This document shows positions 1 to 64,000 of a stretch of 64,000 nucleotides of DNA, piece by piece. Under the pieces are notes generated by a model. That model ran no database searches. It saw only the letters and a list, made by a program, of their open reading frames with translations, and was not told the DNA's origin. The position numbers and the translations under genes are program-made. Position 1 is the first letter of the stretch. Every line of letters starts with the position of its first letter. Location of the stretch: assembly GCA_026874595.1 (NCBI GenBank), contig CM049317.1, positions 55,276,118 through 55,340,117 on the forward strand, given 5' to 3'. This DNA comes from Sipunculus nudus (lineage: Eukaryota > Annelida > Sipuncula > Golfingiida > Sipunculidae).

Positions 1-1420
1 CTTTGACCTTGTGACCTCAAAATTGATAGTGTTCTTCCTCTCTTGGCAGGAGAACTATATGTGCAAGATGAAAGATCTGAGATGAAATGTTTGGCTGAAA
101 ATGCATCCACATCTTTTTAAAGATGTGTCCTGTGACCTTGACCTTTGACCTCATGACCCCAAAATCAATTTTAGTCTTACTTTTCCAATGGGACATATAC
201 AAGTCAAGTTTGAAATCCATTCATCAATAAAAGCAGGAATTATCATCCAGAAACTAATTTTTGGACAGATGGCTCCTGTGACCTTCACCTTTGACCTTGT
301 GACCTCAAAATTGATAGGGGTCTTCCACTCATGGCAGGTGAACTATATGTGCAAGATGAAAGATCTGAGATGAATTGTTTGGCTGAAAATGCATCCAAAA
401 TCTTTTTAAAGAGGTTTCCTGTGACCTTGACCTTTGACCTCATGACCCCAAAATCAATTCGGGTCTTGCTTTTCAAATGGGTCAATAACAAAGCCAAGTT
501 TGAAATCCATACATCAATAATAAAGGAATTATCATCTAGAAACTAATTTTTGGACAGATGGCTCCTGTGACCTTCACCTTTGACCTTGTGACATCAAAAT
601 TGATAGGGGTCTTCCACTCTTGGCAGGTGAACTATATGTGCAAGATGAAAGATCTGAGATGAATTGTTTGGCTGAAAATGCATCCACAATCTTTTTAAAG
701 AGGTTTCCTGTGACCTTGACCTTTGACCTCATGACCCAAAATTCAATTCCGGTCTTGCTTTTCCAATGGGTCAAATACAAGTTAAGTTTGAAATCCATAC
801 ATCAATAAAAGAAGGAATTATCATCCAGAAACTAATTTTTGGACAGATGGCTCCTGTGACCTTCACCTTTGACCTTGTGACCTCAAAATTGATAGAGTTC
901 TTCCTCTCTTGGCAGGTGAACTATATGTGCAAGATGAAAGATCTGAGATGAAATGTTTGGCTGAAAATGCATCCACAATCTTTTTAAAGAAGTGTCCTGT
1001 GACCTTGACCTTTGACCTCATGACCCCAAAATCAATTTGGGTCTTGCTTTTTTCAATGGGACATATAAAAGTCAAGTTTGAAATCCATACATCAATAAAA
1101 GCAGGAATTATCATCCAGAAACTAATTTTTGGACAGATAGCTCCTGTGGCCTTGACCTTTGACCTTGTGACCCCAAACTTTATATGGATCATCCACTATT
1201 GGCAAGTGAGCTATATATTCAAGATGGAAGACCTGGGATGAAAGTTTGGCTTAAAATGCATCCACAGTATCTCTTAAAATGCCAGTCCAGTGACCTTGAC
1301 CTTTGACCTCATGACCCTAGAACCTATAGGGTTCTTACTTTAGTGGTGGGCCATACATAAGTCATGTTTGAAATCCATATGGCTATCAAAACTGGAGATA
1401 TCATAAGAGGTGTGTGATTT
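1..1420. repeat. Dimeric ~289-bp satellite (two ~145-bp halves)
   Basis: The phrase cctgtgacc recurs at about 129, 275, 418, 564, 707, 853, 996 and 1143, with a diverged copy near 1287. Spacing alternates 146 and 143 bases, so the 289-base unit is a dimer of two related ~145-base halves. One half carries tgaccttgacctttgacctc and the other tgaccttcacctttgacctt. The array runs off the left edge and decays after about 1300. Open frames of 60-110 codons on both strands are a by-product of near-identical copies. On the minus strand the motif reads as AGGTCA half-sites in direct repeat. No coding function is seen. Confidence 0.93.
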
Positions 1421-2060
1421 TCACCATATATGGCAATATTCAAGGTCAAGGCCACTATCATAGGAAAGGTCATGGCCCCAATTTAAATAAGCATCATCCC
1501 ATAACCCATACCTATGTACATGCATAATATAAAAGAAATCTGTCCATTAGTTTTTGACTTATAATGCTCACAGTACTGTAAGGTGGCAATTTTGGGGGTA
1601 TTAAACGGCACGGAAACAAGTAAAGAATAATAGGTGGCGCCACCAGTTTCTGGAACATGACAACCCTATCCATGATCTTCCATCAACTTGATTTTGGGAT
1701 AAATCCATGCAAGATTTCTTGAGATATTAAAGATTTTTTTGTGATTTTCCCCAAAATTGGACCTATTCAAGGTCATGGACACTCTCCTAGTAAAGGTCAT
1801 GACCTCATTTTAAATAGGCGTCGTCCTCTTACCCATATCTATACATATACCGAGTTTGGTAAAGTTCCGTGAAATATTTTTTTGGGTTATCGCGCCAACA
1901 AGATTTATATGCGGCGGCGGCGGGACCGGTATGAAAACATAGTATCCCCGACTTTGTCTGGGGATACAATAATCTATATAAGTATACATGCTTCGAAACA
2001 GATTCAAATCCCCAAAACTGTCTAAGAAGTGTGCGTATGCCTTGTTTCAGTTTTCCTACT
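1421..2060. repeat. Decayed repeat tail with short inverted repeats
   Basis: This follows the satellite and still holds phrases such as aaggtcatgg...cctattcaaggtcatg. A perfect 12-base palindrome GGTGGCGCCACC lies at 1633-1644. A GTATCCCC/GGGGATAC inverted repeat lies at 1942-1949 and 1960-1967. These look like remnants of dispersed elements. No gene is recognised. Confidence 0.5.
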
Positions 2061-3569
2061 ATCCAAGTTCCTGCTCCGAGACCGCTTAAAATGTACGTAG
2101 ATCAAAACTTAAGAACATTGTCAATATATGTAAAAACTCTTAGAACACCAAAATACTTAAGAGTACCCAAAATATAAGCTTGGGGACATATAATTAATAC
2201 AAAAATATCATCTGTAATCCTAAAAGATGCTTCCTCAGAACACATGGCGAATACCATTATTTCATGGGTTTAATTAAACGTTTTATTCTTCGTTCCCTAA
2301 TTACCGTTGGTTACCATATTATCTTAAAGTGTAATTTTCCATCTGGATTTGTAAAAACGTCATTATTTTTAAAGAGTACAGTTTCATTGTAATTATTAGA
2401 ATTGGGTTTTGCTACATTTAATCAACACTGATATATCCCTTATTCTGAATTTGCAAAAAAAAAACTTTGAAATTTCTAAAAGTATGACTTTTGATTCATG
2501 CTTATATATCTATTTAAGATATGTCATTATATTTGGCGATTAATCATAACTTATTATATCTTCTCATATAATAAAGGTAATGGTTTAAATATCTATGTCA
2601 GTACTTAAAAGATTTAAAAACATTCAAAGGTACAGCTGATGTGAATTCTCTAAGGGGTAAGAATGATTATCCATAGAATTTATGTTTTCCAAACTTCAGT
2701 GCGAAGTTAATACGATTCGGGGCACCAGTCTATATTTATCATGATTATTTATGACTTTTTTATGTTCACTTTAACATCGCTTGTCCGTCTTTGTGTGTAA
2801 TATTTTCTACCAAAATTTTATCTCAGACGGCCGGCTACCCCTGGGAGTGGCAAAGAGTATCCCGGAAATGACGTGACCATAAATTGCCTTCATAATGTGT
2901 TTGTATATGCCATAAAGCCTCTGGTTAAAATCTTTATATGGGCTTTTCGTAGTCTATCTAACATTTCCAGTTGTCACAATACACCTTATTTCTACATTCC
3001 TTTAGAGTATGAAAAAAGTCGATATTTAAATTTAAAAAAGCAGCAGGAATATTAAATTATAATTAAAATGCTAAGAAGAATGTTTGTTATTATTTATTGT
3101 CAAACTGGAGAACGTAGACAAACAGTGGGCACGGTTGTGTGGTCGGTCCACAACACTACCATCCCTCCGGCAGACGTCGTTTCAACTACGACCACGACTG
3201 CTTTTTCAAATGTTAAAATTAAAAATTTCAAGGAAACACTGGTTAACTTTTTATAAGCGCATAGTTACAAAACATTACTTATTCCGTGAAGTCTTTACCA
3301 CAAATATACTCATGTTTATGCTATTCGCCCACAAACAATTCTTATTCAAAATAATTGAACAGACTTTATTACCCTCTTTGCTACATTAAAACAATTGCCG
3401 CTGGTGTATTTAGAAACCACGGTGCAGTTTGGGGCTAGGCTTTCTATACCCACAAACCCTAACCAGCTGGTTCCGCTCTTGTCAGTCCGATTCTTCGCAG
3501 TGTGTAGCACCACCTGCCGCGCACAAGACGAGGAACGACAAAGTCAAACAGGACCGCATTAAGCTACAA
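2061..3569. other. AT-rich sequence without recognised features
   Basis: Several short open frames (60-101 codons) occur between 2873 and 3626. They overlap in different frames, lack recognisable motifs and have no splice-site or similarity support. I see nothing assignable. Confidence 0.5.
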
Positions 3570-3693
3570 GGCCGTAACAACTTTTTAACTGTTTTTACTT
3601 GTTTGGCACGCAAAACAACTTTTTAACTGTTTTACTTATTTGGCACGCAAAACAACATTTTAACTGTTTTTACTTGTTTGGCATGGAAAACTA
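3570..3693. repeat. 38-bp minisatellite, left part
   Basis: Three copies of a 38-base unit (aaaacaactttttaactg plus tttttacttgtttggcacgc) occur, with ctttttaact at 3581 and 3619. The array stops at 3693, where a TIR element begins, and resumes at 5151. Confidence 0.9.
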
Positions 3694-4273
3694 CGGTGGC
3701 TGATTTAGCAAAAAAATATCTTTCGAGATCTCCAGATAAAATGTCACACTTGTACGAACCATTCGAAGCTGAATTGACATAAAACAAAGCAACCTTATGG
3801 GGACATATACGTTAAGAGTGCTTACTATTGCAATTATAAAACAAAGACCATGTATACTGTGTTTCACTGAACGGTTATACAATATTAATTTAAAATCAAT
3901 CAAGTTTGTATATCCCCTGAGATAAGGCGAGTTGAAGAAAAGTTCAATATAAATTCAATATTTAATTATTCATATTCGTAAGGAAGATGTCAAAGCCTAA
4001 AGAATCTGAAACATTCTACCTGAACGGCGGATTCGGAGCCATGTCTGTAAAATTACTCAAATAGAAATGTTTAGGTCTGCATGCATTCATTGTTGGTACC
4101 TTATTATTTTAAGAATACAAACAAATATGAGCTTCTTATGGAAACACGCTTTTTGTACAATTTCTTTCAGCTTTTGTTTTATTGTAATGGTGTGTTGTTT
4201 TATGGAACATTTATTAGACCATCATAAATTAAAATATGCTAAAACTGATTACTGTGTTTTCAGGTAGGTACGC

Positions 4274-4293
4274 GGGGGGGGGGGGGGGGGGGG
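4274..4293 (+). repeat. Poly-G tract (about 20 G)
   Basis: An uninterrupted G run is followed by tcggggaggggcg. It could form a G-quadruplex. Its length is likely unstable or poorly resolved by sequencing. Confidence 0.9.
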
Positions 4294-4917
4294 TCGGGGA
4301 GGGGCGTTGCTTCAGTCCCTAAAGCCCAAGTCTTGATCCACTATAGCTCTTACTATAGCTCAGATTAATTTAATCAACCTATCTTCATAAATGTTTTATA
4401 TTCATAAATAAACGGTTTAAAATTTCGATCATGTCTCATCATGATTTTTCTTCAGCAAAATGCTCTTCTTTGGTCTTAAAGTCGCTATTCACCTGCCTTA
4501 TTTATAGAATCTTTGTAATACAGGCTAACTCTGCATATACATATTAAAGAAGTGAAAGTAATCATTAAAAAAATCTTGGTAAAAATGATCTATTAACCTT
4601 TCATAAAAATGAGCCAATGCCATGGGTAAAGGCGGTGTCTTTGTCTATATCCACGTTTTTTAATAACATGGGTCGGGGGGCGGGAGGGTTGCAAAAATTG
4701 CCACCGATCGTAATAGAAAGATGTCCGGCAGAAACATCTGGCTTCAATTCAGAGATTACAGATATCTGTAAATGACAAATACTGCATTGCTTTACATGCT
4801 CTAACGAATATCAACTAGTGATCTTTCAATAACTCGGTTGCATGTTTTTATCTGTATGTTAACACTTGCTCAAGTGCCTTGTATACAAGTAGCCTGTAGA
4901 TAAAATGGGTTTCTTCC

Positions 4918-5068
4918 TAAATTTTTTTTTTGCTTCAAAATTTTTTTTTTTGTTGCTTCCTAATTTTTTTTTTATTGCTTCTTAAAATTTTTTTTTTTGC
5001 TTCATAAAATTTTTTTTTTGCTTCCTTAAATTTTTTTTCTTTTTGCTTCCTCAAATTTTTTTTTTGCG
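4918..5068 (+). repeat. T-run / GCTTC degenerate minisatellite
   Basis: About six copies of a 9-11 T run followed by gcttc and a few bases, near the right end of the TIR element. The unit is about 20-27 bases. Confidence 0.85.
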
Positions 5069-5078
5069 AAATTCTATG

Positions 5079-5106
5079 TCGAGATCTCGAGATGTTATCT
5101 CGAGAT
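5079..5106. other. Overlapping perfect palindromes
   Basis: TCGAGATCTCGA at 5079-5090 overlaps ATCTCGAGAT at 5084-5093, and ATCTCGAGAT recurs at 5097-5106. They lie just inside the right subterminal region of the TIR element. The left end has a related tttcgagatctcc stretch near 3720. Confidence 0.85.
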
Positions 5107-5150
5107 CACGAGATAAATATTTTTTTTTCTGTGTCCTAAATCAGCCACCG

Positions 5151-5345
5151 TACAAAACAACTTTTTAACTGTTTTTACTTGTTTGGCAGGCAATACAACT
5201 TTTTAACTGTTTTTACTTGTTTGGCATGCAAAACAACTTTTCAACTGTTTTTACATGTTTGGCACGCAAAACAGCTTTTTAACTGTTTTTACTTATATGA
5301 CAAGCAAAACAACTTTTTAACTGTTTTAATTGTTTTTGGTCCCTA
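5151..5345. repeat. 38-bp minisatellite, right part
   Basis: This continues the array broken at 3693, with about five more copies of aactttttaactgttttta...tttggca. The last copies are more diverged. Confidence 0.9.
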
Positions 5346-6052
5346 TAGTAGATAGTTTACCCTGCACAGTTTGGTCTGATTTTGCCAATTTTAGTATGAA
5401 AGTGGTTTTAATCAGGATGTGTCCATAAGTCTCCTGCTAAAGATTCCCGTTTAGGTTGTGTCGAACCAGCGGGGAAACTCTGACCGACACACATTCATAC
5501 TCAATTCTCATGGTGTGAGGCTGAAAGTTCGAACTGCATTCAAAGAGCACACACCAGCGCCAACGTAAGATAACAAACAGGCAAAAAGCAAAACTGGATC
5601 CACGTCCAGACCAGGGTTTCCAAATAATTAATTCTTCCAAATCACCGAGGCCGTCTAAACACAAATATTATATTGAAATCCATCTTGATAACTTGTTTAT
5701 TGCTTAACCCATTTATTTTAACTAGGATTGCCCATTCAGCATTTTCAACTATTTTCAATGGGGTCCTGGTAGTATCAAAAATACATGTACACTGCATGCT
5801 TATATGAGTCTTTTACAGTCATGAAAATTAATTATTCATGAAATAATGATTTAAGTTATACATATTGAGAGAATACATAAATATTACACAAATATATACA
5901 TATAAAATTATAAAATCGATAAGTAACTCGAGTTCTGAGCTTTTTTACATGGAGATAATTGGTAAAAGGATTTGTATAGTTAATTTGTTTAAAATGCTTC
6001 ACATCAATGTGTCTTAAATCAATCGGAAGTTGATTCCAGTGATGCGGAACTC
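5346..6052. other. Unassigned AT-rich sequence
   Basis: A 75-codon minus frame near 5437-5664 has no recognisable motif. I see no repeat or gene here. Confidence 0.45.
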
Positions 6053-6245
6053 AGGGGTGGATCAAGGATTTAGGAGGGGAATAACCAACGAAAACAAATA
6101 ACAAATTCTAAAATCATGTGGCCAGGTCCGGAAGGGGGGGGGGCAAGCCGCACAAATTGTTCTGAACCCCTTTAAGAGCTTTGCGGCGGCTGGAACAAAA
6201 AGGGGTGGGATCTGGACCCCCGAACCCCCCTCTGGATCCGCTTCT
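6053..6245 (+). mobile_element. Degraded CAGGGG-end dispersed element, copy 1
   Basis: It starts caggggtggatcaaggattt and ends tctggatccgcttcta, so the ends are loosely inverted (GGATC/GATCC). It shares ggatttagg and tccgga/ggacccc blocks with the copies near 12,662 and 31,160. It is probably an old non-autonomous DNA element. I found no target duplication. Confidence 0.55.
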
Positions 6246-6347
6246 AATATTCGATTTAAACCTGTCAGTTCTCGGTTTCACGATGGTAAGGTTATCACTG
6301 GCCGTTTGTGGTGTATTGCATAGGTTATACGTGCATATTTGAGGTCA

Positions 6348-6580
6348 TGTCTAAAAGTATCCAGCTCCAAATCTATAACATGTGACACCTGTGTTACGAC
6401 CCATATTGTAATAAAAGCGACCCATATTGTAATAACAGCGCATATCGAAATTAAAAAAAAACGGCCCATATTGTAAAAAAACATTCTCTGCCCATATTAT
6501 AATTAAATCGCAAGTGGATAAAACGGCCCATATTGTAATAAAATCGCATGTTGGTAAACGGCCAATAATATTATAATTCA
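6348..6580 (-). repeat. acaatatggg minisatellite segment, inverted arm
   Basis: Contains tatccagctccaaatct, then several cccatattgtaataaaa copies. The same pieces occur in reverse complement at 7625-7925 (ttacaatatgggc copies, then aaaatttggagctggatgc). The right arm has about 75 extra bases between the minisatellite and the ggagctgg block. Open frames here consist of the repeat. Confidence 0.75.
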
Positions 6581-7624
6581 AAATTCATGCAAATTAACTA
6601 AGACAACTCAGATATTGATTCTCGTGACACGAATGTGTCTGTCTCCCGTGACTTATATTGTAGCCGAAGGTCAGGGTTTGAAAAACAGTCATAATGGAGC
6701 TCTAGCACATAAGGGAAGAAGAAAGAAAAAAAATAATCTGTGGTTTTGCACTCGGTGAACATAAGAAAGTCCAACAAAATGTTTAGCCCCAAATAATGAT
6801 GTAAAATAAACTCATCAACCCTATAGAAGCATTCGCAACCTACAGAGGAAGGTTTAATAAATACAGTTTAGGGAAACTGTTATATTCAAAATATGTTGTT
6901 CTCAAAAATAATAGGAGAAATGTGTTAAAAAAGATCAAGGGCAATCCATCCTTTTAACTAAAGAGAATCTTAAGGTTCATATATCTGTCTTTGTTCAGTA
7001 TCTCGGAAAATAGGTCATAGATGCGCTAAAACTGTTCATTGACAAAAAAAGAACAATATTGGCCAGTTTCATTACAATATTGGCATTTTGAAATTATAAC
7101 AATACGGGTCGTATATATTACATTATTTGCCCTTACTACGATATGGGTCGCTTTCACGCCCAATATTGTATTAACGGTCGCGTATTGTAATAACGGCTAA
7201 TACTGTAGTAGAAATGTCCAATGTTGTAGTAAAAACGGCAAAAATTATAATAATGGCCAATTCTGTTATAATAAATGAGTAACGTTGTAATAACTTTACC
7301 TCACCTTTGTTGTAATCAGCATGGTGGGTTTTAAAAGGTGCAAAAAGGCCAATATTGTAAAAAATTGAACTTAAGAAGATTATTATTAAATTATGTCAAA
7401 TTAACTTAGACGACATTAAATTTGGCTTCTTGTGACGCGAATGATTACGTGAAAAGCACAGGATTTCCATAATGACGGCATCTATCATACTTATGAGGAA
7501 CTCAAATGGCTGTCATTTAAGAAGGTATTCTCAAAAGACATGTCGCCTTTTAGATTCATTCTTGCGCTTAAACATGTGTTATTAAAATATAGACCGTTTT
7601 CCCCTCTTCGTCTTTTTTTACGTT
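6581..7624. repeat. Spacer between inverted arms with degenerate minisatellite
   Basis: At about 6594 and 7397 there are direct copies of caaattaact(a/t)aga followed within 40 bases by tgtgac(a/g)cgaatg-type sequence. Between 7085 and 7350 degenerate aatattgtaataacgg pieces occur. It is probably a multiply rearranged element. Confidence 0.5.
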
Positions 7625-8045
7625 ATGGGCAGGGTAAGATTATTACAACATGGGCCATTTTTATTACATTATTGGAAATTATAACAATATGGACCGTTTG
7701 TATTACAATATGGGCCGTTATTACAATACAGGCAAGTTTTATAACAATATGGGCAGGGTATGGTAATTACAATATGGGTCGTTTTTATTACAATATGGGC
7801 CGTTTTTACAATATGGGTTGTAACAAACGGCTATCGTTGGTCCGTTTACACCGGTCCTGTCACAGTGCAAAGGTTCAGAGCAACGAGAGCGGGTGTCATA
7901 TGTTTAAAATTTGGAGCTGGATGCACAATGGGATACCGCTTTTTAAATGGTCTGATTGGAATCCTTTGCTTTGTGCCTACCCTGGTGGTGACACCCAGAG
8001 AACCTTGCTATGCAAAGCAGCGTTTTAAACGAAAGGTGATGTGAG
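7625..8045 (+). repeat. acaatatggg minisatellite segment, direct arm
   Basis: Repeats of attacaatatgggc(cg)tttt occur from about 7640 to 7820. They are followed by ttggagctggatgc and ccctggtggtgacacccag. Two overlapping plus frames (162 and 94 codons) translate the repeat (Ile-Thr-Ile-Trp-Ala type) and are not credible genes. Confidence 0.75.
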
Positions 8046-8709
8046 ATGACTGCAGTGAATAACCGCTGCGTGAGGGGAGTACGGTAGGGGTATTTAGCTT
8101 TTATTATCACGGTTAGATAGAGATGTAACACTGGTCACCATAAAAAAGGATAAACACATTTCAAATTGTCACGAGGGTGAAACTAGGTAGCCGTGTCAAG
8201 CTCTCGGAATGTCATTCAAGTTATTTAGTGCAAACAGGCTATGAAACGTGCCAGGGATGATCTCTTGTGTACTCTAGACTCAGACGTGCCCTTTGTTCCT
8301 GTCTGTGGTCGAGGAATGCCCTGCAGAATGGTGTAATATTATTTTTGACAGAAATCGTTAAAGCTCAAAAGTGACAGATCGACTGAGGTTTGTTATGAAC
8401 ACGGCTAGCCATCTGACCCACCTTTGGGCTTACTGTAATATATTCGTGCTTTGTCTAGAGATTAGCCCGTTTGTCTGAGGTGTTTACTTACTATGCTTGC
8501 ACTCACAGTCCAGACAATTAATTGTCTCTGGCATTAACTCTCTGTTTAGAATAGCTTCGCAGATGTCGCAGCCTACAATATTCACTTTACGTTTGACGAG
8601 TTTTGCAGACAAAATCGACACTCAGGATTACGGGAAATTAAACATGTGAAATTTGCGTTAAACTGTATTCTGCTTCACACGTTCCCTGGACGTTAAGTGC
8701 CTGGGAAAT
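8046..8709. other. Unassigned sequence
   Basis: No open frame of note, no tandem repeat and no recognised element. Confidence 0.4.
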
Positions 8710-8829
8710 CAGTGGTGTAAATTTATCTTTAAGGGTGAGCAGGGGGATGACTCATAGGGGTAGGTTGGAGCACTTTTTTGTAGTAATTTTATAGGAATAT
8801 TGAATAATATACTACTCATATTATATATT

Positions 8830-8846
8830 GTATATATATATACATA

Positions 8847-8889
<43 letters not shown>
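8830..8889. repeat. (TA)n microsatellite
   Basis: Nearly pure TA dinucleotides. A 74-codon frame starting here (Tyr-Ile repeats) is an artefact. Confidence 0.95.
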
Positions 8890-8892
<3 letters not shown>

Positions 8893-9616
8893 TGAAAGCA
8901 TTGTCTTCTCACTTGTCTTCTTTGATCACTTCACTTTAGCGTATAAAAGTTCGCGATATCTATATATAATTCACTTCTTTATATTTCTTCTCGTCTTTCA
9001 ATCTTCTTTCACAAATTTCTTCAATTTAATCAGTCTTATATCAATATGTTAGCGCTAATGTAACAGTTCATTTCTGTTCACTTACTTTATCTTCTTCTGA
9101 CTGTCGTGGCTCCGGAGCTTAGATGTTAAATGCCCATTTGCCCATTGTTTGAGCTCATCTTATATAGACTTGCACTCACGATTGTCTTTGTTTCAGTATT
9201 TAAAATCATGTGTGTTCACTTGTGATTTTACTTCTTGTATAACAGAATTTCCTTTGTTTGAATCTATGAGCATCAGGGTTCACTCATGATCCCTTGCATA
9301 AAAGTCTTAGTCGGTCATTGATACAACTTTTGGGTGTCTGGAACCTTTGTTTCAGCACAGATCAGCTGTATGGTCAGCCCTCCAGTACATACAAGGCAAG
9401 TGTACAGCCTTGTGCAGTAATACTTCAGTACAATGACATTACTCTTGTCTTCAAGTGGCCCCTGGACCGACACGAAGTGTAGCTTCTTCAGCTGTCCCCT
9501 GACGGTAGCAGCTTGTTTTATGTGATTCCCAGTCAGTCAGTTATAATATTACAATAATTTATATTCAACACAATCTTGTTCAAACATTAAAATGAAACTT
9601 AATATATTGTTACAAT

Positions 9617-9642
9617 ATATATATATATATATACAGACAATA

Positions 9643-9673
<31 letters not shown>

Positions 9674-9675
9674 TA
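9617..9675. repeat. (TA)n microsatellite, two blocks
   Basis: Two TA blocks are separated by a short cagacaata spacer. Confidence 0.95.
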
Positions 9676-9994
9676 TGGTTATAAAATAAATGTCCAAATT
9701 TCGATTATCCTTCCCCCCTTTCAGAGTCAACCCCACCCTTGAAGTTAAAATGACGCCACTGGGACGCCCCCTCCTTTGCAATCTATATATTAAGGTAATA
9801 GGATAAGATGAACTTAATACCGTAAAGCGGCGCCGAATATTGCGTCTCACACCATTTTCTTAGCTAAACACTTCAGCATATATGTAATAAAACAAAATCT
9901 ACGAGCAGCTTGGGCCAGTCTATATGATATGCATGATATATAAGCTGATAGACTGATTTAGGTCCCGCAATTTTCTGTTTGCGCTAGATCTCCA

Positions 9995-10260
9995 ATATGG
10001 CTGATTTTCAAAAGCTAAATTTAGGGCACATTATAAGCTCTAGGCCACAAATTTGCACGTGATATTTATATTTGACCTTCAACTTATTCCCAAGGTCACA
10101 CACTATATAACAGGTTCAACAATATCGCCCATTTACGAGCAGTTGTGTGTGTGTGGGGGGGGGGGGGGTAGGTTTCCAGTGACCGTTTGGCGATTGCATA
10201 TATCTAGCAAGCATTTTGTTTAGAAATAAAATGGTGTTTACAAGGTTGTTTAAAGCTCTG
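9995..10260 (+). repeat. Dispersed repeat, copy 1 (partner near 22,640)
   Basis: Shares ordered blocks with 22,640-22,860: ctgattttcaaa, then atatttgacctt / tatttgttgacctt, then ggtttccagtgaccgtttggcg / ggttcccagtgaacgttcgg, then ttg...atatat. It holds a TG/G run at about 10,146-10,168. Confidence 0.65.
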
Positions 10261-10699
10261 CATTATGACAAAAATTGATGTGAATCTTTCTAATGTGAAA
10301 CTAGCTGACAGAAGCATTTTTTTCGTGTAGTTCCGTCATTTTGGATGACAGGATTCGGAAGGCTCTATTTTCTTGTCGTGTATTCTTTGTCGAAATACCA
10401 GGCTCCGGGAGAAGAAACCGGATTTTCCCATGCATAGTGGTTGTAAAAGTGGTCTAAAAAAGCTACAACATAATTATTTTGATGACATGTAGACAATGTA
10501 ACAGGACCACGTGACCCATGTCTATTTCAAAGTGGCCACATTCAAATGAACGTTAGGATCAAATCCCTAAAAAAACAAAATAAGAGACTCACATTCCACA
10601 CCATAAGTTCAACTCCGTGTTCTAGCTTACGCCGGTTATACATCAAGTACACCAGAAGTATCAAAAACTATAATTTGTTTAAGATAACCGTCTCTTTTT
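10261..10699. other. Unassigned sequence
   Basis: No recognised gene or repeat. A 167-codon frame begins at 10,546, but most of it translates the minisatellite that follows. Confidence 0.4.
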
Positions 10700-11045
10700 T
10701 TATAATATGCGTTGTTGTAATCACTATTGTAATAACTTTCACTATTGTAATATTGATTACAAAAGTGACCCTTATTACAAAAGTGATTGGCATAAACTGG
10801 CCCTTAACAACCACTATTGTAACAATTATCAAAATAGTGAACGTTATTACAATGGTGGTTGCAACAATGCTCTCTTATCTATTTCTTGATCTTAGTAAGC
10901 ACATCTTAAGAGTTCCATTTCAGTTTTGGACTACATCACAGGGCGGTAGCACTCGCTTTCTTTTATATTATTTTTGTATCCTGGTGTCACCCAGTAACGG
11001 TGTTTACCGCACCTGCGGGTCTTGGGTGTGTAATAATCTCCATTG
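10700..11045 (+). repeat. Third copy of the attgtaat(aa) minisatellite segment
   Basis: Contains cactattgtaataactttc and ttattacaaaagtg pieces, with a local inverted pair caaccactattgtaac / gttattacaatggtggttg. The following gggcggtagc...tatcctggtgtcacccag resembles the block after the minisatellite at 7940-8000. The 167-codon frame across it (Val-Ile-Thr-Ile rich) is repeat-derived. Confidence 0.55.
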
Positions 11046-11049
11046 CTGA

Positions 11050-11265
11050 ATCATAACACCGAGGAACCCCCCAAAGACGCACTTGGGTGTGAGTGATACA
11101 CGGCTGTGGTGTACAGCCCTCCAATTAAGCCTGCATTACGCTCATCCTGGGCCGGGCCGACCGTGAGAATCTCCCAGCCACGGCTGAGATTTGAACTCAC
11201 GATCTCCTGGCTTTGAGTCCTGTGTTCCACCCCTGAGCAACAGGAGCCAAACCGTACCACAATTT
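11050..11265 (-). mobile_element. tRNA-derived SINE-like element
   Basis: Reading the minus strand from about 11,250, an A-box-like tgttgctcaggggtgg is followed at tRNA spacing by a B-box-like gagttcaaatctc. The anticodon stem does not fold well, so this is not a functional tRNA. A non-tRNA body (ggtcggcccggcccaggatg...) follows, as expected for a SINE head and body. No poly-A tail or target duplication was identified. Confidence 0.6.
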
Positions 11266-12154
11266 AAACTCCGTGTTTATTTTACACCCCCTATTCACAC
11301 CACGTAAACCGGGAAGTATTAGAAACATATTGCCGCTGTCAGAGCGCCATTCTGATCATATACAAATGACAGATTAGACTCACTGGACTGAATGAAAAAT
11401 AAGTGACTGGGCGTAGTTAGTACCTTGTACTTCAAATGACACCTATTATGTTTCTAGAATGATCGGTTGGTGTATGTGCCTCTCCGTGCGTATTTTTATT
11501 CACAGTGTATCTAAAACGAAGACTATGTAATATATACCTTTTATTTTCTCAGTGACATATTTTTAATGTTTAACAATTAAGTGCTCGAGTTTAAAAAAAA
11601 AGAGAACGTATTATATGTTTCCAGTATAGGTTAATTCCAAACCGGTTTAAGAAATTTAATATTTCATGACTAACCTAAGAAATGGAACAAAAGTCTGTAA
11701 TACTATAATTAATATATTTCATTTCCAATATATAAATAAAATTATCTGAATAGCAAGGGGGATGATTACATTGACAATCCCCCTTGTTAAAGAGTGTGTG
11801 TGTGTGTGTCTGTATAAATACCTCCGCCCTGATCTACCGAACCTGCAAATGTGGTCCTGAGGCTGTGTCCCTTTGAGCTTTTTAAATAATTTACGTTAGT
11901 GGTCTACCGTTCGGTCACCCGACTTACCTACGGTACCCTGGTTTCAGAAACAATGACACCCGTAAGACAGAGCCAAGGCGTAAGTAAAGTAGCGGCAAAG
12001 GTGGCAGATTATGGTAGGAAGCAGGCGCCATGTTATTTCTTTATAAGCGACATCTGGAGAGAGACTATATTGGAGTACTGGAAGGAAACAAAGGAAATAA
12101 GATATTAAGTACCAATTTTCGGTTTTCTAAACCTTGCAGTGCATTTAGAAATGT
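11266..12154. other. Unassigned AT-rich sequence with one hairpin
   Basis: CAAGGGGGAT (11,754-11,763) and ATCCCCCTTG (11,777-11,786) form a perfect 10-bp inverted repeat with a 13-base loop, followed by a short (TG)n. No gene is recognised. Confidence 0.5.
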
Positions 12155-12162
12155 ATCGATGA

Positions 12163-12509
12163 CAGGGGCGTCAATATAGGGTGGTCGGGGGTGGGGGTAT
12201 ACCATCCCCCCCCCCCAATTTTCAGGGAATTATATATATATATATATATATATATAGTAAATGAAATATAGATTTGAATAGAATATAGACAGCTCCATTT
12301 ATGAGTTTACTGTGAAATATTGTATTGAAATATATTTGAAATGTGAATAACTATATATATATATATATTTAAAATGTGTGTCATGCAGGCGCCAAAAAGG
12401 TATATAATATATATATATATGTGTGTGTATGTGGCTATGTCGGCGAGTCTACCCCTCCCCCCCCCCCCCCCCCCCCGCCCCACCCTGGAAGAAAAAATTG
12501 ACGCCACTG
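12163..12509. mobile_element. hAT-like MITE, 347 bp
   Basis: Ends are CAGGGGCGTCAAT at 12,163 and ATTGACGCCACTG ending at 12,509, inverted with two mismatches. The flanks ATCGATGA (12,155-12,162) and ATCGATTA (12,510-12,517) match at 7 of 8 bases. An 8-base duplication and CAGNGNCG ends are hallmarks of the hAT superfamily. The interior is non-coding, with (TA)n and poly-C tracts. It is non-autonomous. Confidence 0.82.
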
Positions 12510-12661
12510 ATCGATTACTTCGAATTTAGCAATGGTGGGGCCGTAAACAAGTGGTCGTTACTTTGAGGTGATTGCTTAAACGAGGTGGTCGTTAGGTGAA
12601 GGTTTACTTTATATCATTTCATCAAAGCATTGTATAAAAACAGCTATTCGAAATACTAGTC

Positions 12662-12860
12662 ATAGGGGCGGATTCAGGGTATGGGAAAAGAGGGTTCCAA
12701 CCCAGGAGGACTAATGACAAAGCCTAAATAAAGTCCCCATGGAGTTCTTGAAAAAAAGGGGGGTCCTGGTCTGTAACCCTTAAAAAAGTTGCTGTGGCCC
12801 AAGGGGGGGGGGGGGGTCCGGTCCTAGTAGACTCCCCCCCCCCCCCCCCCCCCTTCTGCG
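12662..12860 (+). mobile_element. CAGGGG-end dispersed element, copy 2 (degraded)
   Basis: Starts aggggcggattcagggtatg. It shares ccaaccCaggaggactaat-type sequence with 31,160-31,335, and the ggtccggtcc and poly-C end with copy 1 at 6053. Long G and C homopolymers lie at about 12,804-12,817 and 12,834-12,853. Confidence 0.6.
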
Positions 12861-13960
12861 TCATCCATTTCCAAACGGTTTATTCCCCATATATTGAAGA
12901 GATGATGCGGTCAAAGTACACTCACGGTCAACTTATGCAGCACTGTTTCCCCTAAACTTCCGGTGAAAATTAAATAAATGCCAACAAGGATATACCCAGT
13001 CAAAATTGCAGCAGTTCTGTCAACGCTTCTAGAGTTGTTGAAATTATTCGAAGACAGCCCCTCCCCAAACGGGTCCCGATAGAATATAAGGATATTTTGG
13101 CATACAAGTAGTATCACGCCGAACTGGTAGCGTTATAATCCTCAGGTCGGCAGTATACGTGTACAGTTTGAAATTCGCTGTGATTATCGTTTTAAAATTC
13201 TAGTACGTGACCTGACTAAATACTCGGTAATATGACCCCTGCTTGAGCTGTCGGTGACACGATATTAGAAAGATGATTACGTAAACACGACCGGCTGGTA
13301 ATTAGAGAATGATGTGAACTGTCGCTTAAAATCGTGAGAATGTTTGATGATGCGAAATTAAGAGCTGTCGGTTTGCAATGGCCATGTGCATAAAGACGGC
13401 CGGTCTATCAAATGTTATCATCCACACTCACACTTGCGCGCACTCAGTAAAGAATATTTTCTTCGATTTTATTTAAACACGGCTTTATGGTTAGCAATAA
13501 AGCAACTCTGTTTATATTCAGATATTACCGCGATGTACATCATAATACATGAAGTTTATTTTCGTATTTTGGACAAACACCACTTGTCCGAAAAGCCTAA
13601 ACGCAGAAGTCGGGGAATTATCACGTCGTTTCTCTATATTTCTATGAAAAGCTCCGAGGCATCTTTCCAGATGTTTAATGTAAGATTTGAATCATCAAAA
13701 TAAAGTTATGAACCCATCAGGCACTAATGCAATGTACACTCGATTGCCATGGCAATATTATTATTTAAAAAAATCCCGATTCAAGCTCGTCAGGGCTGGT
13801 TTCATATGTGAAATTCGGATTGTAATAAAGTGACAGAAATAACTTATGAAACAGAATGAATCTTATATATATTCATAAGTGTTGTGTGTAAACAGGTGTG
13901 TGTCTTGGCATCACTTGAATTCTGATCAGCAGTCGATATATGAGATAAATAATAATAATA
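12861..13960. other. Unassigned sequence
   Basis: A 105-codon plus frame at 13,386-13,703 has a normal residue mix but no motif I recognise. In DNA this AT-rich, such a frame is expected by chance. I do not call it a gene. Confidence 0.4.
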
Positions 13961-16405
13961 AACAAGTGACCCATGGGTCATGACGCTCAGCTGCCAAGCA
14001 TGACCTGTGACATCATGGGACGAGATTCACAACTTCAAGTCAAATTTTGAAGAACCAATTTGCCAATTTGTTGAAATTTTCTACGACAACAGAAATATAT
14101 ATCACCTATGTCTGGTTAAATCACAGTGAATTGATGGTCTGAGGAAAATGTATGATTGTTAAGGTATCCAGAACTATTCCCATAGCTTACTTGATACCTG
14201 TCAGTCTCAAAAGGAACACCACAAAGGGCAAATATAAGATCAAAATATATAGCAAAAAATCAAGGAAATCCATGCAAGAATTGTTGAGAAACAGGTGCTT
14301 CTGTATGAATTTGTATTCAATACAAGCCAACTGTACTGCACTTTCATAAATGATGATAATATTTATTAAGAAATATTTGACCCAATCCTTTGCAAGATTA
14401 CATTAATATATATTTGACTTCCTTCACTTTAACAGTTTTTGAGATAATATGATCAAAAGGAATTTAAAGATGGTTGCCTGGTGGCCATTTTGGACTTCTG
14501 ATAGGTCTGAAATCAGACAACAACCATTCTCTAAATCGGACCAAAAATTGAAGGTAAATTACTGAAACTGCACTGAAAAAAGGATTTCTAAGGTGGCTAA
14601 CTGGCAGACATAATGGATTTCTGACAAGTCTGACATTTGATATCACACATCCTCCAACAAGAGACCAAACTTGGGGCAAATTCTCCAAATGATATCACAG
14701 TAATGAATGTCCAAAACAATTCAAAAGGCATGTTCAGGCCCTCATATCAGATTTATAGATATGCAAATGTAAAAGTGTAGGTCCAATATTTTTTATTATC
14801 ACTCTACTTTTCAATGGGGTCAGCAGGGTTGGTAAACTGCAAAACCTGAAAGAATAGAAATGCAGAAAGCATGGCTAAGAATCTTGTAATAAAATAAAGC
14901 CATCCTAAATCAAGTACACATCCACATATTATGAGAACAAACACTTGCTTTTATATGTGGTGATTTATATAAAAATATTCAGATATCTAGGAAACGAAGT
15001 TTATTGCTATGATTCCATAAAATAAAATGCAAAATGTTCCCATCATCTTATAAATCAGTAGCTAAACCTTAATACTATACTCTCATAGTGTTAATTCCTG
15101 GCTGAAGTATTCCAACAACAGTGTTTTGTTATGCAGTAACGAGGTACTTATCACTCAGCCTTATCACTTAATAACCTGATACAAAAGGGAGTCATATGTC
15201 ACCAGTGTCACTCACAATTACAGCCACACGGTGAGATGTACCAGCTGGAGTGCAAGCTTATATATACAACAAAAATATAGATGGTCTACAAAATAAGTTG
15301 ACCTGACCTATGACCTTGGCCTTTTGCCCTCATATCAACTGGATTCTTTCTAAATGATGGGTAACTACTAACCAATTACATCTGGCCGGGTGTAATTACT
15401 TGGCAACCAATGAATGAATAACTTAGACCTGCAACCTTTAACCTCCTGACCAGATGACCTCAAAATCAATTAGTTTTTTCTTCATGCAAAAAGACCCATA
15501 AATATGAAGTTTGAATCACATTCAGTGATACAAAGATGTGGCATATGTGAAAGACTGAAGGTTTGGGTTGAAAAGTTTCACTTGAAATATGTTCACAAGC
15601 ATTTAGAACAATATTGTGACCTTGACCTTTGACCTTTTGAACTCAACATCAATAGGCTCCTTCCCCTATAGGTAGGTAAGCCATATATGACAGATGGAAA
15701 GTATAGATTAAAAAGTTTGCCTGAAAATGACTCCACGCAAGAAGAGGGTGCTGTGAACTTGACCTTTGACCTCAAAATCAACAGGTCTTTTCCCCTGTTG
15801 GCAGAGAAGCGATATCAGTGCTGAAAGGTTTGGAATGAAAGGTCTAGCTTGAAATGTGTCCACAACCTTTTCAAAGAAGTGGATCCTGTGACCCTGACCT
15901 ATGACCTTGTGACCTCAACATCTATAGGATTATTCTCCCACTTAGTGGGTGAGCTATATGTGAAAGATCAAAGAATTGGGATAAAAGGTTTGGCTTAAAA
16001 TGCATCCACCGGCTTTTCAAGGAAGTTGGTACTGTGATCTTGACCTTTGACCTTGTGACCTCAAAATAATTATGGTTCTTCCCATTTTGGTACTGGAGCT
16101 GTATGTGAAAGATGGAAGGTTTGGGATGAAAATTTTGGCTAAAAGAATTATTTCTGGGGGGTGCAAACACACCCCATAACTTCGAGAATATAGGTCGCAG
16201 TGACCTAATTTCAGGTTTGCAAGGAGATCTTTTTAGAACCTTTAAGACTGCATAGGGTTCATGGCCCTAGCCCCTACGGTTACGATTTGTGCCCTGCTAA
16301 CGGACGGACGGCCGGCCGGACGGCCGGACGGACAGACGGAAGGACGACGGACAAAGACCCATCGCTATAGCCCAGCATGACTGAAAGTCAGCTGAGCTAA
16401 AAATG
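13961..16405 (+). mobile_element. Long composite dispersed element with GCTCAGCTG terminal inverted repeats
   Basis: The left end reads aacaagtgacccatgggtca then GCTCAGCTG (13,985-13,993). The right end reads CAGCTGAGC (16,389-16,397) then taaaa. Upstream of the right end lies a GGAC/GGCC-rich tract (16,303-16,347). I recall similar aacaag...cccatggg and gctgagctaaaaa ends in mollusc repeats, but this is memory and not a search. No coding frame is seen. The interior includes a diverged block of the ~145-bp satellite. Confidence 0.55.
15300..16170. repeat. Diverged ~145-bp satellite block
   Basis: Degenerate monomers contain gaccttgacctttgacct and ...gatggaaggtttgggatgaaa. Counterparts start near 15,616, 15,755, 15,887 and 16,031. 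They are related in wording and spacing to the 1-1,400 satellite, but older. Confidence 0.7.
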
Positions 16406-17699
16406 AAATAAAATGTATGATTTTCAGCGAACTGTTAGTTAAAATATACGTTAATACTCGCATTAAATAAAATCTTCAAATAAAAATAAATTCTAACTGA
16501 CTTTTAATTTACGTTAAAACTGTTGTTAAGTTATATTTATATAAAAAGTGTTTTCTCAGAGAAGAAACACCTCTGAACAAGAAACACCTATGATTACGCG
16601 GCTAATGAAAAATTTCCCCCAAAAAATTGACAAGCGTTACATATGGAACTTTTACACTTATGAGAAAATGAATAAAAGAAGTGAAATACCTTTATTTGGC
16701 ATCGGCAAAAAGAAAAAGGTGATTCAGCTCGGTTAGGCTACTGCTTGTTATAACACAGATCTGTTTTATATAAAATAAAATACATCTGGAACGTAAACCA
16801 AGTTACTAGTATTCCGTGTAGAAGGACGGTACCTATGCTAGCAGGTTATAATGGCGAAGGATACCAGTCTGTTCTTGTGCAGCCTTCGTGACAATTAAAG
16901 CGCAAGAACTGGCTTTTTAATGGCTTTTGATTTTATTCCTTTTCTTTACTCAACCTCTGCACAAACACATTTTAATAAAGATCATGTGTTTTTTAAATAT
17001 GCGGTTAATATGGGAGTGTAACATTACACTGTGAGCCTATTTAATTGTGCTCCTTGGAATGGAATCATAAGACGCAATCTGCAGGTCATAAAAACTCCCG
17101 AAATTTATTGAAAAAAAGTTGTAAGTGGTATTAGGCGGTACCTTGGCCAGATAAAATTCAATAAATTGCTTTTTGTACTGGGGAATGGGCAAAACGTAAA
17201 TATCTACCTTATAAAAATCCATAAAACATGAGATTAGCGAGGCAGAATCGATGTGCCTATCCAAATCGATATATACACGCGGTGGCAGTGATAATTTTCA
17301 GGAAATATAAGTATTAATAACTCATCAACAGGTGAGTGAACAAAAACTGTAAAAAGTAAAAAGTTCTGAAGTACGGCATCGATTCTTGAAATAAGTGTAA
17401 CGTGCGGTTATCAATAATTATAGGTTGATAATATAAAACTACTTGATAGATCCGTTTAACTCTTTTTGTTTGGTATTATCTTAAGTAAAAAACATACAAT
17501 TATGCGCAGAAATTTGCTAGGCTTGACATGTGCCTGGCGTTCTGATTCGTGTTGGGCGCAAGCCCCGTGCGTTGCTCTGGGAACCGCACTTGTTGAACCC
17601 TGGCTTACCAGCCGATTGTGAAGATAGCGTGTTCGTTGTAGTCTAAAAGGTTCGAGTTTTTTCTTTAGAATGTTCCGGACTAGAAGCTTCTGGGCTTTG
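16406..17699. other. Unassigned AT-rich sequence
   Basis: Short frames at 16,548-16,736 and 17,037-17,264 have no recognised motif. Nothing else is assignable. Confidence 0.4.
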
Positions 17700-17767
17700 T
17701 CTGCGTAACAAGAGTTTGTGCTCTTCACTATATCGTGATCTGTTATAATTAGGTTCTGTAACAACAT
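17700..17767 (+). repeat. Short dispersed repeat shared with 24,868-24,922
   Basis: The order aacaagagtttgtgctc, tcactata, tgatctgtta, attaggttctgtaacaa matches ataacacaatttatgctc, tcactact, tgatctgtcg, ttattaggttccataacaa at the second site. It may be the end of an LTR or other element. Confidence 0.6.
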
Positions 17768-17958
17768 TTATTTTCATATTGCGCTGCATCGCCAAGTAAC
17801 AGACCTTTTCCATAAGTATGTCGAACTTTACAGTTGTCTCGAGGATGCTGGTTCTTCACATCGGGTTTTGTTAATTTATGAAAGGAGACACTTGCCTCGG
17901 GGATAGACAGAACCCCATCTCTGATGATTAGACAGGATTCATTTGCTTTCGTCATTTC

Positions 17959-17959
<1 letters not shown>

Positions 17960-18020
<61 letters not shown>
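17960..18020. repeat. (TA)n microsatellite
   Basis: About 30 TA dinucleotides. Confidence 0.95.
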
Positions 18021-18022
<2 letters not shown>

Positions 18023-19793
18023 ATTAATCTCTATAGTTGTTCAACGGACCCGAATTGTTTGTGTCAATCGTCGCTGAAAGAGGTCGCTAGTGTGGTGCAA
18101 AAGGTTTATTAAAGCTGAAGGAAAACTTTTGTTTTACCTAGCTCCTTTCAATAATCCTGCATGTGCTACGATAAATTTCATCAAAGAAAGATTTAATTTC
18201 GACCTTCTTCTTAGATTATATGTGGGAAGGACCTTCCACCAGGCCGCACATGGTTAAGAACATATTAGGAACACATTATTATGATTCAAATATTAAATTT
18301 ATTATTAAATTAAACGAATGAGGAACATAGGTCGATAATTTTTAGATTCACTTTAAATACAAGTTTTATTAGTTTTTATTCATTATAAATTTAAATCGAA
18401 AGTATATATACATTGTATATATACATTTAATATGTATTAATTAGGATTGTGTAATCTATGACCAAGGAACAATAATAAGCTACTCATAACAATAACATCT
18501 TGTCACACTTACTCCTGGGCATTTCACTTCAAGATAGCCAAGCTCAACTTCAGTGAGAAGACACTAGTATATGTTAAATTTAATTAAACAAAATGCCAAT
18601 TACGTTGAGTTTGATTCAGCTGCGCAGTTTCACTTTTTTTGTTTAAAAACGTTTGTAATAGCCGAAAGGTCAGGGAAGTTGTCAGGTTTTCTACACGTAG
18701 TTGTTTTGCTCAACGATTCTACAAAACTGCAATGTAACCACTGCACAAAACTACAAATTACCGACACAGAATTTTACGTGCCACTATTTCGTCTGTTACC
18801 GCCACTAGGTATAGTCGTTTCGCTTTGTTTAACCTCTGCTGCTTACACTTAGGGGCCCTAATTCACTGTCAGTTGAGGAAACCGTCCAAGTTTAATTGAT
18901 AGATATCTGTTCTTTAACCCACCAAAGTGTTATATAATGGAAAGTCTGATGATTCTACAGCCAGCTGTTTGAACAACTTTTGGCGTTTCTTATGAGTCTT
19001 TGGGTCCTGTCCACCTCTTGAATATCTTCCTTCCTTCCATTTCCTCCTCAGTTTCTACCTATGCCGAATAGCATCATAGGATTGGTCGATTGCCATCATT
19101 ACCATGTACTTTTAAATGTGGTTACCATTTATAGAAACTTCCGTATTTTATATGGGTAGAAAAAATAACAGTTTCGTTCTCAAGTCCATCAGAATCATTG
19201 CCTGATTTTGAAATTAGTCGTGAGACTTTCTTGGACACAATGCCCATTTAGCATCATTTTGACGTGTATGCATGGGTGACCGCCCCTCCGGCCTTCATAT
19301 TGACATTTAATTGTGTTTCTTTGTTAAGGTTTGAGCTTATCCAAGTTAAATGTATATTTTTTGCTGTTAACCATGACTTTCCCGTACCTGCAAATTATGT
19401 TATTTGATTCAGCTTTTCAGGTGAGTATCGCTGATGTCAATGTCGTACAGAAACACTATGAATGCATGGCGATGAATGTTTCCAAAGTATAATTAATTGC
19501 TAATGCCTCGTTCCCCTATCCGCACTCACAGCCTAAGAAGCCATCCTTTGCAGCCAAAGTGGATTCCTCTCCTGAAACACTTACTATTATTTAGGTGATT
19601 GCAAAATCAAGACGGGTCATATAATATATTCTAGATACCCAAATAGGTAATATTTGAATTTGCATACATTATATATCATAAATCCTGATGAACATTTTGA
19701 TTAGATTGTCTGTATTGTCTTATCATCTTGTTCATTATCTGAAAGCCTTGAATACATCATTTCCTGAAAATGTTAGTGTTAATTGATATACTG
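18021..19793. other. Unassigned sequence
   Basis: A 93-codon plus frame at 18,571-18,852 has no recognisable domain. I see no repeats. I make no call. Confidence 0.4.
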
Positions 19794-20470
19794 TGTTACG
19801 AAGACAAATTTATCAGGGGAAAATTCTGGGCCGATCCCGGAGTCGAACCCATAACGGTGGCGTACAAGTCCGGCGTCCCAACCGCTTCGCTAGAAAAGCA
19901 AGATTTACTAGCGAGACTGTTCGGTCCGCTTTTATGTCACCCCGTAACACACCCCCTCTAAAGAGCGTTTTGCTATCAGAACAAGACCAATTATCCCAGG
20001 AGTCACACTTTAGTGAGCTTGCTCCCTGGGTCTCAAAGTTAACTGTCACGTTAGAGGAACCCCCATTTTGTTACGAAGATAAATTGTTGAGGGGAAAATT
20101 CTGGGCCGATCCCGGAGTCGAACCCATAACGGTTGCGCACAAGTCCGGCGTACCACCCGCTTCGCTAGAAAAGCAAGCTTCACTAGCGAGACAGTTCGGT
20201 CCGCTTTTATGTCACCCCGTAACACACCCCCTCTCAAGAGCGTTCTGCTATCAGAACAAGACCAATTATCCCAGGAGTCACACTTTAATGAGCTTATTCC
20301 CCGGGCCACAAAGTTAACTGTCACGTTAGACGAGCCCCCATTTTGTTACGAAGATAAATTGTTTAGGGGAAAATTCTGGGCCGATCCCGGAGTCGAACCC
20401 ATAACGGTGGTGCACAAGTCCGGCGTACCACCCGCTTCGCCAGAAAAGCAAGCTTCATCCCGTAACAATA
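19794..20470 (-). repeat. 275-bp tandem repeat with a tRNA-like core (2.5 copies)
   Basis: tgttacgaaga starts copies at 19,794, 20,069 and 20,344, exactly 275 apart. The third copy ends at cccgtaaca near 20,469. Each unit has TGTTACG at the start and an inverted CGTAACA about 150 bases on. On the minus strand the core has an A-box-like tagcgaagcgg and a perfect-looking B box gggttcgactcc at tRNA spacing, then ...cggccca. The cloverleaf is incomplete, so this is a tRNA-derived SINE or retro-copy, tandemly amplified. The overlapping 131-174-codon frames are repeat artefacts. Confidence 0.75.
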
Positions 20471-20472
20471 TT

Positions 20473-20503
20473 TATATATATATATATAACACTATATATA
20501 TAC

Positions 20504-20583
<80 letters not shown>
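20473..20583. repeat. Long (TA)n microsatellite
   Basis: More than 100 bases of TA with few interruptions, directly abutting the truncated third tRNA-like copy. Confidence 0.95.
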
Positions 20584-20586
<3 letters not shown>

Positions 20587-22639
20587 CAGTTAACCTATTT
20601 TTAGCTGATTTGGAATATATTTTTTTCAACTTTAGATAAGTTAGAGGACAAGGTTTATATGTTTCGTGAGCATTTCAATCAAATGAACTGGTAAGACCCA
20701 AAAAGTACGCAATCATAGCGCAGATTTTTTTTTTAAATTACAGTTCTTTAACTTGCTCACTTTAACACTCACTCCACGTTTCCGGATGATGCCGCTTCAA
20801 TATGAAACACTCCATCATTAATGATACTTTAAAAAAACACCTACTTTTGTACGATTTAAAACGGTTCAATTTATGTTAACAATAAAGTAGGAACATGTAA
20901 CCGTTATTATGTTTTAATACCAGAAACGAAGACTTCACAGATACGCTAGTAGCGGTAAGAATTTAACGCTTAGTTGATCCCCCGGGCTTGCGTAACTCTA
21001 AAACTTAAGGCGTGTGCATCTCAGTAACAGCGGCTCATTTTGGGTTATTTACCCTTCCCTCCCACCCTGGAACACGGTATTTTGTGAGGGTTATTCTGGA
21101 TATTATATATGTTTATATTGTGATCACTGTATTATTGCTGGTGTTATTTTATGTTTATTGTATTGCATCAAACTGCTTCGAATAGATCAGTTTGTATATT
21201 TTGTTCACAATAAACCAAGTACCCACAGGGTACGTTTTATCTTTCAATAAGGACGAATTCTAACTTTATCGGTTTCAAAGACGTTTGGCTATGTAGTGTG
21301 GAAGTTCTAAAGTGATTTTTGCTGTGAAAAAAAGAAGAGTGATCATACACATATTTTGTAAGTCAACCTACAGAAAAAAAGGGAAAAATCGGTTGTCACG
21401 TTCACGAGACATTCCTTGTCCTTTGTAGCATTGATTTTCGTCATGGGGAAAAAAATAGAAAAAAAATCAGTGGGTGTCCTATCACCCTGGTGAGCTTATC
21501 CTTTTTTGCTTTTTTTTTTTTGCAAAAAAATGTTCCGAACTATTGCCTTGTACAGTAGGATATTTTTTAGGTAAATGATATACCACTTGGTTAAAATGAT
21601 GAGCTGTCAAAAATCGATGATAAAAAGAGGAGAAATGGTAGGCGGTATAGGAGGACAAATATAAAATATCCACATTTTGTTTTTTTTTAATAATTCTCTT
21701 ACTTTGTTAGACAGTCACGGAATAATAAACGGTGCATATGAAAATGATACCGGAAATAAGGATATTACCTAAATGGATATGACATGAGATTTGAATTATT
21801 TTAGAGACTCTCTTCTGAATTTTCTTCGTCAGTTTTTTTTTCACCTGTTGTAATGCATAAAATGTATAGCATCATGCGCCAAATGTCGCTCCCTATATAA
21901 AGCCATTAAAATATATAGGTCTTTGGAAATAAGTGTAAAAATTAATAACGATGATGATTTAAGGTTAATACATCGTTAAAATGTTCAGTGGCTAAATATG
22001 AATGACTGTATTTCGTGATAAGCAAGCGGAGGGTAATACATCAACAACCATGAATTATGTTTAAGGTATCCAGGATGTCATAATTTATCTATCAATCCAA
22101 TTTCCGAGTTTTCCGTTAAGCAATGGTGTTTTTATTAATTATGAGTCGCTCATATACTACACTCTTCTTCCAGATCGACCAAAACTAATTCTTTACAACA
22201 GAAATCATGATGACCATTAATTCTTGAGTAGCTGCACGTAAGATAGAGATTGATTAAGGGCTGCCATGAAATTGTATTTCCATAAACTCAAGTGTACAGT
22301 AATCGGTAGTAGAGGCTTGTTTCCCATCAGTATTTTGAGAATCTGCATATTAGAATATAAAACTAACTACTAGTTAAGATAAACATTATATTATCTTATC
22401 TTAACATCCATCCCTTTAATAAAACCTATTGCTTTGTTAAAAAAAATGAGCAGACTGCCTAGTCACAGCAATTTCCCCTGATAACTGAGGATATGTTCTT
22501 TATCAATATTTTAATAAAAAATATTTTGTGGGTGGGCTAGCGTAGGTCCAAAACTATTGATTTCCCTTCCCCCCCCCTTTTTGTTTCTTCTTTTTTTTCT
22601 CTTTCTACAGTCAGTGTTTGTGCGACACCTTCATTGTTG
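20584..22639. other. Unassigned sequence
   Basis: The stretch 21,040-21,240 is T-rich and ends near aataaaccaagtaccca. It faintly resembles the tail of an LTR or transcript, but no partner copy exists in the window. Nothing firm. Confidence 0.4.
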
Positions 22640-22860
22640 CTGATTTTCAAAGCTGACCTATCGGCACACAATTAGTTATAGGTGCAGATTTGAACTGATA
22701 TTTGTTGACCTTGACCTAATTTCCAAGTTCATATCCTCTATAGCCGATTCCCCATTGCCGCTCAGTCTTGGAGAGGGAGGTTCCCAGTGAACGTTCGGCG
22801 GTTGTAAACATATATTTTGTTGAAAGGTATGTAGTTGCACAAAGCTCTTTGCAAAATCCG
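22640..22860 (+). repeat. Dispersed repeat, copy 2 (partner at 9,995)
   Basis: Shares ordered blocks gctgattttcaaa, gttgaccttgacct, cccagtgaacgttcggcgg and acatatat with 9,995-10,260. This copy lacks the G run. Confidence 0.65.
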
Positions 22861-24190
22861 GGACGTCTGACTTGCTTGCCCTTGTTGAATGTGTTTGGAT
22901 TATCTTGAGAGGGCGCCCAACATGTTATAAACATGCACGTGGATATAAACACAACAAGAAGCCTGTGTGTAACGGGATGGGCTATTTCTGACCATGGCAA
23001 CATGGTATACGAGGTGTATTAAGTGAGACCGCATTTTTTCCTGACCATTTTGTACTGGCTAAGCTTCATTTATTTCACCATTTTCCTTACAGTATTTCCC
23101 CCTGTTTTTTAATGCATATTTATTATCGAAACGTAACCGAAAAAGTCAGATTAAGTCAAGATAACCAGTACAGAAAAAAAAACAACCATAATGACATTTT
23201 ACAAATAAAGTCTCACGTTTTCAAATTCCTCTATTGAGAAGTGAACTTGCCATCCTAAAATGGATTAGTTAGCTAAATTGTCTGGTGCTAGAAACTAGAT
23301 ACGCTCATGTCTCATATAGAATTCACAAAAAGGCACAATACGGTCATATCCACAAAATGAATAACCAGCGAGGGAAATGAAACATGAGTATGTGCAGGTA
23401 AATTAAATGGAGTTTTTTAATCATTCCTGGAACGACCATTTACAGGAGAAGGCCTCTTCAGTGGACGTGGTATACTGTTTATTGATTGCCATGATACGTT
23501 CTCGGTACAAACAAACACTATATCTCAAAGCCAGTTAATCAACCGGATGTAATCGTAATACTGCGGCTGACACCTGCGTCAGGAGTTAAGCCCTCAGAGC
23601 ATTTTTACCCTGAATCAGTTAATTAAGTACCTCAACACCTAGGTCAAATGTTACGCCCTCCGGGCATTGCTACCGTACCTAATTTTATCAAGTGCTCTCC
23701 TTTATAATGCTTGTTTCCTCTTAACGGACTTCCGACTTCTTTTCCTTCCTGTATGCCCTCCTGCAAGCTCTTTTTATAGATTCATAATAACCTTTCATAA
23801 TTTCAGGTCATTAAGTTTAATAATTATAACCTTTTCTTTTAATAATCTTTTATTTAACTTCACAATAAAATGAAGTCGGGTGAAAAAAAGTTGACAAATA
23901 ATGAGTCTTTAAGTTTAATTTAAAGTTTTGACATGTATATGTGTTTTATTCCGCCTGGCCGTTGCAATTTGTATATGGATGACCATGATAACAAACAGTT
24001 GCTTAGATAAACGATGCGGTATAGCATGTTTTCAAAGTGTGTTTCCATGTGCGCGTATCTATGCGCATGTGCGTATAAGCGTGACAAAATAGTTCTGTGT
24101 TTCAATCATCGCGTTTATGCCTATTTGCGTGAACTGGCAGACTAATATGTTGTTACAGATGTTTCTTTCACTATGCGCAGTTGTCTTGCA
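22861..24190. other. Unassigned sequence with a small direct duplication
   Basis: ttaagccctcagagcatttt (about 23,585) and ttacgccctccgggcattgc (about 23,650) are diverged direct copies. No gene is recognised. Confidence 0.4.
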
Positions 24191-24922
24191 TGTGTCTGTG
24201 TAGCGCCAGCATAGTTCATGGGAGACGTGCGAGTTGGCCCGGCCCACGTGAGGGTTCTGACGTGTAGAAACACAGTGTTCTTTGTTCTAGATGTTTCAAG
24301 TGTTCCGGTACAGTGTGCATTGTCCTATAGAGTTTACCATTTCTACAATTTTCGGATAAAAGTTATAAATAGGGCTGTGTTTAGAGCCGAGAGAGAGAGA
24401 GGAGAGAGAAGACTGTGAGTCAGTTTTGGACCTATCCAATAATTGCAGTAGTGTCAGGGATTCTACGAACTCTAGGCAGATTTTGTGGGACTGTCTCCAG
24501 CTTGCCTTCGGGATTATTACAAGAGCTTTACTTTGCTTTTACAAAAGCTTTTACTATTTGAACTGTTTACGTGGATTATTAGTTTTAAAGGACTTGTTGA
24601 GCTGTGACAGTGGTGGTATATCCAGAAAAGCCTATGATCCGTACACTGGTACTGTACACTTTAATTATTATACTGTGTAATTGTTTTGATTTACTGTTTT
24701 ACTGTTGTTATACTGTGTAATTGTATTGATTTAGTGTATTGTAGTGTTAGGATTGTTTTAAGAATGAATTATTTGTTAACAAAAAAACACAGACTTTATC
24801 CATTCCCCTAGACATTACATGCTGCCTAGTGTTACAGAATCTGAATTTTTTTATTTCCATAACACAATTTATGCTCGTCACTACTACCTGATCTGTCGTT
24901 ATTAGGTTCCATAACAATATTT
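24191..24922 (+). mobile_element. LTR-like or promoter-bearing segment (tentative)
   Basis: A TATA-like ttataaatag at 24,363-24,372 is followed by a GA-rich stretch and about 500 bases with only a short frame (24,426-24,680, 84 codons, no domain). A ~40-base direct repeat (ttatactgtgtaattg) occurs at about 24,667 and 24,707. The right part (24,868-24,922) is shared with 17,700-17,767. This combination suggests a solo LTR or similar element. The left boundary is a guess. A first exon of an unrecognised gene is the alternative. Confidence 0.35.
24363..24372 (+). promoter_or_regulatory. TATA-box-like sequence
   Basis: ttataaatag, preceded by ggataaaag and followed about 25-30 bases downstream by a GA-rich tract. 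TATA-like strings are frequent in AT-rich DNA, so this alone is weak. Confidence 0.35.
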
Positions 24923-25188
24923 GAAGAGTGGGTCGAGCAGGTCTTCCACAAAAAAGATTGCGAAGTGACGTCATTTTTACGGAATCCAAGAGTTCAAGTA
25001 TACACGCACATACGCAAATACGCTGACCGACACATGGAAACACCTCAGTTAAAAAAATCATATGAACGATTTAATTATCACGCATATACGCTTATACGCG
25101 CACATGGAAACACCCCTTTATAGATTATGCATGTAAACGTCAAAATTAATCTACGAATTCAGGTCTTCACACACGCATATACTGATTC

Positions 25189-25193
<5 letters not shown>

Positions 25194-25250
<57 letters not shown>
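25194..25250. repeat. (TA)n microsatellite
   Basis: About 28 TA dinucleotides with one interruption. Confidence 0.95.
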
Positions 25251-28200
25251 GACAACAAACAAAAACACTTCACTATAATACGAATGCAAATGACCATGTG
25301 CAGGTGTTCGGGCAAACAATCTAATTATTACTGATATAATTTATAACATAAACACAGCCAAAGTAATGACCCACAAACAGGGTTTCGGTATCTGTAAAAA
25401 TGTATATGTATATAAAATTAATCTAACCGTCGAAGTATTGACGAGCATAGGAGCTTTTGTTTGTTTGTTCGAAACGTTCTTGTCTACTTTGAGTGACAAA
25501 TTCTGACCTTCCATTAACCCTATATCTTTTTATACTTTTATACGACACTTGTTTTTTTAAATACCTTAAGGCTTTTTTGCACCAAAGACAAATCACTCAA
25601 GTGTTGAGATATCTGACGGCAAAATATTACTCACCATTGTTTGAAATTCATATAGTTATTATATATAAATCTAAATTGATGTACAGTATTACGACATTTT
25701 ATTGACGTCAAAAAATGATGATATGATGATGTCACAGAGATGACGCAACAATGGATTTTGTACGTGTCACTTTCGCGTGACTTTTGGTAAATCACGTGGA
25801 CAAACAGGTAAAGGCCACTGAGAAATGACGCCAATATTTTACAGCTCTTTCAAAACAACAGCACCCCGGCGAAAATAAACTCCCTTGTTTCATACTTCCC
25901 TAAATTTACATAAATCACCGCATTTACGCCTGTGATAAAAGAAACTTATTTTTTTTCGTATCTTAGAAACCAGACGAACAAAATATCAAGACAGGATCTG
26001 ATAGGTAAGTTGAATGGATGGTAGATCGAAAACAGATCGGAAATGTTTTGATATGTAAAGTTTGGGACCGGTGAGCTTACAACCTTACCTTACATTAAGT
26101 TCCATGTAACAACCGCCCGAGCCACAAGGTCGACTGTTTAAGTATCACCGTCCAAACGTATGTCTGTGGTAAAAGAACTGAAATGTCAGAGACCATAACA
26201 TAAAGTATGCTTGGTTTTCACTTTAAACACACTAGTTGTATACCAGTAATTTCGACATGGGACCTGAGACATTCTTTTTTTTATTTTTACGGAAAACGGC
26301 TGTCACAATGATCAGATGTTGAGAAATTTAAAGAAATAATCCTGTCAGGGTTCAAAAAGGGCGAGGCGATGTAACATGAAAGTACTTAGGTGACAGCGCC
26401 CTAGCCATGACAACATGACACTCAGGCCTTCGGAAATAAACTGATAGGACCTGGAGTCATGATGGCAGTCACAACAGAACGCCCATTCTAAGGGTCGGAT
26501 CAAAATATTTCCTGTCTGGTATTATTTGGCATCACAGGCTTATATGATCGTATTATATGTGCCTAATATCGTAGGAAAAGGGTTGTTACACACAAATTAT
26601 TACATTTATTTCCTCCTTTCGTCACTGTGGCACCGATTCACGTAAAGAGGTACTTCTCGTTGGAAACTGAAGTGTCATGACGGGGTCGTGTATGTAAACT
26701 TGGATGTCCGAAGCCCGAAGCCGGAAACCAAGGAATTGTTTTATAAATAATGCAGTTTAAAGCATATACAAAATACTAACGCTTCAATACGGTTTTGTTT
26801 TTTCCCGATAGAATAAGATCTTTACTATCATTCTGTGAACACTTATAGTTATTCATTCTTTGATCTGAAAGTTATGGACGATTTTGTGCTCGGAAGCCAT
26901 CTCGGAAGTCACTCAGAAGTGCTGGGATATGTGATATAAATATGTATAACTCGGAAGTCACAGAGACGCACTGGTTAACTTGTGGTCAGTTAAGAGCCAC
27001 AGCCCAAATGCAGTTTCATTATAATTATAGTTGCATGCATGTATTTAAATTGCTTATGCATGATTCTGCTTTTAATGAGTGTATAATACAATACATGATA
27101 CAAAATCGGAAAACTATGTTCTCAATTTTTTTATTTGTAAATTTAATATAAATGTATACAGATATGTGGCTGTATTTTCACGCAATGTATTTCACCCCAT
27201 GAAATATATTAATAAAATCTAGAGCCATGTTTTTGTTAAAGATATTTATATTTACATGGGCAGGTTATGGGAGGGGATGATTTTAATTCTTAAAATATAC
27301 AATGTAAAGAGGACATTTTGAGGCACCTTAAACAAAAGATAATAAGGATTTTCTGTTCCGCAACTATTCTCTTACATATTTTTGAAAAATGTTTTCAACC
27401 TTTAGGTTGTTGGGCTTTAATATTTATAATTCTATAAAATTACGGTATAAACTGGAAAATCCAAATATCCAAAAGTTTGTAACATGTTAATGTCAATGAT
27501 GAAATACGCGTTTATACATTTATACCTTGCAAAATGTCACCTTTTAAATGTAGTACTCGTTGTAAAATAATTGATATGTTTAAGTCTTATAACAATCTTT
27601 GCATTTTACAGACTTTTGTGATCTGTGAGCGCACAGGCTCGGGCAGCAGAGCACAGTGCGTGAGTCTGAATACCAGCCGAGGAGCCGTGTTATGACCGAG
27701 AAAAGTGACATGTGATAACAGAAAGACTCAATCTCTAAATATACTAGTATATTTTTGGATGCACTCAAAGTGGAGTAAAAATCACAGACTTGTTCATTAA
27801 TATCGCCAACTAATGAACTGGAAAGTAATAAATTTAATTCTGTAATTGCTAGGGGATAAAAAGGTAATCTGAAAGTAAATGAAAATTGATTACGAATAAA
27901 TGGGAAAAGAACTCGATACGTCTGAACGGGATTGCGCCCCCTATGGATGCACCACTGAATAATAAATATGGTATAATAAACCCTAATATGGCATTAAAAT
28001 ACAGTTAAAAATTACGATGTCATTCAATATGAATAAATAACATACTAATACATGATCGATTTGTAAATTAAGCAAATAATTATTTTTTTTAAATTCAAAT
28101 TAATTCTTGTTCAAGTTTTTAACACTTCCTTCAAACTTTTTCAATCTTGTATTTATATTCTAATAATTTTACTCCTGATGTTTCAACATAATATTTCAAC

Positions 28201-29462
28201 TTCAAATAAATGGATATTTAATAATATTTTAAAGTATATTTGCAACTGATTTCACTGTAAAGCGTTATAATATATGCATGATAAGGGCATCTAAACAGAA
28301 TGTGCTCCCTTCAACTTCGGATTACTTTACGATTACAACGATCTCGATAAAAATTCCATGCTTGCAGTTTTGTGTACAGAGGAGATCATTGAATGTAAAA
28401 TCTTTAATAAATAACCATGTAGAATCTTTATCGACACGTATGACATTTGGGGCTTCAAGTAAAATTCTGTCTAGAGGTGACCTGGTGTCTCAAAGATGCT
28501 ACGGGATATAGGCATTTTTAATGAACCTGTTGCTTATCTAAGTTTCATACCTTGAAATTCCACATAAAAATAATGAAACCATGCAATAATCGAACCAAAC
28601 CGTTTTGATAGATAAAGTTAGATATTTACCGCTAAGATAAATATTTCAAATACAAATATAAATTATTCCTATTCTACTTTTGCTGTTTAGTCATTTTTTA
28701 TCTTTATATAATCCATCTGAATATTCCGTGCATACTCACTATTTTTATTTGATTCTTATATTTTAATCCTCAGAAACAAAATTAACAGATAGGATGTTTT
28801 TTCTTAGGCCTGGTAATCACCGGTCTATAGTCGGAATTCTCGATACAAGAGTACCGTGCGCTTTCGGACCTCCTTCCCTTCGGACTTAATAGTTGCTGGT
28901 ATCAGTTTTTATTATTAAACAGATTTTTTTTTATATCTATAACATTTGCTCTTTGCTCATTTATTTTTAAACATTTACTGAACTTAACTGGCTATGCCAA
29001 ATGTTTTGTGTAATGTTTTATTGATTTGTTGTTGATTTTTTTCAATTGACGTATTTTACAATATATCTATAAAAGGTATTGATGTTTGTGCCCTGCGGTT
29101 TTACAAATGTTCAGAACATTAATTTGATGAATATTGTACCTAACAGCATAAAAAATATCGATTAAATATTAAACAGTTCTGAAAAAAAACAGAAAATATT
29201 GTTTTTATATTATCAAAAAAATTTACAATCGGCATCATATCTATTTACACATGCATTGTGTATTTCTCTCTATTAAGGTATTGTTAATGTTTGTGTTTTC
29301 TTTTTAAATTTGCAGGATACGTCTGATGAAGTCATTATCAAACAAATTATTGTAAAGCATCATGTATATAATGCTATTTATGCAAAATTTCAAAACATGA
29401 ATTGAAACAGGTTCCATTTACAGCAGGAACATATAGGGGAAAATATCACATTTATCAGATAT

Positions 29463-29464
<2 letters not shown>
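25251..29464. other. AT-rich sequence without recognised genes
   Basis: Short frames (62-77 codons) near 25,493, 26,942, 27,580 and 28,278 have no motif and no neighbour support. cggaag-type words recur near 26,700-26,960 and 30,010-30,200, which may mark remnants of one large element. I see no convincing structure. Confidence 0.4.

Positions 29465-29512
<48 letters not shown>
29465..29512. repeat. (TA)n microsatellite
   Basis: About 24 TA dinucleotides. Confidence 0.95.
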
Positions 29513-29515
<3 letters not shown>

Positions 29516-31159
29516 CAATGTGTGCAACCTGACCACGAAATGTAAAATATAACTTGGCATAAAAGGTTTACATTATAGATAAGAGCTTCAGAGATTCATT
29601 AACGTGATGAAATATTTTGGTCAATGGAAAAGGAAAATAAATATTTTATTCAAAACAACCTTTAAAAAATATTTACTGGACGTTTTGAGGTTTTTGTCAA
29701 ATTTTCTGTTTATGTCTCTATGATATTATCAGGGTAATTTTTATAGGAACACATTTGTAATGTGAATAAAATATGATCAAAATCTTTAATCTTTTCATGT
29801 TTCCACCATCATAAAATACAGAAACAGCGTAAAATATTGACGAGTTAATATAATCTTGTTTAACAGAAATAAAATATCAATATAATATATTATAAAAACA
29901 GCATCATGAATGTTACAAAACAGATTGAGTTTATGAAAAATATGTCATATTGAAGAAATTGAAAATGCTTGACACGTTGCTGACGATATGATGACCAGTG
30001 CATTAGCCATTACTGGCTTCCGAGTTTTACACATTTGGACTATAACCAAGATTTGTTTACATAATGATAGAATAGACCTTATTCTATCAATAAAAATAAA
30101 ATAGTACTTTCCATTGATGTATTAGCATTTTAATTATGCTATGATCATTGCTTTATTTAAAAAATTCTTGCTTCCGACTTCGGACTTCCGAGTTTTACAC
30201 ATAGCCGTCTGGGAATCCCCTACCGGATGTTATGATTCTCCCGCTGAAGCCGTGTAGACGAGTTTTTTCGAGTGAAACCAGCCTCGGTATTAAAAACTGC
30301 TGCACGAATACACGTAAGTCAACCGTGGAAGTAATAATTATTATTTACCCCAACAGAATAACGTCACTTTTTGTCTTAACTCAGGAAAATGACAGCTTTA
30401 CTTCTAGAAGTAGATATAAATAAAATGTAGTGTCAGAAATGGCGTGCACATCTGCACATACTAGAATTGATGCGAACCCAATAGCTTGTACTGTCACCCC
30501 ATCGTTCTTCAGTTCATCTAAAATCGACGTTTGGGGTGACAGGCTGTCGCTAACAGCGCCCAGGCAATAATATGTTTGGTGAGATAAAAGTTTGGTGGAA
30601 AAAGGGACGTGTATCGGAAAAATTTAGATGGGAATAACTCTTATTTTTACCGCGCCCAAATCCTCAAATAATATTTTTTCCTGAAGCGGCGGCAGAGATC
30701 ATGTCAACTGTACCACGATCAGCACGGAAACCGCATTGACTTTCTGGTAGAACACCGTCTTCCTGGTATAAATTTAGGCGATTGGCTAGCACGGATCTTT
30801 TCGGCAATGCTCAGCGTATACCTCAAACGCGATATCAGCTACAACTCTATCTGTGTTTCTGTATACATAGCGTATCAATTTACCAGCTCAGTTCACAGGT
30901 AAGCCAAATATCAAGGCCAGCCAATAATACGAATGAATAGTTTTACAAAGGAAAAGAATCAATTTTATCCTAATATATTGTGGTGATTTATATTAGCATA
31001 AATTGTTAAAGGATTGTTTCTCTGGTGTTAATTTACCCTCCACAAAATTTAAATAAAATCCGTGCAGCATTTTTTTCTGAAAAATAGGTAACAGACAAGC
31101 GGACGTTCTTACCAGACCAAGGAGGAAATAAAAATGACCTCGAAGCCTTGCGGAGGCAT
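29513..31159. other. Unassigned sequence with two strong hairpins
   Basis: TGATAGAATA (30,065-30,074) and TATTCTATCA (30,080-30,089) are a perfect 10-bp inverted repeat with a 5-base loop. CTGTCACCCCA (30,491-30,501) and TGGGGTGACAG (30,532-30,542) are a perfect 11-bp inverted repeat. ttccgagttttacacat occurs twice (about 30,019 and 30,188). No gene is recognised. Confidence 0.5.
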
Positions 31160-31335
31160 AAACAGGGGCCGGTCAAGGATTTAGGAACAGGAAGGGTCCA
31201 ACCAAGGAGGACTAATAACAAAACCAAATAAAATTTCCCCAGGTCTGGAAAAGGAAGGGGTCCAGGCCTAAAAAAAAATGTCTGAACCACTTAAAAAGGT
31301 TACAGCTGCAGAGAAAGTGGAGGTCCGGACCCCAT
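31160..31335 (+). mobile_element. CAGGGG-end dispersed element, copy 3 (degraded)
   Basis: caggggccggtcaaggattt at the start, then ccaaccaaggaggactaata, then gtccggacccca near the end, in the same order as at 6053 and 12,662. No target duplication was found. Confidence 0.6.
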
Positions 31336-31440
31336 TTACTCCCCTCCGAACCATATGCTAATATGAATTCATGAGTAATAACGAAGGGGCACTGATCTAG
31401 CGATTTCAGATTACTCCCAATTCAGATACCGGTTCAAAAC

Positions 31441-31870
31441 ATTTGTTGCTTGCCGGAATCAAAGATTTCGGCAAGGATATTGCTCAGTTGCGTATGTCTG
31501 TTTGTTGCTTGCCGGAAATCTTCGATTTCGGCAAGTTGGTTGGTCAGTTGCGTATGTCCATTTGTCTGTTTTTTGCTTGCCGGAAGATTTCCGGCAAGCA
31601 TGTTGGTCAGTTGCGTATGTCCATTTGTCTGTTTGTTGCTTGCCGGAAATCTTCGATTTCGGCAAGTTGGTTGGTCAGTTGCGTATGTCCATTTGTTTGT
31701 TTTTTTGTTTATTGCTTGCCGGAAATCTTCGATTTCGGCAAGTTGGTTGGTCAGTTGCGTATGTCCATTTGTCTGTTTATTTGTTTTTTGCTTGCCGGAA
31801 ATCTTCGATTTCGGCAAGCATGTTGGTCAGTTGCGTATGTCTGTTTGTCTGTCTGTCTGTTTGTTTGTCT
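31441..31870 (+). repeat. Hairpin minisatellite, 6 units (megasatellite start)
   Basis: gcttgccgg begins at 31,448, 31,507, 31,575, 31,638, 31,714 and 31,790. Each unit carries an inverted repeat (GCTTGCCG..AAATC, loop ttc or aaa, GATTTCGGCAAGC), then ttggtcagttgcgtatgtc and a tgtc/tgtt microsatellite of varying length. Unit 3 has a shorter perfect stem (GCTTGCCGGAA/TTCCGGCAAGC). Several overlapping 60-170-codon frames are repeat artefacts. This is the left edge of the array. Confidence 0.9.
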
Positions 31871-33337
31871 GCACTCTCCTGGCCACAATTTTGCCACAAT
31901 CACCTTGAAACTTACAGGGATGTTGAAAAACATAATTTCTAGGTGCCCTATTGTTTTTGGTTAAAATAGGTCAAAGGTCAAAGGTCAAGGTCACGACAGG
32001 TATGGTTAACGGTTTTTGCACTATAACTTCGCCATTAATAGGCTTATCCACTTCTGCAATAGCTCATTTTTTTCGTCATCACCTGGCCTTTCTTTTGACA
32101 TGTAGCTTACTTAAATTTGCTGTTACCATGGTTACGCAATTTTGGGGAGAAATCATGGAATTTCGTGATATTTTTCAAATTTGCAGCAATCGTACTGATT
32201 CTGAGATATTTTATGTAACACAAGAATATCTCGAAATTGTTTTTTCAGATTTTGGAAATGGCCGCCAGGGGGCGTTGCAGATGAAAAAACATGAACATTT
32301 GTTTTGGTGCTATACCTCCAGAACTATTAAACATTGGGCCATTTCCATCACAGCACCTTCAACTGGGGTCCATGGGCTTATTTTTGCGCATAGGTGCCAA
32401 AGTGCGCTATTGCCAGATTTCTCTACTTTTGGGGTAAAACTTTTGAATTTTGAAAATATGCAGTTTTCAGCTTCTAACTCTGTCAGTTTTTATGCTGGAG
32501 AGGTCAATTTTTTTGCATCTTGTAGCCCTTGGTGAGTTCTCGGTGATCCAATCAAAAATCTTGCAAAATCTCGCACCGTTTCTCGTCAAACGAGAGTCTT
32601 CGAGATTTCATTAAATATGACCTACAGGTTGCATTTTTTTAACAATGGCTTTGAAATTGATATATTTTGTGTTATTTTATAAATATCTCGAAATCAGTTT
32701 TTCATTTTTTTGGAAATAGCCACCAGGGGGCGTGGTACCTGAAACACTGTAACATATCATTTTTCTGCAATATCTCAAAAAATATTAAACGTGACACCAT
32801 TTTTTTGGTGGTATCTGAAACTAGGAACATTGGCTTATTCCTCCGCACATGTAGCTTTGTACTGCCGTTACCATGGTTACCAAATTTTGGGGTAAAACGT
32901 GACAACTTGAAAATACGAAGTTTACCTGCTTCTATCTCTGTAGATATTTGCCATAGAAAGGTCTGGTTTTCGGCGTTAGACAGCATCCGTCTAGTTCTTA
33001 GTCATTCAATCGCAAGTCTCGTCATATCTCGCACCGTTTCTCGTGAAACGAGAACACGTGACCATTCAAAGAAATGCCTATAATTCTGTCCTTTTTACGC
33101 CACAGACACATGGTCTGCAGCGCCGGATAGCGTCGGACACTCGCAGTCACATTCAGGGGTCGCATTGTAAGTCTCGTCAAATCTCGCGCCGTGTTTCACC
33201 AAACCACGAAGTCACGTGCCGTCGCCGCAAGTGCCGGCAGGGTCCCTACGGTGGGCGGCCGGCGTGTGCAGCGGTGCGTGACGGCCTTTCCGGGCCCTGT
33301 CTATTATCATACATGTTGGAGGCACAGTCACAACTTT
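31871..33337 (+). repeat. Megasatellite body, copy 1
   Basis: Begins gcactctcctggccacaatt. Contains a run of AGGTCA half-sites (31,968-31,993), a gttaccatggttac palindrome (32,122), a CTCF-like motif (32,259-32,277), a tctcgtcaaacgaga palindrome (about 32,582), a second CTCF-like motif (32,717-32,735), a second palindrome (32,867), and a GC-rich stretch (33,105-33,305). The next copy begins 1,823 bases later. Frames of 194 and 138 codons are open here, but differences between copies are amino-acid-changing, so no coding call is made. Confidence 0.92.
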
Positions 33338-33690
33338 ATTGCTTGCCGGAAATCTTCGATTTCGGCAAGCATATTGCTCAGTTGCGTATGTCTGTTTGTC
33401 TGTTTGTTGCTTGCCGGAAATCTTCGATTTCGGCAAGCATGTTGGTCAGTTGCGTATGTCTGTTTGTTGCTTGCCGGAAATCTTCGATTTCCGCAAGCAT
33501 GTTGGTCAGTTCCGTATGTCCATTTGTCTGTTTGTTTGTTGCTTGCCGGAAATCTTCGATTTCGGCAAGTTGGTTGGTCAGTTGCGTATGTCCATTTGTC
33601 TGTTTTTTTGTTGCTTGCCGGAAATCTTCGATTTCGGCAAGCATATTGCTCAGTTGCGTATGTCTGTTTGTCTGTTTGTTTGTTTGTTTG
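33338..33690 (+). repeat. Hairpin minisatellite, 5 units
   Basis: gcttgccgg units lie between 33,340 and 33,690, in the same form as at 31,441. One unit has a mismatched right arm (gatttccgcaagc). Confidence 0.9.
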
Positions 33691-33693
33691 TCT

Positions 33694-35158
33694 GCACTCT
33701 CCTGGCCACAATTTTGCCACAATCACCTTGAAACTTGCAGGGATGATGAAAAACATAATTTCTAGGTGCCCTATTGTTTTTGGTTAAAATAGGTCAAAGG
33801 TCAAAGGTCAAGGTCACGACAGGTATGGTTAACGGTTTTTGCACTATAACTTCGCCATAAATAGGCTTATCCACTTCTGCAATAGCTCATTTTTTTCGTC
33901 ATCACCTGGCCTTTCTTTTGACATGTAGCTAACTTAAATTTGCTGTTACCATGGTTACGCAATTTTGGGGAGAAATCATGGAATTTCGTGATATTTTTCA
34001 AATTTGCAGCAATCGTACTGATTCTGAGATATTTTATGTAACACAAGAATATCTCGAAATTGTTTTTTCAGATTTTGGAAATGGCCGCCGGGGGGCGTTG
34101 CAGATGAAAAAACATGAAAATTTGTTTTCGTGCTATACCTCCAGAACTATTAAACATTGGGCCATTTCCATCACAGCACCTTCAACTGGGTACCATGGGC
34201 TTATTTTTGCGCATAGGTGCCAAAGTGCGCTATTGCCAGATTTCTCTATTTTTGGGGTAAAACTTTTGAATTTTGAAAATATGCAGTTTTCAGCTTCTAA
34301 CTCTGTCAGTTTTTATGCTGGAGAGGTCATTTTTTTTGCATCTTGTAGCCCTTGGTGAGTTCTCGGTGGTCCAATCAAAAATCTTGCAAAATCTCGCACC
34401 GTTTCTCGTCAAACGAGAGTCTTCGAGATTTCATTAAATATGACCTACAGGTTGCATTTTTTTAACAATGGCTTTGAAATTGATATATTTTGTGTTATTT
34501 ATAAATATCTCGAAATCAGTTTTTCATTTTTTTGGAAATAGCCACCAGGGGGCGTGGTACCTGAAACACTGTAACATATCATTTTTCTGCAATATCTCAA
34601 AAAATATTAAACGTGACACCATTTTTTTTGTGGTATCTGAAACTAGGAACATTGGCTTATTCCTCCGCACATGTAGCTTTGTACTGCCGTTACCATGGTT
34701 ACCAAATTTTGGGGTAAAACGTGACAACTTGAAAATACGAAGTTTACCTGCTTCTATCTCTGTTGATATTTGCCATAGAAAGGTCTGGTTTTCGGCGTTA
34801 GACAGCATCCGTCTAGTTCTTAGTCATTCAATCGCAAGTCTCGTCATATCTCGCACCGTTTCTCGTGAAACGAGAACACGTGACCATTCAAAGAAATGCC
34901 TATAATTCTGTCATTTTTACGCCACAGACACATGGTCTGCAGCGCCGGATAGCGTCGGACACTCGCAGTCACATTCAGGGGTCGCATTGTAAGTCTCGTC
35001 AAATCTCGCGCCGTGTTTCACCAAACCACGAAGTCACGTGCCGTCGCCGCAAGTGCCGGCAGGGTCCCTACGGTGGGCGGCCGGCGTGTGCAGCGGTGCG
35101 TGACGGCCTTTCCAGGCCCTGTCTATTATCATACATGTTAGAGGCACAGTCACAACTT
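33694..35158 (+). repeat. Megasatellite body, copy 2
   Basis: Nearly identical to copy 1. CTCF-like motifs lie at 34,082-34,100 (one A-to-G change in the core) and 34,539-34,557. gttaccatggttac lies at 33,945 and 34,689. The GC-rich part is 34,925-35,125. In the 136-codon frame every difference from copy 1 that I compared changes an amino acid. Confidence 0.92.
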
Positions 35159-35375
35159 TATTGCTTGCCGGAAATCTTCGATTTCGGCAAGCATATTGCT
35201 CAGTTGCGTATGTCTGTTTGTCTGTTTGTTGCTTGCCGGAAATCTTTGATTTCGGCAAGTTGGTTGGTCAGTTGCGTATGTCCATTTGTCTGTTTGTTGC
35301 TTGCCGGAAATCTTCGATTTCGGCAAGCATGTTGGTCAGTTGCGTATGTCTGTTTGTCTGTCTGTCTGTTTGTTT
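35159..35375 (+). repeat. Hairpin minisatellite, 3 units
   Basis: gcttgccgg begins at about 35,162, 35,235 and 35,299, followed by the tgtctgtctg microsatellite. Confidence 0.9.
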
Positions 35376-36780
35376 GTCTGCACTCTCCTGGCCACAAATT
35401 TGCCACAATAACCTTGAAACTTACAGGGATGATGAAAAACATAATTTCTAGGTGCCCTATTGTTTTTCGTTAACATAGGTGAAAGGTCAAGGTCAAGGTC
35501 GTCAAATCTTCCCAAAACGGTTTTTTCTTCATATCTTTGTGACTATTAGCCGTATCTACTTCAACAACAGCTCATTTTAATCGTCATTCCAAGGCCTGTC
35601 ATCTGGTGTGTAGCTGACCCAAATTTGCCGTAACCATGGTTACAAATTTTAGGGGAAAAGTCATGATATTCGAATATAAGGGGTCTTATTTTTCTAACTT
35701 TGTCAGTTTTAAAGCTAGTGTGATCTAGTTTTTTGCATCAGGTAGCATTCAACTAGTACTACAGGATTTTATAACAAGTATTGCAGTATCTCGTTAAATA
35801 TCTCGTGAATAGAGATATTTCGAGATTTAATTCATCTTTCGCCAAAGGCCACATTATTGCAGGAATCTTTCTGAAACTGACATATTATAAGTCCTACACT
35901 AGTATCTCGAAATCGTTTTTTTCATTTTTTGAATAGGGCCGCTAGGGGGCGCTGGATGCGAACCTCCCGAACATATGATATTTTGGCCATATCTCCAAAA
36001 TTATAAGCCTCAATTACATAAACTATAGCTTATTTTCTTCCTCTGAGTTTTCTCCATAACCTAGTGTAGTCATCTGGTCACAATTTTGTGACACTTTGTC
36101 AGTGTGTCTGTCTGTTTGTCAGTTGTCCACAAATTCGCCTGCTTGCTCTTGCGTCTCACATATAGCATTCTAAAGGGCACAGTTTTGAAAGAATCCTTTT
36201 GAAACTATTACATCTTAAGTCTTACACTAATATCTCGAAACCAATTTTTCATTTTCCGGATATGGCCGCTAGGGGGCGCTGAACTCGAACCTCTCCCAAC
36301 ATATCATGCTTTGGCAATATTTTCAAAACTATAAACCTCAGTTACATAAACTGTAGCTTTTTTCTTCCTTTGAGTCTTCTCCATAACCTGGAGTAGTCAT
36401 CTGGACTCAATTTTGAGTCACTTTGTCAGTGTTTTCGTCTGTTTGTCAGTTGTCCTCAAATTCGCCTGCTTGTTGGCTCTTGCGTCTCACATATAGCATT
36501 CTGTAGGCCACAGTTTTGACGGAATCCTTTTGAAACTATTACATCTTATGTCTTACACTAATATCTAGAAATAAATATTTTCATTTTCCGGATATGGCCA
36601 CTAGTGGGCGCTGCACACGACCCTCACACACATACCATTGTATTGGCCATATCTCTACACCCAAAGCCTCAGTTACATAAACTATAGCTTATGTTCTTAC
36701 TCTGAGTCTTCTCCATAACCTGGTAAAGTCATCTGGTCTCGGTCTTGGGTCACTTTGTCAGTATGTCCATATAAACTTTA
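35376..36780 (+). repeat. Module B block 1 (~330-bp tandem repeat)
   Basis: Starts like a body, then changes to ~330-base units. Each unit holds gtcactttgtcagtgtgtc, cttgcgtctcacatatagca, ctaatatctcgaaa, a CTCF-like site and cataaactatagctta. CTCF-like sites lie at 35,937-35,955, 36,263-36,281 and 36,595-36,613 (spacing 326 and 332). gtaaccatggttac, a perfect palindrome, lies at 35,629-35,642. No coding potential. Confidence 0.9.
36263..36281 (+). promoter_or_regulatory. CTCF-like motif (module B example)
   Basis: tggccgctagggggcgctg, compared with the widely used vertebrate CTCF consensus TGGCCACCAGGGGGCGCTA, differs at three positions that are tolerant in known sites. Binding in this organism is not shown. 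Confidence 0.5.
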
Positions 36781-37185
36781 TAAACGGAGGGAAAACTGAA
36801 TGCACAGAGTCATGCAGGAATGCACGATGACACGCGTTTTAGTAAGACAAAGACACGTGTAGGTATGAGCGACAATCAGCGCAGTTTGCTCGTTTTGTGT
36901 AGGGTCCATCGGGCCAAATGTCAATTCAGACCCGCAGCCGACGGGATGAATTAATTGGCGTAGCCGGGGCCACGGCCATTTCCTTGTAAAAACTTGTGAA
37001 TAAATATACGGGACGGGCTGACCATTTTCTCAGGGCCATAGGAACGTCACCATTCCAGTGTGCCCTCAGACCTGGTCAGACCTAAAACGCATGCCTGCAC
37101 GTCTGTGCGCATGCAGGTGATTGCTGTCCAAAGTTTCAGTCGGTGTGTCCTTCAGGAAAGGACCCGAACCGTTTTTTTTTTTTTT
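36781..37185. other. Non-array insert inside the megasatellite
   Basis: About 400 bases match no array module. A CCTGCA/TGCAGG inverted pair lies at 37,094-37,117. The insert ends in a T run (about 37,171-37,187) abutting a diverged hairpin unit. It could be an inserted element or an old flank trapped by duplication. Confidence 0.55.
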
Positions 37186-37392
37186 TTCATTGCTTGCCAG
37201 ATATCTTCGATTTCTGCAGGCAGGTTCGCCAGTCGCAAATGTCTGTTTATTGCTTGCCGGAAATCTTCGATTTCGGCAAGCATGTTGGTCAGTTGCGTAT
37301 GTCTGTTTGTTGCTTGCCGGAAATCTTCGATTTCGGCAAGCATATTGCTCAGTTGCGTATGTCTGTTTGTCTGTTTGTCTGTTTGTTTGTCT
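37186..37392 (+). repeat. Hairpin minisatellite, 3 units, first diverged
   Basis: The first unit (gcttgccagatatcttcg..., about 37,191) is the most diverged in the window. Two standard units follow at about 37,254 and 37,312. Confidence 0.88.
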
Positions 37393-38853
37393 GCACTCTC
37401 CTGGCCACAATTTTGCCACAATCACCTTGAAACTTACAGGGATGTTGAAAAACATAATTTCTAGGTGCCCTATTGTTTTTGGTTAAAATAGGTCAAAGGT
37501 CAAGGTCACGACAGGTATGGTTAACGGTTTTTGCACTATAACTTCGCCATTGATAGGCTTATCCACTTCTGCAATAGCTCATTTTTTTCGTCATCACCTG
37601 GCCTTTCTTTTGACATGTAGCTTACTTAAATTTGCTGTTACCATGGTTACGCAATTTTGGGGAGAAATCATGGAATTTCGTGATATTTTTCAAATTTGCA
37701 GCAATCGTACTGATTCTGAGATATTTTATGTAACACAAGAATATCTCGAAATTGTTTTTTCAGATTTTGGAAATGGCCGCCAGGGGGCGTTGCAGATGAA
37801 AAAACATGAACATTTGTTTTGGTGCTATACCTCCAGAACTATTAAACATTGGGCCATTTCCATCACAGCACCTTCAACTGGGGTCCATGGGCTTATTTTT
37901 GCGCATAGGTGCCAAAGTGCGCTATTGCCAGATTTCTCTACTTTTGGGGTAAAACTTTTGAATTTTGAAAATATGCAGTTTTCAGCTTCTAACTCTGTCA
38001 GTTTTTATGCTGGAGAGGTCAATTTTTTTGCATCTTGTAGCCCTTGGTGAGTTCTCGGTGATCCAATCAAAAATCTTGCAAAATCTCGCACCGTTTCTCG
38101 TCAAACGAGAGTCTTCGAGATTTCATTAAATATGACCTACAGGTTGCATTTTTTTAACAATGGCTTTGAAATTGATATATTTTGTGTTATTTTATAAATA
38201 TCTCGAAATCAGTTTTTCATTTTTTTGGAAATAGCCACCAGGGGGCGTGGTACATGAAACACTGTAACATATCATTTTTCTGCAATATCTCAAAAAATAT
38301 TAAACGTGACACCATTTTTTTTGTGGTATCTGAAACTAGGAACATTGGCTTATTCCTCCGCACATGTAGCTTTGTACTGCCGTTACCATGGTTACCAAAT
38401 TTTGGGGTAAAACGTGACAACTTGAAAATACGAAGTTTACCTGCTTCTATCTCTGTAGATATTTGCCATAGAAAGGTCTGGTTTTCGGCGTTAGACAGCA
38501 TCCGTCTAGTTCTTAGTCATTCAATCGCAAGTCTCGTCATATCTTGCAACGTTTCTCGTGAAACGAGAACACGTGACCATTCAAAGAAATGCCTATAATT
38601 CTGTCATTTTTTACGCCACAGACACATGGTCTGCAGCGCCGGATAGCGTCGGACACTCCAGTCACATTCAGGGGTCGCATTGTAAGTCTCGTCAAATCTC
38701 GCGCCGTGTTTCACCAAACCACGAAGTCACGTGCCGTCGCCGCAAGTGCCGGCAGGGTCCCTACGGTGGGCGGCCGGCGTGTGCAGCGGTGCGTGACGGC
38801 CTTTCCGGGCCCTGTCTATTATCATACATGTTGGAGGCACAGTCACAACTTTA
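37393..38853 (+). repeat. Megasatellite body, copy 3
   Basis: CTCF-like motifs lie at 37,774-37,792 and 38,232-38,250. gttaccatggttac lies at 37,637 and 38,382. The GC-rich part is about 38,620-38,820. It is nearly identical to copies 1 and 2. Confidence 0.92.
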
Positions 38854-38955
38854 TTGCTTGCCGGAAATCTTCGATTTCGGCAAGCATATTGCTCAGTTGC
38901 GTATGTCTGTTTGTCTGTTTGTTGCTTGCCGGAAATCTTTGATTCCGGCAAGCAC
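38854..38955 (+). repeat. Hairpin units ending in a chimeric junction
   Basis: One full unit, then a second unit cut at gattccggcaagc and joined directly to acaattttgccacaatcacc. The microsatellite and about 20 bases of the next module are missing. This is a recombination or deletion junction at the hairpin. Confidence 0.85.
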
Positions 38956-39826
38956 AATTTTGCCACAATCACCTTGAAACTTTCAGAGATGATGGAGAAT
39001 TAAATTTCTAGGTGCCCTATTGTTTTTGGTCAAAATAGGTCAAAGGTCAAGGTCAAGGTCATCAAAACTTCTCAAAACGGTTTTTTCTTCATATCTTTGT
39101 GAATAATAGTCATATCTACTTCAACAATAGCTCATTTTAATCGTCATTCCAAGGCCTGTCATCTGCTGTGTAGCTGACTCAAATTTGCCGTAACCATGGT
39201 TACAAATTTTGGGGAAAAGTCATGATATTCGAAAATAAGGGGTCTTATTTTCCTAACTTTGTCAGTTTTAAAGCTAGAGTGATCAAGTTTTTTGCATCAG
39301 GTAGCATTCAACTAGTACTACAAGATTTTATTACAAGTCTTGCAGTATCTCGTAAAATATCTCGTGAATAGAGATATTTCGAGATTTCATTCATCTTGCG
39401 CCAAAGGCCAAATTATTGCAGGAATCATTTTGAAACTAACATATCATAAGTCCTACACTAGTATCTCAAAATCGTTTTTTCATTTTTTTAATATTACTGC
39501 TAGGGGGCGCTGCATACGACCCTCACACACATATCATTACATTGGCCATATCTCTAAAACCCAAAGCCTCAATCACATAAACTATAGCTTATTTTTTCCC
39601 TCTGAGTCTTCTCCATAAACTGATAATGTCATCTGGTCTCAATCTTGTGTCACTTTGTCAGTGTGTCCGTCTGTTTGTCAGTTGTCCTCAAATTTGGCTG
39701 CTTGCTGATTCTTGCGTCTCGCATATAGCATTCTACAGGCCACAGTTTTTAAAGAAGCATTTGAAAACTGATGCATATTATATTTTACAAAAATATCTCA
39801 CAATTTTTTTTTTCATTTTCCGGATA

Positions 39827-39845
39827 GGGCCGCTAGGTGGCGCTG
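39827..39845 (+). promoter_or_regulatory. CTCF-like motif (GGTGGC variant)
   Basis: gggccgctaggtggcgctg has the AGGTGGC core common in real vertebrate CTCF sites. Most neighbours have AGGGGGC. Confidence 0.5.
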
Positions 39846-40161
39846 CACCTGACCCTCACACACATATCATTATATTGACCATATCTCTAAAACCCAAAGC
39901 CTCAATTACAGAAACTATGGCTTATTTTCTTTCCCTGAGTCTTCTCCATGACCTAGTAATGTCATCTGGTCTAATTCTTGTATGACTTTGTCAGTGTGTC
40001 TGTCTGTTTGTCAGTTGTCCTCAAATCCGCCTACTTGCTGGTTCTTGCGTCTCATATATAGCATTCTACAGGCCACAGTTTTTTTTCAGGAATCCTTTTA
40101 AAACTGGTACATCTTATGTGTTTCACTAATATCTCAAAACAGATTTTTCATTTTCCGGATA

Positions 40162-40180
40162 TAGCCACTAGGGGGCGCTG
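40162..40180 (+). promoter_or_regulatory. CTCF-like motif (full core match)
   Basis: The core ccactagggggcgc matches every position of the degenerate consensus CCASYAGRKGGCRS. Function is inferred only. Confidence 0.5.
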
Positions 40181-40540
40181 CACCTTCACCTCCCCAACAT
40201 ATCATGTTTTGGCCATATCTCCAAAATTATAAACCTTATCTACATAAACCATCGCTAATTTTGCTCTTCTTTGCCTTCGGCACTTTTGTCTGGTAATCTG
40301 TTATCACAGATGTGTCAGTATGTTTGTCTGTTAGTCTTTTGTGGTCAGCTTTGTCTGCTTCCTCGTTGTTTTGTCTGATATGTCATTTTACAGGCCACAA
40401 CTTCTCAGCAAACGCTGAGGGTCATTCAAATAATAGAAACCCCACAATATGTTCTGTCTGTCCATCTGTCTGTCATTTCAACTTCCGGCAAGCGTTCGAC
40501 CTCTGGTCGTCTAGTTTTTTTGTTTTTTTGTGTGTTTGTC

Positions 40541-40745
40541 TGCGCTCTCCTGGCCATAATTCTGCAGCAATCGACATGACCCTTACAGGGTTGATTGACA
40601 ACCGAACACCCTGGAACCCTATTGTTTTTGGTCAACATTGCTCCAAGGTCAAGGGTCAAGGTCACGACAGGTGTGGTTAACGGTTTTTGCACTATAACTT
40701 CGCCATAAATAGGCTTATCCACTTCTGCAATAGCTCATTTTTTTC
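40541..40745 (+). repeat. Module C, partial
   Basis: Starts gcgctctcctggccataatt and includes acagggttgattgacaaccg and caaggtcaagggtcaaggtc. It is a diverged relative of the first 270 bases of the body. It joins module B after tcatcacctggcctgtcatc. Confidence 0.88.
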
Positions 40746-42477
40746 GTCATCACCTGGCCTGTCATCTGGTGTGTAGCTGACTCAAATTTGAAGTAACCAT
40801 GGTTACAAATTTTTGGGGAAAAGTCATGATATTCGAAAATAAGGGGTCTTATTTTTGTAACTTTGTCAGTTTTAAAGCTAGAGTGATCTAGTTTTTTGCA
40901 TCAGGAAGCATTCAACTAGTACTACAAGATTTTATTACAAGTCTTGCAGTATCTCGTAAAATATCTCGTGATTAGAGATATTTCGAGATTTAATTCATCT
41001 TGCGCCAAAGGCCACATTATTGCAGGAATCTTTTTGAAACTGACATATTATAAGTCCTATACTAGTATCTCGAAATTGTTTTTTCATTTTTTGAATAGGG
41101 CCGCTAGGGGGCGCTGGATGCGAACCTCCCGAACATATCATATTTTGGCCATATCTCAAAAATTATAAGCCTCAATTACATAAACTATAGCTTATTTTCT
41201 TCCTCTGAGTTTTCTCCATAACCTAGTGTAGTCATCTGGTCACAATTTTGTGACACTTTGTCAGTGTGTCTGTCTGTTTGTCAGTTGTCCTCAAATTCGC
41301 CTTCCTGCTCTTGCGTCTCACATATAGCATTCTACAGGCCACAGTTTTGAAAGAATCCTTTTGAAACTATTACATCTTAAGTCTTACACTAATATCTCGA
41401 AACCAATTTTTCATTTTCCGGATATGGCCGCTAGGGGGCGCTGAACTCGAACCTCTCCGAACATATCATGCTTTGGCAATATCTCCAAAACTATAAACCT
41501 CAGTTACATAAACTGTAGCTTTTTTCTTCCTTTGAGTCTTCTCCATAACCTGGATTAGTCATCTGGACTCAATCTTGAGTCACTTTGTCAGTGTTTTCGT
41601 CTGTTTGTCAGTTGTCCTCAAATTCGCCTGCTTAATTGTTGGCTCTTGCGTCTCACATGTAGCATTCTATAGGCCATAGTTTTGAGGGAATCTTTTTGAA
41701 ACTATTACATCTTATGTCTTACACTAATATCTAAAAATAAATTTTTCATTTTCCGGATATGGCCACTAGTGGGCGCTGCACACGACCCTCACACATACCA
41801 TTATATTGGCCATATCTCTACACCAAAAGCCTCTGTTATATAAACTATAGCTTATTTTCTTCCTTTGAATCTTCTCCATAACCTGATTAAGGCATCTGGT
41901 TTCAATCTTCTGTCACTTTGTCAGTGTGTCCATCTGTTTGACCGTTATCCTCAAAGTCGCCTGCTTGCTGGTTCTTACTCCTTACATATAGCATTCTACA
42001 GGCCACGGCTTTGACGGAATCCTTTTAAAACTGGGACATCTCATGTCATACACTAATAATACGAAACGCATTTGTCGTCTTCGGAATATGTCTCCTAGAG
42101 GGCGCTACAGTCGAGCCTCCCAAGTATATATATAATTCGCCATACCTCCAAAACTATAAATCTAAATTACATAAATTATAACTCATTTTCTTCCTTTGAA
42201 TCTTCTCAATCACTAGGTTATGTCATCTGGTGTCAATCTTGTCTCACAAAGTCACTATGTCCCTCTGTTCGTCTTTTGTTGTCAGTTTTGTCTGCTTGCC
42301 TGTTCTTTTGTCTCATATGTCATTCTACGGGCCACATATTCTCAGCAATGTCCCTGAGAGTCATTCCATTAATAGAAAACCGACAATATGTTCTTTCTGT
42401 CCGTCTGTGTTTCACTTCCGATTTCCGGCAAGCGTTCGACCTATGGTCGTCTAGTTTGTTTTTTTGTGTGTTTGTCT
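40746..42477 (+). repeat. Module B block 3
   Basis: CTCF-like motifs lie at 41,098-41,116, 41,425-41,443, 41,760-41,778 and 42,089-42,107 (spacing 327, 335, 329). gtaaccatggttac lies at 40,793-40,806. The block ends with half a hairpin and cgacctatggtcg (42,437-42,449). Confidence 0.9.
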
Positions 42478-42800
42478 GCGCTCTCCTGGCCACAATTTTG
42501 CAGCAATCGACATGACCCTTACAGGGTTGATTGACAACCGAACACCCTGGAACCCTATTGTTTTTGGTCAACATTGCTCCAAGGTCAAGGGTCAAGGTCA
42601 CGACAGGTGTGGTTAACGGTTTTTGCACTATAACTTCGCCATAAATAGGCTTATCCACTTCTGCAATAGCTCATTTTTTTCGTCATCACTTGTCCTTTCT
42701 TTTGATATGTAGCTTACTTAAATTTGCCGTTACTATGGTTACATTTTTTGGGCAAAAATCATGGAAATTGGAAATAACACGACCATTTTTTTGTAACTTT
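42478..42800 (+). repeat. Module C
   Basis: Full module C with AGGTCA-type half-sites near 42,582-42,600 and a one-base variant palindrome gttactatggttac (42,729-42,742). It leads into the 148-bp satellite. Confidence 0.88.
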
Positions 42801-44880
42801 GTCAGTTTTTAAGCTAGGCAGATCTAGTTTTCGGCATTTTGTTCCACATGATCAGCTTGACACGACAGAACTGAAAGTCACGCCAAACCTCGCGCCATAT
42901 CTCGTCAATCGAGAAAAAACGAGACTTCGCGGAAATGCTTATAACTCGGCGACTTTTACAGCTAGACAGGTCTGGTTTTCGGCATTTCGTTCCACCAAAC
43001 AAGCTTGACACGACAGAGCTGCAAGACAGGCCAAATCTCGCACCGTATCTCGTCAAACGAGAAAACACGGGATTTCACGGAAATGCTTATAACTGGGCCA
43101 GTTTTACAGCTAGACACGTCTGGTTTTCGGCATTTAGTTCCACTAGACCAGCTTGACACGACAGATATGCAAGTGCCGTTACCATGGTTATATTTTTTGG
43201 GCAAAAATCATGGAAATTGGAAATAACACGACCATTTTTTGTAACTTTGTCAATTTATAAGCTACAGACGTCTGGTTTTGGTCATTATGTACGTTATAGG
43301 CAGCTTGACATGATAAAACTGAAAATCTCGCCAAATCTCGCACCATTTCTCGTCAAACGAGAGTCTTCGAGATTTCATTAAATATGACCTACAGGTTGCA
43401 TTTTTTTAACAATGGCTTTGAAATTGATATATTTTGTGTTATTTATAAATATCTCGAAATCAGATTTTCATTTTTTGGAAATAGCCACCAGGGGGCGTGG
43501 TACCTGAAACACTGTAACATATCATTTTTCTGCAATATCTAAAATAATTTTAAACATGGCACAATTTTTATCGTTGTATCTTAAACTAGGAACATTGGCT
43601 TATTCCTCCGCACATGTAGCTTTGTGCTGCCGTTACCATGGTTACCAAATTTGTGGGTTAAACTTGACGATCTGAAAATATGCAGTTTTTGGCTTCTATC
43701 TCGGTTAATATTTATGTTTCAAGGGTCTAGTTTTTTGTATAAGGCTGCTTCCCCTTGGTTCTATGTCATTCAATTGCAAGTCTCGTCAAATTTCGCTCGG
43801 TTTATCGTCAAACGAGAAAAAACGAGATTTCACAGAAATGCTTATAACTCGGCGACTTTTACAGCTACACAGGTCTAGTTTCCGGCATTTCATAACATAT
43901 GACCAGCTTGACACGCCAGAAAAGAAATCAGGCCAAATCTCGCACCATATCTCGTCAAGCGAGAAAAAAACGAGATATCATGGAAATGCTTATAACTAGG
44001 CGACTTTTACAGCTACTCAGGTCTAGTTTTTGGCATTTGGTAACATTTGGCCAACTTGACATAGTAAAACTGCGATACTTGGCAAAATCTCGCACTATAT
44101 CTGGTCAAATGTGGAAAAACGAGATTTCACAGAAATGCATATAAGTCGTCGACTTTCACGGCTAGACAGGTCTAGTTTATGGCATTCATTAACATTTGGA
44201 CGGCTTGACATGACAAACCTGCAAGACTGGCCAAATCTCGCACCATATCTCGTCAAACGATAAAAAAGGAGATTTCACAGACATGCTAATAACTCGGCGA
44301 CTTTTACAGCAAGACAGATGTAGTTTTCGCCATTTCATAACATTTAGAGAGTTTGATATGACAAATCTACAAGACTGGCCAAATCCTGCACCATATCTCG
44401 TCAAACGAGAAAACACGAGAGTACACGGAAATGCTTATAACTCGGCGACTTTTACAGCTAGACGGATCTAGTTTTCGCCATTTCGTAACGTTTGGCCGTC
44501 TTGACATAATAAAACTGCTCGTCTTGCCAAATCTCGTACTATATCTCGTCAAGCGAGAAAAAAACATGATTTCACGTAAATGCTGATGACACGGCTACTT
44601 TTGAAGCTAGACAGGTCTAGTTTCCGGCATTTTGTAATATTTGACAAACCTGACATGACAAAACTGGAAATCTCGCCAAAGCTCGCACCATTTCCCGTCA
44701 AACGAGAAAACACGACATTTCATGCAAATACTTATAACTCAGCGGCTTTTATAGCTAGGCAGGTCTAGTTTTCGGCATTTCATATCATTTGGCCAGCTTG
44801 ACATGACAAACCTGAAAACGTCTCACTGCTTCTTGTCAAACGAGATTAACGGGATTTCATGAAAAAATTTTGAACTTTGT
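42801..44880 (+). repeat. 148-bp palindromic satellite, block 1
   Basis: The central palindrome (ctcgtcaaacgag or variants) begins at 42,901, 43,049, then 43,804, 43,951, 44,101, 44,249, 44,397, 44,545 and 44,694, a period of 147-150. A stretch at 43,380-43,800 is a piece of body with a CTCF-like motif (43,482-43,500) and gttaccatggttac (43,632). Each unit also has gcttataactcggcgacttt and acaggtctagttttcggcat. Because 148 is not a multiple of three, frames break after one or two units. Confidence 0.93.
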
Positions 44881-45141
44881 CCCTTTTACACTAGAAAGAT
44901 ATGCAGCTGTTAAAGGTCAGCATGCATAAATAAACATATTATCCGTTTCTGCTGCCCCCCATTGTTGCTCATTCATATGACTGTTTCTACATGCACTCTC
45001 TGTCTATCTGTCTGTATCATTTCCATTTCCGGCAAGCGCGTGACCTCTGGTCATCTTGTTGCTTGCCGGAAATCTTCGATTTCCGCAAGCATATTGGTCA
45101 GTTGCGTATGTCTGTTTGTCTGTCTGTCTGTTTGTTTGTCT
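44881..45141 (+). repeat. Satellite tail and hairpin unit
   Basis: The tail (agatatgcagctgttaaagg ... catgcataaataaacatatt) recurs at 50,160, 52,230 and 61,570. It is followed by a half hairpin, tgacctctggtca (45,041-45,053), and one full hairpin unit with a mismatched right arm. Confidence 0.9.
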
Positions 45142-46270
45142 GCACTCTCCTGGCCACAATTTTGCCACAATCACCTTGAAACTTACAGGGATGATAAAAA
45201 ACATAATTTCTAGGTGCCCTATTGTTTTTGGTTAAAATAGGTCAAAGGTCAAGGTCAAGGTCACGACAGGTATGGTTAACGGTTTTTGCACTATAACTTC
45301 GCAATAAATAGGCTTATCAACTTCTGCAATAGCTCATTTTTTTCGTCATCACCTGGCCTTTCTTTTGACATGTAGCTTACTTAAATTTGCTGTTACCATG
45401 GTTACGCAATTTTGGGGAGAAATCATGGAATTTCCTGATATTTTTCAAATTTGCAGCAATCGTACTGATTCTGAGATATTTTATGTAACACAAGAATATC
45501 TCGAAATTGTTTTTTCAGATTTTGGAAATGGCCGCCAGGGGGTGTTGCAGATGAAAAAACATGAAAATTTGTTTTGGTGCTATACCTCCAGAACTATTAA
45601 ACATTGGGCCATTTCCATCACAGCACCTTCAACTGGGGTCCATGGGCTTATTTTTGCGCATAGGTGCCAAAGTGCGCTATTGCCAGATTTCTCTATTTTT
45701 GGGGTAAAACTTTTGAATTTTGAAAATATGCAGTTTTCAGCTTCTAACTCTGTCAGTTTTTATGCTGGAGAGGTCAATTTTTTTGCATCTTGTAGCCCTT
45801 GGTGAGCTCTCGGTGATCCAATCAAAAATCTTGCAAAATCTCGCACCGTTTCTCGTCAAACGAGAGTCTTCGAGATTTCATTAAATATGACCTACAGGTT
45901 GCAATTTTTTTAACAATGGCTTTGAAATTGATATATTTTGTGTTATTTATAAATATCTCGAAATCAGTTTTTCATTTTTTGGAAATAGCCACCAGGGGGC
46001 GTGGTACCTGAAACACTGTAACATATCATTTTTCTGCAATATCTAAAATAATTTTAAACATGGCACAATTTTTATCGTTGTATCTTAAACTAGGAAGATT
46101 GGCTTATTCCTCCGCACATGTAGCTTTGTGCTGCCGTTACCATGGTTACCAAATTTGTGGGTTAAACTTGACGATCTGAAAATATGCAGTTTTTGGCTTC
46201 TATCTCGGTTAATATTTATGTTTCAAGGGTCTAGTTTTTTGCATAAGGCTGCTTCCCCTTGGTTCTAAGT
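45142..46270 (+). repeat. Megasatellite body, copy 4 (5' two thirds)
   Basis: CTCF-like motifs lie at 45,529-45,547 (core ggggtg instead of gggcg) and 45,986-46,004. gttaccatggttac lies at 45,392 and 46,136. The GC-rich end is missing and the copy runs into satellite. Confidence 0.9.
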
Positions 46271-47108
46271 CATTCAATTGCAAGTCTCGTCAAATTTCGC
46301 TCGGTTTATCGTCAAACGAGAAAAAACGAGATTTCACGGAAATGCTTATAACTCGGCGACTTTTACAGCTACACAGGTCTAGTTTTCGGCATTTTATATA
46401 ATATGACCAGCTTGACACGCCAGAAAAGAAATCAGGCCAAATCTCGCACCATATCTCGTCAAGCGAGAAAAAAACGAGATATCATGGAAATGCTTATAAC
46501 TAGGCGACTTTTACAGCTACTCAGGTCTAGTTTTTGGCATTTGGTAACATTTGGCCAACTTGACATAGTAAAACTGCGATACTTGGCGAAATCTCGCACT
46601 ACATCTGGTCAAATGTGGAAAAACGAGATTTCACAGAAATGCATATAAGTCAGCGCTTTTCACAGCTAGACAGGTCTAGTTTTTGGCATTCATTAACATT
46701 TGGACGGCTTGACATGACAAACCTGCAAGACTGGCCAAATCTCGCACCATATCTCGTCAAACGATAAAAAAGGAGATTTCACAGAAATGCTAATAACTCG
46801 GCAACTTTTACAGCTAGACATATGTAGTTTTCGCCATTTCATAACATTTAGAGAGTTTGATATGACAAATCTACAAGACTGGCCAAATCCTGCACCATAT
46901 CTCGTCAAACGAGAAAACACGAGAGTAGACGAAAATGCTTATAACTCGGCGACTTTTACAGCTAGACGGATCCAGTTTTCGCCATTTCGTAACGTTTGGC
47001 CGTCTTGACATAATAAAACTGCTCGTCTTGCCAAATCTCGTTCTATATCTCGTCAAGCGAGAAAAAAACATGATTTCGCGTAAATGCTGATAACACGGCG
47101 ACTTTTGC
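46271..47108 (+). repeat. 148-bp palindromic satellite, block 2
   Basis: About six units, nearly identical in order to 43,790-44,570. Ends at gacttttgcagctagtttgt, where module B begins at ttttggataggg. Confidence 0.92.
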
Positions 47109-47129
47109 AGCTAGTTTGTTTTTTGGATA

Positions 47130-47148
47130 GGGCCACTAGGGGGCGCTG
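47130..47148 (+). promoter_or_regulatory. CTCF-like motif (full core match)
   Basis: gggccactagggggcgctg matches the degenerate core at all positions. It sits at the exact satellite-to-module-B junction. Confidence 0.5.
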
Positions 47149-48118
47149 GAAGCGAACCTCCCCAATATATCATATTTTGGCCATATCTCCAAAATTATAA
47201 GCCTCAATTACATAAACTATAGCTTATTTTCTTCCTCTGAGTCTCCTCCATAACCTGGTGTAGTCATCTGGTCACAATTTTGTGTCACCTTGTCAGTGTG
47301 TCTGTCTGTTTGTCAATTGTCCTCAAATTCGCCTGCTTGCTCTTGCGTCTCACATATAGCATTCTACAGCCCCCAGTTTTGAAAGAATCTTTTTGAAACT
47401 ATTACATCTTAAGTCTTACACTAATATCTCGAAACCAACTTTTCATTTTCCGGATATGGCCGCTAGGGGGCGCTGAACTCGAACCTCTCCCAACATATCA
47501 TGCTTTTGTAATATGTCCAAAACTATAAACCTCAGTTACATAAACTGTAGCTTTTTTCTTCCTTTGAGTCTTCTCCATAACCTGGAGTAGTCATCTGGAC
47601 TCAATCTTGAGTTACTTTGTCAGTGTGTCTGTCTGTTTGTCAGTTGTCCTCAAATTCGCCTGCTTGCTGGTTCTTGCGTCTCACATATAGCATTCTATAG
47701 GCCACAGTTTTGAGGGAATCCTTTTGAAACTATTACACCTTATGTCTTACACTAATATCTCGAAATAAATTTTTCATTTTCCGGATATTGCCACTAGTGC
47801 GCGCTGCACACGACCCTTACACACATACCATTGTATTGGCCATATCTCTACACCCAAAGCCTCAGTTACATAAACTATAGCTTATTTTCTTCCTTTTAGT
47901 CATCTCCATAACCTGATTAAGGCATCTGGTTTCAATCTTCTGTCACTTTGTCAGTGTGTCCATCTGTTTGTCCGTTATCCTCAAAGTCGCCTGCTTGCTG
48001 GTTCTTACGCCTTACATATAGCATTCTACAGGCCACAGCTTTGACGGAATCTTTTTGAAACTGGGACATCTCATGTCATACGCTAATAATACAAACCGCC
48101 TTTGTCGTTTTTGGAATA

Positions 48119-48137
48119 TGTCCGCTAGAGGGCGCTA
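48119..48137 (+). promoter_or_regulatory. CTCF-like motif (AGAGGGC core)
   Basis: tgtccgctagagggcgcta has the AGAGGGC core, also typical of real sites. The matching site in block 3 (42,089) has cctcctagagggcgc-type divergence upstream. Confidence 0.45.
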
Positions 48138-48507
48138 CAGTCGAACCTCCCAAGTATATCATTAATTCGCCATACCTCCAAAACTATTAATCTAAATTAC
48201 ATTAATTATAACTCATTTTCTTCCTTTGAATCTTCTCCATAACCAGGTTAAGTCATCTGGTGTCAATCTTGTCTCACAAAGTCAGTATGTCTGTCTGTTT
48301 GTCTTTTGTTGTCGGCTTTGTCTGCTTGCCTGTTCTTTTGTCTCATATGTCATTCTACGGGCCACATATTCTCAGCAATGTCCTTGAGAGTCATTCCATT
48401 GATAGAAAACCGACAAAATTTTCTGTCTGTCCATCTGTGTTTCACTTCCGATTTCCGGCAAGCGTTCGACCTATGGTCGTCTAGTTTGTTTTTTTGTGTG
48501 TTTGTCT

Positions 48508-48800
48508 GCGCTCTCCTGGCCACAATTTTGCAGCAATCGACATGACCCTTACAGGGTTGATTGACAACTGAACACCCTGGAACCCTATTGTTTTTGGTCA
48601 ACATTGCTCCAAGGTCAAGGGTCAAGGTCACGACAGGTGTGGTTAACGGTTTTTGCACTATAACTTCGCCATAAATAGGCTTATCCACTTCTGCAATAGC
48701 TCATTTTTTTCGTCATCACCTGGCCTTTCTTTTGATGTGTAGCTTACTTAAATTTGCCGTTACCATGGTTACATTTTTTGGGCAAAAATCATGGAAATTG
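48508..48800 (+). repeat. Module C
   Basis: Nearly identical to 42,478-42,800. gttaccatggttac lies at 48,759-48,772. Confidence 0.88.
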
Positions 48801-50155
48801 AAAATAACACGACCATTTTTTTGTTACTTTGTTAGTTTTTAAGCTAGGCAGATCTAGTTTTCGGCATTTTGTTCCACATGACCAGCTTGACACGACAGAA
48901 CTGAAAGTCACGCCAAATCTCGCGCCATATCTCGTCAAACGAGAAAAAACGAGACTTCGCGGAAATGCTTATAACTCGGGGACTTTTACAGCTAGACAAG
49001 TCTGGTTTTCGGCATTTCGTTCCACCAAACAAGCTTGACACGACAGAGCTGCAAGACAGGCCAAATCTCGCACCGTATCTCGTCAAACGAGAAAACACGA
49101 GATTTCACGGAAATGCTTATAACTAGGCCAGTTTTACAGCTAGACACGTGTGGTTTTCGGCATTTAGTTCCACTAGACCAGCTTGACACGACAGATATGC
49201 AAGTCTGGCAAAATCTCGCACCGTATCTCGTCAAACGAGAAAACACGAAATTTCACGGAAATGCTTATAACTCGGCCAGTTTTACAGCTAGACAGGTCTG
49301 GTTTCCGGCATTTCCTTCCACATGACCAGCTTGACACGATAGATGTGCAAGTCAGGCCAAATCTCGCACCCTATCTCGTCAAACGAGAAAACACGAGATT
49401 TCACGGAAATGCTTATAACTCGGCGAGTTTTACAGCTAGACAGGTCTAGTTTTCGGCATTCATTAACATTTGGACGGCTTGACATGACAAACCTGCAAGA
49501 CTGGCCAAATCTCGCACCATATCTCGTCAAACGATGAAAAAGGAGATTTCACAGAAATGCTAATAACTCGGCGACTTTTACAGCTAGACAGATGTAGTTT
49601 TCGCCATTTCATAACATTTAGAGAGTTTGATATGACAAATCTTCAAGACTGGCCAAATCCTGCACCATATCTCGTCACACGAGAAAACACGAGAGTACAC
49701 GGAAATGCTTATAACTCGGCGACTTTTACAGCTAGACGGATCTAGTTTTCGCCATTTCGTAACGTTTGGCCGTCTTGACATAATAAAACTGCTCGTCTTG
49801 CCAAATCTCGTACTATATCTCGTCAAGCGAGAAAAAAACATGATTTCACGTAAATGCTGATAAGACGGCGACTTTTGCAGCTAGACAGGTCTAGTTTCCG
49901 GCATTTTGTAATATTTGACAAACCTGACATGACAAAACTGGAAATCTCGCCAAAGCTCGCACCATTTCCCGTCAAACGAGAAAACACGACATTTCATGCA
50001 AATGCTTATAACTCAGCGGCTTTTATAGCTAGACAGGTCTGGTTTTCGGCATTTCATATCATTTGGCCAGCTTGACATGACAAACCTGAAAACGTCTCAC
50101 TGCTTCTTGTCAAACAAGATAAACGGGATTTCAGGAAAAAATTTTGAACTTGGTC
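48801..50155 (+). repeat. 148-bp palindromic satellite, block 3
   Basis: About nine units without the body insert present in block 1. An example palindrome has outer arms AAATCTCG (49,063-49,070) and CGAGATTT (49,098-49,105) around TCTCGT-CAA-ACGAGA. Confidence 0.93.
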
Positions 50156-50437
50156 CCTTTTACACTAGAAAGATATGCAGCTGTTAAAGGTCAGCATGCA
50201 TAAATAAACATATTATCCGTTTCTGCTGCCCCGACAATGTTGCTCATTCATATGACTGTTTCTACATGCACTCTCTGTCTATCTGTCTGTATCATTTCCA
50301 TTTCCGGCAAGCGCGTGACCTCTGGTCATCTTGTTGCTTGCCGGAAGATTTCCGGCAAGCATGTTGGTCAGTTGCGTATGTCCATTTGTCTGTTTGTTTT
50401 TTTGTTTTTTTTGTTTTTTTGTTTTTTTGTGTGTTTG
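50156..50437 (+). repeat. Satellite tail and hairpin (short-stem type)
   Basis: Tail as at 44,881, then tgacctctggtca (50,316-50,328), one short-stem hairpin unit at about 50,336 and a T-rich gtttttttg tract that joins module C. Confidence 0.88.
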
Positions 50438-50775
50438 TCTGCGCTCTCCTGGCCACAATTTTGCGGCAATCGACATGACCCTTACAGGGTTGATTGACAA
50501 CCGAACACCCTGGAACCCTATTGTTTTTGGTCAACATTGCTCCAAGGTCAAGGGTCAAGGTCACGACAGGTGTGGTTAACGGTTTTTGCACTATAACTTC
50601 GCCATAAATAGGCTTATCCACTTCTGCAATTGCTCATTTTTTTCGTCATCACCTGGCCTTTCTTTTGATATGTAGCTTACTTAAATTTGCCGTTACCATG
50701 GTTACATTTTTTGGGCAAAATTCATGGGAATTGGAAATAACACGACCATTTTTTTGTAACTTTGTCAGTTTTTTA
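50438..50775 (+). repeat. Module C
   Basis: Module C follows a hairpin unit directly here, with no module B. gttaccatggttac lies at 50,692-50,705. Confidence 0.88.
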
Positions 50776-52225
50776 GCTAGGCAGATCTAGTTTTCGGCAT
50801 TTTGTTCCACATGACCAGCTTGACACGACAGAACTGAAAGTCACGCCAAATCTCGCGCCATATCTCGTCAAACGAGAAAAAACGAGACTTCGCGGAAATG
50901 CTTATAACTCGGCGACTTTTACAGCTAGACAGGTCTGGTTTTCGGCATTTCGTTCCACCAAACAAGCTTGACACGACAGAGCTGCAATACAGGCCAAATC
51001 TCGCACCGTATCTCGTCAAACGAGAAAACACGAAATTTCACGGAAATGCTTATAACTAGGCCAGTTTTACAGCTAGACACGTGTGGTTTTCGGCATTTAG
51101 TTCCACTAGACCAGCTTGACACGACAGATATGCAAGTCTGGCAAAATCTCGCACCGTATCTCGTCAAACGAGAAACACGAAATTTCACGGAAATGCTTAT
51201 AACTCGGCCAGTTTTACAGCTAGACAGGTCTGGTTTCCGGCATTTCCTTCCACATGACCAGCTTGACACGATAGATGTGCAAGTCAGGCCAAATCTCGCA
51301 CCCTATCTCGTCAAACGAGAAAACACGAGATTTCACGGAAATGCTTATAACTCGGCGAGTTTTACGGCTAGACAGGTCTAGTTTTCGGCATTCATTAACA
51401 TTTGGCCAACTTGACATAGTAAAACTGCGATACTTGGCGAAATCTCGCACTATATCTGGTCAAATGTGGAAAAACGAGATTTCACAGAAATGCATATAAG
51501 TCGGCGACTTTCACGGCTAGACAGGTCTAGTTTTTGGCATTCATTAACATTTGGACGGCTTGACATGACAAACCTGCAAGACTGGCCAAATCTCGCACCA
51601 TATCTCGTCAAACGATAAAAAAGGAGATTTCACAGACATGCTAATAACTCGGCGACTTTTACAGCTAGACAGATGTAGTTTTCGCCATTTCATAACATTT
51701 AGAGAGTTTGATATGACAAATCTAGAAGACTGGCCAAATCCTGCACCATATCTCGTCAAACGAGAAAACACGAGAGTACACGGAAATGCTTATAACTCGG
51801 CGACTTTTACAGCTAGACGGATCTAGTTTTCGCCATTTCGTAACGTTTGGCCGTCTTGACATAATAAAACTGCTCGTCTTGCCAAATCTCGTACTATATC
51901 TCGTCAAGCGAGAAAAAAAACATGATTTCACGTAAATGCTGATAACACGGCGACTTTTGCAGCTAGACAGGTCTAGTTTCCGGCATTTTGTAATATTTGA
52001 CAAACCTGACATGACAAAACTGGAAATCTCGCCAAAGCTCGCACCATTTCCCGTCAAACGAGAAAACACGAGATTTCATGCAAATGCTAATAACTCAGCG
52101 GCTTTTATCGCTAGACAGGTCTAGTTTTCGGCATTTCATATCATTTGGCCAGCCTGACATGACAAACCTGAAAACGTCTCACTGCTTCTTGTCAAACGAG
52201 ATTAATGGGATTTCATGAAAAAAAT
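50776..52225 (+). repeat. 148-bp palindromic satellite, block 4
   Basis: About ten units, ending in the shared tail. The first units match block 3 and the middle ones match block 1. Confidence 0.93.
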
Positions 52226-52560
52226 TTGAACTTGGTCCCTTTTACACTAGAAAGATATTCAGCTGTTAAAGGTCAGCATGCATAAATAAACATATTATCC
52301 GTTTCTGCTGCCCCGACAATGTTGCTCATTCATATGACTGTTTCTACATGCACTCTGTCTATCTGTCTGTATCATTTCCATTTCCGGCAAGCGCGTGACC
52401 TCTGGTCATCTTGTTGCTTGCCGGAAATCTTCGATTTCGGCAAGTTGGTTGGTCAGTTGCGTATGTCCATTTGTTTGTTGCTTGCCGGAAATCTTCGATT
52501 TCCGCAAGCATATTGGTCAGTTGCGTATGTCTGTTTGTCTGTCTGTCTGTTTGTTTGTCT
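52226..52560 (+). repeat. Satellite tail and two hairpin units
   Basis: Tail, tgacctctggtca (52,396-52,408), then hairpin units at about 52,414 and 52,480. The second has the mismatched right arm seen at 45,061. Confidence 0.88.
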
Positions 52561-54028
52561 GCACTCTCCTGGCCACAATTTTGCCACAATCACCTTGAAA
52601 CTTACAGGGATGATGAAAAACATAATTTCTAGGTGCCCTATTGTTTTTGGTTAAAATAGGTCAAAAGTCAAAGGTCAAGGTCACGACAGGTATGGTTAAC
52701 GGTTTTTGCACTATAACTTCGCCATAAATAGGCTTATCCACTTCTGCAATAGCTCATATTTTTCGTCATCACCTGGCCTTTCTTTTGACATGTAGCTTAC
52801 TCAAATTTTCTGTTACCATGGTTACGCAATTTTGGGGAGAAATCATGGAATTTCGTGATATTTTTCAAATTTGCAGCAATCGTACTGATTCTGAGATATT
52901 TTATGTAACACAAGAATATCTCGAAATTGTTTTTTCAGATTTTGGAAATGGCCGCCAGGGGGCGTTGCAGATGAAAAAACATGAACATTTGTTTTGGTGC
53001 TATACCTCCAGAACTATTAAACATTGGGCCATTTCCATCACAGCACCTTCAACTGGGGTCCATGGGCTTATTTTTGCGCATAGGTGCCAAAGTGCGCTAT
53101 TGCCAGATTTCTCTACTTTTGGGGTAAAACTTTTGAATTTTGAAAATATGCAGTTTTCAGCTTCTAACTCTGTCAGTTTTTATGCTGGAGAGGTCAATTT
53201 TTTTGCATCTTGTAGCCCTTGGTGAGTTCTCGGTGATCCAATCAAAAATCTTGCAAAATCTCGCACCGTTTCTCGTCAAACGAGAGTCTTCGAGATTTCA
53301 TTCAATATGACCTACAGGTTGCATTTTTTTAACAATGGCTTTGAAATTGATATATTTTGTGTTATTTTATAAATATCTCGAAATCAGTTTTTCATTTTTT
53401 GGAAATAGCCACCAGGGGGCGTGGTACCTGAAACACTGTAACATATCATTTTTCTGCAATATCTCAAAAAATATTAAACGTGACACCATTTTTTTTGGTG
53501 GTATCTGAAACTAGGAACATTGGCTTATTCCTCCGCACATGTAGCTTTGTACTGCCGTTACCATGGTTACCAAATTTGGGGGTAAAACGTGACAACTTGA
53601 AAATACGAAGTTTACCTGCTTCTATCTCTGTTGATATTTCCCATAGAAAGGTCTGGTTTTCGGCGTTAGACAGCATCCGTCTAGTTCTCAGTCATTCAAT
53701 CGCAAGTCTCGTCATATCTCGCACCGTTTCTCGTGAAACGAGAACACGTGACCATTCAAAGAAATGCCTATAATTCTGTCATTTTTTTACGCCACAGACA
53801 CATGGTCTGCAGCGCCGGATAGCGTCGGACACTCGCAGTCACATTCAGGGGTCGCATTGTTAGTCTCGTCAAATCTCGCGCCGTTTTTCGCCATACCACG
53901 AAGACACTCGCCGTCGCCGCAAGTGGCGGCAGGGTCCTTACGGTGGGCGGCCGGCGTGTGCAGCGGTCCGTGACGGCCTCTCCGGGCCCCGTCTATGATC
54001 ATACATGTTGGAGGCACAGTCCATACTT
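52561..54028 (+). repeat. Megasatellite body, copy 5
   Basis: Full-length body. CTCF-like motifs lie at 52,949-52,967 and 53,406-53,424. gttaccatggttac lies at 52,812 and 53,557. The GC-rich part is about 53,800-54,005, slightly more diverged than in copies 1-3. Confidence 0.92.
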
Positions 54029-55480
54029 TATTGCTTGCCGGAAATCTTCGATTTCCGCAAGCATATTGGTCAGTTGCGTATGTCTGTTTGTCTGTCTGTC
54101 TGTTTGTTTGTTTGTCTGTATGTACACGCGCTACAGGCCACAGTTTTTAAGCAATCGCTCTGAAACTTATACATTAAATGTAAGATTGGTTCTCCTCGGA
54201 GCCTATTGTTTTTGGTCATGATCGGTCAAAGGTCAAGGTCAGGGTCACCAAAAAACCTAACATTTTTACTTTCTTCATATCTTTGTCAATAATAATCGTA
54301 GCCGCATAATCTGTAGCTCATTTTATTCCTCTTTATGTTAGCTTTCCAAGTGCTAGCAAATTTTTCTGGTCGATTGTTACCAACGTAACGTATTTTTGGG
54401 GGAAAATCAGAAAATTCGAAAATTTCACTCAAAATTTTCCATTTTTTAAGTTAGAGAGGTCTAGTTTTTTGCATTGTGTAGCATTTAATATGCTCTATGG
54501 AAAATTAACGGGAGTCTCGCAAAATCTCGTGCCATTTTTCGTCAAATGAGACTTTTCGAGATTTCATTAAAAACGATTTAGAGGTGGCAGTTTTACAGCT
54601 AAGGTTCTAAAAGTGACATATTTTCTGTTTTTCTGTATTATCTCGAACTTGTTTTTTCATTTTTTGAAATTAACCACCAGGGGGCGTGGTACTGGAAACA
54701 CTGCAACTTACCATTTTTCTGCAATACCAAAAAAAATATTAAACGTGGCACAATGTTTACTGTCTTATCTGAAACTAGGATCGTCGGCTTAATCCTGCGT
54801 ACATGTAGCTTTGCGCTGCTGTTACCATGGTAACCAAATTTTGGGGTAAAACTTGGCAATCTGAAAATAATAAGTTTTTTGCTTCTATCTCTGTTAATAT
54901 TTATACTACAAGTGTCTAGTTTTCTGCATGAGGTAGCATTCCCTTGCCACTAATGCAGTTAATTGCAAGTCTCGTAGAATCTCGCTCTGTTTTGCGTCAA
55001 ACAAGAAATCACGAGATTTCACAGAAATGCATATAACTTGGTCACCTTTTCGGCTAAAGAGGAGCAGTTTTCAGCATTTTGTTGCGTTTTGGGAGCTTAA
55101 CAAGATAATAACTTATATCTCGCCACATCTCGTACCATCTCCCGCCAAACGAGAATATTCGAGAATTCGAACAAATGTCTATATCTCTGTCATTTGAATG
55201 CCAGAGATTTTATTTTTCTATTGTTCAAGATTCACTTGACTAGTTTGAAGTGACAAAATTGAATATCTCGTCATATCTCGCATCATTTCTTGTCAAACGA
55301 GAACATGGGACCATTCAAAGATACGCCTATAATTCTGTTATTTTAATGCTGAAGACCTTTAGTTTTCAGCATTCGATAGCGTCTAACCCTCTCGGTCACA
55401 TTATGTGTTTATATTGTAAGTTTCGTCAAATCTGGGATCGTTTTTTCTTAAAAAAAAAAAAGTACATCCTATTGCCGTGA
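54029..55480 (+). repeat. Diverged terminal body copy
   Basis: After one hairpin unit, a body relative follows with the same module order but many differences. CTCF-like motif at 54,671-54,689. A perfect GTTACCATGGTAAC lies at 54,821-54,834. Decayed 148-bp-like units follow. It ends at a T/A run near 55,440-55,460, the right edge of array part 1. It is probably the oldest copy. Confidence 0.8.
54821..54834. promoter_or_regulatory. Perfect X-box palindrome
   Basis: GTTACCATGGTAAC is an exact RFX X-box form. Other copies in the array have one off-consensus base (gttaccatggttac). Function is inferred only. Confidence 0.45.
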
Positions 55481-55849
55481 CCATAAGTGGCGGCAGTATG
55501 TGATAGTAAATGTCGGCAGGGGCATTACACTTGACAGCTGGAGCCGTGTTCTATGGGTGTGCGATGGCCCATGAAGAAGACTTCTATTGTGTTGTTATCG
55601 TCTTCCTTTGATTGCTGCTTCGTAAGCTTCACAGACCAGCGCCAACCACCTGGTTGCCATGTGTCCTCAATGTAAACAAGCTTTGCTGTTTTCCTTTCCC
55701 TAAGATATGTATGGTAGCCTGTTCACTTGTCCTTAGATTGTTTATTGTTGGTGTATTGAAGTAAAATAAAATGCCAGGTTTTCCTGCATATTGATTGTAA
55801 ATTGAATAAAATCATACAAGAACCAACCAATGTTCTATGACCACTATTT
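55481..55849. other. Spacer between two tandem arrays
   Basis: Not similar to the array modules. No gene is recognised. Confidence 0.5.
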
Positions 55850-57690
55850 CAGATTTGAGATCAGAACAATTGCTTTCTGCATAAACCACTATGACCAGAT
55901 TTGATAAACTTTAAAGTGGTCTATATTTTTTTCTGAAGAAGTTGAGCTATATGCTTGGAGATGCCAGCCAGTGGGTGTGAATGGATTGCAATGAAACCCA
56001 AGCCAGGTGTTTGTGAAGAGTCTGGTGGAGATGAAGGGGGCCAAAACCTATTTGACTGTGTATAAGCATAAACTGGCCTGAAATCAGGTTTCTGGGGGCA
56101 TGAAATTTTTGTTTGTGGGAACAGGGTAATATTTTCTTGTTTCCCTGTATATACACCCTAAACTGGGCCTAATGACACCAAAACCAGGTTTGTGGGACCA
56201 TCAGTACAGATTTGAGGGGGAAAAATGGATTTTATCCGTATATCACTATGTTCACTGTGTCCAGATTTGGAAATTCAAACTGGTCCTAATTTTTTTTCTG
56301 ATGGAGTTGAGCCAAATGCTTTGAGATACCAGCCAGTGGGTGTAAATGGATTGCAATGATACCAAACCAGGTGTGTGTGTTGAGTTTTGTGGAGATGAGG
56401 GGGGCCAAAACCTATCTGACTGTGTATAAGCATAAACTGGCCTGAAATCAGGTTTCTGGGGGCTTGAAATTCTTGTTTGTGTCAACAGGGTAATATTATC
56501 TTGTTTCCCTGTATATACACCTTGAATATGGCCTAATGACACCTAAACCATGTTTTAGGGACCATCATTACAGATTTGAGGTAAAAAAAAATGGATTTTC
56601 CCTGTATATCACTATGTTCACTGTGTCCAGATTTGGGAATTCAAACTGGCCCTAATTTTTTTTCTGAGGGAGTTGAGCCAAATGCTTGGTGATGCCAGCC
56701 AGTGGGTGTAAATGGATTGCAATGATACCCAAACCAGGAGTGTGTGTTGAGTTTTGTGGATATGAAGGGGGCCAGAACCTATTTGACTGTGTATAAGCAT
56801 AAACTGGCCTGAAATCAGGTTTCTGGGGGCATGAAATTTTTGTTTGTGGGAACAGGGTACTATTATCTTGTTTCCCTGTATATACACCCTAAACTGGGCC
56901 TAATGACACCAAAACCAGGTTTGTGGGACCATCAGTACAGATTTGAGGTGGGAAAATGGATTTTCTCTGTATATCACTATGTTCACTGTGTCCAGATTTG
57001 GAAATTCAAACTGGCCCTAATTTTTTTTCTGAGGGAGTTGAGCCAAATGCTTGGTGATGCCAGCCAGTGGGTGTAAATGGATTGCAATGATACCCAAACC
57101 AGGAGTGTGTGTTGAGTTTTGTGGGGATGAGGGGGGCCAGAACCTATTTGACTGTGTATAAGCATAAACTGGCCTGAAATCAGGTTTCTGGGGGCATGAA
57201 ATTTTTGTTTGTGGGAACAGGGTAGTATTATCTTGTTTCCCTGTATATACACACTAAACTGGGCCTAATGACACCAAAACCAGGTTTGTGGGACCATCAG
57301 TACAGATTTGAGGGGAAAAAATGGATTTTTTCTGTATATCACTATGTCCACTGTGTCCAGATTTGGAAATTCAAACTGGCCCTAATTTTTTTTCTGAGGG
57401 ATTTGAACCAAATGCTTTGAGATTCCAGCCAGTGGGTGTAAATGGATTGCAATGATAGCCAAACCAGGTGTGTGTGATGAGTCTGGTGGAGATGAGGTGG
57501 TCCAAAACACTATTTGCCTGTGTATAATAAGCCATATACTGTCCTCAGCTGAAATCAGCTTTCTGGGGGCTTGAAATGTTTGCTGGTGGGAACAAGGTAA
57601 TATTATCTTGTTATCATGGATATACACCCTAAAATGGGTCTAAGAACACCAACTACATGCATGTTGGACCATGAGTACAGATTTGAGGTA
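55850..57690. repeat. 365-bp tandem repeat, 5 copies
   Basis: ccagccagtgggtgt recurs at about 55,964, 56,329, 56,695, 57,060 and 57,425 (spacing 365-366). Inside the unit, shorter related pieces recur (caaactggccctaat, aaactggcctgaaatcagg, aaactgggcctaatgacacc), so the unit itself looks like a higher-order repeat. Minus-strand frames of 69-96 codons repeat once per unit, without a recognised domain. 365 is not a multiple of three. Confidence 0.93.
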
Positions 57691-59880
57691 ACAAATTGTC
57701 TGTCTATAAATTAAAAAAAATCAAATATCAAACTGTTATAAACATGTATCAATATATTTAATAAAATCTCTTTTCATCCAATGAATTGCATCTTATGTTT
57801 TTATAAATAAACCATGATATTCAATTACATCCAGTAATAAAAAATAAAAATAAAATGAATAAAAGTTTTTTTGTTTTTGTTTTTTTTTTTGGGGGGGGGG
57901 GTGTTTGTGTTTTTTTTGCAGTAAAATCCAGGCTTCTCTTTGGATCCCGGCGGTGGGCGAGGGTACAATGGACACCACACAACATTTGAAAGAACATTTT
58001 TTTCTGCTGTTATTGGATGACCAAGTCTCTATGAATTTAAAAAAAATATTTATTCCGTTATTCAAGATGACAGTGAAAATGACCCTATTTTTTCAATCAT
58101 TCACCACTCTTTTCGAGCGTTCATCAAAAAAGAAAGAGCCCGTCCCACCGCATTTCCTGCGAGAGTTCGTTTCTTCAGAGTCCAAACAATCCTACAGGGG
58201 CGGGGTTTAGTCCATCTCGTCTTAAATTTGTGTCCGGGGCACGGCAAACATTATGAAAGCGGACAAAAACTTTCATACGGCTGGTAAATGCGTTTATATG
58301 TAAACGCGGGGAATTCCCGGACAATTCACGGAGAGATTTTATATGCAATGATACTTTTAATTACACGTTAAAATCATTTAAAATCTACCACTATATTACT
58401 CTAAAGACATTTATTCACTGTTAAATTACCGAAATAATAACCAGCGCAAACAATGTGGGACTGCCACTAACACCAATCTGGATCACCAGCTAACATTGAC
58501 TACCGATCTTACATCAGACGAAAACGCTAAACACTATATATTTTTTCAACAGTTTACTGTGCAAACCGTAACAAAACCATGCAGGATATCAAATTTACAA
58601 GTTCTTAAGGAAATATGATACAAAACATAAATTGTACCTTTGCTCACATTTAATAACATCATCATGATGAATTCTCCGCGAATTCTCCAGCTGTCCGCGT
58701 TATAGATGTATATGTATTTATTAAAGACAAAAATTGACATACAATTTTATGGATACCCGTATAATTGCGGTTTTCTGGACCGTCCCAGCCCACAGGTAGG
58801 ATAATATGGATTCCCGACAATATTCTAATGACCGTTCCCTGAGCTGGAACGGGCTAAGAAGGTCCCTGTCATTTTTTTTAATTGTCAATTCCCAGGTTTT
58901 TCGGATAAAAAAATGGCCCAATCCTTCATTCAATTTCCAGCCTCTGCTGGCGTTCCGGGTTTAAAAAAGAGCCCGTCCCATGCCTATTTCAGCTAGGACT
59001 GCAAACTCTGGGGTCAAAACAACTCAACTACGGCTTGGGATTACTACCTTTCCTCTTAAATTTCCATCGCGCCCGTGTCAAGTGTACCGTTTTATTCACA
59101 AACGTGCGGCAGGCGCCAAAAAATTTGACAGCACCCCTCTCTCATGCCAGAATATATTTTTATATATGAAGTCCTAACCCACCACGGAACTAGGGCCTCA
59201 AATTTTTTTATCTTATTACTTACCACTTCAGACTCCTTAAAAGTCTCTCCTTTTTTAACCAAAGATTCCAATTTTTAAAATATATTAAATTTCACATTAC
59301 ACGAAGGGGACATTACAGTTAATCCGTGATGGGCAGGACTTCTTGGAATTTTATAATTCCCGGACGCAGGCTGACCGACTGCCTTTTTTCTTCAAGGACA
59401 GCCCTAATTTAAGCCATCATCAGACTTGAAGATGTCCTCAGGCCGACCTATTTGTCCAGGAATGAAAGGTCACGTCTCCCTTACCCAGAGGTCGGGTCTC
59501 TGTCTAACACGAACGCGGCTTCGCTTGCATTTCGGCATTCTGGACGTTCAACTCTTCAAGTTCTTTTTCAGTGCTTTTCTTATTTCCAGCACTCAAGAAT
59601 AGGAGAACTGCCAAGGATTCAGTTGGACTTCCATTATTTTTATTTCTGTCCAAAAATGGATTATCCTGTATAGGATGGCTACTAATAATAACACTATTAA
59701 TGTCTCTCTATCCGTCTCTCTGTCTGTCTCTCTGTCTACTCCTCTTTGACTTTTGAAAATCAGCAAGACCTTATTCATATGTGCTACTGTTTTCCCCATG
59801 ATAGAGGTTTTTCATCTGATCAGATCCAAATGTTTCCTGTCTGTCTGCCTAGTAACTGTCCATCAATTTCGCTGTCTTAT
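57691..59880. other. Unassigned sequence between array parts
   Basis: aaagagcccgtccca occurs at about 58,133 and 58,966, suggesting an element end or duplication. T and G runs lie at about 57,880-57,901. Frames of 101 (57,905), 65 (58,980) and 73 (59,452) codons have no recognised domain. Confidence 0.4.
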
Positions 59881-60290
59881 TTCCGGTAACTTCCGACAAG
59901 CGTTCGACCTCAGGTCGTCTAGTTTGTTTTTTTGTTTGTTTTTTTGTGTGTTTGTCTGCGCTCTCCTGGCCACAATTTTGCAGCAATCGACATGACCCTT
60001 ACAGGGTTGATTGACAACCGAACACCCTGGAACCCTATTGTTTTTGGTCAACATTGCTCCAAGGTCAAGGGTCAAGGTCACGACAGGTGTGGTTAACGGT
60101 TTTTGCACTATAACTTCGCCATAAAAAGGCTTATCCACTTTTGCAATAGCTCATTTTTTTCGTCATCACCTGGCCTTTCTTTTGATATGTAGCTTACTTA
60201 AATTTGCCGTTACCATGGTTACATTTTTTGGGCAAAAATCATGGAAATTGGAAATAACACGACCATTTTTTTGTAACTTTGTCAGTTTTT
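59881..60290 (+). repeat. Module C, start of array part 2
   Basis: Begins abruptly with a damaged half hairpin (ttccgacaagcg) and cgacctcaggtcg (59,905-59,917), then module C with gttaccatggttac at 60,209-60,222. Confidence 0.88.
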
Positions 60291-61560
60291 AAGCTAGGCA
60301 GAACTAGTTTTCGGCATTTTGTTCCACATGACCAGCTTGACACGACAGAACTGAAAGTCACGCCAAATCTCGCGCCATATCTCGTCAAACGAGAAAAAAC
60401 GAGACTTCGCGGAAATGCTTATAACTCGGCGACTTTTACAGCTAGACAGGTCTGGTTTTCGGCATTTCGTTCCACCAAACAAGCTTGACACGACAGAGCT
60501 GCAAGACAGGCCAAATCTCGCACCGTATCTCGTCAAACGAGAAAACACGGGATGTCACGGAAATGCTTATAACTGGGCCAGTTTTACAGCTAGACACGTC
60601 TGGTTTTCGGCAATTAGTTCCACTAGACCAGCTTGACACGACAGATATGCAAGTCTGGCAAAATCTCGCACCGTATCTCGTCAAACGAGAAAACACGAAA
60701 TTTCACGGAAATGCTTATAACTGGGCCAGTTTTACAGCTAGACACGTCTGGTTTCCGGCATTTCCTTCCACATGACCAGCTTGACACGATAGATGTGCAA
60801 GTCAGGCCAAATCTCGCACCCTATCTCGTCAAACGAGAAAACACGAGATTTCACGGAAATGCTTATAACTCGGCGAGTTTTACAGCTAGACAGGTCTAGT
60901 TTTCGGCATTTTCTTTCACATGACCTGCTGGACATGACAGAACTGAAAGTCAGGCCGAATGTCGCACCGTATCTCGTCAAACGAGAAAACATGAGATTTC
61001 ACGGCATTGGTTATAACTCGGCGAGTTTTACAGATAGACACGTCTGGTTTTCGGCATTTTGTTCCACTAGACCAGCTTGACATGACAGACATGCATGTCA
61101 GGCAAAATCTCGCACCGTATCCCGTCAAACGAGAAAACACGAGATTTCACGGAACTGCAGCTAGACAGGTCTAGTTTTCGGCATTTAGTTCCACATGACC
61201 CGCTTGGCATGACAGAACTCCAAGTCAGGCACAATCTCGCACCGTATCTCGTCAAACGAGAAAACACGAGATTTCACCAAAATGCTTTTAACTCGGCGAT
61301 TTTTACAGGTACGAAGGTCTAGTTTTCGGCATTGTGTCACATATGAACTGCTTGATTAGATAAAGCCATAAGTCTGCCCAAATCTCGCACCATATCTTGT
61401 GCAACGTGAACAAACGAGATGTCACTGAAATGCTTATAACTCGGCGCCTTTTACAACAAAGTAGTTCTAGTTTTCGGCATTTTGTCACATATGACCAGCT
61501 TGACATGACAAACCTGAAAACGTCTCACTGCTTCTTGTCAAACGAGATTAACGGGATTTC
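60291..61560 (+). repeat. 148-bp palindromic satellite, block 5
   Basis: About nine units. One unit (around 61,150) carries an internal deletion that shortens it. Outer units are more diverged than in block 3. Confidence 0.92.
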
Positions 61561-61851
61561 ATGAAAATTGAAGTTGGTCCCTTTTACACTAGAAAGATAT
61601 GCAGCTGTTAAAGGTCAGCATGCATAAATAAACATATTATCCGTTTCTGCTGCCCCCACAATGTTGCTCATTCATATGACTGTTTCTACATGCACTCTCT
61701 TTCTATCTGTCTGTATCATTTAAATTTCCGGCAAGCGCGTGACCTCTGGTCATCTTGTTTTTTTGTTTATTGCTTGCCGGAATCAAAGATTTCGGCAAGC
61801 ATATTGCTCAGTTGCGTATGTCTGTTTGTCTGTTTGTCTGTTTATTTGTCT
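61561..61851 (+). repeat. Satellite tail and hairpin (aaa-loop type)
   Basis: Tail, tgacctctggtca (61,740-61,752), then one hairpin unit with the gaatcaaagatttc form at about 61,772. Confidence 0.88.
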
Positions 61852-62990
61852 GCACTCTCCTGGCCACAATTTTGCCACAATCACCTTGAAACTTACAGCG
61901 ATGATGAAAAACATAATTTCTAGGTGCCCTATTGTTTTTGGTTAAAATAGGTCAAAGGTCAAGGTCAAGGTCACGACAGGTATGGTTAACGGTTTTTGCA
62001 CTATAACTTCGCCATAAATAGTTTTATCCACTTCTGCAATAGCTCATTTTTTTCGTCATCACCTGGCCTTTCTTTTGACATGTAGCTTACTTAAATTTGC
62101 TGTTACCATGGTTACGCAATTTTGGGGAGAAATCATGGAATTTCCTGATATTTTTCAAATTTGCAGCAATCGTACTGATTCTGAGATATTTTATGTAACA
62201 CAAGAATATCTCGAAATTGTTTTTTCAGATTTTGGAAATGGCCGCCAGGGGGCGTTGCAGATGAAAAAACATGAACATTTGTTTTGGTGCTATACCTCCA
62301 GAACTATTAAACATTGGGCCATTTCCATCACAGCACCTTCAACTGGGGTCCATGGGCTTATTTTTGCGCATAGGTGCCAAAGTGCGCTATTGCCAGATTT
62401 CTCTATTTTTGGGGTAAAACTTTTGAATTTTGAAAATATGCAGTTTTCAGCTTCTAACTCTGTCAGTTTTTATGCTGGAGGGTTCAATTTTTTTGCATCT
62501 TGTAGCCCTTGGTGAGCTCTCGGTGATCTAATCAAAAATCTTGCAAAATCTCGCACCGTTTCTCGTCAAACGAGAGTCTTCGAGATTTCATTAAATATGA
62601 CCTACAGGTTGCATTTTTTTAACAATGGCTTTGAAATTGATATATTTTGTGTTATTTATAAATATCTCGAAATCAGATTTTCATTTTTTGGAAATAGCCA
62701 CCAGGGGGCGTGGTACCTGAAACACTGTAACATATCATTTTTCTGCAATATCTAAAATAATTTTAAACATGGCACAATTTTTATCGTTGTATCTTAAACT
62801 AGGAACATTGGCTTATTCCTCCGCACATGTAGCTTTGTGCTGCCGTTACCATGGTTACCAAATTTGTGGGTTAAACTTGACGATCTGAAAATATGCAGTT
62901 TTTGGCTTCTATCTCGGTTAATATTTATGTTTCAAGGGTCTAGTTTTTTTGCATAAGGCTGCTTCCCCTTGGTTCTAAGTCATTCAATTG
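61852..62990 (+). repeat. Megasatellite body, copy 6 (5' two thirds)
   Basis: Parallel to copy 4 with the same 3' boundary. CTCF-like motifs lie at 62,239-62,257 and 62,695-62,713. gttaccatggttac lies at 62,102 and 62,845. Confidence 0.9.
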
Positions 62991-63972
62991 CAAGTCTCGT
63001 CAAATTTCGCTCGGTTTATCGTCAAACGAGAAAAAACGAGATTTCACGGAAATGCTTATAACTCGGCGACTTTTACAGCTACACAGGTCTAGTTTTCGGC
63101 ATTTCATAACATATGACCAGCTTGACACGCCAGAAAAGAAATCAGGCCAAATCTCGCACCATATCTCGTCAAGCGAGAAAAAAACGAGATATCATGGAAA
63201 TGTTTATAACTAGGCGACTTTTACAGCTACTCAGGTCTAGTTTTTGGCATTTGGTAACATTTGGCCAACTTGACATAGTAAAACTGCGATACTTGGCGAA
63301 ATCTCGCACTACATCTGGTCAAATGTGGAAAAACGAGATTTCACAGAAATGCATATAAGTCGGCGACTTTCACGGCTAGACAGGTCTAGTTTTTGGCATT
63401 CATTAACATTTGGACGGCTTGACATGACAAACCTGCAAGACTGGCCAAATCTCGCACCATATCTCGTCAAACGATAAAAAAGAAGATTTCACAGAAATGC
63501 TAATAACTCGGCAACTTTTACAGCTAGACAGATGTAGTTTTCGCCATTTCATAACATTTAGAGAGTTTGATATGACAAATCTACAAGACTGGCCAAATCC
63601 TGCACCATATCTCGTCAAACGAGAAAACACGAGAGTACACGGAAATGCTTATAACTCGGCAACTTTTACAGCTAGACAGATGTAGTTTTCGCCATTTCAT
63701 AACATTTAGAGAGTTTGATATGACAAATCTACAAGACTGGCCAAATCCTGCACCATATCTCGTCAAACGAGAAAACACGAGAGTACACGGAAATGCTTAT
63801 AACTCGGCGACTTTTACAGCTAGACGGATCTAGTTTTCGCCATTTCGTAACGTTTGGCCGTCTTGACATAATAAAACTGCTCGTCTTGCCAAATCTCGTA
63901 CTATATCTCGTCAAGCGAGAAAAAAACATGATTTCACGTAAATGCTGATAACACGGCGACTTTTGCAGCTAG
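62991..63972 (+). repeat. 148-bp palindromic satellite, block 6
   Basis: About six and a half units. Two adjacent units (about 63,500-63,800) are almost identical, so a single unit was duplicated recently. Order otherwise follows block 2. Confidence 0.92.
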
Positions 63973-64000
63973 TTTGTTGCTTGCCGAATTCAAAGATTTC
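63973..64000 (+). repeat. Hairpin unit cut by the window end
   Basis: gcttgccgaattcaaagatttc is the left arm and loop of another hairpin unit (aaa-loop type), so the array continues beyond the window. Confidence 0.8.

What the first reader, a model, noticed from the sequence alone, without database searches (positions are those of the whole stretch)
32259..62713. About 28 CTCF-like motifs, all in one orientation, at fixed places in the repeat
Each body has two and each module B unit has one copy of tggccgc(c/t)agggggcg(c/t)tg or close variants. Starts: 32259, 32717, 34082, 34539, 35937, 36263, 36595, 37774, 38232, 39494, 39827, 40162, 41098, 41425, 41760, 42089, 43482, 45529, 45986, 47130, 47457, 47788, 48119, 52949, 53406, 54671, 62239, 62695. 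They match the vertebrate consensus TGGCCACCAGGGGGCGCTA closely, with variants at tolerated positions. CTCF zinc fingers are conserved across Bilateria, and motif orientation matters for loop anchoring. Rodent B2 SINEs are a known case of repeats that spread CTCF sites. Inference: this array could be a dense one-directional insulator or loop-anchor block.
Basis: partly seen in the sequence, partly recalled or inferred. Interest (0 to 1): 0.85.

Follow-up and report, generated by a model that had tools for sequence, protein, structure and literature searches.

The report
CTCF sites carried by rolling-circle transposon
A jumping-gene family in an animal genome, probably an invertebrate's, carries thousands of copies of the DNA word read by the genome-folding protein CTCF, stacked in same-direction arrays, so it may have seeded many folding boundaries, although binding itself has not been measured.

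Summary
All 28 motifs are present (one start off by one base), on the + strand; 23 of 28 exceed 20 bits with a CTCF matrix, while 1000 column-permuted matrices gave at most 4 such sites. They are not independent: they sit in three related unit classes. The host genome (1.43 Gb) holds 2,649 and 3,091 exact copies of two of the words, and 15,544 matches to a CTCF core pattern against 150 for the reversed control. It encodes an 11-finger CTCF; fingers 3-5 keep all 12 base-contact residues of human CTCF, the other eight fingers 13 of 32. The carrier has inverted repeats, central tandem repeats and a 3' hairpin plus CTAG and T, where 9 of 14 visible right edges fall: a Helitron of the Helentron/HINE kind. 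An X-box-like word in the same units is conserved even more strongly. One-directionality follows from direct repetition; 41 of 42 sampled clusters on contig C1 are same-strand. CTCF occupancy and loop anchoring are inferred. New variant of a known kind: transposon- or satellite-spread CTCF sites.

The parts
31437..64000 (+). array of related modules (start, b1, b2, lead-B, module B, 148-bp satellite, 66-bp hairpin repeats); 82% painted by ten probes; satellite block reaches 63971, close to the window end; left edge about 31434
32259..32277 (+). CTCF-like motif, class b1, 22.8 bits
32717..32735 (+). CTCF-like motif, class b2, 21.9 bits
34082..34100 (+). CTCF-like motif, class b1, 18.7 bits
34539..34557 (+). 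CTCF-like motif, class b2, 21.9 bits
35936..35954 (+). CTCF-like motif, module B, 24.1 bits (reader gave 35937)
36263..36281 (+). CTCF-like motif, module B, 26.0 bits
36595..36613 (+). CTCF-like motif, module B, 22.3 bits
37774..37792 (+). CTCF-like motif, class b1, 22.8 bits
38232..38250 (+). CTCF-like motif, class b2, 21.9 bits
39494..39512 (+). CTCF-like motif, module B, decayed, 13.8 bits
39827..39845 (+). CTCF-like motif, module B, 22.9 bits
40162..40180 (+). CTCF-like motif, module B, 26.9 bits
41098..41116 (+). CTCF-like motif, module B, 24.1 bits
41425..41443 (+). CTCF-like motif, module B, 26.0 bits
41760..41778 (+). CTCF-like motif, module B, 22.3 bits
42089..42107 (+). CTCF-like motif, module B, decayed, 10.8 bits
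43482..43500 (+). CTCF-like motif, class b2, 21.9 bits
45529..45547 (+). CTCF-like motif, class b1, 18.6 bits
45986..46004 (+). CTCF-like motif, class b2, 21.9 bits
47130..47148 (+). CTCF-like motif, module B, 26.9 bits
47457..47475 (+). CTCF-like motif, module B, 26.0 bits
47788..47806 (+). CTCF-like motif, module B, decayed, 10.4 bits
48119..48137 (+). CTCF-like motif, module B, 22.1 bits
52949..52967 (+). CTCF-like motif, class b1, 22.8 bits
53406..53424 (+). CTCF-like motif, class b2, 21.9 bits
54671..54689 (+). CTCF-like motif, diverged b2, 20.5 bits
62239..62257 (+). CTCF-like motif, class b1, 22.8 bits
62695..62713 (+). CTCF-like motif, class b2, 21.9 bits
32122..62858 (.). 21 X-box-like words GT(T/A)AC(C/T)ATGG(T/A)(T/A)AC at 32122, 32867, 33945, 34689, 35630, 37637, 38382, 39190, 40793, 42729, 43632, 45392, 46136, 48759, 50692, 52812, 53557, 54821, 60209, 62102, 62845; 137 bp before each of 6 b1 motifs, 150-151 bp after each of 8 b2 motifs, 304-306 bp before three lead module-B motifs
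31443..31856 (+). left-end block: repeats of a hairpin-forming word such as GCTTGCCGGAAATCTTCGATTTCGGCAAGC
40497..40514 (+). 3' end word: hairpin CGACC-N3-GGTCG then TCTAG, followed by T
42437..42454 (+). 3' end word, as above
48467..48484 (+). 3' end word, as above
59905..59922 (+). 3' end word, as above
43805..44810 (+). 148-bp satellite block without CTCF motif above 10 bits (others include 46309-47113, 48868-50077, 50801-52159, 60318-61505, 63019-63971)
55434..59890 (.). stretch not painted by the array probes (365-bp tandem inside), CpG o/e 0.45 against 0.92-1.03 in the array

Best explanation
The motifs are genuine CTCF-consensus words borne at fixed places by a non-autonomous Helitron of the Helentron/HINE kind whose internal tandem units have multiplied into same-strand arrays at many places in the host genome. 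SHOWN by sequence: specific match to the CTCF matrix, abundance in the genome, an 11-finger host CTCF with fingers 3-5 kept, carrier ends like those of HINEs. INFERRED: host CTCF binds many of the intact copies (the array's CpG content suggests little germline methylation), and because the strong sites in an array face one way, a bound array would halt cohesin from mainly one side and act as a one-directional barrier or anchor, in the manner of DXZ4. The orientation itself is a by-product of head-to-tail repetition.
For: Matrix controls. Host genome: exact words 2,649 and 3,091 copies with 0 reversed controls; CTCF core pattern 15,544 against 150. Outside clusters: in the first 100 listed core matches (7.65 Mb of contig C1) 12 are isolated, 1.57/Mb against a genome-wide control rate of 0.105/Mb; 17 of 20 fetched sparse loci show no BLAST similarity to the window's array and 19 of the 20 hold a site above 15 bits, so the animal seems to use this motif apart from the repeat. 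Host CTCF: 54% identity over residues 1-226 of the 231-residue query, 246.8 bits against 147.2 for the next locus; 11 fingers; contact residues of fingers 3-5 12 of 12 as in human. Units located by their flanks only: 166 of 190 score above 15 bits. Conservation: 148 distinct B units, motif columns 0.911 against flanks 0.826, motif CpG columns 0.894 (4 columns) against flank CpG columns 0.652 (14 columns). Motif changes on a tree cost less CTCF score than random changes (-1.96 against -3.25 bits, p 0.019). Carrier: 9 of 14 visible right edges fall 1-24 bases after hairpin+CTAG (one with CTAT), 1,749 genome copies of the 3' word with 0 controls.
Against: No occupancy, methylation or contact data. 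The motif is not uniquely conserved: between classes (12 of the 28 units used) a T-rich block just upstream scores as high (0.750 against 0.752) and among the nine B units of that windows beat it; in the 148 B units a block at +79 is better conserved. Changes per position do not correlate significantly with matrix information (p 0.12; p 0.20). The first motif CpG (positions 5-6) is kept in only 0.80/0.84 of units. Fingers 6 and 7, which also read the core (recalled), keep only 1 and 2 of 4 contact residues; over all 11 fingers 25 of 44 are kept. In echinoderms CTCF motif orientation has no pattern at boundaries (PMC13317027). Flank identities to the distant relatives L048/L049 are inflated by free end gaps, so that comparison is weak (flank 0.69, motif 0.76, core 0.84). 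The array loci were chosen because they hold an exact word or core match, which favours intact copies, and the best of 17 offsets was scored.
Confidence: 0.6

Rival explanations
1. Passenger word: the CTCF-like word was part of one ancestral unit and was copied with it; it is not bound to any effect, and its apparent conservation reflects recent copying and gene conversion among units.
For: All 28 sites fall in three related unit classes. Other blocks of the unit are conserved as well or better.
Against: Classes with 42-59% flank identity keep 53-89% motif identity; the diverged relatives L048/L049 hold seven sites above 20 bits; motif CpGs survive better than flank CpGs; CTCF-type sites unrelated to the array are enriched in the stretch sampled.
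Confidence: 0.2
2. Element-serving sites (compatible with binding): the CTCF-like and X-box-like words serve the transposon itself, for example by keeping copies open and unmethylated in the germ line or by driving its transcription, and any effect on host folding is incidental.
For: The X-box-like word is the best conserved window of 221 (0.94 against mean 0.55; 12 of 21 words used); AGGTCAAAGGTCA and TCAAGGTCA words sit in the same units; array CpG o/e 0.92-1.03 against 0.45 in the stretch between.
Against: Factor names rest on recalled consensus sequences; no expression data; module-B units carry the CTCF word without the X-box.
Confidence: 0.35
3. Another zinc-finger protein reads the word, for example an SP/KLF-type protein (the b2 word contains GGGGGCGTGG; consensus recalled) or one of the host's many poly-finger proteins acting against mobile DNA.
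For: 192 finger-like matches in the host at E up to 1e-10, a lower bound, many of the listed ones on C16, C7 and C11.
Against: The 5' half (GGCCRC) also fits CTCF: left-half p 0.00003-0.0031 in 13 of the 15 distinct words.
Confidence: 0.12
4. CTCF sink: thousands of repeat sites titrate CTCF away from unique sites without forming boundaries.
For: Of the first 100 listed core matches, 88 lie in clusters.
Against: No measurement; needs occupancy first.
Confidence: 0.1

Closest known systems
HINE (non-autonomous Helentron) with satellite-like central repeats, oyster Cg_HINE and Drosophila DINE-1 (PMC7492417, passages read)
   Same: Inverted repeats in both end modules, short palindrome at the 3' end, central tandem repeats, T-rich insertion side, dispersal in the genome.
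   Different: Here the internal units carry CTCF-consensus and X-box-like words; the array in the window spans about 32 kb. The term CTCF does not occur in that paper's main text.
DXZ4/Dxz4 macrosatellite (PMC3491370 and PMC4539712, passages read)
   Same: Tandem array with CTCF sites in its units; sequence conservation concentrated at the CTCF word.
   Different: DXZ4 is a single X-linked locus with measured CTCF binding; here the arrays are dispersed, transposon-borne and untested.
Rodent B2 SINE as carrier of CTCF sites (recalled, no paper read)
   Same: A mobile repeat spreads CTCF sites.
   Different: A dispersed retroposon, against a Helitron with many sites per array facing one way.
ISX Helitron of Drosophila miranda that spread dosage-compensation sites (recalled, no paper read)
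   Same: A Helitron that spread binding sites of a chromatin complex.
   Different: Other complex, other animal, sex-chromosome role.

Membership tests
CTCF binding site | High match to the CTCF matrix, beyond composition | tested here: met
   matrix recalled
CTCF binding site | Host encodes CTCF with core-reading fingers kept | tested here: met
   11 fingers; fingers 3-5 12 of 12 contacts, but finger 6 1 of 4 and finger 7 2 of 4
CTCF binding site | Occupancy in vivo | not testable with these tools
   no ChIP or CUT&RUN data
HINE / non-autonomous Helentron | Subterminal inverted repeats in left and right modules | tested here: met
   GCTTGCCGG at 4 of 9 visible left edges (window, L019, L030, L031) and just outside a fifth (L029); TTCCGGCAAGC before most 3' ends
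HINE / non-autonomous Helentron | Short palindrome at the 3' end | tested here: met
   CGACC-N3-GGTCG and covarying TGACC-N3-GGTCA before TCTAG; 51 copies in L007-L034, L007-L014 partly overlapping the others; 9 of 14 visible right edges fall 1-24 bases behind it
HINE / non-autonomous Helentron | Central tandem repeats | tested here: met
HINE / non-autonomous Helentron | No target duplication, oligo-T insertion side | tested here: inconclusive
   T follows the end in the 9 right edges; empty sites not examined
HINE / non-autonomous Helentron | Autonomous partner with Rep/helicase and the same ends | tested here: inconclusive
DXZ4-type CTCF macrosatellite | Tandem units with CTCF word in one orientation | tested here: met
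DXZ4-type CTCF macrosatellite | CTCF-dependent long-range contacts | not testable with these tools
   no Hi-C
RFX X-box | Fits GTHNYYATRRNAAC (recalled consensus) | tested here: met
   18 of 21 words fit; the three lead-B words do not

The most novel reading that the evidence does not exclude
A rolling-circle transposon has rewired the folding of an animal genome: thousands of HINE-borne CTCF sites, stacked in same-strand arrays with an X-box-like partner word, are bound by CTCF and work as dispersed, one-directional barriers to loop extrusion, a transposon-built counterpart of DXZ4 outside vertebrates.
Probability: 0.22. Interest if true: 0.85.

Novelty: new variant of a known kind. Interest (0 to 1): 0.62.

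Why it matters
Whether CTCF orientation governs loops outside vertebrates is open (PMC13317027, passages). A genome with thousands of CTCF words, stacked in same-facing arrays on both strands, and an 11-finger CTCF is a natural test: if arrays stall extrusion from one side, Hi-C around them should be asymmetric according to strand. It would also add Helitrons to the mobile elements that spread CTCF sites.

Tried and rejected
Rejected: chance GC-rich word; absence of CTCF from the host. No support found for coding function (no Pfam family reached its curated cut-off in 10 left-half frames; no PDB match for one frame), for a known RNA family or tRNA genes. One search used a wrong gap range (0 matches); the corrected X-box-to-motif search did not complete. 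A genome search with a whole module-B unit did not complete either. One search crashed and was redone.
Full report
1. Observation. With the CTCF matrix MA0139.1 (recalled) they score 10.4 to 26.9 of a possible 30.3 bits; 25 of 28 exceed 18 bits and 23 exceed 20. They are the only + strand matches above 10 bits in 31-64 kb; 13 minus-strand matches of 10.5-13.3 bits exist there, 12 of them one repeated word at the unit start. Random sequences (30 of order 1, 30 of order 3) reached single scores of 19.2 and 21.3 and averaged 0.67 and 1.37 sites above 13 bits. Of 1000 matrices with permuted columns none gave more than 4 sites above 20 bits (top score 23.5), against 23. Each of the 15 distinct 19-mers beats its own letter permutations (p at most 8e-5), and none of 5000 dinucleotide shuffles of one b1, one b2 and one B unit reaches the unit's score. 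The left 31 kb has no site above 14 bits.

2. Independence. The sites belong to three unit classes (6 b1, 8 b2, 14 B, my count) that align with each other around the motif: flank identity between classes is 42-59%, motif identity 53-89%. The classes look like old relatives, so the 28 copies probably trace to one ancestral word. In an alignment of 12 of the 28 units the motif window (0.752) is beaten by 3 of 461 windows, but a T-rich block just upstream nearly equals it (0.750), and among the nine B units 31 windows beat it. On a tree of flanks the motif shows 27 changes, 1.42 per column against 2.15 in flanks; the changes cost 1.96 bits each against 3.25 expected at random (p 0.019), while their number per position does not correlate significantly with matrix information (p 0.12). 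With a chosen ancestor the distinct variants kept more score than random mutants (Fisher 71.8 on 28 df, not independent).

3. The host genome. The window lies in a 1.43-Gb assembly (153 contigs) at C12:55276118-55340117. The B word GGCCGCTAGGGGGCGCTG occurs 1393+1256 times, the b2 word TAGCCACCAGGGGGCGTGG 1426+1665 times, reversed controls 0. The core pattern CCRSYAGRKGGCRS has 15,544 matches against 150 for its reverse; the reverse holds a fixed CpG, so the ratio is somewhat flattered. Of the first 100 listed places of that pattern (all on C1, up to 7.65 Mb), 88 lie in 17 clusters, none of mixed strand, and 12 are isolated, that is 1.57/Mb against a genome-wide control rate of 0.105/Mb; 17 of 20 fetched sparse loci (some of them pairs) have no BLAST similarity to the window's array, and 19 of 20 hold a site above 15 bits. 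The animal therefore seems to use vertebrate-type CTCF sites apart from the repeat; this rests on one stretch of one contig.

4. Arrays elsewhere. In all 20 array loci fetched from C1 the sites above 15 bits lie on one strand only. Over 200 listed places of the two exact words on C1, 41 of 42 clusters (gap 5 kb), 33 of 35 (15 kb) and 29 of 32 (30 kb) are single-stranded; plus and minus clusters both occur. Units found by their flanks alone keep the motif: of 234 groups, 193 had both flanks and 190 could be read; 166 of 190 score above 15 bits, the best of 17 offsets being taken and 27 of them lying in the window; leaving out units with the exact B word, 112 of 136. In 148 distinct B units the motif columns agree with the majority in 0.911 of units against 0.826 in flanks, 9 of 317 windows being better; CpG columns inside the motif 0.894 (4 columns) against 0.652 in flanks (14 columns). 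The CpG at positions 15-16 is kept at 0.99/0.95, the one at 5-6 only at 0.80/0.84. Loci were chosen for an exact word or core match, which favours intact copies. L048/L049 are a distant subfamily (BLAST identity 66-77% in the aligned pieces) that holds seven sites above 20 bits and, by eye in the printed L049, an X-box word; the separate flank comparison is unreliable because of free end gaps.

5. Host CTCF. A stretch of vertebrate CTCF checked against the PDB finds one outstanding locus, C11:67037824-67038510, at 54% identity and 246.8 bits, the next having 147.2. The open frame (L055 70-2475) encodes 11 fingers, and its best PDB match is human CTCF 7w1m. At positions -1, 2, 3 and 6 (recalled convention) fingers 3, 4 and 5 are identical to human (12 of 12); finger 6 keeps 1 and finger 7 keeps 2 of 4; over all 11 fingers 25 of 44. 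PMC13317027 reports loss of one finger in hemichordates and two in echinoderms (passages read), so an 11-finger host is probably neither. CTCF is described as bilaterian-specific in PMC7535936 (passages read). That the host is an invertebrate is inferred from the modest identity to vertebrate CTCF; the species was not identified.

6. The carrier. Arrays tend to end on the right at a hairpin, CGACC-N3-GGTCG or its covarying form TGACC-N3-GGTCA, followed by TCTAG and then T. Of 14 loci with a visible right edge, 9 (L015, L022, L023, L025, L026, L028, L030, L031, L033; hairpin bases changed in L030, CTAT instead of CTAG in L031) have it 1-24 bases behind this end, and the sequence beyond differs from locus to locus; in L018, L019, L024, L027 and L029 the edge lies elsewhere. 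Of 9 visible left edges 4 (window, L019, L030, L031) fall at GCTTGCCGG and a fifth (L029) just inside it; the inverted word TTCCGGCAAGC stands before most 3' hairpins. The 3' word has 1,749 exact matches, control 0. These are features given for HINEs in PMC7492417 (passages read). The genome has 143 Helitron_like_N matches (none in the 14 control genomes), some in frames of more than 2,200 residues; whether these share the ends was not examined.

7. A second word. Twenty-one X-box-like words occur in the same array (for the form found 20 times 0.025 were expected), 137 bp before each b1 motif and 150-151 bp after each b2 motif. In an alignment of 12 of them the word is the best conserved of 221 windows (0.94 against mean 0.55), more strongly than the CTCF word. 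Nuclear-receptor-type words AGGTCAAAGGTCA and TCAAGGTCA recur in the units. The factor names are recalled.

8. Mechanism. Shown: specific word, abundance, host protein, carrier. Inferred: binding of intact copies (about 0.6); an effect on extrusion or insulation (about 0.25). CpG o/e of 0.92-1.03 in the array against 0.45 in the stretch between suggests low germline methylation, which favours CTCF binding (recalled). One-directionality comes from head-to-tail repetition.

9. Verdict. A new variant of a known kind: transposon-spread CTCF sites, on a HINE with DXZ4-like array geometry. The literature searches did not ask for Helitron with CTCF, so novelty in print is not claimed.

Noticed in passing
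window 31968-61968: Nuclear-receptor-type words (AGGTCAAAGGTCA; TCAAGGTCA) recur in the units, and on the other strand in the 289-bp tandem at 1-1379.
   Followed up: partly
window 55434-59890: A 4.5-kb stretch with a 365-bp tandem interrupts the array and is CpG-depleted (o/e 0.45) while the array is not.
   Followed up: no
L048, L049: Distant subfamily with CTCF words 144-148 bp apart in pairs; L049 has a roughly 410-bp tandem unit with two words each.
   Followed up: partly
G000 C16, C7, C11: Many C2H2 zinc-finger frames close together in the listing (192 matches, a lower bound), a possible expanded family of poly-finger proteins.
   Followed up: no
G000 C60-C89, C123: Nine COX1-like frames of 577-578 aa on small contigs and one of 489 aa on C123 without standard stops look bacterial or otherwise non-animal, so the assembly may hold symbionts or contaminants.
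   Followed up: no
G000:C1 about 64.2-66.5 Mb: The 3' end word is dense here, on the minus strand up to 65.77 Mb and on the plus strand from 65.97 Mb (capped listing), which suggests a large region with an orientation switch.
   Followed up: no
window 19794-20457: The consensus of a 275-bp tandem contains GGAGTCGAACC, a tRNA B-box-like word on the other strand (B-box consensus recalled).
   Followed up: no
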